Assembly (NCBI GenBank): GCA_015655015.1
Contig: JAATFV010000090.1
Location: 62,001-126,000 of the forward strand
Length of the DNA: 64,000 bases
DNA from: Chitinophagales bacterium
GTDB taxonomy: Bacteria; Bacteroidota; Bacteroidia; Chitinophagales; Chitinophagaceae
Reading direction: 5' to 3'
Both the position numbers and the translations under genes were made by a program. Below, piece by piece: positions 1 to 64,000 of this stretch; position 1 is the first letter of the stretch, and every line of letters starts with the position of its first letter. The notes beneath the pieces are model-generated. The model was not told the DNA's origin. It worked only from the letters and a program-made list of their open reading frames with translations, and did no database searches.

Positions 1-37
1 CGGCAAGGAGTAATAACTTATGGATTAGTGATGCCAT
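1..37 (-). CDS. Start of an unidentified exported protein (cut by window edge)
   Basis: On the minus strand an ATG at 37 opens a frame that reads MASLIHKLLLLA to the window edge, which looks like the first residues of a signal peptide. It lies 26 bases after the stop of the DUF4876 lipoprotein gene and in the same direction, so it is probably the third gene of that operon. Only 12 codons are visible, so the family cannot be named and even its status as a gene is inferred from position and the hydrophobic run. Confidence 0.4.
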   Translation of the reverse strand, partial: MASLIHKLLLLA

Positions 38-63
38 TTCGTTCGTTGAGGAGCGGGTTGGTT

Positions 64-1461
64 TTATTTTGCAAATCCTCCGGGCGCAGCCAGCGGAAGA
101 TAATCGAAATCATTGGTCGAGTTATTCGTGTCCATCAGGATGATCCTTCCGCTGATGGCCCTGGCGGTCTTACGGATCGACGATTCAGATGTATATTGTC
201 CATCCGGCACATTGGTGGCCCCTGCGTCCAGGGCGTTCGCCAGCTTCCTGGGGACTCTGGTGGTGGCGCTGGGATTTTGTATCTGCACCGCATCGATGAT
301 GGCGCTGTTGGGCACCTGGTAGTAAACTGCTGTCGTGCTGGTGATGGCGGTAATGGAGGGATCAGGATATTTTTTATATCCTGCCGGCGTAGTGACATCG
401 CCGTATACCGGTATGGATTCAGCGGTCTTGAAAATTGCGATAGCATCCCGGCCGGTATTGTCCAGGATGAGATCCCTGTTGTTTGCGCTTTCATTTACGA
501 TAAGGTTCGGCACGTTCAGGTTGTCCACATCAGAGGGCAATGGGTTGGAGATCGTGCCTCCGAGATATACTTCAAAATCAGCATGGCTGAGATCGATGGT
601 CAGTGAGGGATCTTTTACACTGACGGCTTTCCCATCCGACCCTACATAGGGCGCCTGGTGATTCTGGGCGGTAGCGGCGATGATGAAACTTTTACCGGGC
701 TGTATGGGATATTGGGTACCGTTGCCGGGCACACGGAAAATCGTCTTGGCATACACATAGTTTTTCCAGGCGGGATCCCCCATGGTCATGCCCAGGGATT
801 TGCTCCAGTCAAATTGTTTATAGAGCGCATCCGATGCGTCGCTGACGAAATAGCCCTTGCTGAGGTCCGTGGCGGAAAGCGAGGTATTATTACCATACAG
901 CTGTGTGATATACATGCTGTCGGCATAAAGCACCTTATTGGAATTATTGTATATTTCGATGAACTGGTCCCGGTACAGCGCGCCGTTGGAAGTATTGCTG
1001 CCGGCATAATAGATCTGTTTGATCACCCAATCCCCGATCTTGCCTAACTGGAGGGCGAGGCTAAGGGTATTGTTGGTAGTCGAGTTGAGCGTAAGTCCGC
1101 TGAGAGAAGCGTTCAAGGTCACGCTGTCTGCGTCCAGCAAGAGGCCTGTGATGGTCTGGTACTGCGCCTTTTTTATGGAGATGAAAGCCTGCGCGTCATA
1201 TACGCCTGCGCTGATATTGCTGAAAAGGCCCAGGCCGGTGTTATCCGTCACCTGGGTGAGCTGTGCGCCGGTAATCGTGTTTTTCAGGGTGACGGTAATG
1301 CCGTTCAGCGGAAAGGGATAGGCGCCTCCGGAACTGTCATAGGACGTCTTGACTACCACTGTAATGGGCGCCACCGTCGGGCCATCGTTGTTCTTTCGGC
1401 AGGACCCGGCGCCCAGGAGGATCACTGTCACGGCAAGAAATAAAAGAGGAGAAATTTTCAT
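64..1461 (-). CDS. DUF4876-type lipoprotein, partner of the upstream TonB-dependent receptor
   Basis: A 465-residue protein beginning MKISPLLFLAVTVILLG with a lipobox ending at Cys21 (GAGSC), so it should be a lipoprotein. Residues about 30-110 resemble a carboxypeptidase-regulatory-like beta fold (GITVTLKNTITGAQ, TDNTGLGLF). The remaining part is rich in Asn, Tyr and Asp, with the phrase RDQFIEIYNNSNKVLY, a pattern I associate with the DUF4876 family of Bacteroidota. Its start lies 12 bases after the stop of the TonB-dependent receptor, so the two are co-transcribed. By analogy with SusC/SusD it may be a surface partner of that receptor, but the ligand is unknown. Family name is from memory; the lipoprotein and operon calls are visible in the sequence. 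Confidence 0.7.
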   Translation of the reverse strand: MKISPLLFLAVTVILLGAGSCRKNNDGPTVAPITVVVKTSYDSSGGAYPFPLNGITVTLKNTITGAQLTQVTDNTGLGLFSNISAGVYDAQAFISIKKAQYQTITGLLLDADSVTLNASLSGLTLNSTTNNTLSLALQLGKIGDWVIKQIYYAGSNTSNGALYRDQFIEIYNNSNKVLYADSMYITQLYGNNTSLSATDLSKGYFVSDASDALYKQFDWSKSLGMTMGDPAWKNYVYAKTIFRVPGNGTQYPIQPGKSFIIAATAQNHQAPYVGSDGKAVSVKDPSLTIDLSHADFEVYLGGTISNPLPSDVDNLNVPNLIVNESANNRDLILDNTGRDAIAIFKTAESIPVYGDVTTPAGYKKYPDPSITAITSTTAVYYQVPNSAIIDAVQIQNPSATTRVPRKLANALDAGATNVPDGQYTSESSIRKTARAISGRIILMDTNNSTNDFDYLPLAAPGGFAK

Positions 1462-1473
1462 GATTCAGTCGAT

Positions 1474-4278
1474 TTATTTTAGGGTGAAGATCAGCTCGGC
1501 CCCGTAGGCCGGCTGACCATTATAATATGCTGTTCCGGTCAAGGTCGTTTCCGCCGGGCGAATATTGAATACGTTATACGCATTAAAGGAGAAACGGAGA
1601 TAGTCCCCGATCTCCTTGCTCAGCCGGAGATGGACATTCGTATACACGAATGCCGGCGTCCGGGTAAGGGGATTCGTGCCTGACTCGGGGGATTTCACGA
1701 GATGGGCATATTCCGGTGACCGGGCCTGTTCAGCGGTGAGGGGATAATAATTCATATCCTTATCATAATACCCGATGGGATAGAGTGCGGATGGATGAAG
1801 CAGGTTCCTGTTCATCCAGAATAATTCAGCGGTGAGCATGACAGCCATGCGTAAAGCAGGAATATGCGTAGTCGATACGAAGGTCGACTTTATATTGTCG
1901 GCAGTTGTAGCGGCATTGCGGAATACGCCATACACCGCCTGCAGATCATAGCGGGGATTGTCGGGGATATTAACCGTCGTGGTGCTGTTTTGGGAATAGG
2001 TGTGATAATAAGACGTATTAAGGCTAAAGGAGGTCTGCAGGACCCTGATCTTATCCGTAGAGATGATCAGTTCGGCCCCATTCGTGCTATTATACACGCC
2101 GTTGGTTACCTTACCGTACGTTACATTATACCGGGTAGTCGTTCCATCCGGCGTATAGAGCGGCTTCTGTCCCGGCGTATTGACAAGGGTGTAGTTAGGC
2201 AGATCGAGGGGCAGCAGGACCGTTTGGGCGGTAAACCCATTGTTGTACACCCTGTTGAAGAAATAGGCAGAAAAATGAAAAGGTCTGGCATCATAGGTAA
2301 TACCGGTTTCGAAGGTATTGCTCCTGTAAGGGCGTATGTCCAGTTTGTTAAGATCGATGACGCGGGTATAAACGAGGTAGAGGCTTTGATCGACGCTGCC
2401 GTTATAGGCATTGATCAGCGGAACGTCAATATATACGTTGCCAGGGCTGATCTGCGACAGGGAAGGCGCTTTGGTAGCCACGCCATAAGCGGTATTCCAC
2501 GCAAGCCGCCGGGTGATGCTGTAATTGTAGCTGGCCCGGGGTGAAAAGGTAAAGAACCCGTTCTGCCAGTCGCCTCTTGCGCCGAGATTGGCCGTGAACG
2601 GCCTGTCGAAGATTTTCGTAGTGAATATATTTTCGGCATAAAAGCCTGTGTTGCTCAAAACAGGGGTCTGTTTGAACGAGCGTGGCCGGTCATTTTTATA
2701 GCCCGTTCCAGCGAAACGGGGCCGGTCAGGGTCTATCAGCATGCCGGGACCTTTGTTGGCGCTATAGGAATAATCGACACCCAGCACCAGCTTGTACATG
2801 CTGGCCTTTTTCAGCCGGAAAAGGCTGCTGGTCTCCAGGCGGCCGGATGCGTTGACAGGCTCCCCGATTATATGCTTGACGGCAAGATAGTAGCCGGGTA
2901 CGTAATTCCCTTCAAAGATGCCGGTGATCATAGCATCGGTGATGCCTTTAATGGTGGTCGTGTTGAGATACCATTGATCATAGGACTCCTGTCGGCCGAT
3001 GCTGTAGCTGCCCTGCAGCTGTATATCGTACAGCCATGGTTTTTTCAGGGTCCAGCTGCTGCGATTGCTGATATTCACCCGCCGGTTGCTGAACCTGGAG
3101 CTGTTCTCCGAGCCGAGGTCAGGGTCCTGTTTTGTCTGGTCCAGGGTCGTATTGGCATCTACGCTGAGCGTATTCTTGAACCGGAAATTTCGGTTTTCCT
3201 GGTAAGTCCATAACAAGCTGCCTGCAACCCGCTGGTAAGACTTTAAATTGTTACGGGGATCATCGTTGCTGTGGAGGTAATCCAAACTGACATTGACGGC
3301 TCCTAATCCATTATCGAGCTTAACGCCTTTATTCAGTCCCAGGTTCTGGCTGGCCTCATTCGTGCGGGCATTGATCCGCCAGGGAGTGACGCCGGCCTGG
3401 CGGTCCACCAGCACGAGACCGGTCGTATAATCGCCATAACGGGCGGAGGCGACGCCGGACACGACTTCGATCTTTTCGATATTTTCGGCAGGCATCTGGC
3501 GAAGGTCGATCCCATTATTGGCCTCGCTGACAGTGCTATAGCTCCTGTATAAGGTACCGTTCCGGTAGCTGCGGTCCTGGATGGCGTTTTCCGGATTTTG
3601 GATATTATTGGAACTGAAAAATCCCATCCGGCCGGGATTCATCGCCTGCATATTGGCATCGTTTGACAAGGTGGCGCCGTCCACCTGTACCGAAATGCCG
3701 AATGCATTGTTCAGCGCATCGACGGAGTTGGGCGGCAGGGCGCTACGCATGGTCAGCGCCTGCAAGCCCTGGACCGAAACGACGGGCTTGAGGATGGTCT
3801 GTCCCGGAAGATAATCCAATACATTGGCGATACTGAGGGCCTGGGTTTGTTCGATGGCCTCCCTGTCGAACGCGATGGAGGAATTGGAAGCGGAGGTTCG
3901 CTTGCGAATGCCGTTGATCTCCACCTCTGGCAATTTCAGATTATTATCCTTTAGCACGAAAAGGATGGATTTATCCGCCATGACGGAATCGATCTCCCGA
4001 TCAACGGCTTGCTTGCCCACATAACTGACGTGCAGCACGACTGCGGATGATAAAAGCCTGCCAGGAAGCGCCAGCACAAAGGAGCCGTCGGCAGCAGTGA
4101 ATGTCCTTATGTCACCCGGCGTCATTACGACGGAAGCAAGGGACAGCGGGTCGCCGTTTTCGCTCACCACCCGCCCCTTTATCCGGGCGGAAGAGGTGAC
4201 GGACAGGGGGGCTTGAGCCTGGCTGCTCCCTGTTACCAATAAGCACAGCACGGACAGGAAAAGAACAGTCACCTTCAT
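1474..4278 (-). CDS. TonB-dependent outer-membrane receptor (no STN domain)
   Basis: A 934-residue TonB-dependent receptor. It has a signal peptide (MKVTVLFLSVLCLL, cleaved after SSQAQ), a carboxypeptidase-like regulatory domain at about residues 35-115 (IKGRVVSENGDPL), a plug domain at about 120-300 containing EKIEVVSGVASARYGDYTTG, then a 22-strand type barrel ending in the usual aromatic strand (YGAELIFTLK). Unlike the four SusC proteins further right it lacks an STN signalling domain and has no sigma/FecR pair beside it, so control must be different. An in-frame TTG at 4299 would add seven residues; the ATG at 4278 was preferred because it begins a normal signal peptide. It heads an operon with the DUF4876 lipoprotein. 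Substrate is not evident; an iron or other metal complex is a reasonable guess for this gene pair. Confidence 0.88.
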   Translation of the reverse strand: MKVTVLFLSVLCLLVTGSSQAQAPLSVTSSARIKGRVVSENGDPLSLASVVMTPGDIRTFTAADGSFVLALPGRLLSSAVVLHVSYVGKQAVDREIDSVMADKSILFVLKDNNLKLPEVEINGIRKRTSASNSSIAFDREAIEQTQALSIANVLDYLPGQTILKPVVSVQGLQALTMRSALPPNSVDALNNAFGISVQVDGATLSNDANMQAMNPGRMGFFSSNNIQNPENAIQDRSYRNGTLYRSYSTVSEANNGIDLRQMPAENIEKIEVVSGVASARYGDYTTGLVLVDRQAGVTPWRINARTNEASQNLGLNKGVKLDNGLGAVNVSLDYLHSNDDPRNNLKSYQRVAGSLLWTYQENRNFRFKNTLSVDANTTLDQTKQDPDLGSENSSRFSNRRVNISNRSSWTLKKPWLYDIQLQGSYSIGRQESYDQWYLNTTTIKGITDAMITGIFEGNYVPGYYLAVKHIIGEPVNASGRLETSSLFRLKKASMYKLVLGVDYSYSANKGPGMLIDPDRPRFAGTGYKNDRPRSFKQTPVLSNTGFYAENIFTTKIFDRPFTANLGARGDWQNGFFTFSPRASYNYSITRRLAWNTAYGVATKAPSLSQISPGNVYIDVPLINAYNGSVDQSLYLVYTRVIDLNKLDIRPYRSNTFETGITYDARPFHFSAYFFNRVYNNGFTAQTVLLPLDLPNYTLVNTPGQKPLYTPDGTTTRYNVTYGKVTNGVYNSTNGAELIISTDKIRVLQTSFSLNTSYYHTYSQNSTTTVNIPDNPRYDLQAVYGVFRNAATTADNIKSTFVSTTHIPALRMAVMLTAELFWMNRNLLHPSALYPIGYYDKDMNYYPLTAEQARSPEYAHLVKSPESGTNPLTRTPAFVYTNVHLRLSKEIGDYLRFSFNAYNVFNIRPAETTLTGTAYYNGQPAYGAELIFTLK

Positions 4279-4502
4279 AATCCAGAGCAGTTTGATCAAT
4301 AAACCAGTTAGGCCGCCAAAATTAACCGGCAGACTAAACCGGAAGCTCCGTAATCAGGAAAAGAATTTACGCAATGCGGAAAGAAGACCTGCAGCAAATT
4401 ATTTATAATATGACAGGGATGATAAAGATCAGCGTTGGCACTGATCTTTGACAAGTCGGTTGGCAGAATAAACAACTATTTTTAATGGTATAAACTTCTT
4501 TT

Positions 4503-5066
4503 ATGACATCATCGACTATTCAAACAGTAAAAAATGCTATTAAATATTGGTGGGTATCGCTATTGGCAGGTATCCTTTTCGTCCTCGCAGGGATCTGGGT
4601 TTTGAGAACACCTCTTGAATCCTATCTTGCATTGTCGGTATTATTTAGCCTGGTATTTTTTATCAGCGGGATATTCGAGATCGTTTATGCCACTGCAAAC
4701 AGCAATCAGCTAAAGGGTTGGGGCTGGACATTCACAGGAGGTATCATCGACATCCTCTTAGGGACAATCCTGATGACCAATCCGGCATTGTCCATGGCCA
4801 TATTACCATTCTTCGTCGGATTTGCCATTATGTTCAGATCGTTCATCGCAATGGGCGTAGCATTCGAACTCCGGTCTTTTGGAATAGGTAACTGGGGCTG
4901 GCTGCTGGCACTGGCAATAGGAGGCTTGTTGTTCTCCTTTATATTGCTTAACGATCCGATCTTTGCCGGCACCACCATTGTCGTATGGACGGCATTAGCG
5001 TTCATCAGCATCGGGCTGTTCAGAATATTTCTGGCCTTTAAATTAAAAAGACTCCACTCTATCTAA
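4503..5066 (+). CDS. HdeD/DUF308-family integral membrane protein
   Basis: A 187-residue protein made of about six hydrophobic helices (for example LLAGILFVLAGIWVL, ILLGTILMTNPALSMAILPFF). The arrangement of paired helices with short loops, and the phrases GIWVL and LLGTILM, match the HdeD family of small inner-membrane proteins, whose E. coli member is linked to acid resistance. The start ATG follows an A/T-rich leader. It is divergent from the TonB-dependent receptor, sharing a 224-base intergenic space. It is followed by antiporter debris, which may be chance or may reflect an old ion or pH-homeostasis cluster. Function in this organism is inferred only from family. Confidence 0.8.
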   Translation: MTSSTIQTVKNAIKYWWVSLLAGILFVLAGIWVLRTPLESYLALSVLFSLVFFISGIFEIVYATANSNQLKGWGWTFTGGIIDILLGTILMTNPALSMAILPFFVGFAIMFRSFIAMGVAFELRSFGIGNWGWLLALAIGGLLFSFILLNDPIFAGTTIVVWTALAFISIGLFRIFLAFKLKRLHSI

Positions 5067-5101
5067 GCGGCCCTGCAGAAGAGCGGAACAGCCTATGGAC
5101 T

Positions 5102-5331
5102 CCCATTGGTAAATGCAGTATTTTCGCTTACTGCAAATCAATGATACATCTCTCACCTGTTATCTTATCGCAGCAACCCTTATCGGGCTCTCCGTCATAA
5201 CCGGCAAGATAAAGCTGCCCTATCCATTCCTGCTGATGAGGCCGGATCGGTGATTGGATTTATTCCCGGATTGCCGGTCATCGACCTCCAGCATGGCATG
5301 GTCTTTCTTATTTTTTACCTCCATTGCTCTA
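5102..5331 (+). pseudogene. Decayed 5' fragment of a Na+/H+ antiporter gene
   Basis: This stretch is a damaged copy of the start of the intact antiporter gene at 30031. Bases 5111-5166 are identical to 30001-30056, including the region before the start codon and the ATG (5141 here, 30031 there). One base is then lost near 5167, shifting the frame; further small deletions and substitutions follow around 5235-5255, and similarity stops near 5331, about 65 codons into the gene. No ORF survives. The rest of the 474-base gap between the HdeD gene and the next CDS holds only a possible promoter. Confidence 0.85.
5114..5135. repeat. Inverted repeat just before the antiporter-fragment start codon
   Basis: A perfect 7-base inverted repeat, TGCAGTA, 8-base spacer, TACTGCA, placed 5 bases before the relic ATG. 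The same element with the same spacing lies before the intact antiporter gene (30004-30025). It could be an operator or a leader hairpin over the start site. Confidence 0.6.
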
Positions 5332-5418
5332 CAGGTATGACGGGCATGCAGCTATCCCGGTAAGTATAAATTATTATCCATAAAACACTAATTATCAATT
5401 CGTTACCATACAACACAC

Positions 5419-5450
5419 TTGTAAGATGACAATAATCCCGCATATGTTTC
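5419..5450 (+). promoter_or_regulatory. Possible Bacteroidota-type promoter for the repeat-bearing outer-membrane protein
   Basis: TTG at 5419-5421, a 21-base spacer, then TATGTTTC at 5443-5450. This is one mismatch from the TAnnTTTG -7 box with a plausible -33 element. It would give a leader of about 85 bases before the ATG at 5541. Confidence 0.35.
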
Positions 5451-5540
5451 GAAAAATATCGTTTTAGGAGGTAACAAAATCCGGACCGCGCTGATCTGGT
5501 ACTGTAAAATCACTTGTTCACGCTCCTAATAACCCCTGAT

Positions 5541-7196
5541 ATGAAAAAAATTATACCTGCTTTTCTTTTGTCCATGACAACTATAATAACATTGGCCCAG
5601 GAACCAGCTCAACAATCAATCAGCATCTCTCTTGAGGGAGGACGAAGTTTCAGTTCCACCACCTTAAAAAGGGATGCGCTGATTGGTAACGGTTATCAGA
5701 TGGGTGGCGACATCTTTATCCCGCTGTTCAGTAATGGCAGGAATAGGCCGGCTACAGGTAACAGTCGCTTCACCCTGGGGATCATTGCCGGCGGGCAATA
5801 TCAGTCAGCCGAAAATATAAAGCCGGACATAACCTCTTTACAATCCAAATATAAACTACCGACCGGTAACCTGGAGATAACGGATATGCAAAACGGCGCT
5901 TCGAATAGTCATGGCTTTGTGGCTTTTGCAGGAGTCCGGGCCGATCTCAGGTTTGGAAAAATAACGATCTCGCCTGCAATCAGCGGTGGTTATTTCAGTC
6001 TGAAACGGGATGGATTTACGCAAAACAGCCAGATAATGGTCAACGGAACCCACCAACCCGTCGTATTATCGGCTTCGCAAAAACAGAACATCACCGGCTT
6101 CATAACTATACCCAAATTGAAAGTCAGCTACAGCCTGACCGACAACCTGAGCATCTATGCGGCCGGCGCCATCAATGCCGGTCCGACCATCACAACCACG
6201 CAAAGCTACCTGGTCCCCGCAGGCGGTTTCAATGAAAAGAATACCTATGAAGCCCAGCAACTGGCTTCGGGTAAATTGTCGTTGGATGGCGGCTCCAAAG
6301 ATGCGGGCCATTTTATGGCCAGTAGCGTACATATAGGTATAAGCTGGAGTTTTGGAAGCAGCAGCGCCAAGCGTCTGAGAGGAAAGGTTGTCAAAACCGG
6401 AGATGGCGGGATGATGCCGCCACGTAATGCCCTTACAGCCGTTACGCCGTCTTTGTCAAACGGAGCTGGTGGCGCTGCGGCCGCTTCTTATGCCGCAACA
6501 GGCAGAATGGCCAAACCCGGGGACAGCCCGGTAGACACCACGGACAAAAGAATCGGCAACACCTCGGACGAAAGAACGGGTAACTCCACGGACGAAAGAA
6601 CGGGCAACTCCACGGACGAAAGGATCGGCTCCACGCCTGGCAAACAGACACAGGGAGCGGCATTCGGAGAAAAAGTGAGCCAGGGCCTGCATGCAGCCGG
6701 ATCCGCAGTTCAACAAGGAGCCGCTATCGTCGCCGGCAGTCCCATCGGCGGCATCACAGTAAAGGGAGGTAAAAACCCCGGTGGCAGTATGATGACCGCT
6801 ACTACCAATAGCAAAGGAGAGTTTGAATTCGCGGCAACGGAGGATGGCAATTATTTGTTTACTGTTACAGCGCCTGAACAAACCAGTTCCTCACAAGGTG
6901 ATAGCACCACCCGGCAGAACGACACCAAAAAGGAAAATCCGTTGTATGAGGCCGGCGGACAAAGCAGCAGCAATCCAATGAACCGCACAGAGGCATTCGT
7001 GGCCAGTCCAGGTAGTCCCATCGGAGGAATTGTGGTAAAAGGAGGCAAGAATCCGGGCGGCAGCACCCTAACAATCACGACGAACAATGATGGGACGTTC
7101 CAACTCAACGGGATCAAAGCAGGCAATTATCGGTTTGTCATTACGGCTCCCGCACAGCCACCGGCAAAAAGCATCAGCGAAAAAGGTATTAAATAA
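5541..7196 (+). CDS. Outer-membrane beta-barrel protein with repeat linker and two duplicated C-terminal modules
   Basis: A 551-residue exported protein. The start chosen is ATG 5541 (MKKIIPAFLLSMTTIITLAQ, a clear signal peptide); an upstream TTG at 5514 gives a poor N-terminus. Residues about 25-290 look like an outer-membrane barrel of alternating polar and aromatic strands (SISLEGGRSFSSTT, VHIGISWSFGSSS). A charged linker follows with four 8-residue repeats (TDERTGNS type). The C-terminal part has two copies of a roughly 50-residue module starting GSPIGGI.VKGGKNPGGS, at 6735 and 7011, each shaped like a carboxypeptidase-regulatory-like fold (NSKGEFEF, NNDGTFQLNGI). Such modules bind cell-surface partners or act as spacers in other proteins. 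I do not recognise a named family. The gene stands alone and ends facing the rhamnosidase gene across a hairpin. Confidence 0.75.
   Translation: MKKIIPAFLLSMTTIITLAQEPAQQSISISLEGGRSFSSTTLKRDALIGNGYQMGGDIFIPLFSNGRNRPATGNSRFTLGIIAGGQYQSAENIKPDITSLQSKYKLPTGNLEITDMQNGASNSHGFVAFAGVRADLRFGKITISPAISGGYFSLKRDGFTQNSQIMVNGTHQPVVLSASQKQNITGFITIPKLKVSYSLTDNLSIYAAGAINAGPTITTTQSYLVPAGGFNEKNTYEAQQLASGKLSLDGGSKDAGHFMASSVHIGISWSFGSSSAKRLRGKVVKTGDGGMMPPRNALTAVTPSLSNGAGGAAAASYAATGRMAKPGDSPVDTTDKRIGNTSDERTGNSTDERTGNSTDERIGSTPGKQTQGAAFGEKVSQGLHAAGSAVQQGAAIVAGSPIGGITVKGGKNPGGSMMTATTNSKGEFEFAATEDGNYLFTVTAPEQTSSSQGDSTTRQNDTKKENPLYEAGGQSSSNPMNRTEAFVASPGSPIGGIVVKGGKNPGGSTLTITTNNDGTFQLNGIKAGNYRFVITAPAQPPAKSISEKGIK
6541..6636 (+). 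repeat. Four 24-bp tandem repeats inside the outer-membrane protein gene
   Basis: Four adjoining copies of a 24-base unit (consensus begins CGGACGAAAGAACGGG) encode 8-residue repeats: TDKRIGNT, SDERTGNS, TDERTGNS and TDERIGST. The two middle copies differ at only one base. The unit keeps the reading frame, so copy number could change without breaking the gene. Confidence 0.85.
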
Positions 7197-7290
7197 GGAC
7201 TGGTTATATGTAAGTTTACGCCGAATATATCTTGCCAATTGCACCCGCCGATACTGATACCAGCAATGTTCTCTCTTACGCATTTCCGGA

Positions 7291-7323
7291 GGATAAACAG
7301 GGCCGCGAACGCCCTGTTTATCC
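7291..7323. terminator. Bidirectional hairpin between convergent genes
   Basis: A perfect 13-base inverted repeat, GGATAAACAGGGC / GCCCTGTTTATCC, with a 7-base loop. It lies between the stop of the outer-membrane protein gene (7196) and the stop of the rhamnosidase gene (7367), where a shared terminator is expected. There is no long T run, so the call rests on the stem and position. Confidence 0.65.
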
Positions 7324-7366
7324 GGTGGCGGGACTCCAGGCCAAAGGTACCGGTAAAGGAGGTATC

Positions 7367-10300
7367 TCAGCGCCCACCGCTTGCCGTTTTTACACTTTCC
7401 TGTATGAAATGCAGCACCACCGGACCCAATAACCCGGATTCCCTCAAATACTTTTCGGAACCAGGCTGTTCAAATTTTTTGATATTGGTGTGCGTTCGTC
7501 TTTCTTCCCGAGGTAATCTGCTATCTCCAATGAGACGATTGGGCCATAGGTTGACTACTTCAACTTCCAGCTGATTATCCCCCGCACGTACATATCGTGT
7601 AACGTCAAACTGGAACGGAGCACACCAGCGCACTGCCATTTTATGCCCATTGATGGTAATCGATGCCATTTCCAGCACGTTATTCAGATCGAGCATGACC
7701 TTTGCCATTTTCAACCTATCTCCGCTGACGGTGAAGCTCTTTTTATATACTGCTGTGCCGGAATAATATTTAATACCCGCATCCTTAAAAGCTGTCCATG
7801 ACTGAAGAGTATCCACCTGTATCCGTGCCGGGCCGCCCCAGGCAGTGTCAAAGCTGATCTGCCATGCGCCGGTCAGGGGCAATATCGCATTGGGATGGGG
7901 GCAGCTCACGGTGCTGGTTTGCCCATTTGACCAGGCAAGGACATAATTTCCCGGCGTCGTAACAATGGAAGAGATGCCTGAACCTGTTTTAAAAATTTCG
8001 ATCATCGGCTTGTCGGCACGCTTGTATTCATTTCCCGGGAAAAAAGCTTTGCCGTCTTTGTAAATCTTGATAACATGCGGAGAGTAAGTTTTCTTCCTGA
8101 ACACAATAAATCGAGATCCCTCCGGCTCCAGGTGCAGGGGAATAATCGTATACCCATTTTCTTCACGCCAGGTAATTATTTCCTGCATTTGCCCTGTCAG
8201 AGGGTCCCATAGTTCCGGCGTCCTACCTTTTATCCTAAATGCACATTCCACTTGCTCATACCGATCGGGAGGGGAAGGATCATATCGGAACTCGAAATCA
8301 TTGATGCCTTTTTTGCCAAAGCGGTTGACCACATAAAAAATATCCATACCTCTCCCGGTACGATGAATGTAATCAAGCGCCGTGTTCTCCCGGGCGCTGG
8401 TGAAGGTGAAGTCTGGCGGTACCTTTAGCTCATTTAACACGGTATTGACGTCTTTGCCGAAGATCACTCTTCCTTTGCCATATCTATGTTCAGTCATCGT
8501 AACCCCATCGATATCGCCCCACATGCTCGCTGCAATGGTATTGATCTCCTTATCAGCAGCGGGAAAGCCGGTCAATGACGTTGCTTTTACCGGACGCGGC
8601 CCCACGATGGTCAACCCATCCTTTACCAATGATTCCAGCTTGCGCAATACAGCCAGGTCAATGGCATTTTCATCAGGCAACACCAACAGGCGATAACTCA
8701 TGCCATCAGGAAACACCAGCGTGTTGTGGTTCACAGAGACGCTGTTCAGCAGGACCTCTCTCGAACATTTGTCCCAGTCATGTCCAAATGCCAGGTCTTT
8801 AACATCTTCTTTTACGAAGACAAAAGAGGGGACATCATCGCCATAATAATACAACACATCGGCAACAAACAAACCCTGTGACAAGAGGTAACCGCATCTG
8901 TTGAGATAGCTGATAAAATCACCCGCCTGATTCCACCAGGTAACATTCGGGTTCAGATGCGTGCCGGCAAAATATTCATTTCCGGGAAGGCCAAATTCCC
9001 TGGGTGAAGAAGTAAAAGTATGCCATACGATCCTGTTCACGCCCGAACAGAATACACGGTCTATATTGGCTTTTAACTCCCTGGGAGCCCGCTCCCATTG
9101 TGGACCGATGGTAGTCGGACCTTCCGCACCAACATATCGTTTACCGTTGGTATGCGCTACGCATGCGCTTTGTTTTACGGACAGCCTTTCATCGTCTTTG
9201 ATCCTATGAGTATTAGAAGTAGCCCAGAACTCACCCTGTGGGAAGTCACTGATGGCCATTATTTTCAATGCATCGACAGGTGCAGAATGCGGTCCGCCCG
9301 ATTCGGGATGAATACCCATGCCATTTGCATGCGCCAGATCGCTGAATAGCTGATAATGATAGGACCCAATACAATCGCCCACTGTCTGCCGGTAGTCATG
9401 AAGGAAGCGATCACTCTGGTCGACGCTCTCCACTATCCGCCCGGCCAGAACAGGCAGGTAAGGCCACAGATCATATCCCCTGAATTTTTTAAATTGGGCA
9501 GGAAAGTCGTTCGTCCAACCCACATTGCCCATTTCCCAGCTATCGGTTTGCAAAAAGTGAACACTATTGCCGGCCGCCTTCGCGGAATCGATCAGCGGAA
9601 TAATGACATCATCGCTGAATTTTTTAAATGCCTGCGCGTTCAGGTGATCCAGCGATAAGCCGGCCCATCCATCACTGTTGGTCGATGTACTGACGCCTGT
9701 GCAGGTCCATCCATATCTGATGATGGTCCATTTTCCTTCGGGCGCTTCCCAGGTCAATATGCCGTTCGCACATTTGTCCGTCAGATCGATGATCCCTTCT
9801 TTTTTGATGCCTGCCCTGTTTTCTGTACCAGGGTATTCTTCGCGTAATTCATACAGAGGATAGGTGCCCCTGAAACCAAAAGACTCCCGGAATGATTTTA
9901 TACCCCAGTTTTTGATAGCGCTATCCTTTAGTGTCATGCCGGCCGGCTGTTTGAACGCCTGCACCACAATATCCCTGTACAGCAGTTTAAATGGCGGTTG
10001 CGGCAGGGCCACCTGTATTTTTTTGCCGCCTTCGACAGTCTGCTCCGAATATACGATCTCTTTTAAGGCCAGTTCCGGGGTGATGGTCGGGCCACCGGGA
10101 TTCCAGCCGCTTTGCACGTTAACGCTCAGCTCTATGCCCAGCCGCTGGGCTTCCTTCACCGCATGTTTATACAGTTCCATCCAGGCCGGGCTCATGAATA
10201 CGGGGCCGGCCTGGGTTTTACCCGCGACCGCATAGTTGGAGCTTCCGGCGTCAACAATAGAAGCGCCACCATAACCTTTCTCCCTCATTTGCTCCAGGTC

Positions 10301-10510
10301 GCGGGTAATAGAAGCTTTGGTGGCCATACTGTTTAACCACCACCAATAACACCTGAGCCTTGCTTCAGCCGGGGGAGTTGCAAACCCTTTTCGTATCGCG
10401 GCATAGGGAAGCGAATCTGACGTATGCAGTGAATAGTCCAGCTTTTGCGCCAGCAATGGCAGACATGCCAGCCATCCGGCAATACAGAGTGAGCATCTTA
10501 TCATAATCAT
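7367..10510 (-). CDS. Glycoside hydrolase, GH106-like alpha-L-rhamnosidase
   Basis: A 1047-residue exported enzyme with an N-terminal signal peptide (CSLCIAGWLACLPLLAQ). The region after it, with RCYWWWLNSMATKASITRDLEQM and GYGGASIVDAG, is the pattern of GH106 enzymes and their relatives, which remove alpha-linked L-rhamnose from plant pectins and glycans. The central part (LQTDSWEMG, HPESGGPHSAPVDAL, VGAEGPTTIGP) continues the catalytic barrel with conserved Glu residues. The last 150 residues (WQISFDTAWGGPARI, LMLDLNNVLEMASITINGH) form a galactose-binding-like beta domain, as in GH2-type relatives. It is the last gene of module A, 37 bases after SusD, so the SusC/D pair probably imports rhamnose-containing oligosaccharides. 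A second in-frame ATG at 10504 is an alternative start. Exact linkage specificity cannot be read. Confidence 0.85.
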   Translation of the reverse strand: MIMIRCSLCIAGWLACLPLLAQKLDYSLHTSDSLPYAAIRKGFATPPAEARLRCYWWWLNSMATKASITRDLEQMREKGYGGASIVDAGSSNYAVAGKTQAGPVFMSPAWMELYKHAVKEAQRLGIELSVNVQSGWNPGGPTITPELALKEIVYSEQTVEGGKKIQVALPQPPFKLLYRDIVVQAFKQPAGMTLKDSAIKNWGIKSFRESFGFRGTYPLYELREEYPGTENRAGIKKEGIIDLTDKCANGILTWEAPEGKWTIIRYGWTCTGVSTSTNSDGWAGLSLDHLNAQAFKKFSDDVIIPLIDSAKAAGNSVHFLQTDSWEMGNVGWTNDFPAQFKKFRGYDLWPYLPVLAGRIVESVDQSDRFLHDYRQTVGDCIGSYHYQLFSDLAHANGMGIHPESGGPHSAPVDALKIMAISDFPQGEFWATSNTHRIKDDERLSVKQSACVAHTNGKRYVGAEGPTTIGPQWERAPRELKANIDRVFCSGVNRIVWHTFTSSPREFGLPGNEYFAGTHLNPNVTWWNQAGDFISYLNRCGYLLSQGLFVADVLYYYGDDVPSFVFVKEDVKDLAFGHDWDKCSREVLLNSVSVNHNTLVFPDGMSYRLLVLPDENAIDLAVLRKLESLVKDGLTIVGPRPVKATSLTGFPAADKEINTIAASMWGDIDGVTMTEHRYGKGRVIFGKDVNTVLNELKVPPDFTFTSARENTALDYIHRTGRGMDIFYVVNRFGKKGINDFEFRYDPSPPDRYEQVECAFRIKGRTPELWDPLTGQMQEIITWREENGYTIIPLHLEPEGSRFIVFRKKTYSPHVIKIYKDGKAFFPGNEYKRADKPMIEIFKTGSGISSIVTTPGNYVLAWSNGQTSTVSCPHPNAILPLTGAWQISFDTAWGGPARIQVDTLQSWTAFKDAGIKYYSGTAVYKKSFTVSGDRLKMAKVMLDLNNVLEMASITINGHKMAVRWCAPFQFDVTRYVRAGDNQLEVEVVNLWPNRLIGDSRLPREERRTHTNIKKFEQPGSEKYLRESGLLGPVVLHFIQESVKTASGGR

Positions 10511-10547
10511 CGATTGGCAGGAATAAATTTATTAAAAAGACCAACAA

Positions 10548-12248
10548 TCACCATCCTGGGTTTTGCTCAAGTTTCACATCCTTATTAGCATCGATCACCA
10601 GTTGCGGGATGGGCCATAGATTATACTGAAAGTTCAAGGTAGACTTAGCCTCAGGCCAGTAAGCATATTTCTTTATCCGGTCGACGGCTATGCTTCCTCC
10701 CATACGCAACAGGGTATTCCAGCGGCATTCTTCATAGACCAGCTCACGGGTACGTTCGTCCAATATCAAATTAAAATTGTCGTCCATATCGGCAGCCGTT
10801 ACTTTAAAAGCACAATTGGCGCGGTCACGCAATAAGTTGATGTCCGCCGCTGCGCCTGTCTTATCACCATTACGCTGTTTGGCTTCTGCGCGTAGCAGGA
10901 TAGTTTCCGGCAAACGGATAAAATAATCGTCCCGGAAGAGATTGCTCATGTTCTCACCGTCAGCCAATCCCGTGTATTTATCGGTAGCGATCTTGCAGCT
11001 TACGGGATAGTCGAGGCTCTGATCATCCATGTTATCGTACAGTACAGACCAGGGGACCGGTATCCCATAATAAGGCGATGTAGGGACGTTGCCAATAAAG
11101 ATCCTGCGCAACACGATATCGGTATTCCTTAAGTCATCGCCCCATTGGCCCGCATAGATGCTGTCCCTCGTATACATGGTAGGCATTATCTGCGAGATCC
11201 CGCGACCGCCGACATCTACCCCCGTACCCTGCAGGTGTGCGGGAGCGCCATTGCGGAATACAGGGCCGTATGTACGCGAATAGGGTAATTTCGATCGGGG
11301 GTCTTCTGCTTTATAAGCGGCATAATCAATTTGTAAAGCCCATATACACTCCTTATTCCCATCCTGGTAATTGACATTGTTCTCCTGGAAAAGGTCCCAG
11401 TATACATTGCCCTGTACCTCTGTTTTCCGTGCACCGTATCGAGCGTTCATCAGCGCATAAGTGCCGCCATCGATCACTTTGTTGCCGTAAGCAATGGATT
11501 GTGTAAAAGCGGCCTGTGCAGCCCCGGAATTGCCTTCTGCCGCCAGCTGGGTACCCACGGCCAGGTAAAGCTCGCACAAATTATGCTGGGCAGCACCCCT
11601 CACCAGTCGTCCGCCAACGGCACTCACTTCAGGCAGATCATTTTCGATGGCCAATAATTCATCGATGGCGTATTGATACGTCTCTATCCGGGTAGCACGT
11701 TTGTAATCATACCGGGCTGTTTTTGTAATATCTGTCACAATGGGTACACCGCCAAAAAGCTCTGCGAGGTTGCGATAGGCAAAAGCCCTGAAAAACCTGG
11801 CCTGCGCCAGGGTATATGCCTTATCGGCAGCCGCCGCCCAGGTAATGCCGGGAAGTTCGGCGCTATAGATAGCCAGATTGGCTTTTGCAATGATCTGGTA
11901 CCATGTGCTGAATGCATTATAAAAATTGGCATGATTGGCATTGATCGTACCATAATTGTTGAACGAATTTGCCCGCCTGATGCTGGGTACATCAAACATA
12001 TCGGTGCCATTACCCCGGAACATAAAGATCCAGTTCTCCTCATTTGGATTGGCCCAGATATCCCTTAGTTGGGAATAAATAGCAATTACAGCCTGGTCCA
12101 CCTGGGCAGAAGTGGAAAAAATATTGTCAATCGTATAAAATGTTTCCGGGTTGGTCACCAGGAATTTATCGTCCATTTTCTTACAACCTGCTAATCCTGC
12201 CAATACTATGAACAGGAAGGCGTATGACTTATTTATACTTTTTTTCAT
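10548..12248 (-). CDS. SusD/RagB-family surface glycan-binding lipoprotein (module A)
   Basis: A 566-residue lipoprotein with lipobox LAGLAGC (Cys22), followed by typical SusD features: TPR-type helices with AQARFFRAFAYRNLAELFGGVPIV, the RLPETILLRAEAKQRNG helix, a C-terminal ERTRELVYEECRWNTLLRMG segment, and the terminal PIPQLVIDANKDVKLEQNPGW. It caps the SusC barrel and binds the incoming oligosaccharide at the cell surface. It starts 19 bases after SusC and is followed by the GH106 enzyme, so all three are one transcript. Length is usual for the family. Confidence 0.95.
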   Translation of the reverse strand: MKKSINKSYAFLFIVLAGLAGCKKMDDKFLVTNPETFYTIDNIFSTSAQVDQAVIAIYSQLRDIWANPNEENWIFMFRGNGTDMFDVPSIRRANSFNNYGTINANHANFYNAFSTWYQIIAKANLAIYSAELPGITWAAAADKAYTLAQARFFRAFAYRNLAELFGGVPIVTDITKTARYDYKRATRIETYQYAIDELLAIENDLPEVSAVGGRLVRGAAQHNLCELYLAVGTQLAAEGNSGAAQAAFTQSIAYGNKVIDGGTYALMNARYGARKTEVQGNVYWDLFQENNVNYQDGNKECIWALQIDYAAYKAEDPRSKLPYSRTYGPVFRNGAPAHLQGTGVDVGGRGISQIMPTMYTRDSIYAGQWGDDLRNTDIVLRRIFIGNVPTSPYYGIPVPWSVLYDNMDDQSLDYPVSCKIATDKYTGLADGENMSNLFRDDYFIRLPETILLRAEAKQRNGDKTGAAADINLLRDRANCAFKVTAADMDDNFNLILDERTRELVYEECRWNTLLRMGGSIAVDRIKKYAYWPEAKSTLNFQYNLWPIPQLVIDANKDVKLEQNPGW

Positions 12249-12267
12249 GTCGTAATGTATTAATTGC

Positions 12268-15200
12268 TTAAAAGCTAATATTGGCGCCGAATGAATAAGT
12301 GGTTGCTACAGGAAAAGTATTCGATTGCACGGTAGTGCCCGTTTCCGGATCGCCGCCCACCCACTTGGTAAAAGTTCCCAGGTTTCTCCCGGCCGCAAAT
12401 ATCCTGACGGCATTGATATGGTTTTCCTTCAACCAGCTTCCGTTTAACGAATATGCAATTGACAGGTCCTGTATCCGCACAAAGGCTCTTGATTGAAGTC
12501 CGAGGAATCGGCTGTCGCCCGCAAAATAGGCAGAAGGATATGTGTTGCTCTTGTTATCAGGTGTCCAGTAAGGCTTGGAGATGGAATTGTCGTTGAACCG
12601 GCCGGTGCCTGATGTCATAAATGCCGATGTGTTGCTCTGGAGATATGTATTGTTACCACTGAAGATGCCGGATACCATCAGGTAGAGCTCAAAATTTTTA
12701 TACCGTACTGTATTGCTCAGGTTAAGACGGAAATTTTCCTTGGAGTAACCAATAATGGTACGGTCATTGGCATCGATCTGCCCATCTTTGTTCAAATCGA
12801 CATATTTGGGAGCACCAGGAGCTGCACCTGTCATGGTGATGTAGTCATTGTCGCCGGTCTGCACTATGCCGATCTGTTTGTAGCCATAAATAGCACCCAG
12901 CGATTTTCCGATGAAGAAGTTATTAGCAATATCATCATCTTCACGTCCGTCATGGTCCTTATCTTCCCGGTACAGATGTTTCAGCTTGTTGTTATTTTTC
13001 CAAAACGTCAGCTCCGAGCCCCAGGTCATTGCCTTTCGCTGTATGTTCACTGATCTTACCGTTAGTTCAATACCTGTATTATTTACCTGTCCCAGGGAAG
13101 ACAGCTGGGTTTTGAACCCCGTCATGATTGGAATGTTGCGGACAAAGATCTGGTCTGTAGTTTGGGTATAGTACATATCGAGATCGACAAAAAGGCGGTT
13201 ATTCAGCCAGCCCGACTCCAAACCGGCATTGGTAGCGGCTGTTTTTTCCCAACCCAGGCTTGAATTGCCAAGCGTGCTTTGCACCAGGCCGTAATAGATG
13301 GATCCTTGTGCATTGGAAAACTCATAACGCGCATCACCGGCAGAACCGTTCAATACCTGGGACAACGTAGCATAGGGACTCAGTCCCTGATTCCCGTTCT
13401 GCCCCCATGAAAACTTCAATCTCAGATTACTCAGCGGCTTAAAATCCTGCAGAAAATGTTCCTGTGAGATCTGCCAGGCGGCCCCGACGGCAGTGAAATT
13501 GGCCCATCTTTTATCCGCCCCAAAAACAGAAGCCCCGTCACGGCGCCAGGAAGCCGTTAAGAAATACTTCTCCTTGAACGAATAATTCAGCCGCGCCAGG
13601 TAGCCGATATTGGACCGCTCGCTGTTGCTGAGATTCACCTTTTGAACGGCTGCTTTTGATAACCCGTACATACCGAGTGCCGTATTGCCATTAGCGGCAA
13701 AATTGCTGCCCGATGAACTGATATCCTGGAATTTCAAATGGTCTCTTGTCGCCACCGCCGTAGCCGTGATCTTATGTTTGCCGAAGGCTCTTTCGTAGGT
13801 AAGGATATTGTCGAACACATATGTGTTGGTCACATCGTTCACCAGGGTGCCATTGGCGTTCGATAGCAGGCTTTGTACGGAGGCCGGATCGTATCTGCCT
13901 GCAATACCGGAACCTTCCTTGATGTAATAACTTTCATAGGTAAAAGCGCCGGTATTATGAAGTTCCTGGTTATTCAGCAGGTTTGCCCTGTAGCTTAACC
14001 CCTTTATCCAGGGAACAGTGACGACCGCATAGGCATTCAAACGGTAGGTGGTGGTGATATCCTTATTATCGACGGTGCCATCATTTACTCCCCATAAAGG
14101 GCTGACGAGCGATTGGGCATAGGGATATTTTTCGAGGTCCCCCAGGGAATCGCGGTACACAACGCCATAGGGCGACGCGATCTCGGCGGAACCTACGTTA
14201 GCAGCAATACCCGAATAATCCCTTCTCGACCATGCGGCATCCACTCCAGTCTCGAGCCATGTAGTGATCCTGGTATTGATTTTCCCCAATGCAGAGATGC
14301 GTTTGAACTTGTCGCCCACAACGATGCCTTTATTATCATTGTAGGAGCCGGATAAATAATAATTTATATTAGCGGCGGCGCCCGACACCGCTACCTGATA
14401 ATCCTGTATAAGGCCAGTCTGCGTAACCAGATCGAGCCAGTTGGTCTCCTTGCCCGCCTGCATATTGGACAGTTCACCGGGTTGTAGCCAGTTGGTGCTG
14501 CCCGGAGCATATTTGTTCCGGGCATTGACGACCTCGAGCCATTCTGCAGCCTTCATCATTTTTGGCCTGTTCTGCCAACGCTGAAAACCCGTTTCGGATT
14601 TAAGCGAAATAACAGGCTTTCCGGTTTTCCCTTTTTTGGTAGTAATGGCGATAATGCCATTGGCCGACCTGGACCCATACGTGGCTGCCGATACAGCGTC
14701 TTTTAAAATGTCAAAGCTGGCGATATCATTCGGGTTGATGTCGCTGATGGAGCCCAAATAAATAACGCCGTCCAATAAGATCAACGGATCGTTGGAGCCG
14801 CTGATGGATCGTTGACCGCGAATAAGCACAGACGGCTGCCCTCCGGCTGTATTCACCGGGCCGAGGTTCAACCCCGACACGTTCCCCCGCAAGCCTTCCA
14901 ATGCATTCAGATTGGGCATCAGGGCCAGGGGCGAGCCTTCTACCTTGACACTGGTAACAGCCCCGGTGAGGTCTTTCCTTTTGGCTGTTCCATATCCTAC
15001 CACCACCACTTCATTCAATTTTGAAAAGTCCTCGCTCAATGATATGATAACATCCGTATTGCCATTCAAAGCAAATTCAATAGGGTTAAAGCCCACAGAT
15101 GAAATGACTAACACGGCCCTGTTGCTTGCCGTTGTAAGGTCAAACTCACCCTGATCGTTGGTTTTCACGCCATTATTCGTGCCCTTTTCCAGCACCGAAG

Positions 15201-15633
15201 CGCCGGTCACCGGTTGATGTTGGGCATTCACCACTTTTCCATGTATCTGCCCCCCTCTGAACTGCTGCCCTTTACTTACAATGACAACGAGGTTGTCATT
15301 TATAAGCTTATAATCCAGGTTGGTGTTAATCAATAATTTCGTCAATACATCCTTTACCAGCTCATTTTTAACATCTACCGTTACCCTGGCCTCATCCTGC
15401 AGCAGGTTGTCATTGAACAGGAACCGGTATTCAGTCTTCTTTTCTATCTCAAGAAATACGCTGCCCAATGAAACTTTTTGAAGCTGCAGGGTAACCCTGG
15501 TCTGTGAAAGGACATTGGCTGAAAGTTGCAGACATAATACGCAAGTGAAGAAAAATGTCAATTTCATGGCCAGAATGATTTTCTTACATCCACTTACGGG
15601 CAAAACCGTGCCCTCAAGTCGAAATATTTTCAT
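12268..15633 (-). CDS. SusC/RagA-family TonB-dependent transporter with STN domain (module A)
   Basis: A 1121-residue outer-membrane transporter. After a 22-residue leader and a signal peptide (MKLTFFFTCVLCLQLSA) come an STN domain (about 45-120, VSLGSVFLEIEKKTEYRFLF), a carboxypeptidase-like domain (about 130-205, IHGKVVNAQHQPVTGASV), a plug (about 210-330) with the SusC signature NEVVVVGYGTAKRKDLTGAV and ILKDAVSAATYGSRSANG, then the barrel ending in a terminal Phe. The STN domain signals to FecR across the periplasm, consistent with the FecR and sigma genes directly upstream. The start at 15633 keeps the leader; ATG 15567 begins the signal peptide proper. Cargo is probably a rhamnose-containing glycan, judged from the GH106 gene in the operon. 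Confidence 0.95.
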   Translation of the reverse strand: MKIFRLEGTVLPVSGCKKIILAMKLTFFFTCVLCLQLSANVLSQTRVTLQLQKVSLGSVFLEIEKKTEYRFLFNDNLLQDEARVTVDVKNELVKDVLTKLLINTNLDYKLINDNLVVIVSKGQQFRGGQIHGKVVNAQHQPVTGASVLEKGTNNGVKTNDQGEFDLTTASNRAVLVISSVGFNPIEFALNGNTDVIISLSEDFSKLNEVVVVGYGTAKRKDLTGAVTSVKVEGSPLALMPNLNALEGLRGNVSGLNLGPVNTAGGQPSVLIRGQRSISGSNDPLILLDGVIYLGSISDINPNDIASFDILKDAVSAATYGSRSANGIIAITTKKGKTGKPVISLKSETGFQRWQNRPKMMKAAEWLEVVNARNKYAPGSTNWLQPGELSNMQAGKETNWLDLVTQTGLIQDYQVAVSGAAANINYYLSGSYNDNKGIVVGDKFKRISALGKINTRITTWLETGVDAAWSRRDYSGIAANVGSAEIASPYGVVYRDSLGDLEKYPYAQSLVSPLWGVNDGTVDNKDITTTYRLNAYAVVTVPWIKGLSYRANLLNNQELHNTGAFTYESYYIKEGSGIAGRYDPASVQSLLSNANGTLVNDVTNTYVFDNILTYERAFGKHKITATAVATRDHLKFQDISSSGSNFAANGNTALGMYGLSKAAVQKVNLSNSERSNIGYLARLNYSFKEKYFLTASWRRDGASVFGADKRWANFTAVGAAWQISQEHFLQDFKPLSNLRLKFSWGQNGNQGLSPYATLSQVLNGSAGDARYEFSNAQGSIYYGLVQSTLGNSSLGWEKTAATNAGLESGWLNNRLFVDLDMYYTQTTDQIFVRNIPIMTGFKTQLSSLGQVNNTGIELTVRSVNIQRKAMTWGSELTFWKNNNKLKHLYREDKDHDGREDDDIANNFFIGKSLGAIYGYKQIGIVQTGDNDYITMTGAAPGAPKYVDLNKDGQIDANDRTIIGYSKENFRLNLSNTVRYKNFELYLMVSGIFSGNNTYLQSNTSAFMTSGTGRFNDNSISKPYWTPDNKSNTYPSAYFAGDSRFLGLQSRAFVRIQDLSIAYSLNGSWLKENHINAVRIFAAGRNLGTFTKWVGGDPETGTTVQSNTFPVATTYSFGANISF

Positions 15634-15717
15634 AACTTGTTGTTGATATGGTTAAATAATAGAGGGCATGGCACAGCTTTTCCACGAGACATGCTCATGC
15701 CGTCTTTTTTAGCTGTT

Positions 15718-15751
15718 AACGGGAAATGCAATTACATTTCCCGTTTGTATT
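15718..15751 (+). terminator. Plus-strand hairpin upstream of susC, module A
   Basis: An 11-base perfect stem (15718-15728 with 15735-15745, loop CAATTA) followed on the plus strand by TTTGTATT. On the minus strand, the direction of the operon, no T run follows. It lies in the 188-base gap between fecR and susC. This is one of four such elements at equivalent positions; see findings for the antisense RNA idea. The T run is the weakest of the four. Confidence 0.45.
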
Positions 15752-15821
15752 GAAGGGGGGAAAGTTATGTACTGACAGGCATAAGCAATCGTTTTTCGTT
15801 ATTAAAAGCAGTTAGCTATTT

Positions 15822-16913
15822 TTAGTCGATGACTACGGTATTATTGTTCCTGTTTAATTTGTAATGAAATGGATAGGTCAGGCTCAACGCATCCAAAGCA
15901 TCGGTAATACTCTCATTACTGAATGTGCCGGTGAATTTTTTGGAGAGGATAGAAGTGTCCTTCACCTCGATGGAGACATTAAACCAACGCTCTATATCCC
16001 TGGCCAGCTCGTCAAAAGTTTTGCTGCGAAATATCAGTTTATTATTTACCCAGGATGTTTCAATTATGGCGCTGCTGACAGGCTCGTATTGGATGGATGA
16101 AACTATGATGGCTGGACTTTCTTTCCAGGTTGCGCACGTACGCCGGGCAATATCTTTAGCTATATTCGTTTCTTTATTAGCGATGGCGATCTTGTCATGG
16201 GGTTTGAGGATCATACTCTCCTGTGGACGACCGGGGAAGCTGACTTCAATAGAGCCCCTGATGAGGGCAGCTTCGGTAGTGGCGTCACCCGGATAGGCTT
16301 TTACATTAAAAACGGTGCCCAATACTTTTACATCCATTTTTCCCGTGTGAAGTATGAACGGCCTGGCCGCATCTCGCGCCACATCAAAATAAGCTTCGCC
16401 GATAAGGGTGAGCTCCCGGTTCTTCTTACCATAATTCTCGTCATAGTTAATCCTGCTGCCCACATTCAGCCAGACCTGGGTGCCATCAGGCAATTCAATT
16501 TTTGATTTGGAGCCATTCTTTGTAGAAACAATATTTTTTTGGGGGGGTGCTGGAGGAACAGGCGCCTGTAATGCTCTCCATAAATAAATACCAACGATGG
16601 GTATAAGTACGGCAGCTATGGCGACCGCATATTTTATCATGCGTCTACCCTTTTTCACGCTGGCCGGCAACCCGTCTACCGGTGTCTGATCGGCAATTTT
16701 ATTCCGGAAGCTGTCCCAGATCGTCTCAATCTCATCTGTAGCGGGGGCAGAGGCTGCCGGCATCGGAAGCTCCCAACACGCATCTATTTGCCTTACCAGG
16801 TCGAGGTCACCTGGATGAGCAGAGAGGTGCTGACTGAGATCCAGCTGTTCTTCGGGCGTGGCTTCGCCTGATTTAACCTTTGCCAGCAGCTCCCAAAACC
16901 TGTTTTTTTCCAT
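15822..16913 (-). CDS. FecR-family anti-sigma factor (module A)
   Basis: A 363-residue inner-membrane regulator. The N-terminal 90 residues are the cytoplasmic anti-sigma part (ATPEEQLDLSQHL), one transmembrane helix follows at about 92-112 (YAVAIAAVLIPIVGIYLW), then the periplasmic FecR domain (KSKIELPDGTQVWLNVGSRINY, GEAYFDVARDAARPFILHTG, VLGTVFNVKAY), and a C-terminal STN-like DUF4974 region (FDELARDIERWFNVSIEV). It should hold the neighbouring ECF sigma factor until the SusC STN domain signals that substrate is bound. It lies 77 bases after the sigma gene in the same direction. Confidence 0.95.
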   Translation of the reverse strand: MEKNRFWELLAKVKSGEATPEEQLDLSQHLSAHPGDLDLVRQIDACWELPMPAASAPATDEIETIWDSFRNKIADQTPVDGLPASVKKGRRMIKYAVAIAAVLIPIVGIYLWRALQAPVPPAPPQKNIVSTKNGSKSKIELPDGTQVWLNVGSRINYDENYGKKNRELTLIGEAYFDVARDAARPFILHTGKMDVKVLGTVFNVKAYPGDATTEAALIRGSIEVSFPGRPQESMILKPHDKIAIANKETNIAKDIARRTCATWKESPAIIVSSIQYEPVSSAIIETSWVNNKLIFRSKTFDELARDIERWFNVSIEVKDTSILSKKFTGTFSNESITDALDALSLTYPFHYKLNRNNNTVVID

Positions 16914-16990
16914 TAGATGATATATGCATCATTAAGACAGGTAAATAGGTATAATACCCTGAAGCGATATAAAAATATTTCGGAAAATAA

Positions 16991-17584
16991 TCATTTACCC
17001 ACCCGGCCGGATTGGTAAAACCGGTTCCCGGAAGGCAGGCGGGTTTGCAAAGCAGCGCCTATTTTACTGAGGGCCAGCGATATTTGGGTCTCAACAGTCT
17101 TTATAGAAACATTCAGCAGGTCTGCAACTTCCCTGTATTTCAAACCGTCTTCCTTTACGAGACGGAACATGAGCTTGCAGCGGGGCGGAAGGTCGTTGAT
17201 GATGGTTTGTATCATTCGGACCCCTTCTGCAGAGATCAGGGTATCTTCCGGATTAACAGAAATGTCGCCAAACTCCACTTCTACATCCTCAAGGCTGATA
17301 AGGGGCCGCTTTTTCATTTTTTCCAGGTAATCCAGCGCCTTATGCTTGGCTGCTACCAGGAGGTAATAATTGACATTATTGATAGCGGGCAATACCTTCC
17401 TGTTTTCCCATAATTTCAGGAACACATCTTCCACGGCTTCTTCTGCGTGTTCACGGCTTTTAAGAATGGCTTCGGTAAATATTAAAAGACGGGTATAATG
17501 CAGTTTAAACAGCTCTCCAAAAGCCACCTCATCATCGAATTTCGCTATTTGCAGACATAATTGATTGATGTTAGTGGTTGGCAT
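16991..17584 (-). CDS. ECF RNA polymerase sigma factor (module A)
   Basis: A 197-residue sigma-70 family protein of the FecI/ECF type common in Bacteroidota. Region 2 covers about residues 20-95 (AFGELFKLHYTRLLIF, EEAVEDVFLKLWENR, LLVAAKHKALDYL) and region 4 about 130-185 (LPPRCKLMFRLVKEDGLKYREVADLLNVSIKTVETQI). It should direct transcription of the SusC-SusD-rhamnosidase operon when released by the FecR protein encoded just after it. Confidence 0.95.
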   Translation of the reverse strand: MPTTNINQLCLQIAKFDDEVAFGELFKLHYTRLLIFTEAILKSREHAEEAVEDVFLKLWENRKVLPAINNVNYYLLVAAKHKALDYLEKMKKRPLISLEDVEVEFGDISVNPEDTLISAEGVRMIQTIINDLPPRCKLMFRLVKEDGLKYREVADLLNVSIKTVETQISLALSKIGAALQTRLPSGNRFYQSGRVGK

Positions 17585-17740
17585 GGCAATGTTAAGTTAC
17601 AGGTGCAATATATAATATTTTCCCATACTTATTATGCGCGTCGAATCCGGATTCGTAAAAGCGATATTCAGAAGGGTGATCTTCCCAGATCCCGCATACT
17701 CACCTGTCCCGAAAGATGCGCCCCTCTTGACGCTGTTTTA

Positions 17741-17774
17741 TAAAAAGAAAACCCCTTCGCTAATTAAGGGGTTT
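17741..17774 (-). terminator. Rho-independent terminator of module B
   Basis: Stem AAACCCCTT / AAGGGGTTT (17749-17757 with 17766-17774) followed on the minus strand by TTCTTTTTAT. It lies 37 bases beyond the stop of the last module B gene, in the correct orientation to end that operon, and separates it from the module A sigma gene. Confidence 0.8.
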
Positions 17775-17810
17775 CCTTTTTGGGCAATGAGGAGTTGCCT
17801 TTACACAATG

Positions 17811-18950
17811 TTAGTTAAGCGGCTTGATCAACTCATCCAGCTTCTTAAACAGCTCCTCTCCTCTTAAATTTTTTGCAAGGATCGTTCCGTCCGGGCCGAT
17901 CAGAAAATTCTGAGGAACGGCCCTTATATCATACAGCTTTGCAACCGCATTGTACCAGTATTTAAGGTCCGACACCTGTGTCCATTCCAGTCCATCTTTT
18001 TTGATGGCGGCCAGCCAGGCGCCCTTTTCCCCCGGACGATCCAGCGACACCCCTAATAAAGTAAAGTTCCTGTCTTTATACATATGATAGGCTTTCACAT
18101 AGTTGGGGTTTTCGGCACGGCAGGGTCCGCACCAGCTGGCCCAAAAATCAAGCAGTACATATTTACCCCGGAGATAGGAGAGTTTTACAGGCTGATCATT
18201 CACATCATTCTGCGTGAAATCAGGGGCCTGGACACCGATGCCTGTTCTTTTAGCCGTTTCGATCTGATCTGCAAAATGTTTACCTGCCTCGGTATTACGC
18301 AGCCTTGCCGACAATCCCTTGTATAAGGGTTCGATGATGGCCGGATCGATTTTGGATCCCCCGGCCTCCGTTAGTGCCACCAGGCTGCCATAATTATCAG
18401 GATTTTCTTTGGCGAACTTCTTATCCAGCTCTTTCAGCCGGATACCGGCGGCATGCATTTCGGCCCAGATGGGGTTGCAGAAGGCCGTATCCCGTCTCTT
18501 TTCTGCGGGCGCCAGCATCATCTCTGCATTGAGGTCCTGCAGCTGGTTCATAGGTCCCGAAATGTACTTATTGTAAACGGCTACCTCATCGTTGAGCTTT
18601 GAGCCCGTTATATGGGCCTTTTTTACAGAGTCTGTTGTCTTTATATGAATAGTCGCCTTCTCCATATGAAAGTACAACATGTCGGGCTTGTGGCCATTTG
18701 CATAACCGAATCCCCGGTTGTCCAGCCATAACATGGTGACAACAGGATAAGGAACGTTCTCATGCAAAGTGGCTTTCCCACTTCTGATATCCGCGGAGTC
18801 AACCACATGTTGTTCTCCCTGCTGCCAGGACAGATAAACTTTAGAGGCATGAACGGTATCGATATTGACATCGATGGTGCAATCGCCGCCAGTCTGCGCC
18901 CATCCCATGACCGGGAGCAAGGCAAAAATAAACAGTATGTTCTTTTTCAT
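17811..18950 (-). CDS. TlpA-family thiol-disulfide oxidoreductase with DUF4369 domain (module B)
   Basis: A 379-residue periplasmic or surface protein with signal peptide MKKNILFIFALLPVMGWAQ. Residues about 20-120 form a DUF4369-type beta domain; the thioredoxin-like domain starts near residue 240 (APDFTQNDVNDQPVKLSYLRGKY) and carries the redox motif WASWCGPC and the cis-Pro loop VPQNFLIGPDG. Such proteins reduce disulfides or cytochrome c precursors, but in these uptake loci their partner is unknown. It is the last gene of module B and begins 1 base after the stop of the other TlpA-type gene, so they are translationally linked. Confidence 0.9.
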   Translation of the reverse strand: MKKNILFIFALLPVMGWAQTGGDCTIDVNIDTVHASKVYLSWQQGEQHVVDSADIRSGKATLHENVPYPVVTMLWLDNRGFGYANGHKPDMLYFHMEKATIHIKTTDSVKKAHITGSKLNDEVAVYNKYISGPMNQLQDLNAEMMLAPAEKRRDTAFCNPIWAEMHAAGIRLKELDKKFAKENPDNYGSLVALTEAGGSKIDPAIIEPLYKGLSARLRNTEAGKHFADQIETAKRTGIGVQAPDFTQNDVNDQPVKLSYLRGKYVLLDFWASWCGPCRAENPNYVKAYHMYKDRNFTLLGVSLDRPGEKGAWLAAIKKDGLEWTQVSDLKYWYNAVAKLYDIRAVPQNFLIGPDGTILAKNLRGEELFKKLDELIKPLN

Positions 18951-18951
18951 A

Positions 18952-20661
18952 TTAGTTGTGTTGATTTAGAAGTGATGCGATCCTGTGACCTGAAGGTGTT
19001 CCGCGAAGAGGCCCGGTCAGCGACATATACAGCGGATATACTTCACCATCGCCCCCGCCTGTCATATCAGACACCAGGCTGAGCGAGAGAAAGGACTGAG
19101 GATGAGCCTGAATATATTTGATCCGCATATTGCGCTGGTTCTCCTGTCCGGAGACATCCTTTATAGTAGCTGCAAAGGCTTTTGCTTCTTCATCCAGCCA
19201 GGACCCTTTTACTTTCAGATTATCCGGTGAGTCGGCTTGTCCGGACAGTTCCAGGTAGCCGATGTCGGAGTAGAACTGCAGCATTCGATGGCTGGGCATC
19301 AGCATAACCTGGATCTTTTGCGGCTCCGGCATGAGGGTCAGCCAGGTGAAGCTGCCTTCGTGAATGACTGCTGTATCCTGCTTCGGTTTGTCGCCGGCAT
19401 AGTAGCGGAAGAGCGCCAGGCTGTCTTTCAGAGAGGAGATATGACCGTCCAAACGCATATTACGCCCACCTTCGAAGATCTCCATCAGCTTGCTCATCAG
19501 ATCCCGGTCCCGGAGATTTTTAGCGATGATGACACCATTGGGGTCCAGCAGCACATTCTGCGGGATCCCCTTGATGCCGTAGAGCACAGCCGCCGAGTTA
19601 TCCCTTCCTTTCAGATCGGATACCTGTAGCCAGGGCATATTATCCTCTTTAATGGCCTGCAGCCATTTATCCTTCTGGCTGGAATCATCCAGGGAGACAC
19701 CCAGCACGGTGAAACCGCTGTCCTTGTAGGCATTATAGGCTCTTAATACATTGGGGTTCTCCGCCCGGCAGATGCCGCACCAACTGGCCCAGAAATCCAC
19801 CAGTACATATTTGCCCCGGAAAGAAGACAGGCTGACTGGCCGGCCCTGCACATCGGATTGTATAAAGTCCGGTGAATGAACCCCTATCAGCGCTTGTTTG
19901 ACGCTGGCTATTTGTGCAGCCAGGTCCCTGCCTTCCTTAGAATCCCTGAATTTCAGGCTAAGGGCCTTGAAGGAGGGCTCTATAAGCTCTGGTTCCAGGG
20001 CAACCCTGAGATCATATACCATGTCCCAGGAAGCATATGCATCGGGATATCTGGCAACCAGTGCAGCCATGGCCTGTGCGGATGCCAGTCGTTGCTGATG
20101 AAATGCTTCATTCAGGATCCTGACAGAATCTTTATTCCCGCGATTGTAATAAGCGCTCCCCCGCACATCATTCATCCGTTCTATGTACGGTTTACCGATC
20201 TTTTCCCATTCGTCCGCCACTGCTGTTGAAGTGCTCCCTGTGACAGCTGCCTCAGACAGGGATCCTTTACTGTTCACGGTAATGACCCCGGGTTCAAGGT
20301 ACAACTGTCTTTCTTCATAAGGAGAATACCTCACATTATCGCTGTTGGCCGATCGTTTGCAAAAAAGCCGCGCTCTAATCGGTGTACTTAGCGATCCTTT
20401 GAAAATAAAATGTCCGTCACTGACGATGGCAGAGTCCTGTATACTCCTGCCACTTGACTGATAATTCAGGTACAGCACGATGGGGTACTTCGTGGCTGTT
20501 AATAGTCCCTTCAGCATAAAGGGGCCGTTTGCCTTCTGAAGAAAAGAAATGCTGGCCTTCTGCGGAAAGGGCAAACCGCCGTCTGGCGCACATTCTCCGG
20601 CTGTCATCCTCATCAGGAGGAAGGCTGCCGGCAATAGTTGCCGGAATGAACGATAAAGCAT
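18952..20661 (-). CDS. TlpA-type protein with a central thioredoxin domain flanked by two DUF4369-like domains (module B)
   Basis: A 569-residue exported protein. After a signal peptide (LLPAAFLLMRMTAGECA) comes a DUF4369-like beta domain (about 45-160), then a helical linker, then a thioredoxin-like domain (about 270-390, HSPDFIQSDVQGRPVSLSSFRGKY) with redox motif WASWCGIC and cis-Pro loop IPQNVLLDPNG. Unusually, about 180 residues follow that again look like DUF4369 plus its helical linker (MRLDGHISSLKDSLALFRYY, DTAVIHEGSFTWLTL, YLELSGQADSPDNLKVKGS) with no second thioredoxin domain. It could be a fused tandem of two TlpA proteins that lost one catalytic half. CGIC instead of CGPC may shift redox potential. 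Confidence 0.85.
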   Translation of the reverse strand: MLYRSFRQLLPAAFLLMRMTAGECAPDGGLPFPQKASISFLQKANGPFMLKGLLTATKYPIVLYLNYQSSGRSIQDSAIVSDGHFIFKGSLSTPIRARLFCKRSANSDNVRYSPYEERQLYLEPGVITVNSKGSLSEAAVTGSTSTAVADEWEKIGKPYIERMNDVRGSAYYNRGNKDSVRILNEAFHQQRLASAQAMAALVARYPDAYASWDMVYDLRVALEPELIEPSFKALSLKFRDSKEGRDLAAQIASVKQALIGVHSPDFIQSDVQGRPVSLSSFRGKYVLVDFWASWCGICRAENPNVLRAYNAYKDSGFTVLGVSLDDSSQKDKWLQAIKEDNMPWLQVSDLKGRDNSAAVLYGIKGIPQNVLLDPNGVIIAKNLRDRDLMSKLMEIFEGGRNMRLDGHISSLKDSLALFRYYAGDKPKQDTAVIHEGSFTWLTLMPEPQKIQVMLMPSHRMLQFYSDIGYLELSGQADSPDNLKVKGSWLDEEAKAFAATIKDVSGQENQRNMRIKYIQAHPQSFLSLSLVSDMTGGGDGEVYPLYMSLTGPLRGTPSGHRIASLLNQHN

Positions 20662-20702
20662 AGTATAATTTTAAAAGATTAAAGAATTCAAAACATACGG
20701 GA

Positions 20703-22184
20703 CTACCCGACCTTGAACACGAGGCTGACGATCTTTTTAAAACCTCCGCTCTTCCGTGTATATGCATTGCCGGTGATGTCGCCGGTGGGAGAAATGGGCA
20801 GGTCATAGACGATCCCTTCTCCGGAAGAACTATAAGTAGCTACGGTGATAGTATTAATGGTGACATCCTGCCATGCAAGGGCCGTAACATTCTCTCCCGG
20901 AGGAAATGTGTAGACAACCCGGGACTGGTTGGCAGCCATATCATAGACATACAGGTTGTTATCAGCTGCATAATACATCTGCTTTACCGTGCTGGAGAAC
21001 AGGTAGTCAGGGCTCTTTTGTACATTGGGGCTGTTGAGGATTGCCTGCTTCGCCTGTGCTACCGGCGTAGCCGCAAGATCACCGTTGCCATTAATGGTAT
21101 AGAGGAAACAGCTGTCATCGCCTTCGTTCTTAAAAACTGCATACCAGTTGTTAGGCCAGAAGCTGGCTCCCAAACCAGCCTTCATCGTAAGCATCTTCTT
21201 GTGGACATTGTTCAGATCGAATGCCATGGTGTTATTGGCGGGCCAAAGCTTCAAGGTGGTGGAGGCGCCACCGCCATCGTACATGAACCGGTAATTGGCC
21301 TGATCAAAAAAGATCGCGCCATAGGAGAGCCCCCCCGCTACAAAAGGAGCTGCAGTATATCCCAGTGCATCGGGTTGGGTGAATGCCGTACCAAACAAAG
21401 TGGAGGCGAAGGTGCCGTTCAGTCCATAGATCTTCCCATTGTTGAATGTAAAGGGCCCGTATGAAAAGGGGCTGGGTTTGTACATATTATGCGGCTGAAC
21501 CACAGCTGGAGGTGAAAAGAACAAACCGGAGTATTTACCAATGACTTGCAGGCTTGTATTGTCCATCGTATAACCATCCCCATCAAAATACACCATATTG
21601 AGCGTCCCCAGGAGGCTACCCGTATTGGAGCTGATGAGCTCCCTGGCAGAAGATGGCAGGGGGGTATTGGGGTTGGATACGGAATATACCCCATGGTAGA
21701 GCTTACTATCGGGTGTTATAAAGCTGATGTCCGTGTAACCGCCATCATTCTCCAACAGCATCCATCCTGTCTGGAAGGCTGTGGTTACCTGCAGGAGCAA
21801 ATGCTTGAAATAACTTACACCCGTGATCGTATCGATCATTACAAGGTCTAAACTATAATAGTTGGCCCCGGCACGAAGGGTGATCTGCTCATTGAAGGTA
21901 TGCTGGGTGGATAATACCACGATCTTGCCAATGCCCAGCGGCTGCGCAGGATCGGCTACCGGGTAAACGCGCCATTCGTACCGCAGACGGGAGGTATCCG
22001 GCGCAACCACCTTCGGCTCGATCTTTAAAGTATCCAGCCGGGTGATCCTGAATGTATCCGCAATAGTGGCGGCATACGCATCATTGATGGCATGATAGGC
22101 ATAATTGCCTTTATCTTTATAACAGCCTGCCAGGATCAATGCTCCCGCCAGGGTGAATATAATTGCATTAAATAGTTGACGCAT
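20703..22184 (-). CDS. PKD-like-family lipoprotein (module B)
   Basis: A 493-residue lipoprotein with lipobox LILAGC (Cys21). The start CYKDKGNYAYHAINDAY and the following LRYEWRVYPVADP match what I know of the Bacteroidota PKD-like lipoprotein family that accompanies particular SusC/SusD pairs. The rest is repetitive beta structure (WMLLENDGGYTDISFITPDS, NLYVYDMAANQSRVVYTFPPG) suggesting a propeller-like fold. It is 18 bases after the DUF4843 gene and 41 bases before the first TlpA-type gene. It is probably a surface accessory binding protein; its ligand is unknown. Confidence 0.75.
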   Translation of the reverse strand: MRQLFNAIIFTLAGALILAGCYKDKGNYAYHAINDAYAATIADTFRITRLDTLKIEPKVVAPDTSRLRYEWRVYPVADPAQPLGIGKIVVLSTQHTFNEQITLRAGANYYSLDLVMIDTITGVSYFKHLLLQVTTAFQTGWMLLENDGGYTDISFITPDSKLYHGVYSVSNPNTPLPSSARELISSNTGSLLGTLNMVYFDGDGYTMDNTSLQVIGKYSGLFFSPPAVVQPHNMYKPSPFSYGPFTFNNGKIYGLNGTFASTLFGTAFTQPDALGYTAAPFVAGGLSYGAIFFDQANYRFMYDGGGASTTLKLWPANNTMAFDLNNVHKKMLTMKAGLGASFWPNNWYAVFKNEGDDSCFLYTINGNGDLAATPVAQAKQAILNSPNVQKSPDYLFSSTVKQMYYAADNNLYVYDMAANQSRVVYTFPPGENVTALAWQDVTINTITVATYSSSGEGIVYDLPISPTGDITGNAYTRKSGGFKKIVSLVFKVG

Positions 22185-22202
22185 GATTATAAGCTTGTAA
22201 GG

Positions 22203-22964
22203 TTAGGGAAATGTAACAGCATTGCCATTCTCATCCATAAGCGGTCCATGTGCCGCGTTATAGTCGACCAGTGCATTCCTCACTACAGTCTGGTAGTATT
22301 GGAGCTGCGGGTATTTCAGCGCATTCGGCCCTGTATTCGGAAAGGATGAAACGCCCAGCACCCCGGCCATGAACCTGAACTTGACCTCACTGTAAGTTCC
22401 GAAAAAAGTAACCAGGTAGGTGTCCCAGTTGCTGGGCTTGATCAGCCTGTCGGTAATGATGATCCTGATACTGTTCCGGCTATAGTAACCTCCATCAGCC
22501 ATAAGCGTATCTTTCATCAATGCCGGAAAATCAGCGGAAGGCTGCAGCTGGAGGTTCAGCACAACAGACGTGTCCTGTAAAGAAGCGTCACGGATCAGCA
22601 CCACACCCAGGCTTGTCTGGAAGGAATCCTTCGGCATGACATAATCCATCAGCTTGTAATGAGTGCCCGCTATAGCTGTTGTACCATTGCTGACGACGGT
22701 CAGATTGATAGGGCGGTCCTGAGGGGCCGTAAGACCTGCAATACGAACGGGCAGCCAGACCGTATCCGTCGTGACCGAACTGTTTTTGTCCACGAAAGTG
22801 TAGTTAAGGCTATCAATATTGCCCGTGGCGGCGGCGGCGGATGTATAAATGAAATACACGCTGGCCCGGGCATCGGTGCCCGCGGCGATCTTTTGTTTAG
22901 TACAGGCGCTGAGCAGGCAGGCCGGCACAAGAAATATATAAATCAAACGTATGATCGGTTGCAT
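22203..22964 (-). CDS. DUF4843-type lipoprotein (module B)
   Basis: A 253-residue lipoprotein starting at ATG 22964 (MQPIIRLIYIFLVPACLLSAC, lipobox Cys21). The frame stays open a further 57 codons upstream but overlaps the SusD gene and has no signal-peptide character, so the shorter start is right. Features matching DUF4843: RASVYFIYT, DTVWLPVRIAGLTAPQDRPINLTVV, GTHYKLMDYVMPKDSFQTSLGVVLIRD, and a C-terminal helical part. DUF4843 proteins regularly sit between SusD and a PKD-like lipoprotein, as here. Likely a surface accessory protein; role not established. Confidence 0.8.
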   Translation of the reverse strand: MQPIIRLIYIFLVPACLLSACTKQKIAAGTDARASVYFIYTSAAAATGNIDSLNYTFVDKNSSVTTDTVWLPVRIAGLTAPQDRPINLTVVSNGTTAIAGTHYKLMDYVMPKDSFQTSLGVVLIRDASLQDTSVVLNLQLQPSADFPALMKDTLMADGGYYSRNSIRIIITDRLIKPSNWDTYLVTFFGTYSEVKFRFMAGVLGVSSFPNTGPNALKYPQLQYYQTVVRNALVDYNAAHGPLMDENGNAVTFP

Positions 22965-22986
22965 AAAATAAGTTGACGTTGAAGGA

Positions 22987-24423
22987 TTAATTACCTCTGT
23001 ATTGCAATTCCGCATCCGGCAGGGGCAATATGTAGATATTGTCAGATGCCTGTGTAGCCAAAAACCTGATCTGGGACTTGTCCAATCTTTTGTAGTAGTA
23101 GAACAATTGACCTTCCGCATAGAACTCCTTCCCATATTCTTTGAAGATCTCGTTCTGTACAGTGGGTGCGTCCAGTCCTGCGGGGAGATCGCTGAGACCT
23201 CTGTGCTCCCGCACCGTATTCAGATAGCCGGTAGCAGCAGCCGGATCGGAGCATTCAGCGGCGATATAATACATTTCCGGCAGCCGCATCAGGGGCACGA
23301 GGTTGTTGAATGCCTGGTTAGAGGCTTCCTGCCAGTATTTCGTATCAAAATAGACGTTGCCGCTAAGCTGCCAGAGACGTGCATACCTGACATCTGTTAC
23401 GCCTCCCGATGCGATCTCATAGATCTGGTCCACGATCCCGCCGCCGCCATAGGTATTGGTAAGCTGTACGCTCACGCCTGTATTGACGGTGCCTGACGGC
23501 GTCTTGAAATAGGTATTCACCTGAGTCAGCAGATTGAATTTGCTAAGGGAAAAGATCTGCTCGGGAATAAAGGTATAGTCGTGGTAATTGCTGATCCGGT
23601 CGGAGGTCTCGAAGCTGAACAAACCGGAGTTGATCACATTCGTTGCATGGACCAATGCATTCTGCTTATCGCCTTTGTACAGGTAAACCCTCGCCAGGGC
23701 AGCCTCCGCCGCCCAATAGTTGAAATGGCTCTGACGCCGGTTGAGCCAGTCATTCTGCAAAGTCACGTTATCCACCGGGAAGTTTACATCGATAGCCTTA
23801 TATCCGCTGAGCAGGCCGGAAGCGGCCGTCAGGTCCGCAATCACACTGTCCAGTATTCCACTGACCGTCGACAGGGGAGTTACACCACCCGAAACGGTAG
23901 TGACATAGGGAATGGCGTTCCGGGAAGCATGACTGGCGTATGAACCACCGAAGATCCGCAGCAGGTCAAAATGCATGAATGCGCGCAGTCCCAATGCTTC
24001 GCCCTTTATCAGCTCATAGTTCCCAGGCTGGAACAAGTTCTTCTTTGCATCGATATTAAGTAAAATATTGTTAACATTGGTGATGGCATTGTACATCGAA
24101 TCCCAGATATTCGTGATCCTTGTCTTTACACCTGCATCCGTGTAATTATAGATGGCAGCCTGATAAAAGCTATTGCCCGGCACGGTCTGGCAGCTGTAAT
24201 TCTGCGCCAGCACGTCCATGAAGCTCATCGTCAGCTGATCTCCGTAAAGGGAAGAATTGGACATCACCGTATATACACCGTACATGGCGTCTTCGAAACC
24301 TTGTTCGGAGGTGAAAAGCTGGCTTTGTTCCACTGCTGTCTTAGGCTTTGCATCCAGCCATTTCTTACAGCCGGAAATAAAGATAAGGGTGAGCAACAAA
24401 AAAGCTATTATTTCTTTTTTCAT
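22987..24423 (-). CDS. SusD/RagB-family lipoprotein (module B)
   Basis: A 478-residue lipoprotein from ATG 24423 (MKKEIIAFLLLTLIFISGC, lipobox Cys18); the frame is open 20 codons further, but that part overlaps the end of susC. SusD features: KKWLDAKPKTAVEQSQLFTSEQGFEDAMYG near the N-terminus, ALGLRAFMHFDLLRIFGG, RLPEMYYIAAECS and the C-terminal FYAEGQLFYYYKRLDK. It ends PLPDAELQYRGN, the shorter ending seen in SusD proteins paired with DUF4843. It is the lipoprotein lid of the module B transporter. Confidence 0.93.
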   Translation of the reverse strand: MKKEIIAFLLLTLIFISGCKKWLDAKPKTAVEQSQLFTSEQGFEDAMYGVYTVMSNSSLYGDQLTMSFMDVLAQNYSCQTVPGNSFYQAAIYNYTDAGVKTRITNIWDSMYNAITNVNNILLNIDAKKNLFQPGNYELIKGEALGLRAFMHFDLLRIFGGSYASHASRNAIPYVTTVSGGVTPLSTVSGILDSVIADLTAASGLLSGYKAIDVNFPVDNVTLQNDWLNRRQSHFNYWAAEAALARVYLYKGDKQNALVHATNVINSGLFSFETSDRISNYHDYTFIPEQIFSLSKFNLLTQVNTYFKTPSGTVNTGVSVQLTNTYGGGGIVDQIYEIASGGVTDVRYARLWQLSGNVYFDTKYWQEASNQAFNNLVPLMRLPEMYYIAAECSDPAAATGYLNTVREHRGLSDLPAGLDAPTVQNEIFKEYGKEFYAEGQLFYYYKRLDKSQIRFLATQASDNIYILPLPDAELQYRGN

Positions 24424-24442
24424 ACCAGTCAATTTTAAAATG

Positions 24443-27400
24443 TTAAAAACCCAGTTGCAGTGAGAATGAATAATTGCGGGCAAAAGGATAGGCCAACCCT
24501 CTTTCCTGCCTGATCGATGATACTACAAAAGGATTATTGATATAGAAATAACACTGCAGACGGCTCATCTTCCAGTTGCTGATCAACCGCTGGGGCAACA
24601 GATAGCCCAGCGTAATGGCATCGCAGTACAAGGTATTGTTCTTCTGTATAAATCGGGAAGTCGCCCTGGTGATATCCGTACGGGTTGTCCCATCTATCCT
24701 GGCCACACCTTTATAGAGGGCGACATCTCCCGGCTTCTGCCAGCGATCTGTCAGCACCCTGCTATCCACATTATAGGCCGGATTGGCGTTCTCTATCATG
24801 TCAGCCAGGGTGCCGTTATACATTTGACCGCCCAGTTCCGTGCGCATAGCTATATTGATGCTTGCCCCCTTGTACATTAAGTTAGTGCCTATATTACCGG
24901 TGACCTTTGGCTGGTTATCCCCTACCGGCACTTCATCCAGAGGATTCCACAGATAGGTCTGCTGCCCGTCGCGGGAAAGGAAGATCTCGTTACCTGTGCT
25001 GGGGTCGATGCCAAGGGAACGTACTGCATAGATAGTGCTGACACTCTGCCCTTCCTTATATTGCAGCACGGGCGCCGTGATCGGGTTAACCGCCGCTGTC
25101 TGCTGCGCCACTGCTTTGTCATTCTGTGCTTTCAGGGCGTCGGAGATCTTCAGCAATTTATTCTGATTGTGCAGTAGATTCGCATAAAAGCTCCAAAAGA
25201 CATTTTTCTTTTCGTTTTTCAGCGCAAAGGCGGTGAGATACACTTCATATCCCTTGTTCTGTACTTTTCCCAGGTTGGCGTAGAAGCTGGAGAACCCGGA
25301 GGAAGGGGTTGTATTGACGGCGGTAAACAGATTGTCCGTCTTTTCCACATAATAGTTGAAAGTAGCCTGTATGCGTCCGTTGTACAGCTCAATGTCCGTA
25401 CCTAAGTTCGCTTTATTGGTCTGCTGCCATTTGAGTTGATTATTGCCAAGGCTTTGCATGGCTGCCCCGATGCTGTTGAGATAGCGGAAGCCTGTCAGGT
25501 AAGTATAGGTTTGTTCAGCCGCGAAGGACGGAAAATTCTGTGAACCGGTGGACCCATAGGATGCACGTACCTTGAAACGGTTGAATACAGCAGGAAGATT
25601 CATAAATTTCTCCTTATGAAGGTTCCATCCTGCACCTACCGACCAGAAAGGCGCATAATGCTGGTCAGTACCGAACAGGGAAGAGCCATCCCTTCTGAAA
25701 GAAAGGTCCAGCAAATACCGGTAATCATAGGCATAGCTAAGATTAGCATAATAGCTGATCTGCCTGGCGATGCTCTCCGATCCTGCCGGCTTGTCATTAA
25801 TGGGGTACTGAAGACCAAAGAGAATGTTATCCATGCTGGAATTGGGAAACCCCTGCACGCTCACCGTGTTGGAATAAGATCTATCCTGCTGGATGTGGGA
25901 GCCGGCGGTAGCAAAAACAGTGTGGCGTGCGAAATTCTTGCCATAGTTGAGAAAAACATCCGACTGGTAGCTATTGGTCACCCCTGTCGTCTGCTGGTAA
26001 TAACCGCGGGTCGAAAAGAGGCTGTCCGGCGTATTCACGAATTCCACCGCATCTGCCGGCAGAAATACATTGCCTGAATTCTTCTGGCTATACATACTGA
26101 AACGGGCGCTGAGCTTCAGGCTCTCTTTGATATTCCAATCCGCCTGGAAATTATCAGCGACCCTCAGATAGCCCGTATTGTTTTGTGTTCTCAGCGTAGC
26201 ATCGTACATAGGGTTGTATACGAGGGTCTCCTGCCTGGCAGGTTCATAGATATTTTGCAGGATCTTGGGTATCTTTCCCGTGACGCTGTCAATGGGGCGC
26301 CAATAGGGATTCAGCAAGGCATATTGGGAGAAGCTGCCATAGGGGCTGTTCACGGAATTATTATAGGTGACGGACAAGTAATTGGTGAACTGCAATGCAT
26401 CCTTATGATAGATGAGATGAACGCCGCCCGACAGATCATTCCGATGGGAGCCTTTCATTATTCCACCATTATTGTTATAGGAGAGATCCACGCCATACCG
26501 CATGTAATTATCGCCGCCATCCAGGTAGATACTGTGCTTCTGGCTGAATTCCTTAGCCAGGGGCTTTGAAAGCCAATAGGTGTTAACTCCTCTCTGCGCC
26601 TCCGCCAGCCGCATGTTATACAATTGATCCATTCCTTCCTGTACGGCTATGCCATAAGAAGGAGTCGTTGTATAGATGCCTGCTGCTTTTTCCAGCTGCA
26701 GCTTCTGCATGGAATTCAGCAGGTGGTAGCTGGTGAGATCGGGCGTACTTAGAGAGAGGTTATTATTGTAAGAGAGCCTTAACTGTCCTTTTTTTGGCTG
26801 TACCGTCTCTATGACCAGTACGCCATTGGCGGCTTTCGAGCCATAGATGGCAGTAGCGGCAGCATCTTTGAGGATCGTGAGCTTGCTGATCCGGCTCATG
26901 TCGAGGTCATAGATCGTCTGCAAGGGTATTTCAAATCCATCGAGAATAAACAGCGGCGGGTTGCTGACATAGCCATACTGGCTGGTCAGATCCGTGTTGG
27001 CGATGCTATTGGCCCCCCGGACCTGGATCTGCGGCAAATGGTTCGGGTCCGACCCGAAGTTGATATCCGAAGGCATCTGGAAGGAAGCGTCCAGCGAACG
27101 TAAGGCTGCCAGCACATTCGTATTATTTACCGTCCTCAGCTGCTCAGCGGTATAAGTCTGCGCAGCGCCCGTGTAGTTCTCTGCGGGACGCTTGTAGATA
27201 CCGTTCACGACCGTCTGGTTAAGATTGCTGACGGCTGGTTTTAGCTGGAGAATGACAGTAAAGCTCCGTGCGGGAGGAGTAGGTTCTTTTACTGTTACTT
27301 CCTGCGGGTAATAATTGACATAGGTGATCTGGAGTACATCTCCTGCATTGGCTCCCATAGAGAAAGTACCTGCCGGTCCTGTAACGGCAGACTTTTTGGT

Positions 27401-27892
27401 CCGTTTATTAGTAATGGTGGCGCCTACCAGCGGCTGACCATCTTCTCCTGTAATTGTTCCGTATATGGGGATCAGCGGGGCGAGATCATATAAGATCACG
27501 TCGGATGCAGAAGGATTGTCTGGCTGCGGCTTACGAAAGAGGAGGATGGTCTTGCTCCTGATCGTATAGTCCACCTGACGATATTTAAAGAGCTCATCAA
27601 GGAACTCTTTAAAGGGACGGTCTTTTGCATAGATGGTAACGGTCTTCAAATCATTCAGGACCGAGTCGTTGAACACGAAAAAATAACCTGTCTGTTTTTC
27701 GACGGTAGCGAGGACTGACCTGACAGTGACATTTCTTCCGGAATAGGTTACTGTTTGTGATAAGCCTTTGGCCGATACGTTCAATAGGGCAGCGGTTAAA
27801 AGTATGATTGTTAGCTTCATGACTAACAGAGTTTTGGTGATATAGCGGTTGTCCCCATGGACAGACCGTCTACAAATAGCAGTTTTTTGCAT
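24443..27892 (-). CDS. SusC/RagA-family TonB-dependent transporter with STN domain (module B)
   Basis: A 1149-residue outer-membrane transporter: leader of 24 residues ending TKTLLVMK, signal peptide (MKLTIILLTAALLNVSA), STN domain (about 50-120), carboxypeptidase-like domain (about 145-215, IYGTITGEDGQPLVGATI), plug (about 225-365, with VRGANSIANTDL and ILKDAAATAIYGSKAANG) and barrel ending in SFSLQLGF. The usual VVVVGYG signature is replaced by TVVNGIYKRPAENYTGA, marking a divergent SusC branch. Start 27892 is preferred over ATG 27820 because the leader is open in frame and resembles that of the module C SusC. The module has no hydrolase, so the cargo may not be a polysaccharide. Confidence 0.95.
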   Translation of the reverse strand: MQKTAICRRSVHGDNRYITKTLLVMKLTIILLTAALLNVSAKGLSQTVTYSGRNVTVRSVLATVEKQTGYFFVFNDSVLNDLKTVTIYAKDRPFKEFLDELFKYRQVDYTIRSKTILLFRKPQPDNPSASDVILYDLAPLIPIYGTITGEDGQPLVGATITNKRTKKSAVTGPAGTFSMGANAGDVLQITYVNYYPQEVTVKEPTPPARSFTVILQLKPAVSNLNQTVVNGIYKRPAENYTGAAQTYTAEQLRTVNNTNVLAALRSLDASFQMPSDINFGSDPNHLPQIQVRGANSIANTDLTSQYGYVSNPPLFILDGFEIPLQTIYDLDMSRISKLTILKDAAATAIYGSKAANGVLVIETVQPKKGQLRLSYNNNLSLSTPDLTSYHLLNSMQKLQLEKAAGIYTTTPSYGIAVQEGMDQLYNMRLAEAQRGVNTYWLSKPLAKEFSQKHSIYLDGGDNYMRYGVDLSYNNNGGIMKGSHRNDLSGGVHLIYHKDALQFTNYLSVTYNNSVNSPYGSFSQYALLNPYWRPIDSVTGKIPKILQNIYEPARQETLVYNPMYDATLRTQNNTGYLRVADNFQADWNIKESLKLSARFSMYSQKNSGNVFLPADAVEFVNTPDSLFSTRGYYQQTTGVTNSYQSDVFLNYGKNFARHTVFATAGSHIQQDRSYSNTVSVQGFPNSSMDNILFGLQYPINDKPAGSESIARQISYYANLSYAYDYRYLLDLSFRRDGSSLFGTDQHYAPFWSVGAGWNLHKEKFMNLPAVFNRFKVRASYGSTGSQNFPSFAAEQTYTYLTGFRYLNSIGAAMQSLGNNQLKWQQTNKANLGTDIELYNGRIQATFNYYVEKTDNLFTAVNTTPSSGFSSFYANLGKVQNKGYEVYLTAFALKNEKKNVFWSFYANLLHNQNKLLKISDALKAQNDKAVAQQTAAVNPITAPVLQYKEGQSVSTIYAVRSLGIDPSTGNEIFLSRDGQQTYLWNPLDEVPVGDNQPKVTGNIGTNLMYKGASINIAMRTELGGQMYNGTLADMIENANPAYNVDSRVLTDRWQKPGDVALYKGVARIDGTTRTDITRATSRFIQKNNTLYCDAITLGYLLPQRLISNWKMSRLQCYFYINNPFVVSSIRQERGLAYPFARNYSFSLQLGF

Positions 27893-27998
27893 ACATTTGC
27901 AAGGTTTGGGTGATGAATAAGCAGTTCTCTCAAGACTTGTTTTTGTATATTACTCAGACGCCTGCCGGAAGTGGTTGCACACTTTCGGCTTTGTTTTG
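27892..27998 (+). ncRNA. Candidate antisense RNA over the susC leader, module B
   Basis: On the plus strand an exact TAnnTTTG box (TACATTTG, 27892-27899) is followed about 65 bases later by a 10-base stem (27964-27973 with 27980-27989) and TTTGTTTT. A transcript starting near 27906 would be about 90 bases and antisense to the fecR-susC spacer. The stem includes G27968-T27985, a wobble pair only if the plus strand is the RNA; the minus-strand RNA would have a C-A mismatch. No convincing -33 box was found. Confidence 0.4.
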
Positions 27999-28010
27999 AG
28001 CAATAGAAGA

Positions 28011-29267
28011 TCAATGATCGCTGACAATGACTGTCCTCCCTGACAGTTTGTATTTAACATGCATTTTGGTTAGGAATTCAAATATCTCATCAAGGTTAAG
28101 TCCTTTGTCCATTTTGCCCGACACTTTGATATTCGGCACTTTGCCTTCATATCTGACATCTATGTCGTACCATCTTGAAAGTTGCCGCATCACCGTAACA
28201 ATATCGGTGCCGATGCCGGTGCTGTCGAAATCGAATAAGCCATTTTTCCAGGCTATGACCTGTTCGATGTCTGCTTTTTCGTTCAGCTGTAAGTGATCGC
28301 TCATGACGGCCTGCTGTCCTGGTTTCAGGATCAAGCCTGGATGTGCTTTGCTATCCTGGGAGGATATTGCGGAGGACACTTTGATACTACCTTCCACGAG
28401 CGTGGCCTTTATAGCATTTTCGTCGTTGTAGGCAGTTATATTCAGGCTCGTCCCCAGTACGTCCACATCGATGCCGCCCGCTGATATTTTAAAGGGTTTT
28501 TCTGCATTGCGGGCTACTTCGAAATAGGCTTCTCCGGAGATGGAGACCTTTCTTTCGGCGCCATTAAATGCTGTGGGGAAAGTGATCTGGCTGGCTGCAT
28601 TCAACCACACTTTTGTTCCGTCAGGCAGCACCAGCTGATATTGTCTGCCCCTGGGAGTTGTAATGGTATTATAAGTGATAGTCTCCACCGCCGTTGTTAT
28701 AGGATGATAGGACAGCTGTCCATCGACGACTGTGGCCTGTGAACCATTTTGCCTGGCGATCACACCGTTCCGAAGGCTATCAAGCGTTAGCTGCTTTCCA
28801 TCCGCCAGGGTCAGAATGGCGCCCTGGCGTCCCGGCGGGATAGGCTGAGACTGTTTTGCCGCTATTGCAGGACCCGGAACTGATCTTGAATATCGGATCC
28901 ACATCCCCGTACCGGCTATTATAATGATGACGGCGGCCGCGACCCTGAACCAGGCTTTTCTCAGGGAAAGGGAACGTTGGATAGTGGGAATGGCGGGGGC
29001 ATCCTGCTCTGATGGATTATCCATCCTGCGCCAGATCTCGGCTCTCAGGTCGGCTTCTAATGCAGCAGCCTTGTGATAATCACCCATCAGCTGATCCAGG
29101 TAAGCGGGGTTGGTGCACTGCTCAAACCAGGTTTTATGCCATCCGGCCGCGCTTATCCAGGTCTCAAGCTCCTCTTTTTCCGTCCCCGAAAGCTCTCCGC
29201 GAAGGTGTTTGGCTATTAATTCGGCAGCTCGTTCCTGCCCCGATATAAGTTCTGAGGGATCTTGCAT
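28011..29267 (-). CDS. FecR-family anti-sigma factor (module B)
   Basis: A 418-residue regulator. Cytoplasmic anti-sigma region to about residue 95 (ELIAKHLRGELSGTEKEELETW), one transmembrane helix at about 103-120 (FRVAAAVIIIIAGTGMWI), then a long insert typical of Bacteroidota members (GAILTLADGKQLTLDSL), the FecR domain (TTPRGRQYQLVLPDGTKVWL, SGEAYFEVARNAEKPFKI, VLGTSLNITAY) and a C-terminal DUF4974 region (DIVTVMRQLSRWYDIDVRYEG). It should control the ECF sigma factor encoded just upstream and respond to the module B SusC. Confidence 0.95.
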   Translation of the reverse strand: MQDPSELISGQERAAELIAKHLRGELSGTEKEELETWISAAGWHKTWFEQCTNPAYLDQLMGDYHKAAALEADLRAEIWRRMDNPSEQDAPAIPTIQRSLSLRKAWFRVAAAVIIIIAGTGMWIRYSRSVPGPAIAAKQSQPIPPGRQGAILTLADGKQLTLDSLRNGVIARQNGSQATVVDGQLSYHPITTAVETITYNTITTPRGRQYQLVLPDGTKVWLNAASQITFPTAFNGAERKVSISGEAYFEVARNAEKPFKISAGGIDVDVLGTSLNITAYNDENAIKATLVEGSIKVSSAISSQDSKAHPGLILKPGQQAVMSDHLQLNEKADIEQVIAWKNGLFDFDSTGIGTDIVTVMRQLSRWYDIDVRYEGKVPNIKVSGKMDKGLNLDEIFEFLTKMHVKYKLSGRTVIVSDH

Positions 29268-29340
29268 TTGTTACTAAAACGACAGACCCCGATTTTACTA
29301 CTATGAAATTTCCAGGAATTTTTCGATCAGGCAGGAAAGG

Positions 29341-29946
29341 TCATTTTTTCAGGAACTCAAGCAGACCTATGTAACCGCCGAGGGAGGCGCCGGCCATGCC
29401 GTTGCGGAGAAAGGCAGCCCGCAATTTCTTCATGGCTGTAGTTTTCTGATTCCAGACTGTTTGGAGGGAGATGCCTAATTGCCTGGCAATTTCTTCGGAC
29501 GTAAGCCCTTCGTAATAGGCTAATTGAACGATCTCGCGACATTTGGCCGGCAAGGCCTGGATCTCCTGCTCCAGCCGCACGACCAGTTCCGCATTTAAAA
29601 CAAGGGCAGAGACCTCTTCAGGATGGTCTACCCAATAAGCATAATTACTCTTTGAAGTTTCCTGTCTTTTTTTTGCTTTCAGGAAATCCAGCGATCGGTT
29701 GCGGGCAGATATATATAAGAAGGCTTTCATAGCGGCAAGGGAATTAAAGCCCGTTCTCCTGTCCCATAGTTTGATAAAGACTTCCGCCAATATATCCTTT
29801 GCATCCTCCGCATCCCCTACCAGCCTTACTACCATATAGATAATACGCTGATAAAACAATGAGAACACTTCATTAAATGCGTGCTGATCCCCTTCTCCCA
29901 TTCGCCGCAATAATTCCTGCTCATCCTGTACCTTCTCTATTGACAA
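29341..29946 (-). CDS. ECF RNA polymerase sigma factor (module B)
   Basis: A 201-residue FecI-type sigma factor: region 2 (AFNEVFSLFYQRIIYMVV, DAKDILAEVFIKLWDRR, YISARNRSLDFLKAKK) and region 4 (LPAKCREIVQLAYYEGLTSEEIARQLGISLQTVWNQ). No ATG is available at the expected place: the frame opens with a TTG at 29946, preceded by a stop. The TTG start gives 22 residues before the region 2.1 AF pair, the same as in the other three sigma factors here (21-22), so it is preferred over ATG 29901. The TTG is also part of a TAAATTTTG string that resembles a promoter box, so the start is not certain. Confidence 0.9.
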   Translation of the reverse strand: MSIEKVQDEQELLRRMGEGDQHAFNEVFSLFYQRIIYMVVRLVGDAEDAKDILAEVFIKLWDRRTGFNSLAAMKAFLYISARNRSLDFLKAKKRQETSKSNYAYWVDHPEEVSALVLNAELVVRLEQEIQALPAKCREIVQLAYYEGLTSEEIARQLGISLQTVWNQKTTAMKKLRAAFLRNGMAGASLGGYIGLLEFLKK

Positions 29947-30003
29947 AATTTAAATGATTATGCTTTATTGAGGGTATAAAGCTATAAAAAACCCATCGAT
30001 AAA

Positions 30004-30025
30004 TGCAGTATTTTCGCTTACTGCA
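30004..30025. promoter_or_regulatory. Inverted repeat just before the antiporter start codon
   Basis: TGCAGTA, 8-base spacer, TACTGCA, ending 5 bases before ATG 30031. It is preserved without change in the decayed copy at 5114-5135, while the coding part of that copy has mutated. It could be an operator or a translation-control hairpin. Confidence 0.5.
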
Positions 30026-30030
30026 AATCA

Positions 30031-31626
30031 ATGATACATCTCTCACCTGTTATCTTTATCGTAGCAACCCTTGCCGGGCTATCCGTTATAGCCGGCAAGA
30101 TAAAGCTGCCCTATCCAATCCTGCTGGTGCTGGCCGGGTCGGTGATCGGGTTTATTCCCGGATTGCCGGTCATTGACCTTCAGCCTGACATGGTCTTTCT
30201 TATTTTTCTGCCTCCATTGCTCTATAGAGCTGCCTGGAATACGTCGTGGCGGGATTTTCGGTCCGCCATCCGCCCCATATCGAGGCTTGCCATCGGGTTG
30301 GTATTGTTTACCACGGTAGCCGTGGCAACAGTAGCGCACTATTACCTGGGGATGGAATGGCCGGTGGCCTTCGTGCTGGGGGCCATTGTCTCTCCTCCCG
30401 ATGCTGTTGCAGCAACCAGCATTCTGCAGAATATGGGGCTTGACAAACGGGTCGTGACCTTACTGAGCGGCGAAAGCCTCGTCAATGATGCTTCGGCGCT
30501 GATTGCCTACCGCTATGCTGTGGCGGCAGTTCTCAGCAGCGGGTTTGTACTCTGGAAGGCTGGTCTCCAGTTCCTGCTGGTTTCTTCAGGAGGTATATTG
30601 ATCGGCCTGGCAACAGGGTATATCCTTGCCTTTATCCTCCGGAGGATAAAGAACAATCCCATGGTCGAAAGCTGCCTTAGCCTGATGACCCCTTTTATTG
30701 CCTATCCTGTGGCTGAACACGTCGGAGTCTCCGGCGTACTGGCAGCAGTAAGCGCCGGTCTGGTCACCTCCTGGATGTCACCGGAGATCTTCTCTTACCA
30801 GGGACGCACCCAGACGACAGCGATATGGGATATGCTTGGATTTCTTTTGAACGGGGTCATATTTATCCTCATCGGGGTCCAATTGTCGCATATCACGGAA
30901 GGACTGGAAGGTTATAAGTTATCCCAGTTGATCGGGTACGGATTCATCATCACCGTAGTCGCCATTCTCGTCCGTCTCCTGTTTATTGCACCTGTCGTCT
31001 TTTTCCCCCGGTTCCTTGCCTCGGAGATCAGTCAGACAGACCATGTCTTCAACTGGAAGAACGTGCTCGTCTTGTCCTGGTCCGGAATGCGCGGGGTGGT
31101 ATCGCTGGCTACGGCCATGGCATTACCCAACCTGCCGGGCGGGGGCCCCTTCCCTAACCGGAATATCATTCTCTTCATCACTTTTGCTGTTATCCTTTTC
31201 ACCTTGCTGGGCCAGGGTCTGACCTTGCCGCTGCTGATACGCTGGCTAAAGATCAGTCCCGCCACGAACGAGGAAGAAGAAGAGAGGAAATTGAGACTGC
31301 TGGTCATCAACAGCAGTCTCGATTATATAAATGACCGGTTTACAGGTAAAGATGTAGAACCGGAGGTGCTGGAACAGGTGAAAAAGCTTTACCTGCTGCG
31401 AAGCGAGTGGCTGAAAAACGAGGGTCTTCCGGGCAACCCGCAGGCGAAAGACCTTTCTGAGGATTCTCTCCTCGAAAAAGTCGTCGAGGTTCAATTGGAT
31501 GTTACCAGGTTCAAACGCGAATTGCTGGTAAAGCTGTACCGTGAAGGCTCGTATAGTGCGGACAATATCAGGAAGCTCGAGCGCGAACTCGACTTCGATG
31601 AGTCCAGGCTGCAATCCCAACTATAG
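30031..31626 (+). CDS. CPA1-family Na+/H+ antiporter
   Basis: A 531-residue inner-membrane antiporter with 12-13 hydrophobic helices over residues 1-410 and a charged cytoplasmic tail of about 120 residues. Family motifs are seen: FLPPLLYRAAWN, VLGAIVSPPDAVAATSI and SGESLVNDASALIAYRYA, where the PDA and ND residues belong to the ion-binding core of NhaP/CPA1 proteins, plus SWSGMRGVVSLATAMALP. It exchanges Na+ or K+ for H+ and so helps pH and salt balance. The gene stands alone between modules B and C. Its 5' end is duplicated, in decayed form, at 5102-5331. Confidence 0.93.
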   Translation: MIHLSPVIFIVATLAGLSVIAGKIKLPYPILLVLAGSVIGFIPGLPVIDLQPDMVFLIFLPPLLYRAAWNTSWRDFRSAIRPISRLAIGLVLFTTVAVATVAHYYLGMEWPVAFVLGAIVSPPDAVAATSILQNMGLDKRVVTLLSGESLVNDASALIAYRYAVAAVLSSGFVLWKAGLQFLLVSSGGILIGLATGYILAFILRRIKNNPMVESCLSLMTPFIAYPVAEHVGVSGVLAAVSAGLVTSWMSPEIFSYQGRTQTTAIWDMLGFLLNGVIFILIGVQLSHITEGLEGYKLSQLIGYGFIITVVAILVRLLFIAPVVFFPRFLASEISQTDHVFNWKNVLVLSWSGMRGVVSLATAMALPNLPGGGPFPNRNIILFITFAVILFTLLGQGLTLPLLIRWLKISPATNEEEEERKLRLLVINSSLDYINDRFTGKDVEPEVLEQVKKLYLLRSEWLKNEGLPGNPQAKDLSEDSLLEKVVEVQLDVTRFKRELLVKLYREGSYSADNIRKLERELDFDESRLQSQL

Positions 31627-31662
31627 GCTCCGTAAAATTAATCAGGCAGACCAGCCAGTTCA

Positions 31663-32775
31663 TTATTTTCCGAAAATGGCCGCCAGCCTGGTCTGCAGCT
31701 CCTCACCCCTTAAATTCTTCGCCACGATAATACCGTTTGGATCGAGCAGGAAGCTGGAAGGTATCTGACCGACGCCATAATCCAGTACCACTTTGCCATT
31801 GATCCCTGTAAGATCGCACACCTGTGTCCAGGGCAGCCCATCCTTCCGGATAGCAGCCACCCAACTTTTTCTGTCATTATCGAGAGACACGCCCAAAACG
31901 GTGAATCCTTTATCCTTATAGGCATTAAACGCCTTCAGCACATTGGGGTTCTCCTCTCTGCAAGGGCCGCACCAGCTGGCCCAGAAATCGATCAGTACAT
32001 AACGGCCTTTGAAAGAGCTAAGGGAGACAGGCTTCCCATCGACGTCATTCAGGGTAAAATTGCCGGCCTTTGTTCCTATAGCCTTATTCAGCTTGCCATC
32101 CACTAAGGCAGCAAAGTCCTTTCCTTTCGCGGACTGCCGGATTGCCGGGTTCAGCCCGTCGAACATGGCCTGCGCTTCTTTTGGATCGAGGACGTTGCGC
32201 ATATTATTCAACAGCGTGAGACTGACCCAGCTATCGGGATGCTCCCGGATATGTGTTTTTATGATCACGGGAATCTGTGCGAAGATAGGGGCGGACAACT
32301 TCGCATACCTCCGGTTAAATCCGGTATCCTTTTGCTTGCTCAGGCTTTTGAACAACTCATTACCCTGCTGCTGAATGGAGTCCAGCTTTTGATCAAAGGA
32401 TTCATATTCAGCCACAACTCCGGGTCCTGTGACTTTTTCATCTTCCAGCCGGATAGGCACATTATCGATAAAAAGATCCTTTATAAAAAAGGTGACATGA
32501 TTACGAATGGAGAGGTGGGCCAGCGTGGGCTGCTCTACCCTTCCGGTAAAGCGGTATACCCCGTTGTCGACATATCCCGTATCCCGGATGGAAATGTTCT
32601 GCCGCTCATAAACGAGCACGATAGTGCCCGTGTCCGCCCGGCTTATTTTACCTGTAATGACAAATCCTTCATTCTGCGTCCGCCGGTCGCCTGACATTTG
32701 CCGATTGCCCTGCGCCCTGACGCCAACAGCTAAAGAGAGGAAAAGGCAACCTGCTGCCCATATTATTTTATTCAT
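31663..32775 (-). CDS. TlpA-family thiol-disulfide oxidoreductase with DUF4369 domain (module C)
   Basis: A 370-residue exported protein (signal peptide MNKIIWAAGCLFLSLAVGVRAQ). An N-terminal DUF4369-like domain (GFVITGKISRADTGTIVLVYE) is followed by a helical linker and a thioredoxin domain (from about residue 235, AGNFTLNDVDGKPVSLSSFKG) with redox motif WASWCGPC and the cis-Pro loop IPSSFLLDPNG. It is the last gene of module C, 123 bases after SusD. The close likeness to the two module B proteins suggests a shared role in these SusC/D systems, perhaps reduction of a disulfide-bonded or metal-bound cargo, which is inference. Confidence 0.9.
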   Translation of the reverse strand: MNKIIWAAGCLFLSLAVGVRAQGNRQMSGDRRTQNEGFVITGKISRADTGTIVLVYERQNISIRDTGYVDNGVYRFTGRVEQPTLAHLSIRNHVTFFIKDLFIDNVPIRLEDEKVTGPGVVAEYESFDQKLDSIQQQGNELFKSLSKQKDTGFNRRYAKLSAPIFAQIPVIIKTHIREHPDSWVSLTLLNNMRNVLDPKEAQAMFDGLNPAIRQSAKGKDFAALVDGKLNKAIGTKAGNFTLNDVDGKPVSLSSFKGRYVLIDFWASWCGPCREENPNVLKAFNAYKDKGFTVLGVSLDNDRKSWVAAIRKDGLPWTQVCDLTGINGKVVLDYGVGQIPSSFLLDPNGIIVAKNLRGEELQTRLAAIFGK

Positions 32776-32898
32776 GTTAGTTGATTTTTAATTTAAAAGC
32801 GGGATCGGGCAGTGTCGTTAAACAACATGCCTTCATGGAAGTGATATTTATTCTTTTGGGCAACTTGTTTCAGCGAAGCGGCCAGGACACTAGTATAA

Positions 32899-34329
32899 CT
32901 AGTATCCTGCATTTTGTTGCCAGGAAGCGTTCTTTTGGAGTTCGCTTAACGGAATGGGATAGAAGACCGCGTGTCCATCGGCAGGCCAGTTGGATTTTTC
33001 CGGGGGCAGGATGGTATTGACCTGCCCGGTCCTTTTGAGGTCATACCAGCGCTGTCCCATCTCGCAGAACAGCTCTGTCTGGCGTTCGTGCAGGGTGGCC
33101 GCAAGCAGGTCCGCCTGCGTCGATGCCGTGGTAGCCGGCAGCCCTGCGCGGGACCGGATAGTATTCAGGTCGGCGGCCGCCCCTGAGGTATTGTTCTGCT
33201 GTGCCCGCGCTTCTGCCCGGATAAGATATTGTTCGCTGAGCCGGAAGAGCATATAGTCCTCTTTCGTATTGTTGACAAGAGCGCTGTACTGATTCTTATA
33301 TTTATATGGATAGTAGTACGCCGCTCCTCCCACCGTATTGAAATTCGTCCAATGGACGACCCGCTGGTCACCCGTCTCAAAGGCTTGAACGAGAGAAGGG
33401 GTAAAATAATAATTAGGAATGGAAGTGGCGCTGCCCGGCAGCATGACCGAACCTTCGTGCGTAGAGCTCTGATAGCTGCTGCTATTGGTATTCGTGATCT
33501 GGAGGATAGCTTCCTGGCTTCCATCCAGGAAAACATTGTCCAGGTTCGTCACCAGTTGGTAAACACCCGAACCGATGATCTGGCTGGCTGCATTCTCTGC
33601 TTTTTGCCATTGCTGCCTGTACAGATAAACCCTGCTGAGCAAGGCCAATGCCGTGTACTGATTGGGCCGCAATCTTCCCGCGGAAGGATACGCGGGGACC
33701 AGGCGGCCCGAAGCATCTTCCAGGTCCCTGACGATCTGGCTGTAGACGGTGTCCACCGGCGCCCTCGGCAGGCCGGCATTGGTCTGGTAGTCGGATGTAA
33801 CAGCCAGGGGGACCGGGCCGAATAGATTCACCAGGTGGAAATAACAGAAGGCCCTGACGAACTCACACTCACCGATCAGCTGGTTCTTCAGAGCCGGCGT
33901 GATCGAAGAGCTGGCGTTCAAACCATCGATACAGGCGTTGGCCTGGTAGATGAGGTACTGCCCATAGAAGCTGCTCCAGAAGCCGGAGCATATCGAATTA
34001 TTGTTGATAATGGAGTAGCTGTAGAAGGCCTGGTCGGTCGCGCTGACGGGCGTCAGTTCGTCTGCGGAAAGACCGGGATAGATCGTCAGGTATCCGCTGA
34101 ACGGGCCCGACGTGCCGGCATAAGCGTTGACATAGATCCCCACTACCGCGTTGACGGCATCCAGGCTGTCGCTGAACACCTGCGAGGTAACGATCTGGTT
34201 GGGCGCATTGGCGGGTATCTCGATCAGCTTGTTGCAGGAGCTCACCCCTATGGCGAAGAACAGAAGCATGGACAGCCCGGAGCCTTTTAACAAGGAAATG
34301 AAGCGACGTATATAGATGGATGGTTGCAT
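32899..34329 (-). CDS. SusD/RagB-family lipoprotein (module C)
   Basis: A 476-residue lipoprotein from ATG 34329 with a long n-region and lipobox IGVSSC (Cys32); a TTG two codons upstream is less likely. SusD features: LIGECEFVRAFCYFHLVNLFGPVPL, LALLSRVYLYRQQWQKAE, FRLSEQYLIRAEARAQQNN, ERQTELFCEMGQRWYDLKRTG and the ending PIPLSELQKNASWQQNAGY. It follows SusC by 10 bases. Companion of the module C transporter. Confidence 0.95.
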   Translation of the reverse strand: MQPSIYIRRFISLLKGSGLSMLLFFAIGVSSCNKLIEIPANAPNQIVTSQVFSDSLDAVNAVVGIYVNAYAGTSGPFSGYLTIYPGLSADELTPVSATDQAFYSYSIINNNSICSGFWSSFYGQYLIYQANACIDGLNASSSITPALKNQLIGECEFVRAFCYFHLVNLFGPVPLAVTSDYQTNAGLPRAPVDTVYSQIVRDLEDASGRLVPAYPSAGRLRPNQYTALALLSRVYLYRQQWQKAENAASQIIGSGVYQLVTNLDNVFLDGSQEAILQITNTNSSSYQSSTHEGSVMLPGSATSIPNYYFTPSLVQAFETGDQRVVHWTNFNTVGGAAYYYPYKYKNQYSALVNNTKEDYMLFRLSEQYLIRAEARAQQNNTSGAAADLNTIRSRAGLPATTASTQADLLAATLHERQTELFCEMGQRWYDLKRTGQVNTILPPEKSNWPADGHAVFYPIPLSELQKNASWQQNAGY

Positions 34330-34339
34330 TTTCAAGAAT

Positions 34340-37300
34340 TTAGAAATTGAGATTGATGCCGGCTACAAAAGTCCGCTGCGGCGGAATATTATAAAGATTC
34401 TGCGTCTCAGGATCGCCGACCTTATAGCCCGTTATGGTGAATAGGTTCTGGACATTCATATAGACCATACAACCCTGCAAACGCATTTTCTTTATCCAGT
34501 CTGCCGGAAGGCTGTAGGATAACGCGGCGGTTTTTAGCCGGATATAAGAAGCGTCCGCATAGTCGCCGCTGGAGTTGACGAAATAAGCCGCCGCCGTAAC
34601 GGGCGTCCTGTCTGCCCCGTTACCCGTGGTAAACCGCTGGATGTCCGACTTGTCCCCTGGTTTCTGCCAGCGGCCCAGAAGAGCGGTAGGCACATTGGTC
34701 AGGGCGCCGCCCGGCGGAGCATAGGTAGAGGAAGAATAAACGCTGAACAGGTAATTGAGACCCGTTTGTTTGGCGAACTGGAAGAAGAGGGTCAAATGGA
34801 ATCCTTTATAGCTGAGATCGTTGTTGAAGCCTCCTGTGAACGAAGGCTGAAGGTCGGCCATCTTCGTGGCGTCGCCGCCGAGATTGTTATAAGAAGGCGT
34901 GGAGTTGGGAGTATAGGTGAGCTGTCCTTTGGCATTCCGGAACTGGAAGGAGCCGGTAGTATCGTTGACGCCGGCATAGTCGACCACCGGCCTCGCTGAA
35001 ATGGACTTACCGACAGCATACAGCGATTTATACACAGAGGTAGCCAGACCGGGGAAAGCGACCAGCTTGTTCCTGTTCCAGGCAATGTTGAAGGTGCTGG
35101 TCCATTTGAAGTTCTTCGTATCGACATTGCGCGTACGCAGTGTCAGCTCCCAGCCTGAATTCTGCACGGTATAGGGCGCATTCTGCGTTATGGACGTGAA
35201 GCCTGTCTGCAGCGGCAGCGGGAATTGCGCCAGCTGATTCGAGCTGCGGTCTACGTACCGTTGAACGTCCACATAGATCCTGTCATGGAGGAATCCCAAT
35301 TCCAGCTGACCGTTGAATTTTTTGGTCGATGCCCAGGAATAGTTGGGATTATAGAGATTCTTAGGATAAAAACCGGTGAATCCCTGGTAGGCGAAACTGC
35401 CGTAGTTGGTGGAGGCGGACCAGTTGGGCTGATATTGATAAGAGCTTACGCCGTCGGAACCGCTGGTGCCATAACTGGCGCTGAGCTTACCGAAACTGAG
35501 AACGGGAAGCACATTTTTTGCAAAGGACTCTTCAGTGAAGATCCAGCCCGCACCCGCAGAGCCGAAATTGCCAAACCGGTTGCCGGGACCGAAATTGCTC
35601 GACCCGTTGCGGTTACCGGTGAAGTCGACGATGTATTTCCGGTCCCAGATATAGTTCAGCCTGGCGAATCCTGCCACGTATTTGTATTCGCTGAAATTGT
35701 CGTAGACCTGCCGGTTCGGCGCGGCTGCGATAGACCCCAGCACAGCGTCGCTGGTATAACCCGAACCCGACACCGTGCTGCCCGATGTCAGGCTCTTTTT
35801 ATAGGATCCGCCGACTACGGCCGTCAGCTGACCATTGGCTATCTTTTGTGTGAAATTAAGCTGGGGGTCCAGGTTCAGCATTTGGGATGTCTGACTGCTC
35901 CTGGAGGCGCTCCCTAAAGACTTTGCAGCAGGGTCGGTAGCCGCCATAGGATAGGTGCCATATCCCTGATTGTCCACCCGGTTATAACCGCCCGCCACGA
36001 TGAATTTAAGCCCAAATCCAATCTGGTAGCTCATCAGGGCATGGGTGAGCACATCGTATACCTGGTAGTTGGACGTTTGCTTCAGAAAAGCATAGGGGTT
36101 GGGAATACCCGATCCGTAGAGTCCCATGGACGCATAACGTACTCCCTTGTAACTCCAGAGCAGGTTGCCGTTGGCATCCCTGAAGTCCGGGAAATCCGGG
36201 GGCAGGGCCAGGATGCTTTGCAGACTGTTGCTGCCCGTGGAATTGTTCTGGTCATAGGAGTAATCCGTCCCGAAGTCCAGGGAGAATCGCTGGTCAAGGC
36301 TTTTATGGCTGAACGAGCTATGAAGTGATAGGCGCTGGTCCGCAAAACCTCCCGGGAAATTATAACCCGTATGCGTCAGACCACCGCTAAGCAGGAAGTT
36401 GGTATTCTGGGTTCCCCCGCTGACGGAGGCATGGACGTCGGTATGTGCGGCCGTGCCGCCAAAGAACTGGTTGTACCAGTTGGTGTTTTTGGTCGTATCG
36501 AATAACAGCAGGTCATAGTCGAGGTGCGCAATGGAAGGGGTCAGCCCGTCATTTCGCAGCGCTTCATTACGCATGGCCAGGTATTGCGGTGTATTCATCA
36601 TCTTCACGATACGCGTATCCCTGGTGGGACCTGAATTGACAGAAAGATTGAACTGGGTCTTGCCCGACTTTCCTCTTTTGGTCGTGATGAGGATCACCCC
36701 GTTGCTGCCCTGCGACCCGTAGATAGATGTGGCGTCAGCGTCCTTGAGCACGGAGATACTTTCTATATCCAGCGGATTAATACTGTTGAGAGGGCTCATC
36801 CCGCCGTAGTAATTGGCGGTGGTAAGACCGGGGTTCGCGCCCATGGCCAGGGAGCCGATCGTTCCCAATGCCGCGTAATTGGCGCTGGCGGGAGGAGCGA
36901 ACGGTACGCCGTCGATGATGAACAAAGGCTGGTTGTAAGCGGAAAGAAGATTGGTCGTCAGGGCCGGCATCAGGGTGTTCTGCCCGCGCACCTGCGTGGT
37001 CACCATCGCACCGGGCGCCCCATTGGTCACATTGACTACAAGACCCGGCACTCTTCCCTGCAGCGCTTCCAGGGGGTTTGTCACGGGCTGCTGTTCGATA
37101 TCCTTTGCCGTTACAGTAGACACAGAGCCCACGTTATAGCGCTGGGTAGTCGTTCCATAAGCGATGATCTGCACCTGGTCCAGCGGGTCGGATGACAGCC
37201 GCAGCCGTATGTTCAGGAGATTGTTGCCACTGCTCTTCTGCCAGGTATATTCCCTGGACTCGTAACCGGAATAGCTGATCAGCAGGGTGACCTTTTCTCC

Positions 37301-37858
37301 CGACTCCTGTAAAACGAATAAACCCCGGGCATCTGTCTGCGTTCCTCTTGCAGAACCTTTCACCATGACGGACGCACCTGAAAGAGGTCTGCCGAGGGAG
37401 TCAACGACGATCCCGCGGATCTCATCAGGAGGAGCAGGTATCGGGGCAGCCTGGACGTTCGGGGATGGGCTTGGCTTCTCCGGCCTTTCTCTTTCTTTCA
37501 CGACAATGGTCTTTCCCAATACGATATAGGTAAAAGGCTGGTCATGAAAACATTTCTCCAGTACGTCCTGCAAGCTCCCGCTCTTTATATCGATGGTGAC
37601 GGTCCTGCCGTTTTGAAGCATGCTTTCATTAAAAAAGAACTGGTAGCCGCTCTGTTTCTTAATCTGTTCGAATACCGCCGGCAACGGGGCATTCTTCATG
37701 GAAAGGGTGAAGGTCTGGGCCCGTCCTTCAGCGCTGGTTTGCAGACAGGCGGCAAACAGGAAAATTGCCATCCACTTCATAATCAAGATAGTTTTGGTAG
37801 GTAGTACCTTTTGCCGTGGGGGTACGGGCAAAAGTTCTCCATTAGCAGTTAAATGCAT
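34340..37858 (-). CDS. SusC/RagA-family TonB-dependent transporter with STN domain (module C)
   Basis: A 1172-residue transporter: 27-residue leader ending TKTILIMK, signal peptide (MKWMAIFLFAACLQTSA), STN domain (about 50-125, APLPAVFEQIKKQSGYQFFF), carboxypeptidase-like domain (about 148-220, IRGIVVDSLGRPLSGASVMV), plug (about 228-400; VQIIAYGTTTQRYNVGSV, ALQGRVPGLVV, VLKDADATSIYGSQGSNG) and a barrel ending in FVAGINLNF. Signals through the FecR encoded upstream. The TlpA gene in the operon and absence of any hydrolase resemble module B; cargo unknown. Confidence 0.95.
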   Translation of the reverse strand: MHLTANGELLPVPPRQKVLPTKTILIMKWMAIFLFAACLQTSAEGRAQTFTLSMKNAPLPAVFEQIKKQSGYQFFFNESMLQNGRTVTIDIKSGSLQDVLEKCFHDQPFTYIVLGKTIVVKERERPEKPSPSPNVQAAPIPAPPDEIRGIVVDSLGRPLSGASVMVKGSARGTQTDARGLFVLQESGEKVTLLISYSGYESREYTWQKSSGNNLLNIRLRLSSDPLDQVQIIAYGTTTQRYNVGSVSTVTAKDIEQQPVTNPLEALQGRVPGLVVNVTNGAPGAMVTTQVRGQNTLMPALTTNLLSAYNQPLFIIDGVPFAPPASANYAALGTIGSLAMGANPGLTTANYYGGMSPLNSINPLDIESISVLKDADATSIYGSQGSNGVILITTKRGKSGKTQFNLSVNSGPTRDTRIVKMMNTPQYLAMRNEALRNDGLTPSIAHLDYDLLLFDTTKNTNWYNQFFGGTAAHTDVHASVSGGTQNTNFLLSGGLTHTGYNFPGGFADQRLSLHSSFSHKSLDQRFSLDFGTDYSYDQNNSTGSNSLQSILALPPDFPDFRDANGNLLWSYKGVRYASMGLYGSGIPNPYAFLKQTSNYQVYDVLTHALMSYQIGFGLKFIVAGGYNRVDNQGYGTYPMAATDPAAKSLGSASRSSQTSQMLNLDPQLNFTQKIANGQLTAVVGGSYKKSLTSGSTVSGSGYTSDAVLGSIAAAPNRQVYDNFSEYKYVAGFARLNYIWDRKYIVDFTGNRNGSSNFGPGNRFGNFGSAGAGWIFTEESFAKNVLPVLSFGKLSASYGTSGSDGVSSYQYQPNWSASTNYGSFAYQGFTGFYPKNLYNPNYSWASTKKFNGQLELGFLHDRIYVDVQRYVDRSSNQLAQFPLPLQTGFTSITQNAPYTVQNSGWELTLRTRNVDTKNFKWTSTFNIAWNRNKLVAFPGLATSVYKSLYAVGKSISARPVVDYAGVNDTTGSFQFRNAKGQLTYTPNSTPSYNNLGGDATKMADLQPSFTGGFNNDLSYKGFHLTLFFQFAKQTGLNYLFSVYSSSTYAPPGGALTNVPTALLGRWQKPGDKSDIQRFTTGNGADRTPVTAAAYFVNSSGDYADASYIRLKTAALSYSLPADWIKKMRLQGCMVYMNVQNLFTITGYKVGDPETQNLYNIPPQRTFVAGINLNF

Positions 37859-37967
37859 ACTTTTGGTTAGTTTGGGTTAAACAATAAACAGTCTCTCCGG
37901 ACTATATTTAATTTGGGGAACCCGAACGCCGCCGCTCCGGTATCTCACACCGGGGCGGTTTTGTTTA
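37858..37967 (+). ncRNA. Candidate antisense RNA over the susC leader, module C
   Basis: Exact plus-strand TAnnTTTG box (TACTTTTG, 37858-37865) overlapping the susC start codon, followed by a 10-base stem (37932-37941 with 37949-37958, loop of 7) and TTTTGTTT. A transcript from about 37872 would be about 95 bases. T37936-G37954 is a wobble pair only on the plus-strand RNA and an A-C mismatch on the minus strand. About 47 of 63 aligned columns around the box match the same region of module B. Confidence 0.4.
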
Positions 37968-38040
37968 AGCTCCGTTTTCCAGCCGATAGGCTCGGTTTCT
38001 TTATAGCAATGGCTTCTGACTCTTTTGCATCGATAAGGTT

Positions 38041-39183
38041 TCAGGGCAGCACCGTCAATCGTTGGCCTTCCAGCCTGAAATGTACATTAGCATATTGGAG
38101 AATGGTCAGGAGTTCGGTCAGGGTTGAAGTCCGGGGAAGATCGCCCGTAAACAGATCGGTAGTCTTCGGTCCTTCATAAACGACTTCTACGTCATACCAT
38201 CTTTCCACCTGCCTGAGAACGGTAGCGATATCCATTTTCCTGAAATGAAACTGTCCGTTCTTCCAGGCCACTTCTCCCTCGGCATCCGCATCATCCACTA
38301 CGCGGATGGCGCCGGCTGCATCGACGCGGGATTGCTGGCCGGGCCGTAGTGTGACCTGGTGGTTGATACGAATGGCGCCGTCGAGCAGCGTGGTCCTGGT
38401 ATTGTCCTCATCGACATACCCATTGAGGTCGAATGCCGTGCCCAGCACTTCGACATTAGTGTTGTTCACGCTGACGTGAAATGGCCTGGCGGCATCCGCG
38501 GCCACTTCGAAATACCCTTCTCCGCTAAGCTCCACCCGCCGTTCGCCGGCAGCAAAGATTACGGGGAAGCGGAGGCTTGAAGCGGAATTGAGCCAGACCT
38601 TCGTTCCGTCGGATAAAGTCACGGGATATTGCTGGCCTTTCCGGGTAGTCAGCGTATTATACAATAAACTCTTCTCTCCATCGGCCGAAGGATGGTAGAG
38701 CAGGACGCCATCCGCATTCGTCACGCTTGCAGCTCCCTGCCGGGCCAGTAGACCAACAGCCGCACTGTCCAGCGTCACCTGTCTGCCATCGGCAAGCGTC
38801 AATACGGCTTTGCTGACCCCTGGCAGCACGTCGTTTTTAAAGCCCGGCGCCTGCACCTTAGCCAATGGCCATGAACTCTTCCGGGTAGACGTATAATAAA
38901 TATACCCGACTCCCGCCAGCAATACCAGTACGGCGGCCGCCGCCGTCAGCCGGATCAGGCGGATACGTCCTTTCCCGACAGCAGGCATCTGGCGCCGAAT
39001 GCTGTCCAGCATACGTTTCCGGTGCTCCTCCTGGTCCCGGGCAAAGGAATAAGGCAGGTCCAGCGGGTTATCATCCAACTGGTTGTACCAGACAGCATAC
39101 TCCTTTGCCTCCTGGTCGGTGATGGTGCCATTCATCCATTTGCGGGCAAGCTCTTCATAACGTTCTTGATCGGTTGGCGTCAT
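38041..39183 (-). CDS. FecR-family anti-sigma factor (module C)
   Basis: A 380-residue regulator with a cytoplasmic N-terminus (EELARKWMNGTITDQEAKEY), a transmembrane helix at about 75-95 (LTAAAAVLVLLAGVGYIYY), the Bacteroidota-type insert (KAVLTLADGRQVTLDSAA), the FecR domain (TTRKGQQYPVTLSDGTKVWL, LSGEGYFEVAADAARPFHV, VLGTAFDLNGY) and a C-terminal DUF4974 region (ATVLRQVERWYDVEVVYEG). It directly follows the module C sigma gene and should transmit the SusC signal to it. Confidence 0.95.
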   Translation of the reverse strand: MTPTDQERYEELARKWMNGTITDQEAKEYAVWYNQLDDNPLDLPYSFARDQEEHRKRMLDSIRRQMPAVGKGRIRLIRLTAAAAVLVLLAGVGYIYYTSTRKSSWPLAKVQAPGFKNDVLPGVSKAVLTLADGRQVTLDSAAVGLLARQGAASVTNADGVLLYHPSADGEKSLLYNTLTTRKGQQYPVTLSDGTKVWLNSASSLRFPVIFAAGERRVELSGEGYFEVAADAARPFHVSVNNTNVEVLGTAFDLNGYVDEDNTRTTLLDGAIRINHQVTLRPGQQSRVDAAGAIRVVDDADAEGEVAWKNGQFHFRKMDIATVLRQVERWYDVEVVYEGPKTTDLFTGDLPRTSTLTELLTILQYANVHFRLEGQRLTVLP

Positions 39184-39249
39184 AAATAAAGTCCTTACAA
39201 TGGATAAGTCAATCGAAAAGGAATTTTCAATGAATGGGAATGAAAAAAA

Positions 39250-39813
39250 TCAGAAAAAAAGAATAAAAAAGTCTCCGAGGCCCGCGCGGAGAGATTTCCG
39301 GGCTCTTGCCAGGTGGGTGGCGACGGTATTTTCGGAAACCATCATCTGTTCGGCAATCTCGCGCTGGCTAAACCCTTCTTCCCTGAGCCGGTAGGCAAGC
39401 CGGCATTTATCCGGCAGTTCGGCCACGAGAGCCTCAAGCCGGCCGCGGAGCTCTTCGAAAGACAGCCATAACTCCGGAGAGTCATCCGAATGGGGTAAAT
39501 GCCGGTTGGCATATTGGGCATAAGTAGAGGCCCGGTTCCGTTTAGCCTGCCAGTTAATGAACCGGTATTTTAGCGCCACGGCCAGGTAATGGCGGAGCAG
39601 GCCCCGGATCTGGAGCTGTTCGCGCCGACGCCACAGGTCGAGGAACACTTCCTGCACAAGCCCCTCGGCCTCGTATGGGTCTTGTGTTTTTTTACCGGCA
39701 ATGTAGAAGAGCGGCTGCCAGTAGCGATTGTATATTTCAGTAAAAGCCCCTTCATCGCTGTGTAACAGCAACGTCACTAATTCCTCGTCGGTATACGTTG
39801 CAAAAGGGGTCAT
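39250..39813 (-). CDS. ECF RNA polymerase sigma factor (module C)
   Basis: A 187-residue FecI-type sigma factor: region 2 (AFTEIYNRYWQPLFYIAG, EAEGLVQEVFLDLWRRR, YLAVALKYRFINWQAKR) and region 4 (LPDKCRLAYRLREEGFSQREIAEQMMVSENTVATHLARARK). Reads into the module C FecR, 66 bases downstream. Expected to activate the SusC-SusD-TlpA operon. Confidence 0.95.
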   Translation of the reverse strand: MTPFATYTDEELVTLLLHSDEGAFTEIYNRYWQPLFYIAGKKTQDPYEAEGLVQEVFLDLWRRREQLQIRGLLRHYLAVALKYRFINWQAKRNRASTYAQYANRHLPHSDDSPELWLSFEELRGRLEALVAELPDKCRLAYRLREEGFSQREIAEQMMVSENTVATHLARARKSLRAGLGDFFILFF

Positions 39814-39947
39814 TGAGCCATAACCAGTTAGTTGATCTGTTAAAAATACAAAAAATATTTATACTGAGCGGGGGCGGCCATTCCGTTTGTATGATAATAC
39901 CCTTTCAGCCGGAAATAAACAGTCTGCGGGGTGATCAGCGGAGACCT

Positions 39948-39955
39948 TAACTTTG
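39948..39955 (+). promoter_or_regulatory. TAnnTTTG box touching the AraC start codon
   Basis: TAACTTTG, an exact -7 consensus, ends 4 bases before ATG 39960. If used, transcription would begin at or just after that ATG, so either the mRNA is leaderless or translation starts at a later Met. No good -33 box was seen. Confidence 0.3.
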
Positions 39956-39959
39956 CCAT

Positions 39960-40853
39960 ATGTATTATTCTGATACCGAAACCATCATTCCGAAATATGC
40001 GCTTGAGCCGGATCCGGCCACCGGTAATAAGTTATTCAGGATGAATAAGGTTGACTGCAAGATGAACTCGATGCAGACGGATTTTCTGGCGCCCCATCGT
40101 AAGGATTATTATTTTTTAGTGCTGGTCAGACAAGGCAGCAGCCGGCATTGGATAGACATGACACCCTATACCTTAAAGCAGGACACCTTCTACTTTACCG
40201 TGCCTCACCAAATACATTTAAAGGAAGAGGCGGAGCCGCTTTCAGGCATGATCATCGCGTTTACTGCGGAATTTTTAGCGCTGGAAGGGAATAGCTTTTT
40301 GAAGTTATTACCTATTATACAAAATCCGCACAACGGACACGAGCTTAGCTTAAGCAAAGAGGATATTATCTTTTTAGAAGATACCCTTGATAAGATCTAT
40401 GCGGAATATCATACAAAGAATAATTGGCAGCATGGCATGTTAATGGCTTATATGCACGTATTGCTTATTTATTTAAGCAGGCTGTATACAGAACAGTTCA
40501 GCAATAAGAAACCAGCGCCTGACAGGGAATTGTTAAAAAAGTATCTATCCAGAATTGAAGAGTCATATACAGAGCTGCACGAGGTCGCCGGTTATGCCGA
40601 TATGCTGAATATCTCCGCCGGGCACCTGGGCGAACTGGTCAAACAACAGAGCGGCAAACCGGCCATTGCCCATATTCATGAGCGGCTGATCCTCGAAGCC
40701 AAACGCCTGCTTTTTCATACGGAACAACCGGTCAAGGAGATCACTTTTCAGCTGGGCTTTAAGGATACTTCTTACTTTAACCGGTTCTTCAAACGCATTA
40801 CAGGACATACTCCGGTTGAGTACAGGCTGTCCAGCCGGGAAATGTACCATTGA
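39960..40853 (+). CDS. AraC-family transcriptional regulator
   Basis: A 297-residue regulator. The N-terminal 180 residues look like a cupin-type sensing domain (HRKDYYFLVLVRQGSSRHWID, DTFYFTVPHQIH). The last 100 residues are the double helix-turn-helix (YADMLNISAGHLGELVKQQSG, and the second with PVKEITFQLGFKDTSYFNRFFKRITGHTP). This sub-type commonly controls an adjacent oxidoreductase gene. It is 72 bases upstream of a short-chain dehydrogenase in the same direction, which has its own promoter box, so that gene is the likely target. Confidence 0.93.
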   Translation: MYYSDTETIIPKYALEPDPATGNKLFRMNKVDCKMNSMQTDFLAPHRKDYYFLVLVRQGSSRHWIDMTPYTLKQDTFYFTVPHQIHLKEEAEPLSGMIIAFTAEFLALEGNSFLKLLPIIQNPHNGHELSLSKEDIIFLEDTLDKIYAEYHTKNNWQHGMLMAYMHVLLIYLSRLYTEQFSNKKPAPDRELLKKYLSRIEESYTELHEVAGYADMLNISAGHLGELVKQQSGKPAIAHIHERLILEAKRLLFHTEQPVKEITFQLGFKDTSYFNRFFKRITGHTPVEYRLSSREMYH

Positions 40854-40870
40854 AACCATTGAGAGTGCCC

Positions 40871-40899
40871 TTGCCGTCCTGCCAATGGCTATACCTTTG
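40871..40899 (+). promoter_or_regulatory. Promoter of the short-chain dehydrogenase gene
   Basis: TTG at 40871-40873, 18-base spacer, exact TAnnTTTG box TACCTTTG at 40892-40899. Transcription would start about 20 bases before ATG 40926. This excludes the upstream in-frame start at 40902, which would lie at the box. Confidence 0.6.
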
Positions 40900-40925
40900 C
40901 ATTGTACTTAAAAATACATACAACA

Positions 40926-41651
40926 ATGAAAAAGGTACTGATAACGGGAGCCAACAAAAGCATCGGCTTTGAATCCGCACGACAATTACTGGGAAAGGGG
41001 TACTTTGTATACCTCGGCAGCCGCGATTTACAGAATGGCAAAGATGCTGTGGCAAAACTTAAAGGGGAAGGTTTTGAAAACGTCAGGCCTGTACAGATCG
41101 ATGTAAGCGACCCTGCGTCCGTTTCAGCAGCCAGGCAGCAAATAGATTCTCTTGACGTACTGATTAACAATGCAGGCATTAGCGGCGGTTTTCCTCAAAG
41201 CACCGCTGATCTCGATCTTGATGGTATCCGGAAAGTGTTCGACACCAATTTTTTCGGGGCTATCAACGTCACACAGACTTTTCTCGATCTGTTGAAAAAA
41301 TCGGATGAGCCAAGGATCGTAAATGTCACATCGGGCCTGGCATCGCTTACCATGCACAGCGATCCTTCATCGAAGTTTTACAATATTAAAAGTGCGGCGT
41401 ACGGCCCTTCCAAAACCGCGCTGAACGCTTATACCGTCGTTTTAGCTTATGAGCTGAAAGACACTGCCTTTAAAATAAATGCGGTCGATCCGGGTTATAC
41501 CGCTACTGATTTCAACCATCATAGCGGCCCCGGGACCGTTGAGAATGCGGCAAAGATCATCGTGAAATATGCGATCACCGGTGCTGACGGCCCTAACGGA
41601 AAATTCTTTAGCAACGATGTTGACGGCGATAGCGACGAATGTCCATGGTAA
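40926..41651 (+). CDS. Short-chain dehydrogenase/reductase (SDR)
   Basis: A 241-residue classical SDR: cofactor motif TGANKSIGFESA at residues about 8-19, NNAG near 80, catalytic Tyr and Lys in YGPSKTALNAY, and the DPGYTATDFN loop after the active site. NAD(P)-dependent reduction of a carbonyl compound in the cytoplasm; the substrate cannot be read. ATG 40926 is the start supported by the promoter position and the family N-terminus (MKKVLITG). It lies directly after the AraC regulator gene. Confidence 0.92.
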   Translation: MKKVLITGANKSIGFESARQLLGKGYFVYLGSRDLQNGKDAVAKLKGEGFENVRPVQIDVSDPASVSAARQQIDSLDVLINNAGISGGFPQSTADLDLDGIRKVFDTNFFGAINVTQTFLDLLKKSDEPRIVNVTSGLASLTMHSDPSSKFYNIKSAAYGPSKTALNAYTVVLAYELKDTAFKINAVDPGYTATDFNHHSGPGTVENAAKIIVKYAITGADGPNGKFFSNDVDGDSDECPW

Positions 41652-41665
41652 GGTTATAACCGGAT

Positions 41666-41707
41666 TTTTTGTTTCCCGCCAGGCCGCCGCCTGAGGGGAA
41701 ACAAAAA
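41666..41707. terminator. Bidirectional terminator between convergent genes
   Basis: A 12-base outer stem (41666-41677 with 41696-41707; TTTTTGTTTCCC / GGGAAACAAAAA) enclosing a small GC stem. The T run is on the left on one strand and on the right on the other, so it can serve both the SDR gene and the opposing 87-residue ORF. Confidence 0.7.
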
Positions 41708-41971
41708 TTATTTAATGGTTTTATAGGTGTGGAACCCGGTAAGATCAAAATCGACTTCCAGTCGGATCAATACGTTCCTGTCAGCCGTGAGCATGACCTT
41801 TTTCCTGTCATAACCCGTCATCAGGCAGGGTAAGGAGGGTTCGCCGGCCTTTACATTTGTGTTCTTCCATACTCCTCCTTCACCCACAGGTTTTCCCAAT
41901 TTCCATAGATCATCTATGGCTCCAAACCATAGTCCTCCTGCATCATTTCCAAAATAATGCCCGTGTTCCAT
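41708..41971 (-). CDS. Short unidentified ORF, probably a fragment of a larger protein
   Basis: An 87-residue ORF (MEHGHYFGNDAGGLWFGAIDD...). It has no signal peptide and no clear start of a domain; the composition (GGLWFGAIDDLWKLGKP, CLMTGYDRKKVMLTAD, IRLEVDFDLTGFHTYKTIK) looks like beta strands from the interior of a larger secreted Bacteroidota protein. It begins 10 bases after the stop of the ORF6N gene. I think it is a remnant cut at both ends, but it could be expressed. No function is assigned. Confidence 0.4.
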   Translation of the reverse strand: MEHGHYFGNDAGGLWFGAIDDLWKLGKPVGEGGVWKNTNVKAGEPSLPCLMTGYDRKKVMLTADRNVLIRLEVDFDLTGFHTYKTIK

Positions 41972-41981
41972 GATGGCCTTT

Positions 41982-42578
41982 CTACTTTTTAAACCCTATT
42001 CTATCCCGGTCATCCCATTTTCGCTGGGCGGCCTTTTCATCCAGCAAGTTTTCCATTGCGTCGTAAATATGGTTTAATTGCGTATCGTGTTCCCCCAATC
42101 TCTCCTTGATTTCCTTCAGCTGTTCCTTTAAATCATTCTGCCTGAATACAATTCGCCGTATTTCCACAAAAGCTCTCATGATGGCAATGTTCATGTTAAT
42201 TGCCTTATCTGAATTCAGGATCCCACTTAACATGGCGACCCCCTGCTCAGTAAAAACATGGGGTAAATACCTTGTTCCTCCCCAATTTTTTGAGGTTTCA
42301 TTCTGCAACCTCAAATTCTTATCTACACTTGAGGTTTCATTTTGAAACCTCAAAGAATTTCCCTTTTCTAAGGTTTCATTTTGAAACCTTAGACCGTCAA
42401 ATTCTTCTTTGGTAAGCTGGAACATAAAATCGGCCGGGAATCGCTTCATATTTCGTTTCACCGCCAGGTTCAGGGCCTTAGTCTCCGTCTCATACAGGCC
42501 TGCCAGATCCTTATCCAACATTACCCTTTCCCCCCTTATTTCATATATCCGGTTTTGGATGCTTTGAATTATTTGCAT
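41982..42578 (-). CDS. ORF6N-domain DNA-binding protein with internal 13-residue repeats
   Basis: A 198-residue protein. Residues 1-60 are an ORF6N domain (IQNRIYEIRGERVMLDKDLAGLYETETKALNLAVKRN, FPADFMFQLTKEEFD), a putative DNA-binding domain found in phage antirepressors and many free-standing bacterial genes. Between residues about 62 and 100 there are three 13-residue repeats beginning LR[FL]QNET, then the conserved tail (RYLPHVFTEQGVAMLSGIL, AIMRAFVEIRR) and a coiled-coil end (LKEQLKEIKERLGEHDTQLNHIYDAM). The gene is more A/T-rich than its surroundings, consistent with horizontal arrival. Role unknown; possibly a regulator from a mobile element. Confidence 0.88.
   Translation of the reverse strand: MQIIQSIQNRIYEIRGERVMLDKDLAGLYETETKALNLAVKRNMKRFPADFMFQLTKEEFDGLRFQNETLEKGNSLRFQNETSSVDKNLRLQNETSKNWGGTRYLPHVFTEQGVAMLSGILNSDKAINMNIAIMRAFVEIRRIVFRQNDLKEQLKEIKERLGEHDTQLNHIYDAMENLLDEKAAQRKWDDRDRIGFKK
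42291..42391. repeat. Three palindromic repeats at 39-bp spacing inside the ORF6N gene
   Basis: Palindromes of about 21-23 bases at 42292-42312 (imperfect), 42330-42352 (AGGTTTCA TTT TGAAACCT core with matching flanks) and 42369-42391. The period is exactly 39 bases, so each adds 13 codons and encodes LRFQNET plus six variable residues. The palindrome would form hairpins in DNA or mRNA. Confidence 0.85.
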
Positions 42579-42662
42579 ATAAAACTAAATTTATTAGCAC
42601 TAAGCTAATTCTTCCCGATTGTTTAAAAAAAAGAAAAAAGACGCAGGAAATTGGCAGGATAC

Positions 42663-43076
42663 TTATCGTCCATGCCTCGGGAAAAAAACGGCGAAGGAGA
42701 TGAGCGCTAAATAAGGGATAAGTATAACGCTAAGGGAAATGAACAAATGTCGCTTCCTCCTGGGATTTTTATTTGATAACTCTTCATATTGCCCGAAAAT
42801 TTTCAGGTCGCGATGTTTGACAATAAAAATGTAGTTGAAGAGAACAGCCGTCAGCATATAAATAGAAATGGCAAAAAAAGTGGACTGCACGGAGGAAGAA
42901 AACCAGGCATGTTTTATTATATGCAGATACAACGCTTCCACCAATAGTATCCATCCCCCTAAACCGAGCGAGAATAAATACATAGCTTGAATGCGAACGG
43001 TGAAACTTTGCCTGTACTGGCTTATCCTGTAGAAATAGTTATAGATATTGAAATAGAGGTAATCTATGTGTTTCAT
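42663..43076 (-). CDS. Small membrane protein of unknown function
   Basis: A 137-residue protein with three predicted membrane helices (about 30-52 MYLFSLGLGGWILLVEALYL; 62-86 STFFAISIYMLTAVLFNYIF; 111-132 LFISLSVILIPYLALISFAVF) separated by basic loops (KNPRRKRHLF). No family recognised. A/T-rich like the neighbouring ORF6N gene and separated from it by 84 bases, so both may have come together. Confidence 0.65.
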   Translation of the reverse strand: MKHIDYLYFNIYNYFYRISQYRQSFTVRIQAMYLFSLGLGGWILLVEALYLHIIKHAWFSSSVQSTFFAISIYMLTAVLFNYIFIVKHRDLKIFGQYEELSNKNPRRKRHLFISLSVILIPYLALISFAVFFPRHGR

Positions 43077-43274
43077 AGAGTCGTTTTCAGGGTTAGGGCG
43101 GCGAGATGCCGGATTATGATCCTATTATTAACGCTTTTTAAGAGAAAATCGTACAGGCAAAATCGAGAAAATAACTAATGAATTGACTTACAAATGCTTG
43201 AAAAAATATTTTTTATCCTATATATCTGAATAAATAGGAAAAAAGAATTGCCACCGGAATATTATCTTTAAGGC

Positions 43275-44216
43275 ATGACCCGTTCCTTAACCATTACTTC
43301 CAACCGGATTCTACAAAGAACTCCCGTCTTTTTCTTATTGGCTTTCTTTGCTTCTTTAGTTCTCCCCGGTTTAGTCGCGGCGCAGATCCCCTCCCGTCTG
43401 CCCAATACTTATGTAAATGATTTCGCAGGCATATTGGCCAAAGAGGATGTCGCGGACCTGAACCGACAGATCGACTCCATCGAAAAAGCATATACTGTAG
43501 AGATCGCCATTGTCCTTGTAAAAAAATTACCAGCCGACATGGAGATAGAAGACTTCGCCAGGGGTGTGGGAAGAGAATGGCATATCGGTACCGACAGGAA
43601 AGGGCTGGTGTATGTAGCCAGCATAAGTCAGAAAAAACAAAGAATGGAAGTGGCCGCCAATCTTGAGGGGATCCTTACGGATATCATAACCCATGAGATC
43701 ATGGATCATTCGAAGCCCTTTATGAAGAGAATGGACTATGCCGGGGCCTTCCGGAATATGGTTGCCGAAATAGATACAAGGCTGAAGACGGCACAGGCGG
43801 GGACGGATCAGCAATCGACTGGGACAGATGAGCAGCGAATGCAAGCCGGGACGGATGAGCAGCCTGTGCAGGCCGGGCAGGCGCAACGAGGCAGTGCGGT
43901 ACCGGTTCAGACAACAGAGGAAGGGCATTCAACGTTTTACCGGTTCATTCCCACGCCGTCTATATTTACCGTCCTGGTTATTTTCCTGATGTTCATGATC
44001 GCTTTGGTGGTCAGGATAATAAGATCGGTGCGGCGTAATGGGGTTTTTTCCGGCAGCAGCGGTTATTATAACAACTCCGATCCCGGATTGTCTTTTAGCA
44101 GTCCGGCTAATTCTGACAGCTTTAGCACCTCCGACAGCAGTGACGCGGGCAGCAGCGACAGCAGCTCTTCCTCCGATTCCGGGTTTGACGGCGGCGGCTC
44201 GTCCAGTGACTGGTAA
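43275..44216 (+). CDS. TPM-domain membrane protein (YgcG-like)
   Basis: A 313-residue protein: signal peptide (FFLLAFFASLVLPGLVAAQ), TPM domain at about residues 42-175 (NTYVNDFAGILAKEDVADL, TVEIAIVLVKKLP, FARGVGREWHIG), a Gln/Thr-rich linker containing short repeats (GTDEQ, AGTDEQPVQAG), a transmembrane helix at about 234-252 (FTVLVIFLMFMIALVVRII) and a Ser/Asp/Gly-rich tail ending SSSDW. This order is that of the YgcG-like family, anchored in the membrane with TPM outside; some TPM proteins aid photosystem repair or have phosphatase activity, but the bacterial role is unclear. It is followed by a hairpin terminator. Confidence 0.85.
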   Translation: MTRSLTITSNRILQRTPVFFLLAFFASLVLPGLVAAQIPSRLPNTYVNDFAGILAKEDVADLNRQIDSIEKAYTVEIAIVLVKKLPADMEIEDFARGVGREWHIGTDRKGLVYVASISQKKQRMEVAANLEGILTDIITHEIMDHSKPFMKRMDYAGAFRNMVAEIDTRLKTAQAGTDQQSTGTDEQRMQAGTDEQPVQAGQAQRGSAVPVQTTEEGHSTFYRFIPTPSIFTVLVIFLMFMIALVVRIIRSVRRNGVFSGSSGYYNNSDPGLSFSSPANSDSFSTSDSSDAGSSDSSSSSDSGFDGGGSSSDW

Positions 44217-44271
44217 GTTATTCAATATCGCACGAAACGGGTCGGGTCTCTTCCGCCGGCCTCCATGATAA

Positions 44272-44299
44272 AGCCCGGACCGTCCGCCCGGGCTCTTTT
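44272..44299 (+). terminator. Terminator after the TPM-domain gene
   Basis: Stem AGCCCGG / CCGGGCT (44272-44278 with 44288-44294) followed by CTTTTG, 56 bases after the stop codon. Confidence 0.65.
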
Positions 44300-44313
44300 G
44301 CAGTGTATAAGGG

Positions 44314-44460
44314 TCAATTGTAACCGGGGTTTTGAGGGAAATTGCCGGGGTTGTTGATGACGTTGATCTCGTTCTGTGGAATAGCATACAGGTTTTGATA
44401 GTCCTGGATCGTTCTGCCAACGACCTGCATGGCAGATTTTTGAAGGGTGTATGTACAAGT
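44314..44460 (-). pseudogene. C-terminal remnant of a SusD gene
   Basis: The minus strand reads, without stops to a final TGA at 44314-44316, a peptide containing LYAIPQNEINVINN and ending NFPQNPGYN. The phrase IPQ.EI....N..QNPGY is the typical end of SusD/RagB proteins. No start codon, lipobox or upstream SusD sequence precedes it; the transglutaminase gene begins instead. It is therefore the last 45-50 codons of a lost SusD gene. Confidence 0.8.
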
Positions 44461-44479
44461 GTACGACGTTAAGAAACCA

Positions 44480-45262
44480 TTAATAAAGGGACTCCACCGT
44501 TACGCTGAGCTGCGTCGGCATTATATTGGTAAAATAGGTGGCGATTGCCACATCGGCAGCATCCTTTCCATAAGCGATCACGATCCGGTTGCCCCGGGGT
44601 GCGTCCTGTGTCGCATCGAAAGTGAACCAGCGTCCGCCTACATATGCCTGGAACCAGGCATGGAGGTCCATCGGATTCAGATTATACAGATACCCAACGA
44701 CCATCCTTGCCGGAATGTCCAGGCTGCGGCACAGGGCGATTCCTGCATGGGCATAATCACGGCAGACCCCTTTTCCGGAGGCGATGACATCTACGGCCGA
44801 TGTGGAGCTGTCCGTCGTGCCATAGGCATATTCGAAGTTGTCATGGATCCATTGCCGGATCATTTCCACCTGTGCATAACCAGGAGCTGCATTTTTGACG
44901 ATCGCCCAGGCTGCCCCTCCTAACCGGTCCGCTTCACAATACCGGCTCGGCAGCAGGAACTGTAATACGTTGTCCGGGATCTCTTCCATCGGGGTGAAAC
45001 CTGCGGACCAATCCACCTCTATCTCATCCGTGCAGGCTGCGGTGATCCGGCTTTCCAGCCAGAAGGGTCCTGCCGGGATGATCGTCCGCAGGCACCGGTT
45101 GCCATAGGCATCCGCATATTCCCTCAGCGGGCAGGGCACGGATGTGCGCCACTCATTTCCTTCAATGATCTGCCCCTCACCGGTTTGCGGGTGGAGCATC
45201 AGGATGCAGGGGATGGAAGTATCGGCGCTGGTCTCCAGCAGAAGGGTGGCAATGAGGCGCAT
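44480..45262 (-). CDS. Transglutaminase-like family protein
   Basis: A 260-residue cytoplasmic protein with the transglutaminase/protease-like core: catalytic Cys in GKGVCRDYAHAGIALCRSL (about residue 166), His in DLHAWFQAYVGG (about 203) and Asp in FTFDATQDAPRGNRIVIAYGKDAADV (about 217). The N-terminal 130 residues are the usual beta domain of these bacterial proteins (AYGNRCLRTIIPAGPFWLES). Such enzymes may act as proteases or amidases; the substrate is unknown. Its stop lies 20 bases before the SusD remnant, so the locus end looks rearranged. Confidence 0.9.
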   Translation of the reverse strand: MRLIATLLLETSADTSIPCILMLHPQTGEGQIIEGNEWRTSVPCPLREYADAYGNRCLRTIIPAGPFWLESRITAACTDEIEVDWSAGFTPMEEIPDNVLQFLLPSRYCEADRLGGAAWAIVKNAAPGYAQVEMIRQWIHDNFEYAYGTTDSSTSAVDVIASGKGVCRDYAHAGIALCRSLDIPARMVVGYLYNLNPMDLHAWFQAYVGGRWFTFDATQDAPRGNRIVIAYGKDAADVAIATYFTNIMPTQLSVTVESLY

Positions 45263-45378
45263 AGTAGCCAGGTTTAGGGTAAAAATAGGCTTTAACTCAA
45301 TTCTTCTGAAAATGGAAACAGGAATTTTAAAAGGGTCCTCGTATTTTTATACAAAAAATTATTTCTTAATATACCACT

Positions 45379-46152
45379 ATGCCAAAAACAGTCTTAATTA
45401 CCGGAAGCACCAGCGGCATCGGGCTGGCAGCTGCAAAATCCTTTGCAGCGAAAGGCTATAATATTGTTTTCAACGGACTGGAAGAGAATGGAGCGGATAT
45501 AGCTGCGCAGGTAGCCAAAGAGTTTGACATTGACTATTTTTTCTCCCCGGCGAACCTCCTGCATCCGGAAGCGATCAGAGAAATGGCAGATGAGGCCCTA
45601 ACTAAATTCGGAAGTATCGAGGTTGCCGTCAATAATGCCGGCATACAATATGTTGCACCGCTGGAAGATTTTCCCGATGATAAGTGGAATGATATAATCG
45701 GAGTTATTCTGACGGGAGCCTACCATGTAACAAAAGCCGTTTGGCCCGGGATGAAAGCAAAGAAATTCGGCAGGGTGATCAATCTTGCTTCGGCACACGG
45801 GCTGGTGGCTTCCGCTTATAAAAGCGCCTATGTCTCGGCCAAACATGGTCTGATAGGATTCACTAAGACCCTGGCCCTGGAAGGAGCCGCTTTTGGAATC
45901 ACCGTCAATGCTGTCTGCCCGGGATATGTCCATACCCCGATCATTGAAAGGCAGATCCCTGACCAGATGAAAACGCATCAAATGACCCGGGAGGAAGTCA
46001 TAGATAAGATCATGTTGAAAGAGCATGCCATCAAGGCCTTTATTCCTGCCGATGCAGTTGCGGAGACGATCCTTTTCCTCGCCGATAGTGCGGCCGCGGC
46101 AACGATCACCGGGGTTGCCCTGCCTATTGATGCCGGATGGACGGCGCATTGA
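45379..46152 (+). CDS. 3-hydroxybutyrate dehydrogenase (SDR family)
   Basis: A 257-residue SDR whose features fit 3-hydroxybutyrate dehydrogenase: cofactor motif TGSTSGIGLAAA, NNAGIQYVAPLEDFP, Ser in LASAHGLVAS and the active-site Tyr/Lys in AYVSAKHGLIGFTK, VCPGYVHTPIIERQIPDQ, and the ending TGVALPIDAGWTAH. It interconverts (R)-3-hydroxybutyrate and acetoacetate with NAD(H), linking polyhydroxybutyrate or ketone-body use to acetyl-CoA metabolism. It is alone in its orientation and convergent with a VOC gene. The gene name is not assigned because orthology was not tested. Confidence 0.85.
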   Translation: MPKTVLITGSTSGIGLAAAKSFAAKGYNIVFNGLEENGADIAAQVAKEFDIDYFFSPANLLHPEAIREMADEALTKFGSIEVAVNNAGIQYVAPLEDFPDDKWNDIIGVILTGAYHVTKAVWPGMKAKKFGRVINLASAHGLVASAYKSAYVSAKHGLIGFTKTLALEGAAFGITVNAVCPGYVHTPIIERQIPDQMKTHQMTREEVIDKIMLKEHAIKAFIPADAVAETILFLADSAAAATITGVALPIDAGWTAH

Positions 46153-46164
46153 GCCGGGATATGC

Positions 46165-46542
46165 TTATTTTCTAAAGACCGTTTCCAGCAATATGCCGGT
46201 AGGGGTGCGCAAAAAGATCCGTCTTTCCCCAATATCGGGAAGGTCCATGGAGGAATAACGTACTTGCAGGTCTTCGAGCTTTTTTTTAAATCCTTCATGA
46301 TCTTCCATGTAGAAAGCCGTGTGGTCAATGGCCTCCGATGAATATTCTAAAGAAGGGGAGTAATCGGGCGGACTTTGTATGAGATGCACCAGCGGGGACT
46401 CTTTCCAATACAGCCAATAACCAGGGATATTGGCTGCGATGACTGCCGGCCTGGTCCCTTCGGTCAACCCAAAAATACGGATGAAGAAATCCTTTGTTTC
46501 CTCCAGAGCGGAGGTCCGGAGCGTAGTATGGTCTATATGCAT
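46165..46542 (-). CDS. VOC-family (glyoxalase/dioxygenase fold) protein
   Basis: A 125-residue single-module vicinal-oxygen-chelate protein: MHIDHTTLRTSALEETKDFFIRIFGL with metal-ligand His near the N-terminus, IDHTAFYMEDHEGFKKKLE in the middle and RRIFLRTPTGILLETVF with the C-terminal Glu. Likely a metal-dependent enzyme on a small molecule; the substrate is unknown. Only 12 bases separate its stop from that of the convergent dehydrogenase. Confidence 0.85.
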   Translation of the reverse strand: MHIDHTTLRTSALEETKDFFIRIFGLTEGTRPAVIAANIPGYWLYWKESPLVHLIQSPPDYSPSLEYSSEAIDHTAFYMEDHEGFKKKLEDLQVRYSSMDLPDIGERRIFLRTPTGILLETVFRK

Positions 46543-46640
46543 AACTTACTATTTGAGCTTTTCTACACGAAGGTCACGACTTTCCGGCAACTGCTATCTG
46601 CAATAAAAGAGGAAAAACTTGTAGAAAGCGTAGAAAGCTC

Positions 46641-47459
46641 CTATGCTTTTTGTTTTCCCTTTTTGAAGGAAGAGGGTGTCTGATGAAAATGAGCCTTGAA
46701 GGCGTTGCTAAGATGGCTTTCATCACTGTAACCGAACTCCTGTGCCAGCTGACTCAAAGTTGTACCCCGGTTGACCAGCTGATGGGCAATAAGCTTCAAA
46801 GCATATTCCTGTACATATTTTTTATAAGAGCTGCCCGTTGCTTTTTTGAAATACTGGTTGAAATATCCTTTGCTGATAAGAAAGGCACTGGCTATTTTCT
46901 CGATGGAAAGCAGCCTCCTGTCTGTAATATGTTGATCGATATAGTTAAGGATCGCCTGCATTTTCTCATCCTTTGGTTTGGGCTTATCAGGTTCGGCATC
47001 TTTTGCCGTCAGGGCTAAAATAAGGGCCAGGGCGTTTTGCAGAATGATATGCTGGTAATGGCTGGCTTTTCGATGCTCTGCCATCAGCAATTCCATCAAT
47101 TGAGCGATCCGCTGTCTGCTATCAGGAGAAAGCTGCGCTTTGCGGTAAGGCGAGCTAAAACGAGCCAGCAGGTTTTTGAAGTCTTTATCCTGTAAAAATC
47201 CTCCAAAGAAGCCTTCATGAAATTTAATGATACAGATCGCGGTCCTTTCCTGGAAAATAAAGAAATGGCTGTCCCGGGGAGCAAGGATGAATAGATCGCT
47301 TTTTTCATAGCTGTAACTGTTCTCATTGATCCTGTGCTGCCCTTTTCCCCGGATTATATACTGCAGTTCATAATGGGTATGCTTATGCACCGGCAGGTGC
47401 CAGGTGTCTTTAATTACATATGCAATGTCAAGTTTCTGCGTAAGATTTCTGATATGCAT
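46641..47459 (-). CDS. AraC-family transcriptional regulator with N-terminal cupin
   Basis: A 272-residue regulator. N-terminal cupin fold (PVHKHTHYELQYIIRGKGQHRINE) for effector binding, and a C-terminal pair of helix-turn-helix motifs (IASAFLISKGYFNQYFKKATGSSYKKYV and LSQLAQEFGYSDESHLSNAFKAHFHQTPSSFKKG). It lies 98 bases upstream of the VOC gene in the same direction and may regulate it. It is adjacent to but not part of module D. Confidence 0.93.
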   Translation of the reverse strand: MHIRNLTQKLDIAYVIKDTWHLPVHKHTHYELQYIIRGKGQHRINENSYSYEKSDLFILAPRDSHFFIFQERTAICIIKFHEGFFGGFLQDKDFKNLLARFSSPYRKAQLSPDSRQRIAQLMELLMAEHRKASHYQHIILQNALALILALTAKDAEPDKPKPKDEKMQAILNYIDQHITDRRLLSIEKIASAFLISKGYFNQYFKKATGSSYKKYVQEYALKLIAHQLVNRGTTLSQLAQEFGYSDESHLSNAFKAHFHQTPSSFKKGKQKA

Positions 47460-47536
47460 GGGGGAAAATTACAGGATATTCCGGAATTTTCCCCAACAAA
47501 GCAGATGTAGATTATTTCATCCTCATGGCGCTCCCT

Positions 47537-48961
47537 CTAGTTAAAAATCCGCTGCACATTCGAGTAATCGACGTTTTTGTGCAGCGCCAGGTATTTTATC
47601 AGGAGTTCGACCGGGGTGTTATCAAGCGTTGTACCCCCGTCAACGCCTGGCATGAAATGACAGGCTATGTAACTATTCATTCCGACTGAGTAAAGTCTCT
47701 CCTCATCCAGCAGACGACCTCCCTTGTCCTTCAGGATCACGGATTTCACCACACCCGCGGGATCCTTTTCCAGGGTATAGCTCATACCAGAGACGAAAAG
47801 ATGGGGAGTATTCTCTTTATTCAGCTCCCGAAGAATCATAGCCCGGATCCCGGCTGCCTTCATCTCATACCGGATCACCTTGTAATCAAATGGGTCCATC
47901 ATATAGAGGTCTCCCAAATGGATCGGTCCCTTGGGGAGACCGGCCGTAGCGACATTGCGGACATGATCGAAGGCTATGTCCAGGCGCCCCACCGCTGTCA
48001 TTGCATCGGTTTTCAAATCTCCCAGCTCTTCCTTGTTAACGAAGGCTGCTGAAGCCTCACCGACTATATCTCCGAAAGGGCTATTGTTATTATAGGTATC
48101 AATTTTAGCCTGAACCGCAACATCCTTGTCAGTGAGCATAGCCAGATCGATCATCTCGAAAGACTTTCCGACTACCTGGTGATCTTTGATCTTCAGGATC
48201 GTCTTCCCGATATAACGGAGCTTGTCCCCGGTCTGGGTGATTAATACCCCGTTCACCATCAGGCCATGCGGAAGCTCCGTATGAGAGTGACCGCCCACTA
48301 TGACATCCAGTTCTTTCATCTGCATCGCCAGCAGGCTGTCTTTTTTGTAGCCAATGTGGGTCAGCCCGATAAATACGGCATTATCCTTTCTCAGCCAGCT
48401 ATACTCCAATGCTTTTTTTACAGGATCGGAGACCGTGACATTCTTCGCCATGCAGGGGTTGCTGCCACCGGTGGTAAGCCCCAGTACGGCCAGGGAGGTC
48501 CCGTCATGTGTGTGCAGGATATAATACGGCTTCAGTGGCCTGAGCGGGGAGGTTTCTGTCATGGTCATGTTGGCGCAGACATATACCGATGTGGACTGGC
48601 TGATCCTTCGCTGCAGGTTTTCTTCTCCGTTCTCAAACTCATGGTTGCCGGGACAGCTGATATCGTATGGAATGTTGTTCATTAAGTCGACCATCGGATA
48701 ACCTTTATCTGCCGCTTCATCCACCACCGGGTTGCCGTTGATGAGGTCTCCCGCATTGAATACAAAAACATCCGGGTGATCTTTTTTCAGTGCCGTTACG
48801 TAGGCTGCCATTTTTGAGAAGTTATTGATCCGGCCATGTACATCGTTGGTTGAAATAAGGATCACTTCGTGCACATCCGGCTGTGAAAAGGCTATGCTCC
48901 CGGTCATACAGACCCCATAAAAGCCAGCAAGGAGGCAGAATACAGTTCTTTTAAAGTTCAT
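47537..48961 (-). CDS. Exported 5'-nucleotidase/metallophosphatase (module D)
   Basis: A 474-residue protein from ATG 48961 (signal peptide MNFKRTVFCLLAGFYGVC); the longer open frame overlaps susD and was rejected. Metallophosphatase motifs are in order: STNDVHGR (about residue 36), NAGDLING, CPGNHEFENG, FIGLTHIG and VGGHSHTELPHG. The C-terminal 5'-nucleotidase domain contains GDIVGEASAAF and MDPFDYKVIRYEMKAAGIRAMILRELN. It hydrolyses nucleotides or related phosphoesters in the periplasm. As the last gene of a SusC/D operon it suggests that module D handles nucleotides, nucleic-acid fragments or phosphate esters. Confidence 0.9.
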   Translation of the reverse strand: MNFKRTVFCLLAGFYGVCMTGSIAFSQPDVHEVILISTNDVHGRINNFSKMAAYVTALKKDHPDVFVFNAGDLINGNPVVDEAADKGYPMVDLMNNIPYDISCPGNHEFENGEENLQRRISQSTSVYVCANMTMTETSPLRPLKPYYILHTHDGTSLAVLGLTTGGSNPCMAKNVTVSDPVKKALEYSWLRKDNAVFIGLTHIGYKKDSLLAMQMKELDVIVGGHSHTELPHGLMVNGVLITQTGDKLRYIGKTILKIKDHQVVGKSFEMIDLAMLTDKDVAVQAKIDTYNNNSPFGDIVGEASAAFVNKEELGDLKTDAMTAVGRLDIAFDHVRNVATAGLPKGPIHLGDLYMMDPFDYKVIRYEMKAAGIRAMILRELNKENTPHLFVSGMSYTLEKDPAGVVKSVILKDKGGRLLDEERLYSVGMNSYIACHFMPGVDGGTTLDNTPVELLIKYLALHKNVDYSNVQRIFN

Positions 48962-49013
48962 AACGCTGATATAATAAATTATGTTTTTAATCCGGAAGGC
49001 CGGGACAAAGGAT

Positions 49014-50513
49014 CTATTGTTTATCCCACCATATGCGGGTAGTATTGAGGTCAGGACCCTGCCTTTTGACGGCATCCTGTACATGAGGATTGGCCGCTGC
49101 TTCCGTGGAGGGATAGGGAAATCTCCTCGGCAACGTGCTTCCGTCTGTAAATCCGGAATACAGATCGGGATAACCGGACCTGCGCACGTTCGCCCAGTTT
49201 TCATACCAGTTATAATGGGTCTCGATCCAGTATTGTGTGTTGATCTGGTTTAAAGCATCTCCCGGATTGTATGGATTTTGCTGTAGGTAAGCGTTGATTT
49301 TATCATCGGATATGGCATAGGCCGGGTTGAAAATAGAGAGTTCGGTCATGGCGGCCCGAACACCATTTTCGTAATAGGTTTGTGCGCTGATCGCAGCGGG
49401 GATGAATCCTCTCACCACACATTCGGCGAGCTGGAATTGACTCTGTGCATAGCTCAGATGGACAAAGGGAGCATCAAACCTTCCGAAGGTCTGGATATTG
49501 GACACGGAAAAGTTGACGGCCGATTGTCCGGCTGCGACACCGAACATGGGATATCCTTTCTGATTGACGGGCGTCGTATCACCAAACACATAGTTGGCCG
49601 GATCCCCGGGCAGCATACAGTATACTTTGGTACGGGGATCGTTCCTGCTTTTGAGGGAATCCACGAAGGGCTCTGAGAGCCTGTATATGGTGGGATATTT
49701 GATGAATGTCCAGGGCAGGTCGTTACCGGTAGGATTGGAAGAGCTGTTCTTGGTGGTGCTGGGAAGATAATTTACGACGAAATTGTCTTCATTGCTGGTC
49801 GGCAATCCCCCTGCAATGGCCGCGTTGATCCATTTTTGCCCGTTCTGCGGGTCTGCTTTCATGATCCGAAGGCCCAGTCTCAGCATCAGGCCGTAGGCAA
49901 ACCGTTTCCATTTGTCCAGACTGCCTTTATATACGATATCCGCGGTTGCCGGAATAGATTTGGATTGATCGAACGCAGCCGCCGCTTCCTGCAATTCATT
50001 GAGCATATCCGCATAAATATCCTGCTGCGCATCATAGGCGGGTGTGAGTACCTGGTCGGTATAGCCTTTATTAGCTTCTGAATAGGGAATGTCGCCATAT
50101 ACGTCGGTGAGGGCATGTGCACAATATGCACGGATGATGCGGGCCATGCTGAGGTAGTTGACTTTAGAGTCATCTCCCTGTGTATGGGTGATGATGTCCT
50201 GGGCTGCCTTCATCGGGTTCTGGTAGATCCAGGTGAAATGGAAACCTCCGTTCTTGTCTGAATTGATCGCTGTGGCCTTCAGGTAGGTTTGCTGCTGCGT
50301 GACCTGTCCTACGATAGATGCGACGTAGGGCACCACTGTATAATAAGTCTGGTCAAGCATGAAGACTTGTGCGGCCGAAAGCTCATAATCCAGGTTGGGC
50401 GTGGATACGAAGTCAGGGCTTTTATTGATATTGTCGAAGTTTTTGTTACAGGCCGGAAGCAGACCGAAAAGAAAAACGAAGAGTAAGCCTATTTTTATTT
50501 TAGCGGGTTGCAT
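49014..50513 (-). CDS. SusD-like lipoprotein (SusD/RagB-2 type, module D)
   Basis: A 499-residue lipoprotein with lipobox LLPAC (Cys22) and the start CNKNFDNINKSPDFVSTPNLDYELSAAQ. The pattern ALTDVYGDIPYSEAN, KWKRFAYGLMLRLGLRIMK, HLSYAQSQFQLAECVVRGF, ending RIWWDK, belongs to the SusD-like branch often labelled SusD_RagB-2, not to classical SusD. It lies 40 bases after susC and 52 bases before the nucleotidase gene. It is the lid or binding partner of the module D transporter. Confidence 0.93.
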   Translation of the reverse strand: MQPAKIKIGLLFVFLFGLLPACNKNFDNINKSPDFVSTPNLDYELSAAQVFMLDQTYYTVVPYVASIVGQVTQQQTYLKATAINSDKNGGFHFTWIYQNPMKAAQDIITHTQGDDSKVNYLSMARIIRAYCAHALTDVYGDIPYSEANKGYTDQVLTPAYDAQQDIYADMLNELQEAAAAFDQSKSIPATADIVYKGSLDKWKRFAYGLMLRLGLRIMKADPQNGQKWINAAIAGGLPTSNEDNFVVNYLPSTTKNSSSNPTGNDLPWTFIKYPTIYRLSEPFVDSLKSRNDPRTKVYCMLPGDPANYVFGDTTPVNQKGYPMFGVAAGQSAVNFSVSNIQTFGRFDAPFVHLSYAQSQFQLAECVVRGFIPAAISAQTYYENGVRAAMTELSIFNPAYAISDDKINAYLQQNPYNPGDALNQINTQYWIETHYNWYENWANVRRSGYPDLYSGFTDGSTLPRRFPYPSTEAAANPHVQDAVKRQGPDLNTTRIWWDKQ

Positions 50514-50553
50514 AAATTAGTTATTTATATTGTCCTTAGTAAATGTGTTTATA

Positions 50554-53500
50554 TCATAATCCGACCTTCAGTGTCAGACCAAAATTCCGCGTAGGCGGGA
50601 ATACCATTCTTTCTATCCCCTGGGCACTGCCGCTTTCCAGGCTGCTTTCCGGATCGATATTTTCCAGGCGTTTGTCTTTATAGAGGGTGAGCAGGTTCCT
50701 CGCCACCAGGGAAATGGATGCGCCTGATAAATGGGTTTTTTCCAGGAAAGATTTAGGAAGGGCATAACGGAAGGCGATCTCCCGCAATTTGACGAAGCTG
50801 GCATTGTAGACGAATTGTTCGGTGACATTCTCCAGCTGTTTGTAAAAAGTGCTGATATTTTCAGGTGCAACTTTCACCGTATTGGGCCCTCCGCTCTGAT
50901 TCACACCCTCGCCTGTGAGGCCGGTTTCTCTCCCTGGCAAGGTAGCTTTGTGCTTGCCGTTGGAATAAGCTTCGGCATTCGTTTCTGAATAGATGCTGGC
51001 TCCAAATTTTGCGTCCAGCAGAAAATACAGGGAAAAATTCCTGTAGCTGAAAGTGTTGCTCATCCCCATCAGCCTGGTATATTCTCCGTTGCCCAGGCGT
51101 ATGGGAATGGTGTTGAAGAGGGGCAGGCCATTTTTGTCGAAGACCTTTTGACCCTTGACATCCCGTGTATAGGTAAAACCATAGATCCCGCCATATTGTT
51201 TCCCTTCTTCCAGCTGGATCGTGCCATTGCCGGCCTTGGAATTCTCCAGTACGATATTAGCACCGGGCTGCACGCCATTTCCAAGGGCAATGACCTTGTT
51301 ATCGTTCGTGGAGAAGGTAGCAGTAAGATCCCAGGTAAAATTTTTCGTTTGCACCGGTGTTGCCCTGAATGAAATTTCTATTCCTTTGCTGCTCAGCTTG
51401 CCGATATTCTCTACGGCAGTGGAATAACCGGTGGCATCTGATACGGAGGCTGTTACAATATCATTTTTGACTGACCGGTTATAGTAGCTGGCCTCGAAAC
51501 CAAGCCGTTCGTGCAAAAAACCCATTTCAAGGCCGAACTCGTAGTCTGTGGAAAGGAGAGGTTTCAGGTTCTTGTTCGGAATGTTCCCGGTACCTATGTA
51601 TTGCAGTGGATTTGAATTGTAGGGAGTCGCCGAAAGTTTGTAGCTAAGATCCAGCTGTCCGGGACCCGCGTCCCCACTCACCTGTGCGGTAGAGGCTCGT
51701 AATTTACCGGAAGAGATCCAGTATGGCAGCTTCAGGGCATCGGAAAATACAAAGGATAGCGCTGCTGAGGGATACAGCAGATTATCTGCATTGGCGGGCA
51801 GGGTGGAGAACCAATCGTCCCTGGCCGTGAGCGTCAGGTAGAGATATTTGTCAAACGAGAGTTCCATGCTGCCGAACAACGAATTGGTCCTTTGCGTAGT
51901 TACGCTTGTGGATGGCGTTTTGGCCTGCAGGTTGTTAAAGGTATATACTCCCGGGATGACGAAAGTGTTGCCATTCAGGGAAGATTGATTCCTGGCGCGC
52001 CAGCTGACATTGCCCCCTGCAAAAATATTAATGTGGAATTTACCCCGGGAGAGCGGATCCGCTCCTACGATAAACTCATAGTTGTTGGAAGTATTATCAA
52101 CGGATACCTGTTCCAGGGCGCCAAGCTGCGTACTGGTGGATAAAGCTCCTTCGGGCACATATTCAAACCTTTTGAAAAGATAGTAATCCCGGGTCATCCT
52201 TCCCCGCGCATATAACCAGTCTGTGAACTGGTATTTCAAGGTCAGGCCTCCCGTGAGCCGGTTCCTGGTATCGTCTTCATGTTGTTTATTGATAAAAAAA
52301 TAAGGATTGGAGACGCCTGCCGCATATTCCAGTTCCGTGCCGTCCGGAAGATAACCCGGTTTCAGATTGTCGATGCTGATATTTCCCGGCAGATATAACA
52401 AGGAGTAGAATATGTTGGAGGTATTGCCGCCCAGAAAGGGCCTGTTCGTTGCCTTTTCATATCCATAATCCAGTACCAGGTCGGCATCCAATTTACCGAA
52501 TTTGGAATGCAGCTTGGAATTGAGGCTGGTTCGGGTAAAGCCCGAATTGGGGACGATATCCGTGTTCCGCAGATCAGATACGGAAATGCGGTAGTCGGAA
52601 TTACCGGAGCTGCCCGAAAGGGCTGCCGTGTTGGTAATTGTACTTCCCGTCCGGAAAAAGCGCTCGTAATTATCTTTGTGAGGGCTGAAAGGCCGGGTAA
52701 CGCCGTCGAACCCTACAGCCGGCGATCCGTCAAGCTTATGTCCCCAACTATCGGCTGTATAAGCATCCGTCGCACTGGTAGGCAGTTCGGCGCCGTTGGC
52801 TTTGGATGTCTGTCCATACTCGTACTGAAAATCCGTAGGATTGGTGAATTTGTCTGCCAGCAGCGAAGAGCTGAGCTCTGCATGCGTCTGCCCGCCGGGC
52901 TTGCCTTTCTTGGTGGTAATGAGGATCACTCCATTGGAAGCGCGGGAGCCGTACAGCGCTGCTGCCGCATTTCCTTTCAGAACACTGATATTCTCCACGT
53001 CATCCGGGTTGATTCCCGTAAGCCCATCGCCATAATCGATCGCGCCGGTAGCGGTGGGACCTCCCATGCTGCTGGCATCGATAATGATACCATCTATGAC
53101 CCATAAGGGCTGGGTACTGCCGGTCAGGGAAACTGCCCCGCGTATCACCACTCTTTTGGTACCGGCTACTCCGTCCGCGACATTACTCACGTCGACGCCG
53201 GCAATTTTGCCTGAAAGGGCGCTGATGATATTCGGTGTCTGTACAGTGCTGACCTTATTTCCATCCAGCTGGCCTACTGAATAGCCCAGGCTCCGGGGAT
53301 TTCTTTTAAAGTTCAGGGCGGTCACCACTACTTCGGACATAAGCCTGGAGTTTTTGGCGAGCTGGACATTGACAGATGAGCGGCCGGAGACAGGCACTTC
53401 TTTATTTTCAAATCCTATGCATGAAAAGACAAGGACGGCATCAGCATCGATGGTCTTTGTTTCAAACAAGCCATCCTGGTTGGTAGATACCGCTTGGGAA

Positions 53501-53928
53501 GACCCTTTCGGAGAGACGGTGACGCCTCCCAAAGGCTGGCCGTTGTCATCGGAAACCTGCCCTTTCACGGAAGTGCCCGTGTGGCCGGGCTTGTCATTGG
53601 ATGAACGATGGCTCTTCCTGTCATCGCTGACGATGAGAATACTTTTTCCTTTTACCACATACCGTGTATTGGTGCCGGCAAGCAGGCGGGTAAGCACGTT
53701 GGATAGAGAAGCCTGTTTAACGGTGATAGTCACTTTCCGGTTCTGATCCAGCACATCATAAGGATAGTCAATACTGAAACCTGTCTGGGCGCTGATCTCT
53801 TTGAATGCATCTTTCAGGGTACCCTGTGTAATGCTCAGGTCCACCTTTGCAGAGCGGATATCCTGCCCCAGGGCGACGGCGCTGCAGCACCATAATAAAA
53901 AGCCAAAATAAAAGGATTTTAATTTCAT
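50554..53928 (-). CDS. SusC/RagA-family TonB-dependent transporter with STN domain (module D)
   Basis: A 1124-residue transporter from ATG 53928 (signal peptide MKLKSFYFGFLLWCCSAVALGQ); an in-frame ATG at 53952 would add 8 residues. Domains: STN (about 30-100, GTLKDAFKEISAQTGFSIDY), carboxypeptidase-like (about 115-190, VKGQVSDDNGQPLGGVTV), plug (about 195-350; MSEVVVTALNFKRNPRSLGYSV, VRGAVSLTGSTQPLWVIDG, VLKGNAAAALYGSRASNG) and a barrel ending FGLTLKVGL. It signals to FecR, encoded upstream. The paired nucleotidase suggests nucleotide or phosphoester uptake. Confidence 0.95.
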   Translation of the reverse strand: MKLKSFYFGFLLWCCSAVALGQDIRSAKVDLSITQGTLKDAFKEISAQTGFSIDYPYDVLDQNRKVTITVKQASLSNVLTRLLAGTNTRYVVKGKSILIVSDDRKSHRSSNDKPGHTGTSVKGQVSDDNGQPLGGVTVSPKGSSQAVSTNQDGLFETKTIDADAVLVFSCIGFENKEVPVSGRSSVNVQLAKNSRLMSEVVVTALNFKRNPRSLGYSVGQLDGNKVSTVQTPNIISALSGKIAGVDVSNVADGVAGTKRVVIRGAVSLTGSTQPLWVIDGIIIDASSMGGPTATGAIDYGDGLTGINPDDVENISVLKGNAAAALYGSRASNGVILITTKKGKPGGQTHAELSSSLLADKFTNPTDFQYEYGQTSKANGAELPTSATDAYTADSWGHKLDGSPAVGFDGVTRPFSPHKDNYERFFRTGSTITNTAALSGSSGNSDYRISVSDLRNTDIVPNSGFTRTSLNSKLHSKFGKLDADLVLDYGYEKATNRPFLGGNTSNIFYSLLYLPGNISIDNLKPGYLPDGTELEYAAGVSNPYFFINKQHEDDTRNRLTGGLTLKYQFTDWLYARGRMTRDYYLFKRFEYVPEGALSTSTQLGALEQVSVDNTSNNYEFIVGADPLSRGKFHINIFAGGNVSWRARNQSSLNGNTFVIPGVYTFNNLQAKTPSTSVTTQRTNSLFGSMELSFDKYLYLTLTARDDWFSTLPANADNLLYPSAALSFVFSDALKLPYWISSGKLRASTAQVSGDAGPGQLDLSYKLSATPYNSNPLQYIGTGNIPNKNLKPLLSTDYEFGLEMGFLHERLGFEASYYNRSVKNDIVTASVSDATGYSTAVENIGKLSSKGIEISFRATPVQTKNFTWDLTATFSTNDNKVIALGNGVQPGANIVLENSKAGNGTIQLEEGKQYGGIYGFTYTRDVKGQKVFDKNGLPLFNTIPIRLGNGEYTRLMGMSNTFSYRNFSLYFLLDAKFGASIYSETNAEAYSNGKHKATLPGRETGLTGEGVNQSGGPNTVKVAPENISTFYKQLENVTEQFVYNASFVKLREIAFRYALPKSFLEKTHLSGASISLVARNLLTLYKDKRLENIDPESSLESGSAQGIERMVFPPTRNFGLTLKVGL

Positions 53929-53975
53929 AAATTGCGTTGCGTTTTTTGTCATTAATGAATTATTGATGGCATTCC

Positions 53976-54006
53976 ACCATCCCGTTGCGACCGGGATGGT
54001 TTTTTA
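53976..54006 (+). terminator. Plus-strand terminator upstream of susC, module D
   Basis: A perfect 9-base stem (53976-53984 with 53992-54000, loop of 7) followed by TTTTTTATTTTT on the plus strand only. It lies between the fecR stop (54020) and the susC start, antisense to the operon. Of the four such elements this has the best T run. No clear plus-strand promoter box was found before it. Confidence 0.6.
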
Positions 54007-54019
54007 TTTTTGAACGTAT

Positions 54020-55096
54020 TTATTTGCTCCAGGTTACCGGACCTGTCTGTTTGACGACAATCAGTGAATCACTATGCCGTTCGAAGCACAGTTTACCCAA
54101 TATGGATAATTTATCCAGGGAAGCCTGCAGGTCGAGGTGATGGAATGTGACGGAATATTTTTTACCTATTATGAGCCCCGGCTCAGGCTGGAACCGGACG
54201 TTGTAGCGGTATTCCAGGGTTTCCAATATTTCTTCGAGGGGACTGCCGTCAAAAAGCAGCTCGTTGTCTTTCCAGGAGGCAATACCCGCCGTGTCCACCT
54301 GTCTGATGGTGAAGGCGCCGGAAAGACTGGCGTAACCTGCCTGCTGACCCGGCAGGAGCAGGTAAGGCTCATGGTCCGCCCGGCGGCCGGTATCCGCGGT
54401 CACTTTTACTTTTCCTGATCTAACGGAAACAAAATAATCTCCTTTCTTATTATATGCTTTCACATTAAAGGAGGTACCCAGCACCGTTGTCAGCAGATTG
54501 CCTGTCTTAACGGTGAAGGGGCGGTCACGGAGCGGGGCCACTTCAAAAAATGCCTCCCCGGACAACATCACGCGGCGGTCGCTGTCTCCGAAAGCCTGAG
54601 AATAAGAGATCGTGCTCCCGGCATTGAGATAGATCCTGGAACTATCCGGCAGTATCACCATTCTGGAATGTCCCCTTTCTGCTGAATAAGCTATGAACTC
54701 CTGCCCATGTACCCGTTTAGTTCCGGGAAAAAGCCGGGGAAGAACCAATACAAATAGCAATATGGCGGCTGCGGCTGTTGCGGCTACCAGGGAAATCACC
54801 CGGATCCGTCCTTTTCGATGGATGGCGGTATATTTTGGATCCCGGGAAGAAAGTGCACCCGGAAGGGCAGTAGTTTGCGGACCTGTCTTCCCATGGAAGA
54901 TAGAAGCCAGAACCCGTTCCCTTGTGGAGGCCGGCATAGGTGAAGTCCCGGTCGTTTCCCAATCTGCCCACGGCAACAAAACGTCCAGGTCAATGTCTTT
55001 TTCAGTGAGATATGCATTGATCTGCGCTATTTCTTCAGCAGACGCTGTTTTATCGAGCAGTTTTCTTACAAGTATGGAGATTTGTTCCGGATGCAT
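54020..55096 (-). CDS. FecR-family anti-sigma factor (module D)
   Basis: A 358-residue regulator: cytoplasmic part (LVRKLLDKTASAEEIAQINAYL), transmembrane helix at about 100-120 (ISLVAATAAAAILLFVLVL), FecR domain (GHSRMVILPDSSRIYLNAGSTISY, SGEAFFEVAPLRDRPFTVKTG, VLGTSFNVKAY) and C-terminal DUF4974 region (LEEILETLEYRYNVRFQ). Directly downstream of the module D sigma gene and upstream of the SusC it should sense. Confidence 0.95.
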   Translation of the reverse strand: MHPEQISILVRKLLDKTASAEEIAQINAYLTEKDIDLDVLLPWADWETTGTSPMPASTRERVLASIFHGKTGPQTTALPGALSSRDPKYTAIHRKGRIRVISLVAATAAAAILLFVLVLPRLFPGTKRVHGQEFIAYSAERGHSRMVILPDSSRIYLNAGSTISYSQAFGDSDRRVMLSGEAFFEVAPLRDRPFTVKTGNLLTTVLGTSFNVKAYNKKGDYFVSVRSGKVKVTADTGRRADHEPYLLLPGQQAGYASLSGAFTIRQVDTAGIASWKDNELLFDGSPLEEILETLEYRYNVRFQPEPGLIIGKKYSVTFHHLDLQASLDKLSILGKLCFERHSDSLIVVKQTGPVTWSK

Positions 55097-55182
55097 AGGC
55101 TGTTAGTATGACTACTGCTATATACACATCGGAGAGGGGTTACCCTAAGCCGGTAAGATTACCTTAATGTTAACTGATTTAA

Positions 55183-55737
55183 TCAGGATTTTATGGCTTT
55201 CAATTGGCTGCGGATGATCTTTAGCGCTTTTGTGATATGGAATTCAACCGCCTTTGTTGAGATCAGCAGTCGTTCTGCAATTTCCCTGTTCGTGAAATCG
55301 TATTCCCTGCTCAATTCGAAAACCTGGCGTGTACGGGCGCCCAGTTTTTCTATGACCTGCCTGTACTGGAGCAGCATCTCCCGGAATTCCAGGGAATGAG
55401 GATCTTCGGCCAATGCATGCTGGAGAAGCAGAGGGTTGTCCGGCACCTGTACCGGTGCGTTGGCCTTTTTACGAATATGATTCAACAGATGGTTGCGTGC
55501 TATGGTAAACAGGAGCACTTCGACGTTCTCTCGGCTGTCGATCCTGGAGCGGAATTGCCATAGTTTGCAGAAAATGTCCTGGAGCAGATCTTCCGCTTCC
55601 TGCGGATCGTGTACGACCTTTCTGCAGTAATTATAGACTTTATCTCCCAACAGACCGAAGATCTGCCGGAAGGCCTTTTCAGAATGATGGTTGAGGCCAA
55701 TCACTAATTCCGGATCGACACTCTGGTGCTGCTTCAT
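55183..55737 (-). CDS. ECF RNA polymerase sigma factor (module D)
   Basis: A 184-residue FecI-type sigma factor from ATG 55737. An upstream TTG (55761) was rejected because it lies in the probable promoter box. Region 2: AFRQIFGLLGDKVYNYCR, EAEDLLQDIFCKLWQFRS, LFTIARNHLLNHIRKK; region 4: ARTRQVFELSREYDFTNREIAERLLISTKAVEFHITKAL. Expected to drive the SusC-SusD-nucleotidase operon. Confidence 0.95.
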   Translation of the reverse strand: MKQHQSVDPELVIGLNHHSEKAFRQIFGLLGDKVYNYCRKVVHDPQEAEDLLQDIFCKLWQFRSRIDSRENVEVLLFTIARNHLLNHIRKKANAPVQVPDNPLLLQHALAEDPHSLEFREMLLQYRQVIEKLGARTRQVFELSREYDFTNREIAERLLISTKAVEFHITKALKIIRSQLKAIKS

Positions 55738-55758
55738 TGGAACCTTAACATTAAGGAT

Positions 55759-55766
55759 CAAAATTA
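55759..55766 (-). promoter_or_regulatory. TAnnTTTG box of the module D sigma gene
   Basis: On the minus strand TAATTTTG, an exact -7 consensus, lies 21 bases before ATG 55737. It fixes the sigma start at that ATG. No clear -33 box. Confidence 0.45.
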
Positions 55767-55865
55767 GAATTCGATTATTAACGTAATATTAAGTTTCAGC
55801 AAACTGGCAGGAAAGTGTGTTCTACAAGGATTGCAGTTTTAACAATAAACAGACAGAATTTAAAT

Positions 55866-55898
55866 TAAAGCGGCCGGCCCCAGGGGCCGGCCGCTTTA
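55866..55898 (-). terminator. Strong hairpin after the TlpA remnant
   Basis: A 15-base perfect stem (55866-55880 with 55884-55898), loop of three bases, very GC-rich, followed on the minus strand by AATTTAAATT. It lies 38 bases beyond the stop of the TlpA remnant and is probably the surviving terminator of the decayed locus; it also insulates the module D sigma promoter. Confidence 0.7.
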
Positions 55899-55936
55899 TC
55901 AAAGAGCCTGATCATTGTTGTCATTTGCCGTCCATT

Positions 55937-56339
55937 CTATTTAAACAATTCCCCTGCCTTTTCCGATAATTTATCACCACGCAGGTTGCGGGCTATAACT
56001 TTCCCCTGAGGGTCCACGAGTACGTTCTGGGGTATGGAATTGATGCCGTAGGCTTTCGCCGCTTCATTTTTCCATCCTTTCAGATCACTCACCTGTGTCC
56101 AGGGGAGCCGGTCATGGGCAATCGCCATTTCCCATTTATCTTTATTATCGTCCAGCCTTACTGACAGTATTTCCAGTCCTTTGAGATGGAACTGCTGGTA
56201 GGTTTTCAATACATTGGGGTTCTCAGCGCGGCAAGGTACACACCAACTGGGTCACCTGCTGAGCAAATGATGGTGTTTGCTGAGCGGACAAGCCGGCGGC
56301 CATTAGCATACCTGTACAGTAAGCCATTGCTTTTTTCAT
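55937..56339 (-). pseudogene. TlpA-type gene with large internal deletion and frameshift
   Basis: The minus strand starts with ATG 56339 and an intact signal peptide (MKKAMAYCTGMLMAAGLSAQ), runs about 18 more codons and stops. In another frame, directly joined, the thioredoxin domain begins at its redox centre (SWCVPCRAENPNV) and continues normally (LEILSVRLDDNKDKW, SIPQNVLVDPQG, NLRGDKL) to a stop at 55937. The DUF4369 domain and the first strands of the thioredoxin fold, some 250 codons judging from intact relatives here, are gone. The product cannot be functional. Confidence 0.85.
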
Positions 56340-56357
56340 GTTATGTTGTTGTTTTAT

Positions 56358-56756
56358 TTATGGATTATTCTGCATACCTGGATTTTGACTGATGACCAGC
56401 TGCGGGATGCGCAGGGTCAGTCTTTCGGGTTTCATGGTAATGGTGGAGAAAGTGCCGTCTGCATTATAGAGCATATGGACAAATTTTGTCTGGGGAATCA
56501 CCGGATCTACGGAGAGTCTTCTCATATCGAACCATCGGAATCCCTGGGCTGCATATTCGCGCATACGTTCGTCCATGATGAACTTCAGAAGCGGTATCTG
56601 TTGTGAAGTGATGGGAGCAGGGCCCGGAGCGTTCGCGGCAGGCATCCTGGCATACCGCAGGGTCTGTACGTCGGCCTGGGCGCCCGCCAGGTCGTTCAAC
56701 CTTGTCTTACATTCGGCGCGCAGCAGCAGCAGGTCGGGCACCGGCTTACCATTAAT
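56358..56756 (-). pseudogene. C-terminal remnant of a SusD gene
   Basis: About 130 codons read as the end of a SusD protein: VPDLLLLRAECKTRLNDLAGAQ, FIMDERMREYAAQGFRWFDMRRL and the ending RIPQLVISQNPGMQNNP. No lipobox or N-terminal half exists; upstream the sequence runs into the GH127 remnant in another frame. It lies 18 bases before the TlpA remnant, the gene order of an old SusD-TlpA operon. Confidence 0.85.
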
Positions 56757-56802
56757 GAGAATGGATAGCTTGAAGGAAACCGGTCCCGCCAGGGCAACAG
56801 CA

Positions 56803-57330
56803 TGCCACTTCCCGTTTGCCGGGGCCGAAGGTGCGCACCAGCAGGTCGGCGTTCCGGAGGTCAACGTCCAGGAAGTTGCGCTTGCCGGTAGCCATATAAT
56901 GGGCGCTGGCTGCTTCGAACATATGTCCTGAGTTATACAGTTCATGACTAAGCTCATGTTCCTTTACCCAGCGATCCGGTCCTGACCAGGGATGCGGGTA
57001 CAGTGGATCAATCGTCCGGGCCGTATAAAGGTACCTGTCGGGTTCCTGGGCGCGCGCTACGGTATCGATCAACCCATCGACATAGGCATTACTGACCCTG
57101 CCCGTGCTTTCGCAGCGGGCGAAAGACGCAGGGATGGTAGCCGTTCGGTTGCGCTCTATCCGTGAAGACCGGAAGGAGTCTGTCAGCTGCACCTGCCGGA
57201 AAGTGACAGGGCTGATCGGATAGTCTTTTTGCTGTGCCCGCAAAAGACCGCCGGACAGCAAGGTAACGCCAGCCAGCAGGATACCGCCGGACAGCAGGCG
57301 GAAAAACGTCAATCCAGGAAGGTGCATCAT
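56803..57330 (-). pseudogene. N-terminal remnant of a GH127-type enzyme (beta-L-arabinofuranosidase family)
   Basis: ATG 57330 opens a signal peptide followed by DYPISPVTFRQVQLTDSF, NRTATIPASFARCESTGRV, then YVDGLIDTVARAQEPD, YLYTARTIDPLYPHPWSG, KEHELSHELYNSGHMFEAASAHYMATGKRNFLD and FGPGKREVA, where the similarity stops. These are features of the N-terminal third of GH127 (DUF1680) enzymes. The jump from ESTGRV to YVDGL indicates an internal loss of about 40 codons, and all C-terminal catalytic parts are missing. A gene of 600-800 codons is reduced to about 176. Confidence 0.8.
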
Positions 57331-57680
57331 GATCTGTATTTTATGATGGGGGTCAGCCTGTATATACAAGGTAGGGATTTTCTAATAATTGTCACTTTTA
57401 CGGCTATTGCGGGGAACGCATAGCGAATAATACCTCTTAACTCTTAAATAGCAAACCGGTAAAACTTTCCCAACCATCACAAAGTGAGGCTGGTATATAA
57501 ATGTTATTGTGGCAAACAGCCGCAGCGGCTGACTTTCGGGCAAATACCTGTCTGAGATCGGGAAGACGGGAAAGAAAGATCATGTTCTTCACTGATCAGG
57601 GTCATGACCGGCTCTCCCGCCGCGGACTACTTTTACGTCCTATTACAAAACGAATGTATAACATTAAAAAAACTACGGTC
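57331..57680. other. Non-coding stretch between the decayed locus and the YceI gene
   Basis: About 350 bases with no supported gene. The frame of the YceI gene stays open leftward to 57501 but that part has no signal or conserved residues. A perfect 10-base palindrome, GGTCATGACC, is at 57600-57609. No clear promoter was seen. Confidence 0.5.
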
Positions 57681-58334
57681 ATGAATACAGAATTATCTAC
57701 ATCAGCTAAAAATTCCGGATCAAAACGCCTGGCATTCTCCTTATCCGACAAGCTATCCGCATGGAGAACAGTACCTGCCATCTGCCTGTTCCTTCTGAGC
57801 ACGGCCTTTACCTTTGGTCAGGTCACCTATACGGGGACAACAACCACCCTGGTCGTCAGCGGCACCTCTACCATGCACGACTGGGATATGAAATCAGCCA
57901 AATCCACTTGCACGGCAGTATTTGAATTCAACAATGCCGGGCAGATAACGGGACTGACGGCTCTGAGCTTTTCAACACCCGTTAACAGCTTAAAGAGCGA
58001 GCACACCGCCATGGACAATAACGCTTACAAAGCCTTGAAGATTGATAAGAACCCTACTATTACCTACACGCTGGCCTCTGTAAGCGTTACACCCGCCGCC
58101 GGAGGGACCAGCACGGTGAAATGTACAGGCAAGCTTTCCATAGCCGGCGCCACGCTCAACCAGGATGTGGTAGCCGTCTGCAAACCGAATGCTGATAACA
58201 CCATCACTGTCACCGGCAGCCGGACCATCAGTATGAAAGATTTTAATATGGAACCGCCCACTTTTATGCTGGGAACTATTAAGACAGGGAATGATGTCGT
58301 TTTGAAATTCACCCTGGTCCTGAAAAAATCCTGA
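57681..58334 (+). CDS. YceI-family polyisoprenoid-binding-like periplasmic protein
   Basis: A 217-residue exported protein. ATG 57681 was chosen, giving a long n-region and a hydrophobic core (TVPAICLFLLSTAFTFGQ). The mature part is a YceI-type lipocalin fold: SGTSTMHDWDMKS, LSFSTPVNSLKSEHTAMDNNAYKAL, NPTITYTLASV, GKLSIAGATLNQD, GSRTISMKDFNMEPPTFMLG and VVLKFTLVLKK. The family binds isoprenoid-like lipids and is often linked with respiration and stress. It is 99 bases upstream of an outer-membrane barrel gene in the same direction. Confidence 0.9.
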   Translation: MNTELSTSAKNSGSKRLAFSLSDKLSAWRTVPAICLFLLSTAFTFGQVTYTGTTTTLVVSGTSTMHDWDMKSAKSTCTAVFEFNNAGQITGLTALSFSTPVNSLKSEHTAMDNNAYKALKIDKNPTITYTLASVSVTPAAGGTSTVKCTGKLSIAGATLNQDVVAVCKPNADNTITVTGSRTISMKDFNMEPPTFMLGTIKTGNDVVLKFTLVLKKS

Positions 58335-58433
58335 TCGTACCGTCGGATCCGGACCGGGTCATCCGAATAGTATCCTAATGATACAACGCCTTCTAACCGC
58401 ATTATAAATTTTTATCTTTTTTAATTCAATTTT

Positions 58434-59768
58434 ATGAGACATTTTATCCTTCGCAACGCTTATTTGTTACTGGTTCTTGTCGCAGGTATTTTACCGGCCA
58501 GCCTTTCCGCCCAGCTCCTGCAGGGAAAACTGGAAAACTATCGCCCTTATGATCAATCAGGCATCAATCAGTTCGAAACAAAAAAAGACACGGTACCCTT
58601 CACCGGTCCGACGCTCAGAATCGGTGCAGGATTTACCCAGGAATTCCAGGGGTTGAAACATCACAATAGTTCGGCTGGAGCTTTGGTCAGCCCGTTGTAC
58701 AAGATCACGCCGGGTTTCAACGAGGCCATGGCCAATCTGTACACTGACTTCCAGCTCGCTGATGGTATCCATTTGAACGTCGCCCTCTATCTTTCTACCC
58801 GTCACCACACTGAAACCTGGGTAAAAGGCGGCTACCTTCAATTCGACAAGCTGCCTTTCAAAGGCCAGTTCTGGAGTGATATCATGAAATATACCACCAT
58901 CAAGATCGGGCAAATGGAGATCAACTACGGCGACCAGCACTTCCGCAGAACAGACGGCGGCCATGCGCTGTACAATCCGTTCACCGAAAACTATATCGTG
59001 GATGCCTTTGCCACAGAGATCGGTGGAGAGATCTATGTGCAGAAGAACGGTCTCTTCGGAATGGTAGCCCTGAGTGATGGTACGCTGGATGCCAAGATCG
59101 ACTCAGTGACCAATACCCCGCAGAATGGCAATATCAAGAAGAATCCGGCTGTTTATGGCAAAGTGGGTATCGACAAACAATTGGCAGATAGAGTTCGCGT
59201 GCGCCTGTCAGCTTCCTACTATCATGAGAACAGCAGTGCCAGCAATGACCTGTATTTCGGAGACCGTGCGGGATCCGGTTACTTCATGGTAATGGAAAAA
59301 CCGTATGTAGTGCCAGCCAGCGGGGAAAGCGCCTACGAAGCAGATGCCTTTTCCGGACGGCTCAACCCGGGCTTTAGCTATAAAGTGGATGCGTTAATGG
59401 CGAATGGGTTCATCAAATTCCAGGGCCTGGAATTGTTCGGCACCTTTGAACATTCCCAGGGCAAGACCGCCACAGAGGTCGCTTCCCGCCAATTCAACCA
59501 ATATGCCATAGATGGTGTCTACCGTTTCGGCAAAAATGAGAATCTCTTTATCGGAGCCCGTTATAACGGGGTTACAGCCGAACTGAGAGGGATTTCCAGC
59601 CCGGTAACGATCAATCGTTTTGCAGCAGCTGCCGGCTGGTTCCTGACAAAGAATGTCTTATTGAAAGGTGAATATGTTACCCAGAGCTATAATGATTTCC
59701 CGACCACCGACTATCGTAACGGCGGAAAGTTCAACGGATACATGGTCGTAGCTACCGTCGGATTCTAA
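58434..59768 (+). CDS. Outer-membrane porin-like beta-barrel protein
   Basis: A 444-residue protein with signal peptide (YLLLVLVAGILPASLSAQ), no plug domain, and alternating strands throughout (GPTLRIGAGFTQEF, MEINYGDQHFRRTDGGHALYNPF, YGKVGIDKQLADRVRVRLSASYYHENS, NLFIGARYNGVTAEL) ending in a terminal Phe (YMVVATVGF). This is a porin-size barrel, perhaps of the phosphate-selective or general porin clan. It sits between YceI and the CoA-transferase gene and is followed by a strong terminator, so YceI and the barrel may form one unit. Substrate unknown. Confidence 0.8.
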   Translation: MRHFILRNAYLLLVLVAGILPASLSAQLLQGKLENYRPYDQSGINQFETKKDTVPFTGPTLRIGAGFTQEFQGLKHHNSSAGALVSPLYKITPGFNEAMANLYTDFQLADGIHLNVALYLSTRHHTETWVKGGYLQFDKLPFKGQFWSDIMKYTTIKIGQMEINYGDQHFRRTDGGHALYNPFTENYIVDAFATEIGGEIYVQKNGLFGMVALSDGTLDAKIDSVTNTPQNGNIKKNPAVYGKVGIDKQLADRVRVRLSASYYHENSSASNDLYFGDRAGSGYFMVMEKPYVVPASGESAYEADAFSGRLNPGFSYKVDALMANGFIKFQGLELFGTFEHSQGKTATEVASRQFNQYAIDGVYRFGKNENLFIGARYNGVTAELRGISSPVTINRFAAAAGWFLTKNVLLKGEYVTQSYNDFPTTDYRNGGKFNGYMVVATVGF

Positions 59769-59815
59769 GTACAAAAATGGTCCAACCCTTGAAAAACCAA
59801 GCCCTAAATGAAGAG

Positions 59816-59842
59816 TTCCCCGGAAAAAACCGGGGAATTTTT
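59816..59842 (+). terminator. Rho-independent terminator after the porin gene
   Basis: Stem TTCCCCGG / CCGGGGAA (59816-59823 with 59830-59837), loop AAAAAA, followed by TTTTTC. It separates the porin gene from the CoA-transferase gene 37 bases on. Confidence 0.85.
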
Positions 59843-59878
59843 CTTCCGGAGGTCTAACAATATTAATAAATACGATTT

Positions 59879-61177
59879 ATGTCAACAGAGAAATATCAAT
59901 CAGCAGAAGAAGCTGTCCAATGTATCCAAACCGGCGACCGCGTATTCATTCATGGCAGCGCCGCTACTCCGGTATGCCTGGTAAAAGCCATGCAGGCCCG
60001 GCACAAGGAGCTCCATCATGTCGAGCTGGTAAGCATCACCACCATGGGAGACCTTGATTTCAACAATCCCCTGTGGAGGGAAAGTTTTTTCTTCAATTCC
60101 CTGTTCGTTTCTGCCGGCACCCGCTCCGTGGCCAATAGCATGAACGGCGACTATGTACCCATTTTTCTGAGCCAGATCCCGCAGCTCTTCACCAAAAATA
60201 TACTTCCGCTGGATGTGGCATTGGTACAGGTGTCGCCGCCGGATGCGCATGGATATTGTTCCCTGGGCACCTCGGTGGACATAACCCGGGCTGCCGTCGA
60301 TAACGCACGGAAAGTGATCGCACAGGTCAATCCCCGAATGCCCCGTACCCATGGAGACGGATTTATCCATGTAAGGAATATCGACGTCCTCGTCTGGCAA
60401 GAGGCTGAATTGCCGGAAGTCGACTATTCCAACAAGTCCGGCGAAATTGTTGAAAAAATAGGCAGGCAGGTAGCCTCCCTGATCGAGAACGGAGCTACGT
60501 TGCAGCTTGGCATCGGCAATATCCCCGACCAGGTATTAAAGAACCTGGAGCATCATAAAGACCTGGGCCTTCATACCGAGATGTTATCCGATGGCGTGAT
60601 CCCGCTGATCCAGCAGGGCGTTATCAACAACAGAAAGAAGAAGCTTAATCGCGGGCGTTCGGTGACCTCCTTTATGAACGGCACCCGAAAACTATTTGAT
60701 TTCGTGGATGACAACCCCGAAATACGGGTAATGGATATCGCCTATGTCAATGATACGAGCATTATCCGGCAGAATCCAAAAGCCACAGCCATCAATAGCG
60801 CTATCGAGATCGATCTCACAGGCCAGGTCTGTGCCGACTCCATGGGTACCTATCAGTATTCGGGCATCGGAGGACAGATGGATTTTATGAGAGGAGCTTC
60901 CTTATCCGAGAACGGGAAACCCATCATCGCACTGCCTTCTGCCACCTCTACGGGAGTATCCCGTATCGTCCCTTTCCTGAAAGAAGGGGCCGGAGTAGTG
61001 ACGACCCGCGGGCATATGCATTGGGTGGTTACTGAATACGGGAAAGTGGATCTTTTTGGAAAAAATCTGAAACAACGGGCCCAGTCCCTGATCAACATCG
61101 CACATCCGTCACACCAGGAGTGGCTGGAAAAGGCTTTTTATCAACGATTTAAGAATGAAAACTCCTTTGCTAAATAA
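59879..61177 (+). CDS. Acetyl-CoA hydrolase/transferase family protein (4-hydroxybutyrate CoA-transferase-like)
   Basis: A 432-residue cytoplasmic enzyme of the acetyl-CoA hydrolase/transferase family. Features: VFIHGSAATPVCLVKAM near the N-terminus, DVALVQVSPPDAHGYCSLGTSVD, LQLGIGNIPDQVL, HTEMLSDGVIPLI, the probable catalytic Glu in INSAIEIDLTGQV, and the GIGGQMDFMRGAS loop near the CoA site. It moves CoA between acetyl-CoA and a short-chain acid such as 4-hydroxybutyrate, acetate or butyrate; which acid cannot be read. Together with the 3-hydroxybutyrate dehydrogenase at 45 kb it hints at short-chain hydroxy-acid metabolism, but the genes are far apart. Confidence 0.9.
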   Translation: MSTEKYQSAEEAVQCIQTGDRVFIHGSAATPVCLVKAMQARHKELHHVELVSITTMGDLDFNNPLWRESFFFNSLFVSAGTRSVANSMNGDYVPIFLSQIPQLFTKNILPLDVALVQVSPPDAHGYCSLGTSVDITRAAVDNARKVIAQVNPRMPRTHGDGFIHVRNIDVLVWQEAELPEVDYSNKSGEIVEKIGRQVASLIENGATLQLGIGNIPDQVLKNLEHHKDLGLHTEMLSDGVIPLIQQGVINNRKKKLNRGRSVTSFMNGTRKLFDFVDDNPEIRVMDIAYVNDTSIIRQNPKATAINSAIEIDLTGQVCADSMGTYQYSGIGGQMDFMRGASLSENGKPIIALPSATSTGVSRIVPFLKEGAGVVTTRGHMHWVVTEYGKVDLFGKNLKQRAQSLINIAHPSHQEWLEKAFYQRFKNENSFAK

Positions 61178-61264
61178 TACCTGCCCTGAGACCGACCTGA
61201 TTAAAATCATGCCGGGCACGGGGAAAGATCATGTATTGTTTACGGGGATAAAATAATTTTTGTC

Positions 61265-61681
61265 ATGGGAACATATATTATGAAATTTCACATTGCCAGG
61301 CAAGAGCTGATAAAAGGGGTACAGGAAGAATTCAGCAAAACTTATCCTTATCTTAAAGTAGAGTTTTCAAAAAAGAGAGAGCTCTCTTCGGGATCTCCCG
61401 TTGACAATCTCCTATTGCCAGAAGAAAACAGGAACGATGAAAACGATATCCGCCTGGCAGCGAAAAAAATTCTATGGGAGGACTTCGGTCTCTCCGATGA
61501 AATGCAGGTCAGTGAGCTGGAGATACTCCTGCAGTACCAGTTCGGGTTACCCGTACAGATCTTACGGAAAAGCGGTAATCTCTGGATGGAGACCCGCATG
61601 AGCCGGCACTGGACCCTCCGGCAACAAAACAATCACGGAGAAGATATTGCTTCCGGATTTGGGGGAACGGGGAAGTCCTGA
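61265..61681 (+). CDS. Small protein of unknown function downstream of the CoA-transferase
   Basis: A 138-residue soluble protein (start MGTYIMKFHIARQELIKG; ATG 61280 is an alternative). It is charged, with alternating helices and strands (QEEFSKTYPYLKVEFSKKRE, MQVSELEILLQYQFGLPVQILRKSGNLWME) and a disordered tail. No family recognised. It is 87 bases after the CoA-transferase and converges on the response-regulator gene, with only 26 bases between stops. Confidence 0.7.
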   Translation: MGTYIMKFHIARQELIKGVQEEFSKTYPYLKVEFSKKRELSSGSPVDNLLLPEENRNDENDIRLAAKKILWEDFGLSDEMQVSELEILLQYQFGLPVQILRKSGNLWMETRMSRHWTLRQQNNHGEDIASGFGGTGKS

Positions 61682-61707
61682 TACAAAGGACAGGGCCTAC
61701 TACAAGA

Positions 61708-62766
61708 CTAATACAAGAGGTTCTTCAATCTGGCCATATCCGCAATCCGTATCTTGCCGTCTTTTATTTCCACGAGCTTTTCAGATTTGAAATCACTGAG
61801 TGTGCGGATCAGGGATTCAGTGGCAGTGCCTACATACTGGGCAATATCTTCCCGGGAAATGTCCAGAGAAGAAGGAGACATTCCCGCCTTATTGAATTTG
61901 GAATCGATATCCACGAGTGCCGCCGCCACCCGTTTGCGAAGGGATCCATAAGCCAGGCTTAACAGCCTTTCTTCCTTTTCCTGCACATTCTGGGCAATCA
62001 GACGTATAAACTTAGAGGCGATATGAATATCATTATAAATGGCAGATAGAAATTCATCTTTGGGGATCAGGGCCAGCTCGGCGTCTTCCAGCACTTCTGC
62101 CGTATCCTCGTACATCCCGTTCTCCAGCAGGGGTAGGTAACCGATATAATCCCCCGCGGTATAGAGGTTGGTAATGTATTCCTTTCCATCTTCGTGGACC
62201 CGATAGGCTTTTATTTTCCCTTTTTTAAGATAATACAGGAATTTGGGCCTTCTCCCTTCCATAAAAAGGGATAATTTCCGGGATAAGGTTTCCGTATCAT
62301 AGTTGTCGGGATTCAGCGGGATCATACCGGAGACATTCAGGTCGGTCAGCAATTCACTGGCGCCTTTGCCGTCCGTTGCATATTTATTTTGCAGAATATC
62401 GTATTTCTTAAGGCGGATCTCGATAGCATTCAGCAATTCGATATCGTCGAAGGGCTTGGTAATATAATCGTCCGCCCCCATTTCCATTCCTTTCCGGAAG
62501 TCCACACGCTCCGTCCGGGCAGTGAGGAAAATGAATGGGGTGTTCTCCGTCGACTCATTTTTCCGCAGGAGGTGCAGAACTCCGTATCCGTCCAGCTCGG
62601 GCATCATGATATCGCAAATGACCAGGTCGGGCTTTTCTTTCAGGGCCTTTTCCACCCCTTTCTTTCCATTTTCGGCGGTGAGCGCTTCGTAACCGGCCAG
62701 GGAAAGGATCTCGGCAATGTTTTCCCGGATATCATCATGGTCGTCGATAACAAGTAACCTGCGCAT
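61708..62766 (-). CDS. Response-regulator receiver fused to Crp/Fnr-type regulator
   Basis: A 352-residue protein from ATG 62766 (MRRLLVIDDHDD); an upstream extension was rejected because it adds residues before a normal receiver start. Residues 1-122 are a receiver domain with phospho-acceptor Asp52 (DLVICDIMMPELDGYG), IFLTAR and DDYITKPFD. Residues about 145-270 form a cyclic-nucleotide-binding fold (YITNLYTAGDYIGYLPLLENG, AELALIPKDEFLS), followed by a winged helix (SREDIAQYVGTATESLIRTLSDFKSEKLVEI). It can receive both phosphorylation and a small-ligand signal. No histidine kinase is nearby. It is divergent from the CcoI-type ATPase, a normal Fnr/Crp target, with 154 bases between them. Confidence 0.92.
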   Translation of the reverse strand: MRRLLVIDDHDDIRENIAEILSLAGYEALTAENGKKGVEKALKEKPDLVICDIMMPELDGYGVLHLLRKNESTENTPFIFLTARTERVDFRKGMEMGADDYITKPFDDIELLNAIEIRLKKYDILQNKYATDGKGASELLTDLNVSGMIPLNPDNYDTETLSRKLSLFMEGRRPKFLYYLKKGKIKAYRVHEDGKEYITNLYTAGDYIGYLPLLENGMYEDTAEVLEDAELALIPKDEFLSAIYNDIHIASKFIRLIAQNVQEKEERLLSLAYGSLRKRVAAALVDIDSKFNKAGMSPSSLDISREDIAQYVGTATESLIRTLSDFKSEKLVEIKDGKIRIADMARLKNLLY

Positions 62767-62865
62767 GTATAATAAATATTTTGAATGAACGGTATAAAAG
62801 TTACGGCCTACAATACTACTATTTTCCACCAAAAAGAGCAAAATGATTACAATCAGATTAATTGC

Positions 62866-62877
62866 TGACCCCGGTCA
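62866..62877. promoter_or_regulatory. Possible operator between the Crp/Fnr-type regulator and the copper ATPase
   Basis: The inverted repeat TGACC-CC-GGTCA lies 43 bases before ATG 62921 of the ATPase and 99 bases before the regulator start. Crp/Fnr proteins bind inverted repeats with TGA/TCA half-site cores, though their usual spacing is wider, so this is tentative. Confidence 0.35.
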
Positions 62878-62920
62878 TAAATGAGCTTCCCTCGCCAGCC
62901 TACCTTGTCTTTTATTTATT

Positions 62921-64000
62921 ATGGAACCATTAACGGACAAAGAAGTCTGCTGTAACCATTGCGGGGAAAAGTGCAGAACAACTATAATAAGGGCCCAAGA
63001 TAAGATATTTTGCTGCGAAGGCTGCAAAATGGTCTATCAATTGCTGGACCAGAACGGTCTGACGGATTATTATACCCTGAATGATCACCCGGGTCTTACA
63101 GGACAGGCGGAGGACCGCAAGGACAAGTTCGCCTTCCTGGAAGATGAAAAGATCGAGTCGCAGCTGATCTCATTCCGTAATGAATCGGAGACGCATATCA
63201 GCTTTTACCTGCCCCGGATCCACTGCAGCTCCTGTCTCTTCCTCCTGGAAAACCTTCACCGCCTGCATTCCGGGGTGATCACTTCAAGGGTGGATTTTGC
63301 CGCCAGGACGGCGTTTATCGTGTTCGATCCCCGCCGGATATCCCTCCGGGAACTGGCTGAGCTCTTATCCGCCATTGGTTACGAGCCCTATATCAGCCTC
63401 CGGGACATGGGTAAAAGCAAGCCGACAGTCGAAAAAAGCAGCATTTACCGCCTGGGCATCGCTGGTTTCTGCTTCGCCAATATCATGCTGCTGAGCTTCC
63501 CGGAATACCTTGGGCTGGATGGAACCGAAAAATCATTGCAGCTCATTTTCCGTTCGCTCAATTTTATTTTGTCGCTGCCTGTATTTTTTTATAGTGCACA
63601 GCCCTTTTATAGTGCTGCCTGGAAAGGCCTGAAGCGCCGCTTCCTCAACATAGACGCTCCGATCGTGCTGGCTATCTTCGTCACCTTCGCCCGCAGCGCC
63701 TACGAAGTATTGTCCGGAACGGGATCGGGTTATTTCGACAGTATGACGGGCATCGTGTTCTTTATGCTGGCGGGAAGGGCTCTGCAGGACAGGACCTACC
63801 GGCAGCTGTCCTTCGAAAGGGACTATACTTCCTATTTTCCCATTGCCGTGTCCGTATTGGCGGAAGGGAAAAAAATCAGCAGGCCCCTGCCGGATTTACG
63901 CTGCGGCGACACGCTGCTCATTCACCATGGTGAATTGATCCCGGCCGATGGCATTCTCACCCGGGGAGAGGCGCTGATCGACTATAGTTTCGTCACCGGG
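62921..64000 (+). CDS. ccoI: CcoI/FixI-type copper-translocating P-type ATPase (3' end beyond window)
   Basis: The first 360 codons of a P1B-type ATPase. N-terminus: Cys-rich metal-binding region (CCNHCGEKC, FCCEGCKMVY), then a heavy-metal-associated domain with an altered motif (IHCSSCLFLLENLH), membrane helices (FCFANIMLLSF, FILSLPVFFYSAQPFY, APIVLAIFVTFARS) and the start of the actuator domain (GELIPADGILTRGEALIDYSFVTG), with the window ending just where TGES is expected. Such proteins supply copper for assembly of cbb3 cytochrome oxidase. The phosphorylation motif lies outside the window. Divergent from a Crp/Fnr-type regulator. Confidence 0.9.
   Translation, partial: MEPLTDKEVCCNHCGEKCRTTIIRAQDKIFCCEGCKMVYQLLDQNGLTDYYTLNDHPGLTGQAEDRKDKFAFLEDEKIESQLISFRNESETHISFYLPRIHCSSCLFLLENLHRLHSGVITSRVDFAARTAFIVFDPRRISLRELAELLSAIGYEPYISLRDMGKSKPTVEKSSIYRLGIAGFCFANIMLLSFPEYLGLDGTEKSLQLIFRSLNFILSLPVFFYSAQPFYSAAWKGLKRRFLNIDAPIVLAIFVTFARSAYEVLSGTGSGYFDSMTGIVFFMLAGRALQDRTYRQLSFERDYTSYFPIAVSVLAEGKKISRPLPDLRCGDTLLIHHGELIPADGILTRGEALIDYSFVTG

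Follow-up and report, generated by a model that had tools for sequence, protein, structure and literature searches.

Short RNAs encoded antisense to susC homologues have been described in Bacteroides, where DonS and the PUL-associated cis-antisense RNAs (Cao et al. 2016, as described in PMC7366714, PMC10994844 and PMC5635687) constitute a family of 78-128 nt that carries a promoter box of the sigma-ABfr type and is presumed to repress. In B. thetaiotaomicron, 10 and later 32 PUL-associated asRNAs were counted, a canonical promoter was reported for 52% of the cis-antisense RNAs (PMC7366714), and some asRNA-PUL pairs correlate positively (PMC10994844). DonS and these 32 asRNAs are the experimental precedent for the arrangement described here. 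A second group, the paralogous FopS/GibS sRNAs that act with RbpB, comprises multicopy RNAs aimed at susC leaders near the start codon; FopS RNAs act on separate targets and have 14 copies, 9 of them intergenic (PMC11697453). Here we examined a 64,000-nucleotide stretch of a Chitinophagales bacterium (GCA_015655015.1, contig JAATFV010000090.1, positions 62,001 to 126,000; hereafter the window). Next to most of the FecR-linked nutrient-receptor genes examined in this bacterium, the opposite DNA strand appears to encode a short folded RNA that runs across the leader of the receptor gene and most likely acts as a brake on it.

A preliminary description of the window had claimed that four fecR-susC spacers (sites A to D) carry a hairpin with a stem of 9-11 bases followed by a T-rich run on the plus strand only, opposite to the operons, and that the stems of B and C contain a pair that is a G-U wobble on the plus strand and an A-C mismatch on the minus strand. 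This observation held: all four hairpins were found where they had been placed, the plus-strand stems have 9-11 pairs, T tracts follow on the plus strand, and the remark on the G-U pairs was correct. Each hairpin lies between a FecR gene with FecR_C and a SusC-type receptor gene with STN and Plug domains, both on the minus strand. The elements delineated at the four sites are as follows.

15633..15640, plus strand: site A, promoter-like box TAACTTGT (TAnnTTGY type, a motif type described as SM5 in PMC9723704) over the susC start codon; the susC ORF starts at 15633
15645..15752, plus strand: site A, predicted antisense RNA, 108 nt with tail, which shares the layout and is not matched by the RNA model (no match at E<=1 with model R1 or R2)
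15718..15745, plus strand: site A, terminator-like stem-loop with a weak T tract
27892..27899, plus strand: site B, promoter box TACATTTG (TAnnTTTG) over the susC start codon
27904..27997, plus strand: site B, predicted antisense RNA, family member (R1 63.4 bits, R2 61.7 bits; one of the 28 sequences from which R1 was built)
27904..27914, plus strand: site B, 5' arm of helix P1 (GTTTGGGTGAT)
27949..27959, plus strand: site B, 3' arm of helix P1 (ATTACTCAGAC)
27964..27989, plus strand: site B, terminator stem-loop with a G-U pair
37858..37865, plus strand: site C, promoter box TACTTTTG (TAnnTTTG) over the susC start codon
37870..37967, plus strand: site C, predicted antisense RNA, family member (R1 71.5 bits, R2 69.7 bits; one of the 28 sequences from which R1 was built)
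37870..37878, plus strand: site C, 5' arm of helix P1 (GTTTGGGTT)
37919..37927, plus strand: site C, 3' arm of helix P1 (AACCCGAAC)
37931..37959, plus strand: site C, terminator stem-loop with a G-U pair
53928..53935, plus strand: site D, promoter-like box TAAATTGC (TAnnTTGY type) over an in-frame susC ATG
53940..54008, plus strand: site D, predicted short antisense RNA, 69 nt, weak model match only (R1 18.9 bits, E 0.36; R2 23.1 bits, E 0.18)
53976..54000, plus strand: site D, terminator stem-loop
12268..15633, minus strand: susC A, presumed target
24443..27892, minus strand: susC B, presumed target
34340..37858, minus strand: susC C, presumed target
50554..53952, minus strand: susC D, presumed target, whose start is more likely at 53928
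15822..16913, minus strand: fecR A (anti-sigma factor type)
28011..29267, minus strand: fecR B
38041..39183, minus strand: fecR C
54020..55096, minus strand: fecR D

Whole junctions folded better on the plus than on the minus strand at all four sites (-40.3/-34.7, -39.3/-25.8, -41.3/-33.4 and -24.2/-18.0 kcal/mol for A to D). The T tract of A is the weakest (5 T in 8), and a generic terminator scan of positions 14000-29500 listed B first and did not list A; that scan found 18 terminator-like sites against 14.0 +/- 3.5 in shuffles and, on its own, proves little. Sites B and C are clear members of the family defined below, whereas A and D are supported by their layout alone.

To determine whether the arrangement extends beyond four sites, we collected fecR-susC junctions from the draft genome to which the window belongs (8.11 Mb, contamination estimate 5.85%, Bacteroidota by its gene content; a hit with 37% identity to susC C is from Niastella yeongjuensis, Chitinophagaceae). 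Of 150 FecR_C hits, two at contig ends were not included, eight FecR rows had no susC within reach or within the sequence piece examined, and one row duplicated site A; 141 junctions remained. A terminator-like hairpin was present on the strand opposite the operon in 108 of these and on the operon strand in 18, compared with 48 of 282 antisense hairpins in dinucleotide shuffles (24 per 141) and 17 of 141 in equal-length fecR coding stretches. Discordant junctions were antisense-only in 92 cases and sense-only in 2. Among the 102 junctions with a strong hairpin (dG <= -13), the next 8 nt held 6.2 T on the antisense side and 2.3 on the sense side, where 1 of 102 had 5 or more; the same hairpin was more stable on the antisense strand in 87 and on the sense strand in 14, although this comparison is biased because hairpins were chosen on the antisense strand. 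The remaining 39 junctions without a strong hairpin include the 6 weak ones, and 33 of the 141 lack the hairpin.

Upstream of the hairpin we identified a promoter-like box, which the preliminary description had missed. An exact TAnnTTTG occurred 50-150 nt upstream of the hairpin in 65 of 102 junctions, against 5.4% in mononucleotide shuffles and 1 of 102 on the other strand. A box lay over an in-frame susC ATG in 70 of 102 strong-hairpin junctions (57 TAnnTTTG, 13 TAnnTTGY), in 2 of the 39 others (p = 2e-12) and at 0 of 1673 internal ATGs; by sequence, TAnnTTTG was counted in 57 and TAnnTTGY in 14 of the 102, with B and C having the first form and A and D the second. TAnnTTTG at -12 to -5 is the described sigma-A box (PMC9723704). 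Thirty-two of the 102 junctions had neither exact form at an in-frame ATG, and 6 had no box-like start at all. The other 96 had a CATA start with at least 2 of the 4 TTTG letters; because CAT was required, the ATG is present by construction, and the finding is that it is in frame with susC in 95 of 96. A weak TTTG, corresponding to the -33 element, lay 19 nt before the box (38-45 of 96 per position), as in the described B. fragilis consensus (PMC7366714). The predicted RNAs are typically 88-108 nt, and 89 of 96 fall within 78-128 nt (A 108, B 94, C 98), whereas D, at 69 nt, falls short.

Subsequently, we searched for a conserved fold. RNAalifold on a plain MAFFT alignment of 80 mixed RNAs gave no structure on either strand; a structure was recovered from 28 copies picked by eye for clear motifs and extended to 72 by covariance search. 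It consists of a long-range helix, P1, joining the 5' end of the RNA to a segment just before the terminator, together with the terminator helix. All 20 pairs change on both sides somewhere in the 72 copies, with a covariation score of 0.578 against 0.224 shuffled and at most 0.155 slid, and 0 of 500 shuffles reached it. The picking may favour the structure, and the alignment of copies (A3) was fitted to the model, which does so as well; a partner-swap test of P1 on 96 RNAs, which is free of both, gave 18.2 observed against 14.8 +/- 0.31 swapped (highest of 100 swaps, 15.6). On the operon strand the P1 score also exceeded its swaps, though by less (12.7 against 11.6 +/- 0.21). G-U cells outnumbered A-C cells 225 to 12 (P1 141 to 7, terminator 84 to 5), indicating that the opposite strand is the RNA strand; this count uses A3 and shares some of the bias of a raw count in terminator hairpins (183 against 23), on which we do not rely because those hairpins were chosen on the antisense strand. 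A middle hairpin (CAGUC with GAYUG, motif present in 60 of 96 RNAs) looked plausible but is not established, as its score of 10.57 against 10.02 +/- 0.24 swapped was exceeded by the highest of 200 swaps (10.63).

All 75 genome-wide hits of the RNA model lie antisense directly behind a fecR; in 74 susC is seen to follow, and in the 75th the contig ends first. The model matches 28 of 33 genomes of the genus (own included), with fewer copies by this model (0-27) in the other 32, and N. yeongjuensis has 19 hits at E<=0.1. Such counts are lower bounds, since the whole-genome searches scored only part of their first-look candidates (150 of 2006 in this genome; 21 per genome, with stricter filters, in a search of other genomes). 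Of 35 loci retrieved from other genomes, 33 lie between fecR and susC. One hit from a phylum sample was a false positive, with no fecR or susC around it and a position beside the end of a zinc-ribbon-like gene, and another locus is antisense to a susC without a fecR. The same layout with divergent sequence is present in two Bacteroidia genomes; in a Bacteroidales genome, Massilibacteroides vaginae, it occurs in 9 of 15 junctions, with one model match at E 0.019.

The interpretation in the preliminary description, namely plus-strand RNAs that end upstream of susC and extend the DonS class, is supported. A covariance search in relatives, named there in advance as the sequence criterion, did find a conserved 3' hairpin with a T run, and pairing is preserved far better on the plus (antisense) than on the minus strand; helix P1 and the genome-wide paralogous family had, like the box, escaped it. 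As in the DonS-type RNAs, the RNAs predicted here are encoded antisense to the 5' region of a susC homologue, are mostly of the described length and have, by sequence, their own promoter; sequence or structure homology to DonS itself was not examined. The differences are the copy number (75 by model and 108 by terminator in one genome), a single covariance-supported fold with a long-range helix, of which we saw no description in the parts of this literature consulted, the box over the start codon, and the lineage. Compared with FopS, model hits lie opposite their own susC leader rather than mostly intergenic and apart from the target, although RRM proteins are also present here (5 hits). Rfam 15 families gave no match at gathering score in the window, nor at E<=1 in ten strong members.

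Our preferred explanation, in which we have considerable confidence, is that each fecR-susC junction carrying the hairpin encodes a short cis-antisense RNA. The sequence itself shows that in most of these junctions a box of the main Bacteroidota sigma factor type (TAnnTTTG, less often TAnnTTGY) lies on the antisense strand over the susC start codon, that a predicted RNA begins about 12 nt on, runs away from susC through its leader and ends at an intrinsic terminator before fecR, and that in the main sequence family both helices covary, with G-U pairs assigning them to the antisense strand. What we infer from this, as no transcript, start site or phenotype was observed and neither RNA data nor mutants were examined, is that the housekeeping polymerase makes the RNA while the receptor operon is off. 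The RNA would pair with leaky susC leader mRNA just upstream of the start codon, or its transcription would collide with the susC promoter, keeping the receptor silent until the cognate ECF sigma factor is released and sense transcription wins. Repression is not certain, given the positively correlated pairs in B. thetaiotaomicron, and the 5' arm of P1 overlaps a sense-strand element (CCnAAAAC type) that persists in 24 of 39 junctions without a strong hairpin, so part of the 5' conservation may belong to susC's own promoter or leader. This would be DonS-type repression applied to most fecR-linked receptor operons of this genome.

Among the alternatives, the one that survives best, although we hold it only tentatively, is that the system acts by transcription rather than RNA pairing: polymerase firing from the antisense box would run through the ECF-dependent susC promoter and block it, the RNA being a by-product with a stabilising fold. 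The box sits over the start codon and the predicted RNA runs across the sense element upstream of it; the susC promoter was not mapped. Covariation of P1 points instead to a selected RNA fold, although the fold could merely aid termination or stability. It is unlikely that the hairpins only insulate fecR and the sigma gene from stray antisense transcription out of the susC operon, with the short RNA itself doing nothing. Antisense transcripts over 12% of genes, ascribed mostly to imperfect termination and stray starts, are reported for Flavobacterium psychrophilum (PMC9723704), and the junctions lacking a box-like start or an exact box fit this view; however, an insulator needs neither the co-occurrence of box and terminator nor the covariation of P1, whose 5' arm lies dozens of bases from the terminator. 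Very doubtful is the reading of the TAnnTTTG-like box as only the translation-start context of susC (sense CAAAnnTATG), since, despite its coincidence with an in-frame ATG in 57 of the 102 hairpin junctions, it is found in only 2 of 39 susC genes without a strong hairpin and at none of the internal ATGs. A leader element (attenuator or riboswitch) of the sense susC mRNA, suggested by the position in the susC 5' leader, the overlapping sense-strand element and the slight excess of the operon-strand P1 score, is contradicted by the strand asymmetry of G-U cells, P1 scores and T tracts.

A further possibility, which we consider improbable, is that each RNA also pairs with the leaders of many other receptors, because the 5' ends of the paralogous RNAs are alike and complementary to a shared stretch of the susC leaders. 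The set would then be a mutual-exclusion network in which one receptor system's antisense RNA damps dozens of others. For the 79 RNAs (of 96) with a good box, the predicted duplex energy of the 5' end with non-cognate leaders averaged -16.6 kcal/mol (cognate -56.6), against -12.3 for coding stretches and -9.9 for shuffled leaders. However, 22% of coding stretches also reach -15, and the shared stretch contains a sense-strand element, so the cross-pairing may be a by-product. The RNA of site B reached -15 or better on 58 of 79 leaders (its own included) and that of site C on 60.

Collectively, the comparison of dozens of copies shows that evolution has preserved the fold. A covariance model now exists that finds members directly from genome sequence, and the strand and ends of each RNA are predicted to the base, so that the claim can be checked against any strand-specific RNA-seq of this group. 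For annotation, the box over susC start codons is more likely a promoter on the other strand than a translation signal. Bacteroidota carry many SusC-type receptors under ECF sigma/FecR pairs, with at least 150 FecR_C hits here. If our explanation is right, most fecR-linked receptors of this genome carry a second, RNA-based lock, and the DonS-type RNAs of gut Bacteroides would be one branch of an arrangement that is wider in the phylum.

The four terminator-like hairpins reported in the preliminary description, one in each of the fecR-susC junctions A to D, were confirmed at the positions assigned to them, with T tracts on the plus strand, although the tract at site A is weak and a generic terminator scan did not list this site. 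Each hairpin sits between a FecR gene and a SusC-type gene, both on the minus strand. Folding each junction on both strands gave a more stable plus strand in all four cases.

We then examined the draft genome of 8.11 Mb in which the window lies. It contains at least 150 FecR_C hits, a very large set of FecR genes, most of them followed by a susC. We took the junction behind each of 150 scored hits where the contig allowed and obtained 141 fecR-to-susC junctions. A terminator-like hairpin on the strand opposite the operon was present in 108 of 141 junctions, whereas one on the operon strand was present in 18; dinucleotide shuffles gave 48 of 282 antisense, and equal stretches of fecR coding sequence gave 17 of 141. 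Only 2 junctions have a sense terminator without an antisense one, against 92 the other way. A subset of the antisense terminators, those at loci L036, L060, L064, L074, L088 and L097 of this genome and at L273 of Niastella, shares a long, partly conserved apical stretch of the type AGGACGCCAATCT inside an ACCGGG...CCCGGT stem, which is unusual conservation for a terminator loop and could be a binding site.

Subsequently, we searched for promoter-like sequences. Among the 102 junctions with a strong hairpin, TAnnTTTG lies 50-150 nt upstream of the hairpin on the antisense strand in 65, against 5.4% in mononucleotide shuffles and 1 of 102 on the other strand, and in 57 of the 102 the box lies over an in-frame susC ATG. 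With a looser search that requires CATA, 96 of 102 junctions have a candidate, and its ATG is in frame with susC in 95. As this could have been a translation-start signal read backwards, we compared the junctions without a strong hairpin: 2 of 39 have TAnnTTTG over an in-frame susC ATG, as do 0 of 1673 internal ATGs. When TAnnTTGY was added, the figures were 70 of 102 against 2 of 39 (p = 2e-12), while 32 of the 102 have neither form. TAnnTTTG at -12 to -5 is the described box of the main sigma factor, and TAnnTTGY at the same place is motif SM5 of Flavobacterium psychrophilum (PMC9723704). Sites B and C have the first kind, and sites A and D the second. Furthermore, a weak TTTG 19 nt before the box agrees with the TTTG near -33 in B. 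fragilis (PMC7366714). At site D, the listed susC ORF starts at 53952, but the box and the other copies suggest the start codon at 53928.

With the start placed 12 nt past the first base of the box, the predicted RNAs are 69-150 nt long including 8 nt of tail, and 75 of 96 are 88-108 nt. The 5′ end of the main family reads GUUUGGGUUAA and pairs with UUAACCYGAAC just before the terminator, forming a long-range helix that we term P1. On 96 RNAs the pairing score was 18.2, against 14.8 +/- 0.31 when partners were swapped between loci (highest of 100 swaps, 15.6); on the operon strand it was 12.7 against 11.6 +/- 0.21, a smaller excess. RNAalifold on 28 copies picked for clear motifs found this helix and the terminator, with 15 of 20 pairs changed on both sides. 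On 72 copies gathered by covariance search, all 20 pairs have changes on both sides, and the covariation score was 0.578, against 0.224 +/- 0.010 in shuffles (0 of 500 reach it) and at most 0.155 in slid versions. Covariation in relatives that preserves pairing on the minus strand alone had been specified in advance as an outcome that would speak against plus-strand RNAs; G-U cells, which pair only on the antisense strand, instead outnumber A-C cells 141 to 7 in P1 and 84 to 5 in the terminator. That alignment was fitted to the structure, whereas the swap test was not. A proposed middle hairpin was not supported.

We next asked which of the four sites belong to this sequence family. Sites C and B are clear members (71.5 and 63.4 bits with R1, the covariance model built from the 28 copies), although both were among the sequences from which the model was built. 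Site D is marginal (E 0.36) and site A was not found. Sites A and D have the layout, namely a box over the start codon, a short gap and a terminator, but not the sequence family.

To determine the spread of the family, we searched with a second model, R2, built from the 72 copies. It gave 75 matches at E<=0.05 in the genome, of which 74 lie antisense just behind a FecR_C hit and the last lies between a fecR and a susC; in 74 of 75 the sequence examined shows susC next, and in one (match C49) the contig ends first. A search of related genomes had likewise been named beforehand as a test, and R2 matched 28 of 33 genomes of the genus, own included, and 18 of 18 of those at least 90% complete and at most 5% contaminated; the others hold 0-27 copies. 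It matched 18 of 40 genomes of the family, own included, and, under stricter filters, 9 of a sample of 198 genomes of the phylum, own included, one of which (locus L154) is false. Of 35 loci examined from other genomes in the family and phylum searches, 33 lie between fecR and susC; the strand was listed for 31 of these and is antisense in all 31. One match in another genome of the family (L181:1501-1596) is antisense to a susC that has no fecR upstream in the sequence examined, so the RNA may occur at other kinds of junction. Among six named genomes, at E<=0.1, Niastella yeongjuensis has 19 matches, Massilibacteroides vaginae one (E 0.019), which lies just behind a FecR_C hit, and Dawidia soli one (E 0.0075), whereas three have none.

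In addition to the model searches, we tested the layout alone in junctions behind the best-scoring FecR_C loci of three named genomes. Antisense terminators were present in 15 of 15 junctions of Carboxylicivirga mesophila (sense 2, shuffles 3 of 75), 9 of 15 of Massilibacteroides vaginae (sense 1, shuffles 4 of 75) and 20 of 28 of Niastella (sense 6, shuffles 23 of 140; two loci without susC were dropped), and the box is over a susC ATG in 12, 7 and 10, respectively. The RNAs of the first two differ in sequence from R2. Massilibacteroides is in the Bacteroidales, the order of Bacteroides; Carboxylicivirga is in the Marinilabiliales of the same class, and Niastella is in the Chitinophagaceae. 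The arrangement is therefore wider than this sequence family.

Literature searches on Chitinophaga, covering small RNA, antisense and TonB-dependent, and antisense, anti-sigma and TonB-dependent, returned nothing, although such absence is weak evidence because most subscription journals were not covered. Searches joining antisense with susC, or with ECF sigma and polysaccharide utilization, returned Bacteroides work, one Flavobacterium transcriptome and unrelated papers; the Flavobacterium paper (PMC9723704) does not contain the word DonS but has the DonS paper in its reference list.

We also considered whether the RNAs could act beyond their own loci. For 79 of the 96 RNAs, those with a good box, the 5′ ends pair with non-cognate leaders better than with coding stretches or shuffled leaders (-16.6, -12.3 and -9.9 kcal/mol on average; at or below -15 in 50%, 22% and 5%), which leaves open a network across receptors. 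The same genome has five RRM_1 hits. This is the domain to which RbpB belongs; RbpB is the partner of FopS (PMC11697453).

Experimental precedent for the function comes from Bacteroides. DonS is reported to be a cis-antisense RNA that lowers its susC operon in B. fragilis, and B. thetaiotaomicron has 10, later 32, PUL-associated asRNAs, several anti-correlated with susC and some positively correlated (PMC7366714, PMC10994844). The anatomy described here suggests the same, which supports the interpretation in the preliminary description of plus-strand RNAs extending the DonS class. Whereas the terminators, boxes and covarying helix are read from sequence, the repression itself and the steps leading to it are inferred. 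In this view, a housekeeping-type promoter makes an RNA complementary to the susC leader from about 12 nt upstream of the start codon outwards, across a sense-strand element of the CCnAAA(A/C) type. This element is also kept on the operon strand just upstream of susC starts in 24 of 39 junctions without a strong hairpin (against 16% in shuffles and 0 of 39 on the other strand) and may be the ECF-dependent promoter or leader element of susC. Pairing with the leader, collision with the sense promoter, or both would hold susC off until the ECF factor is freed.
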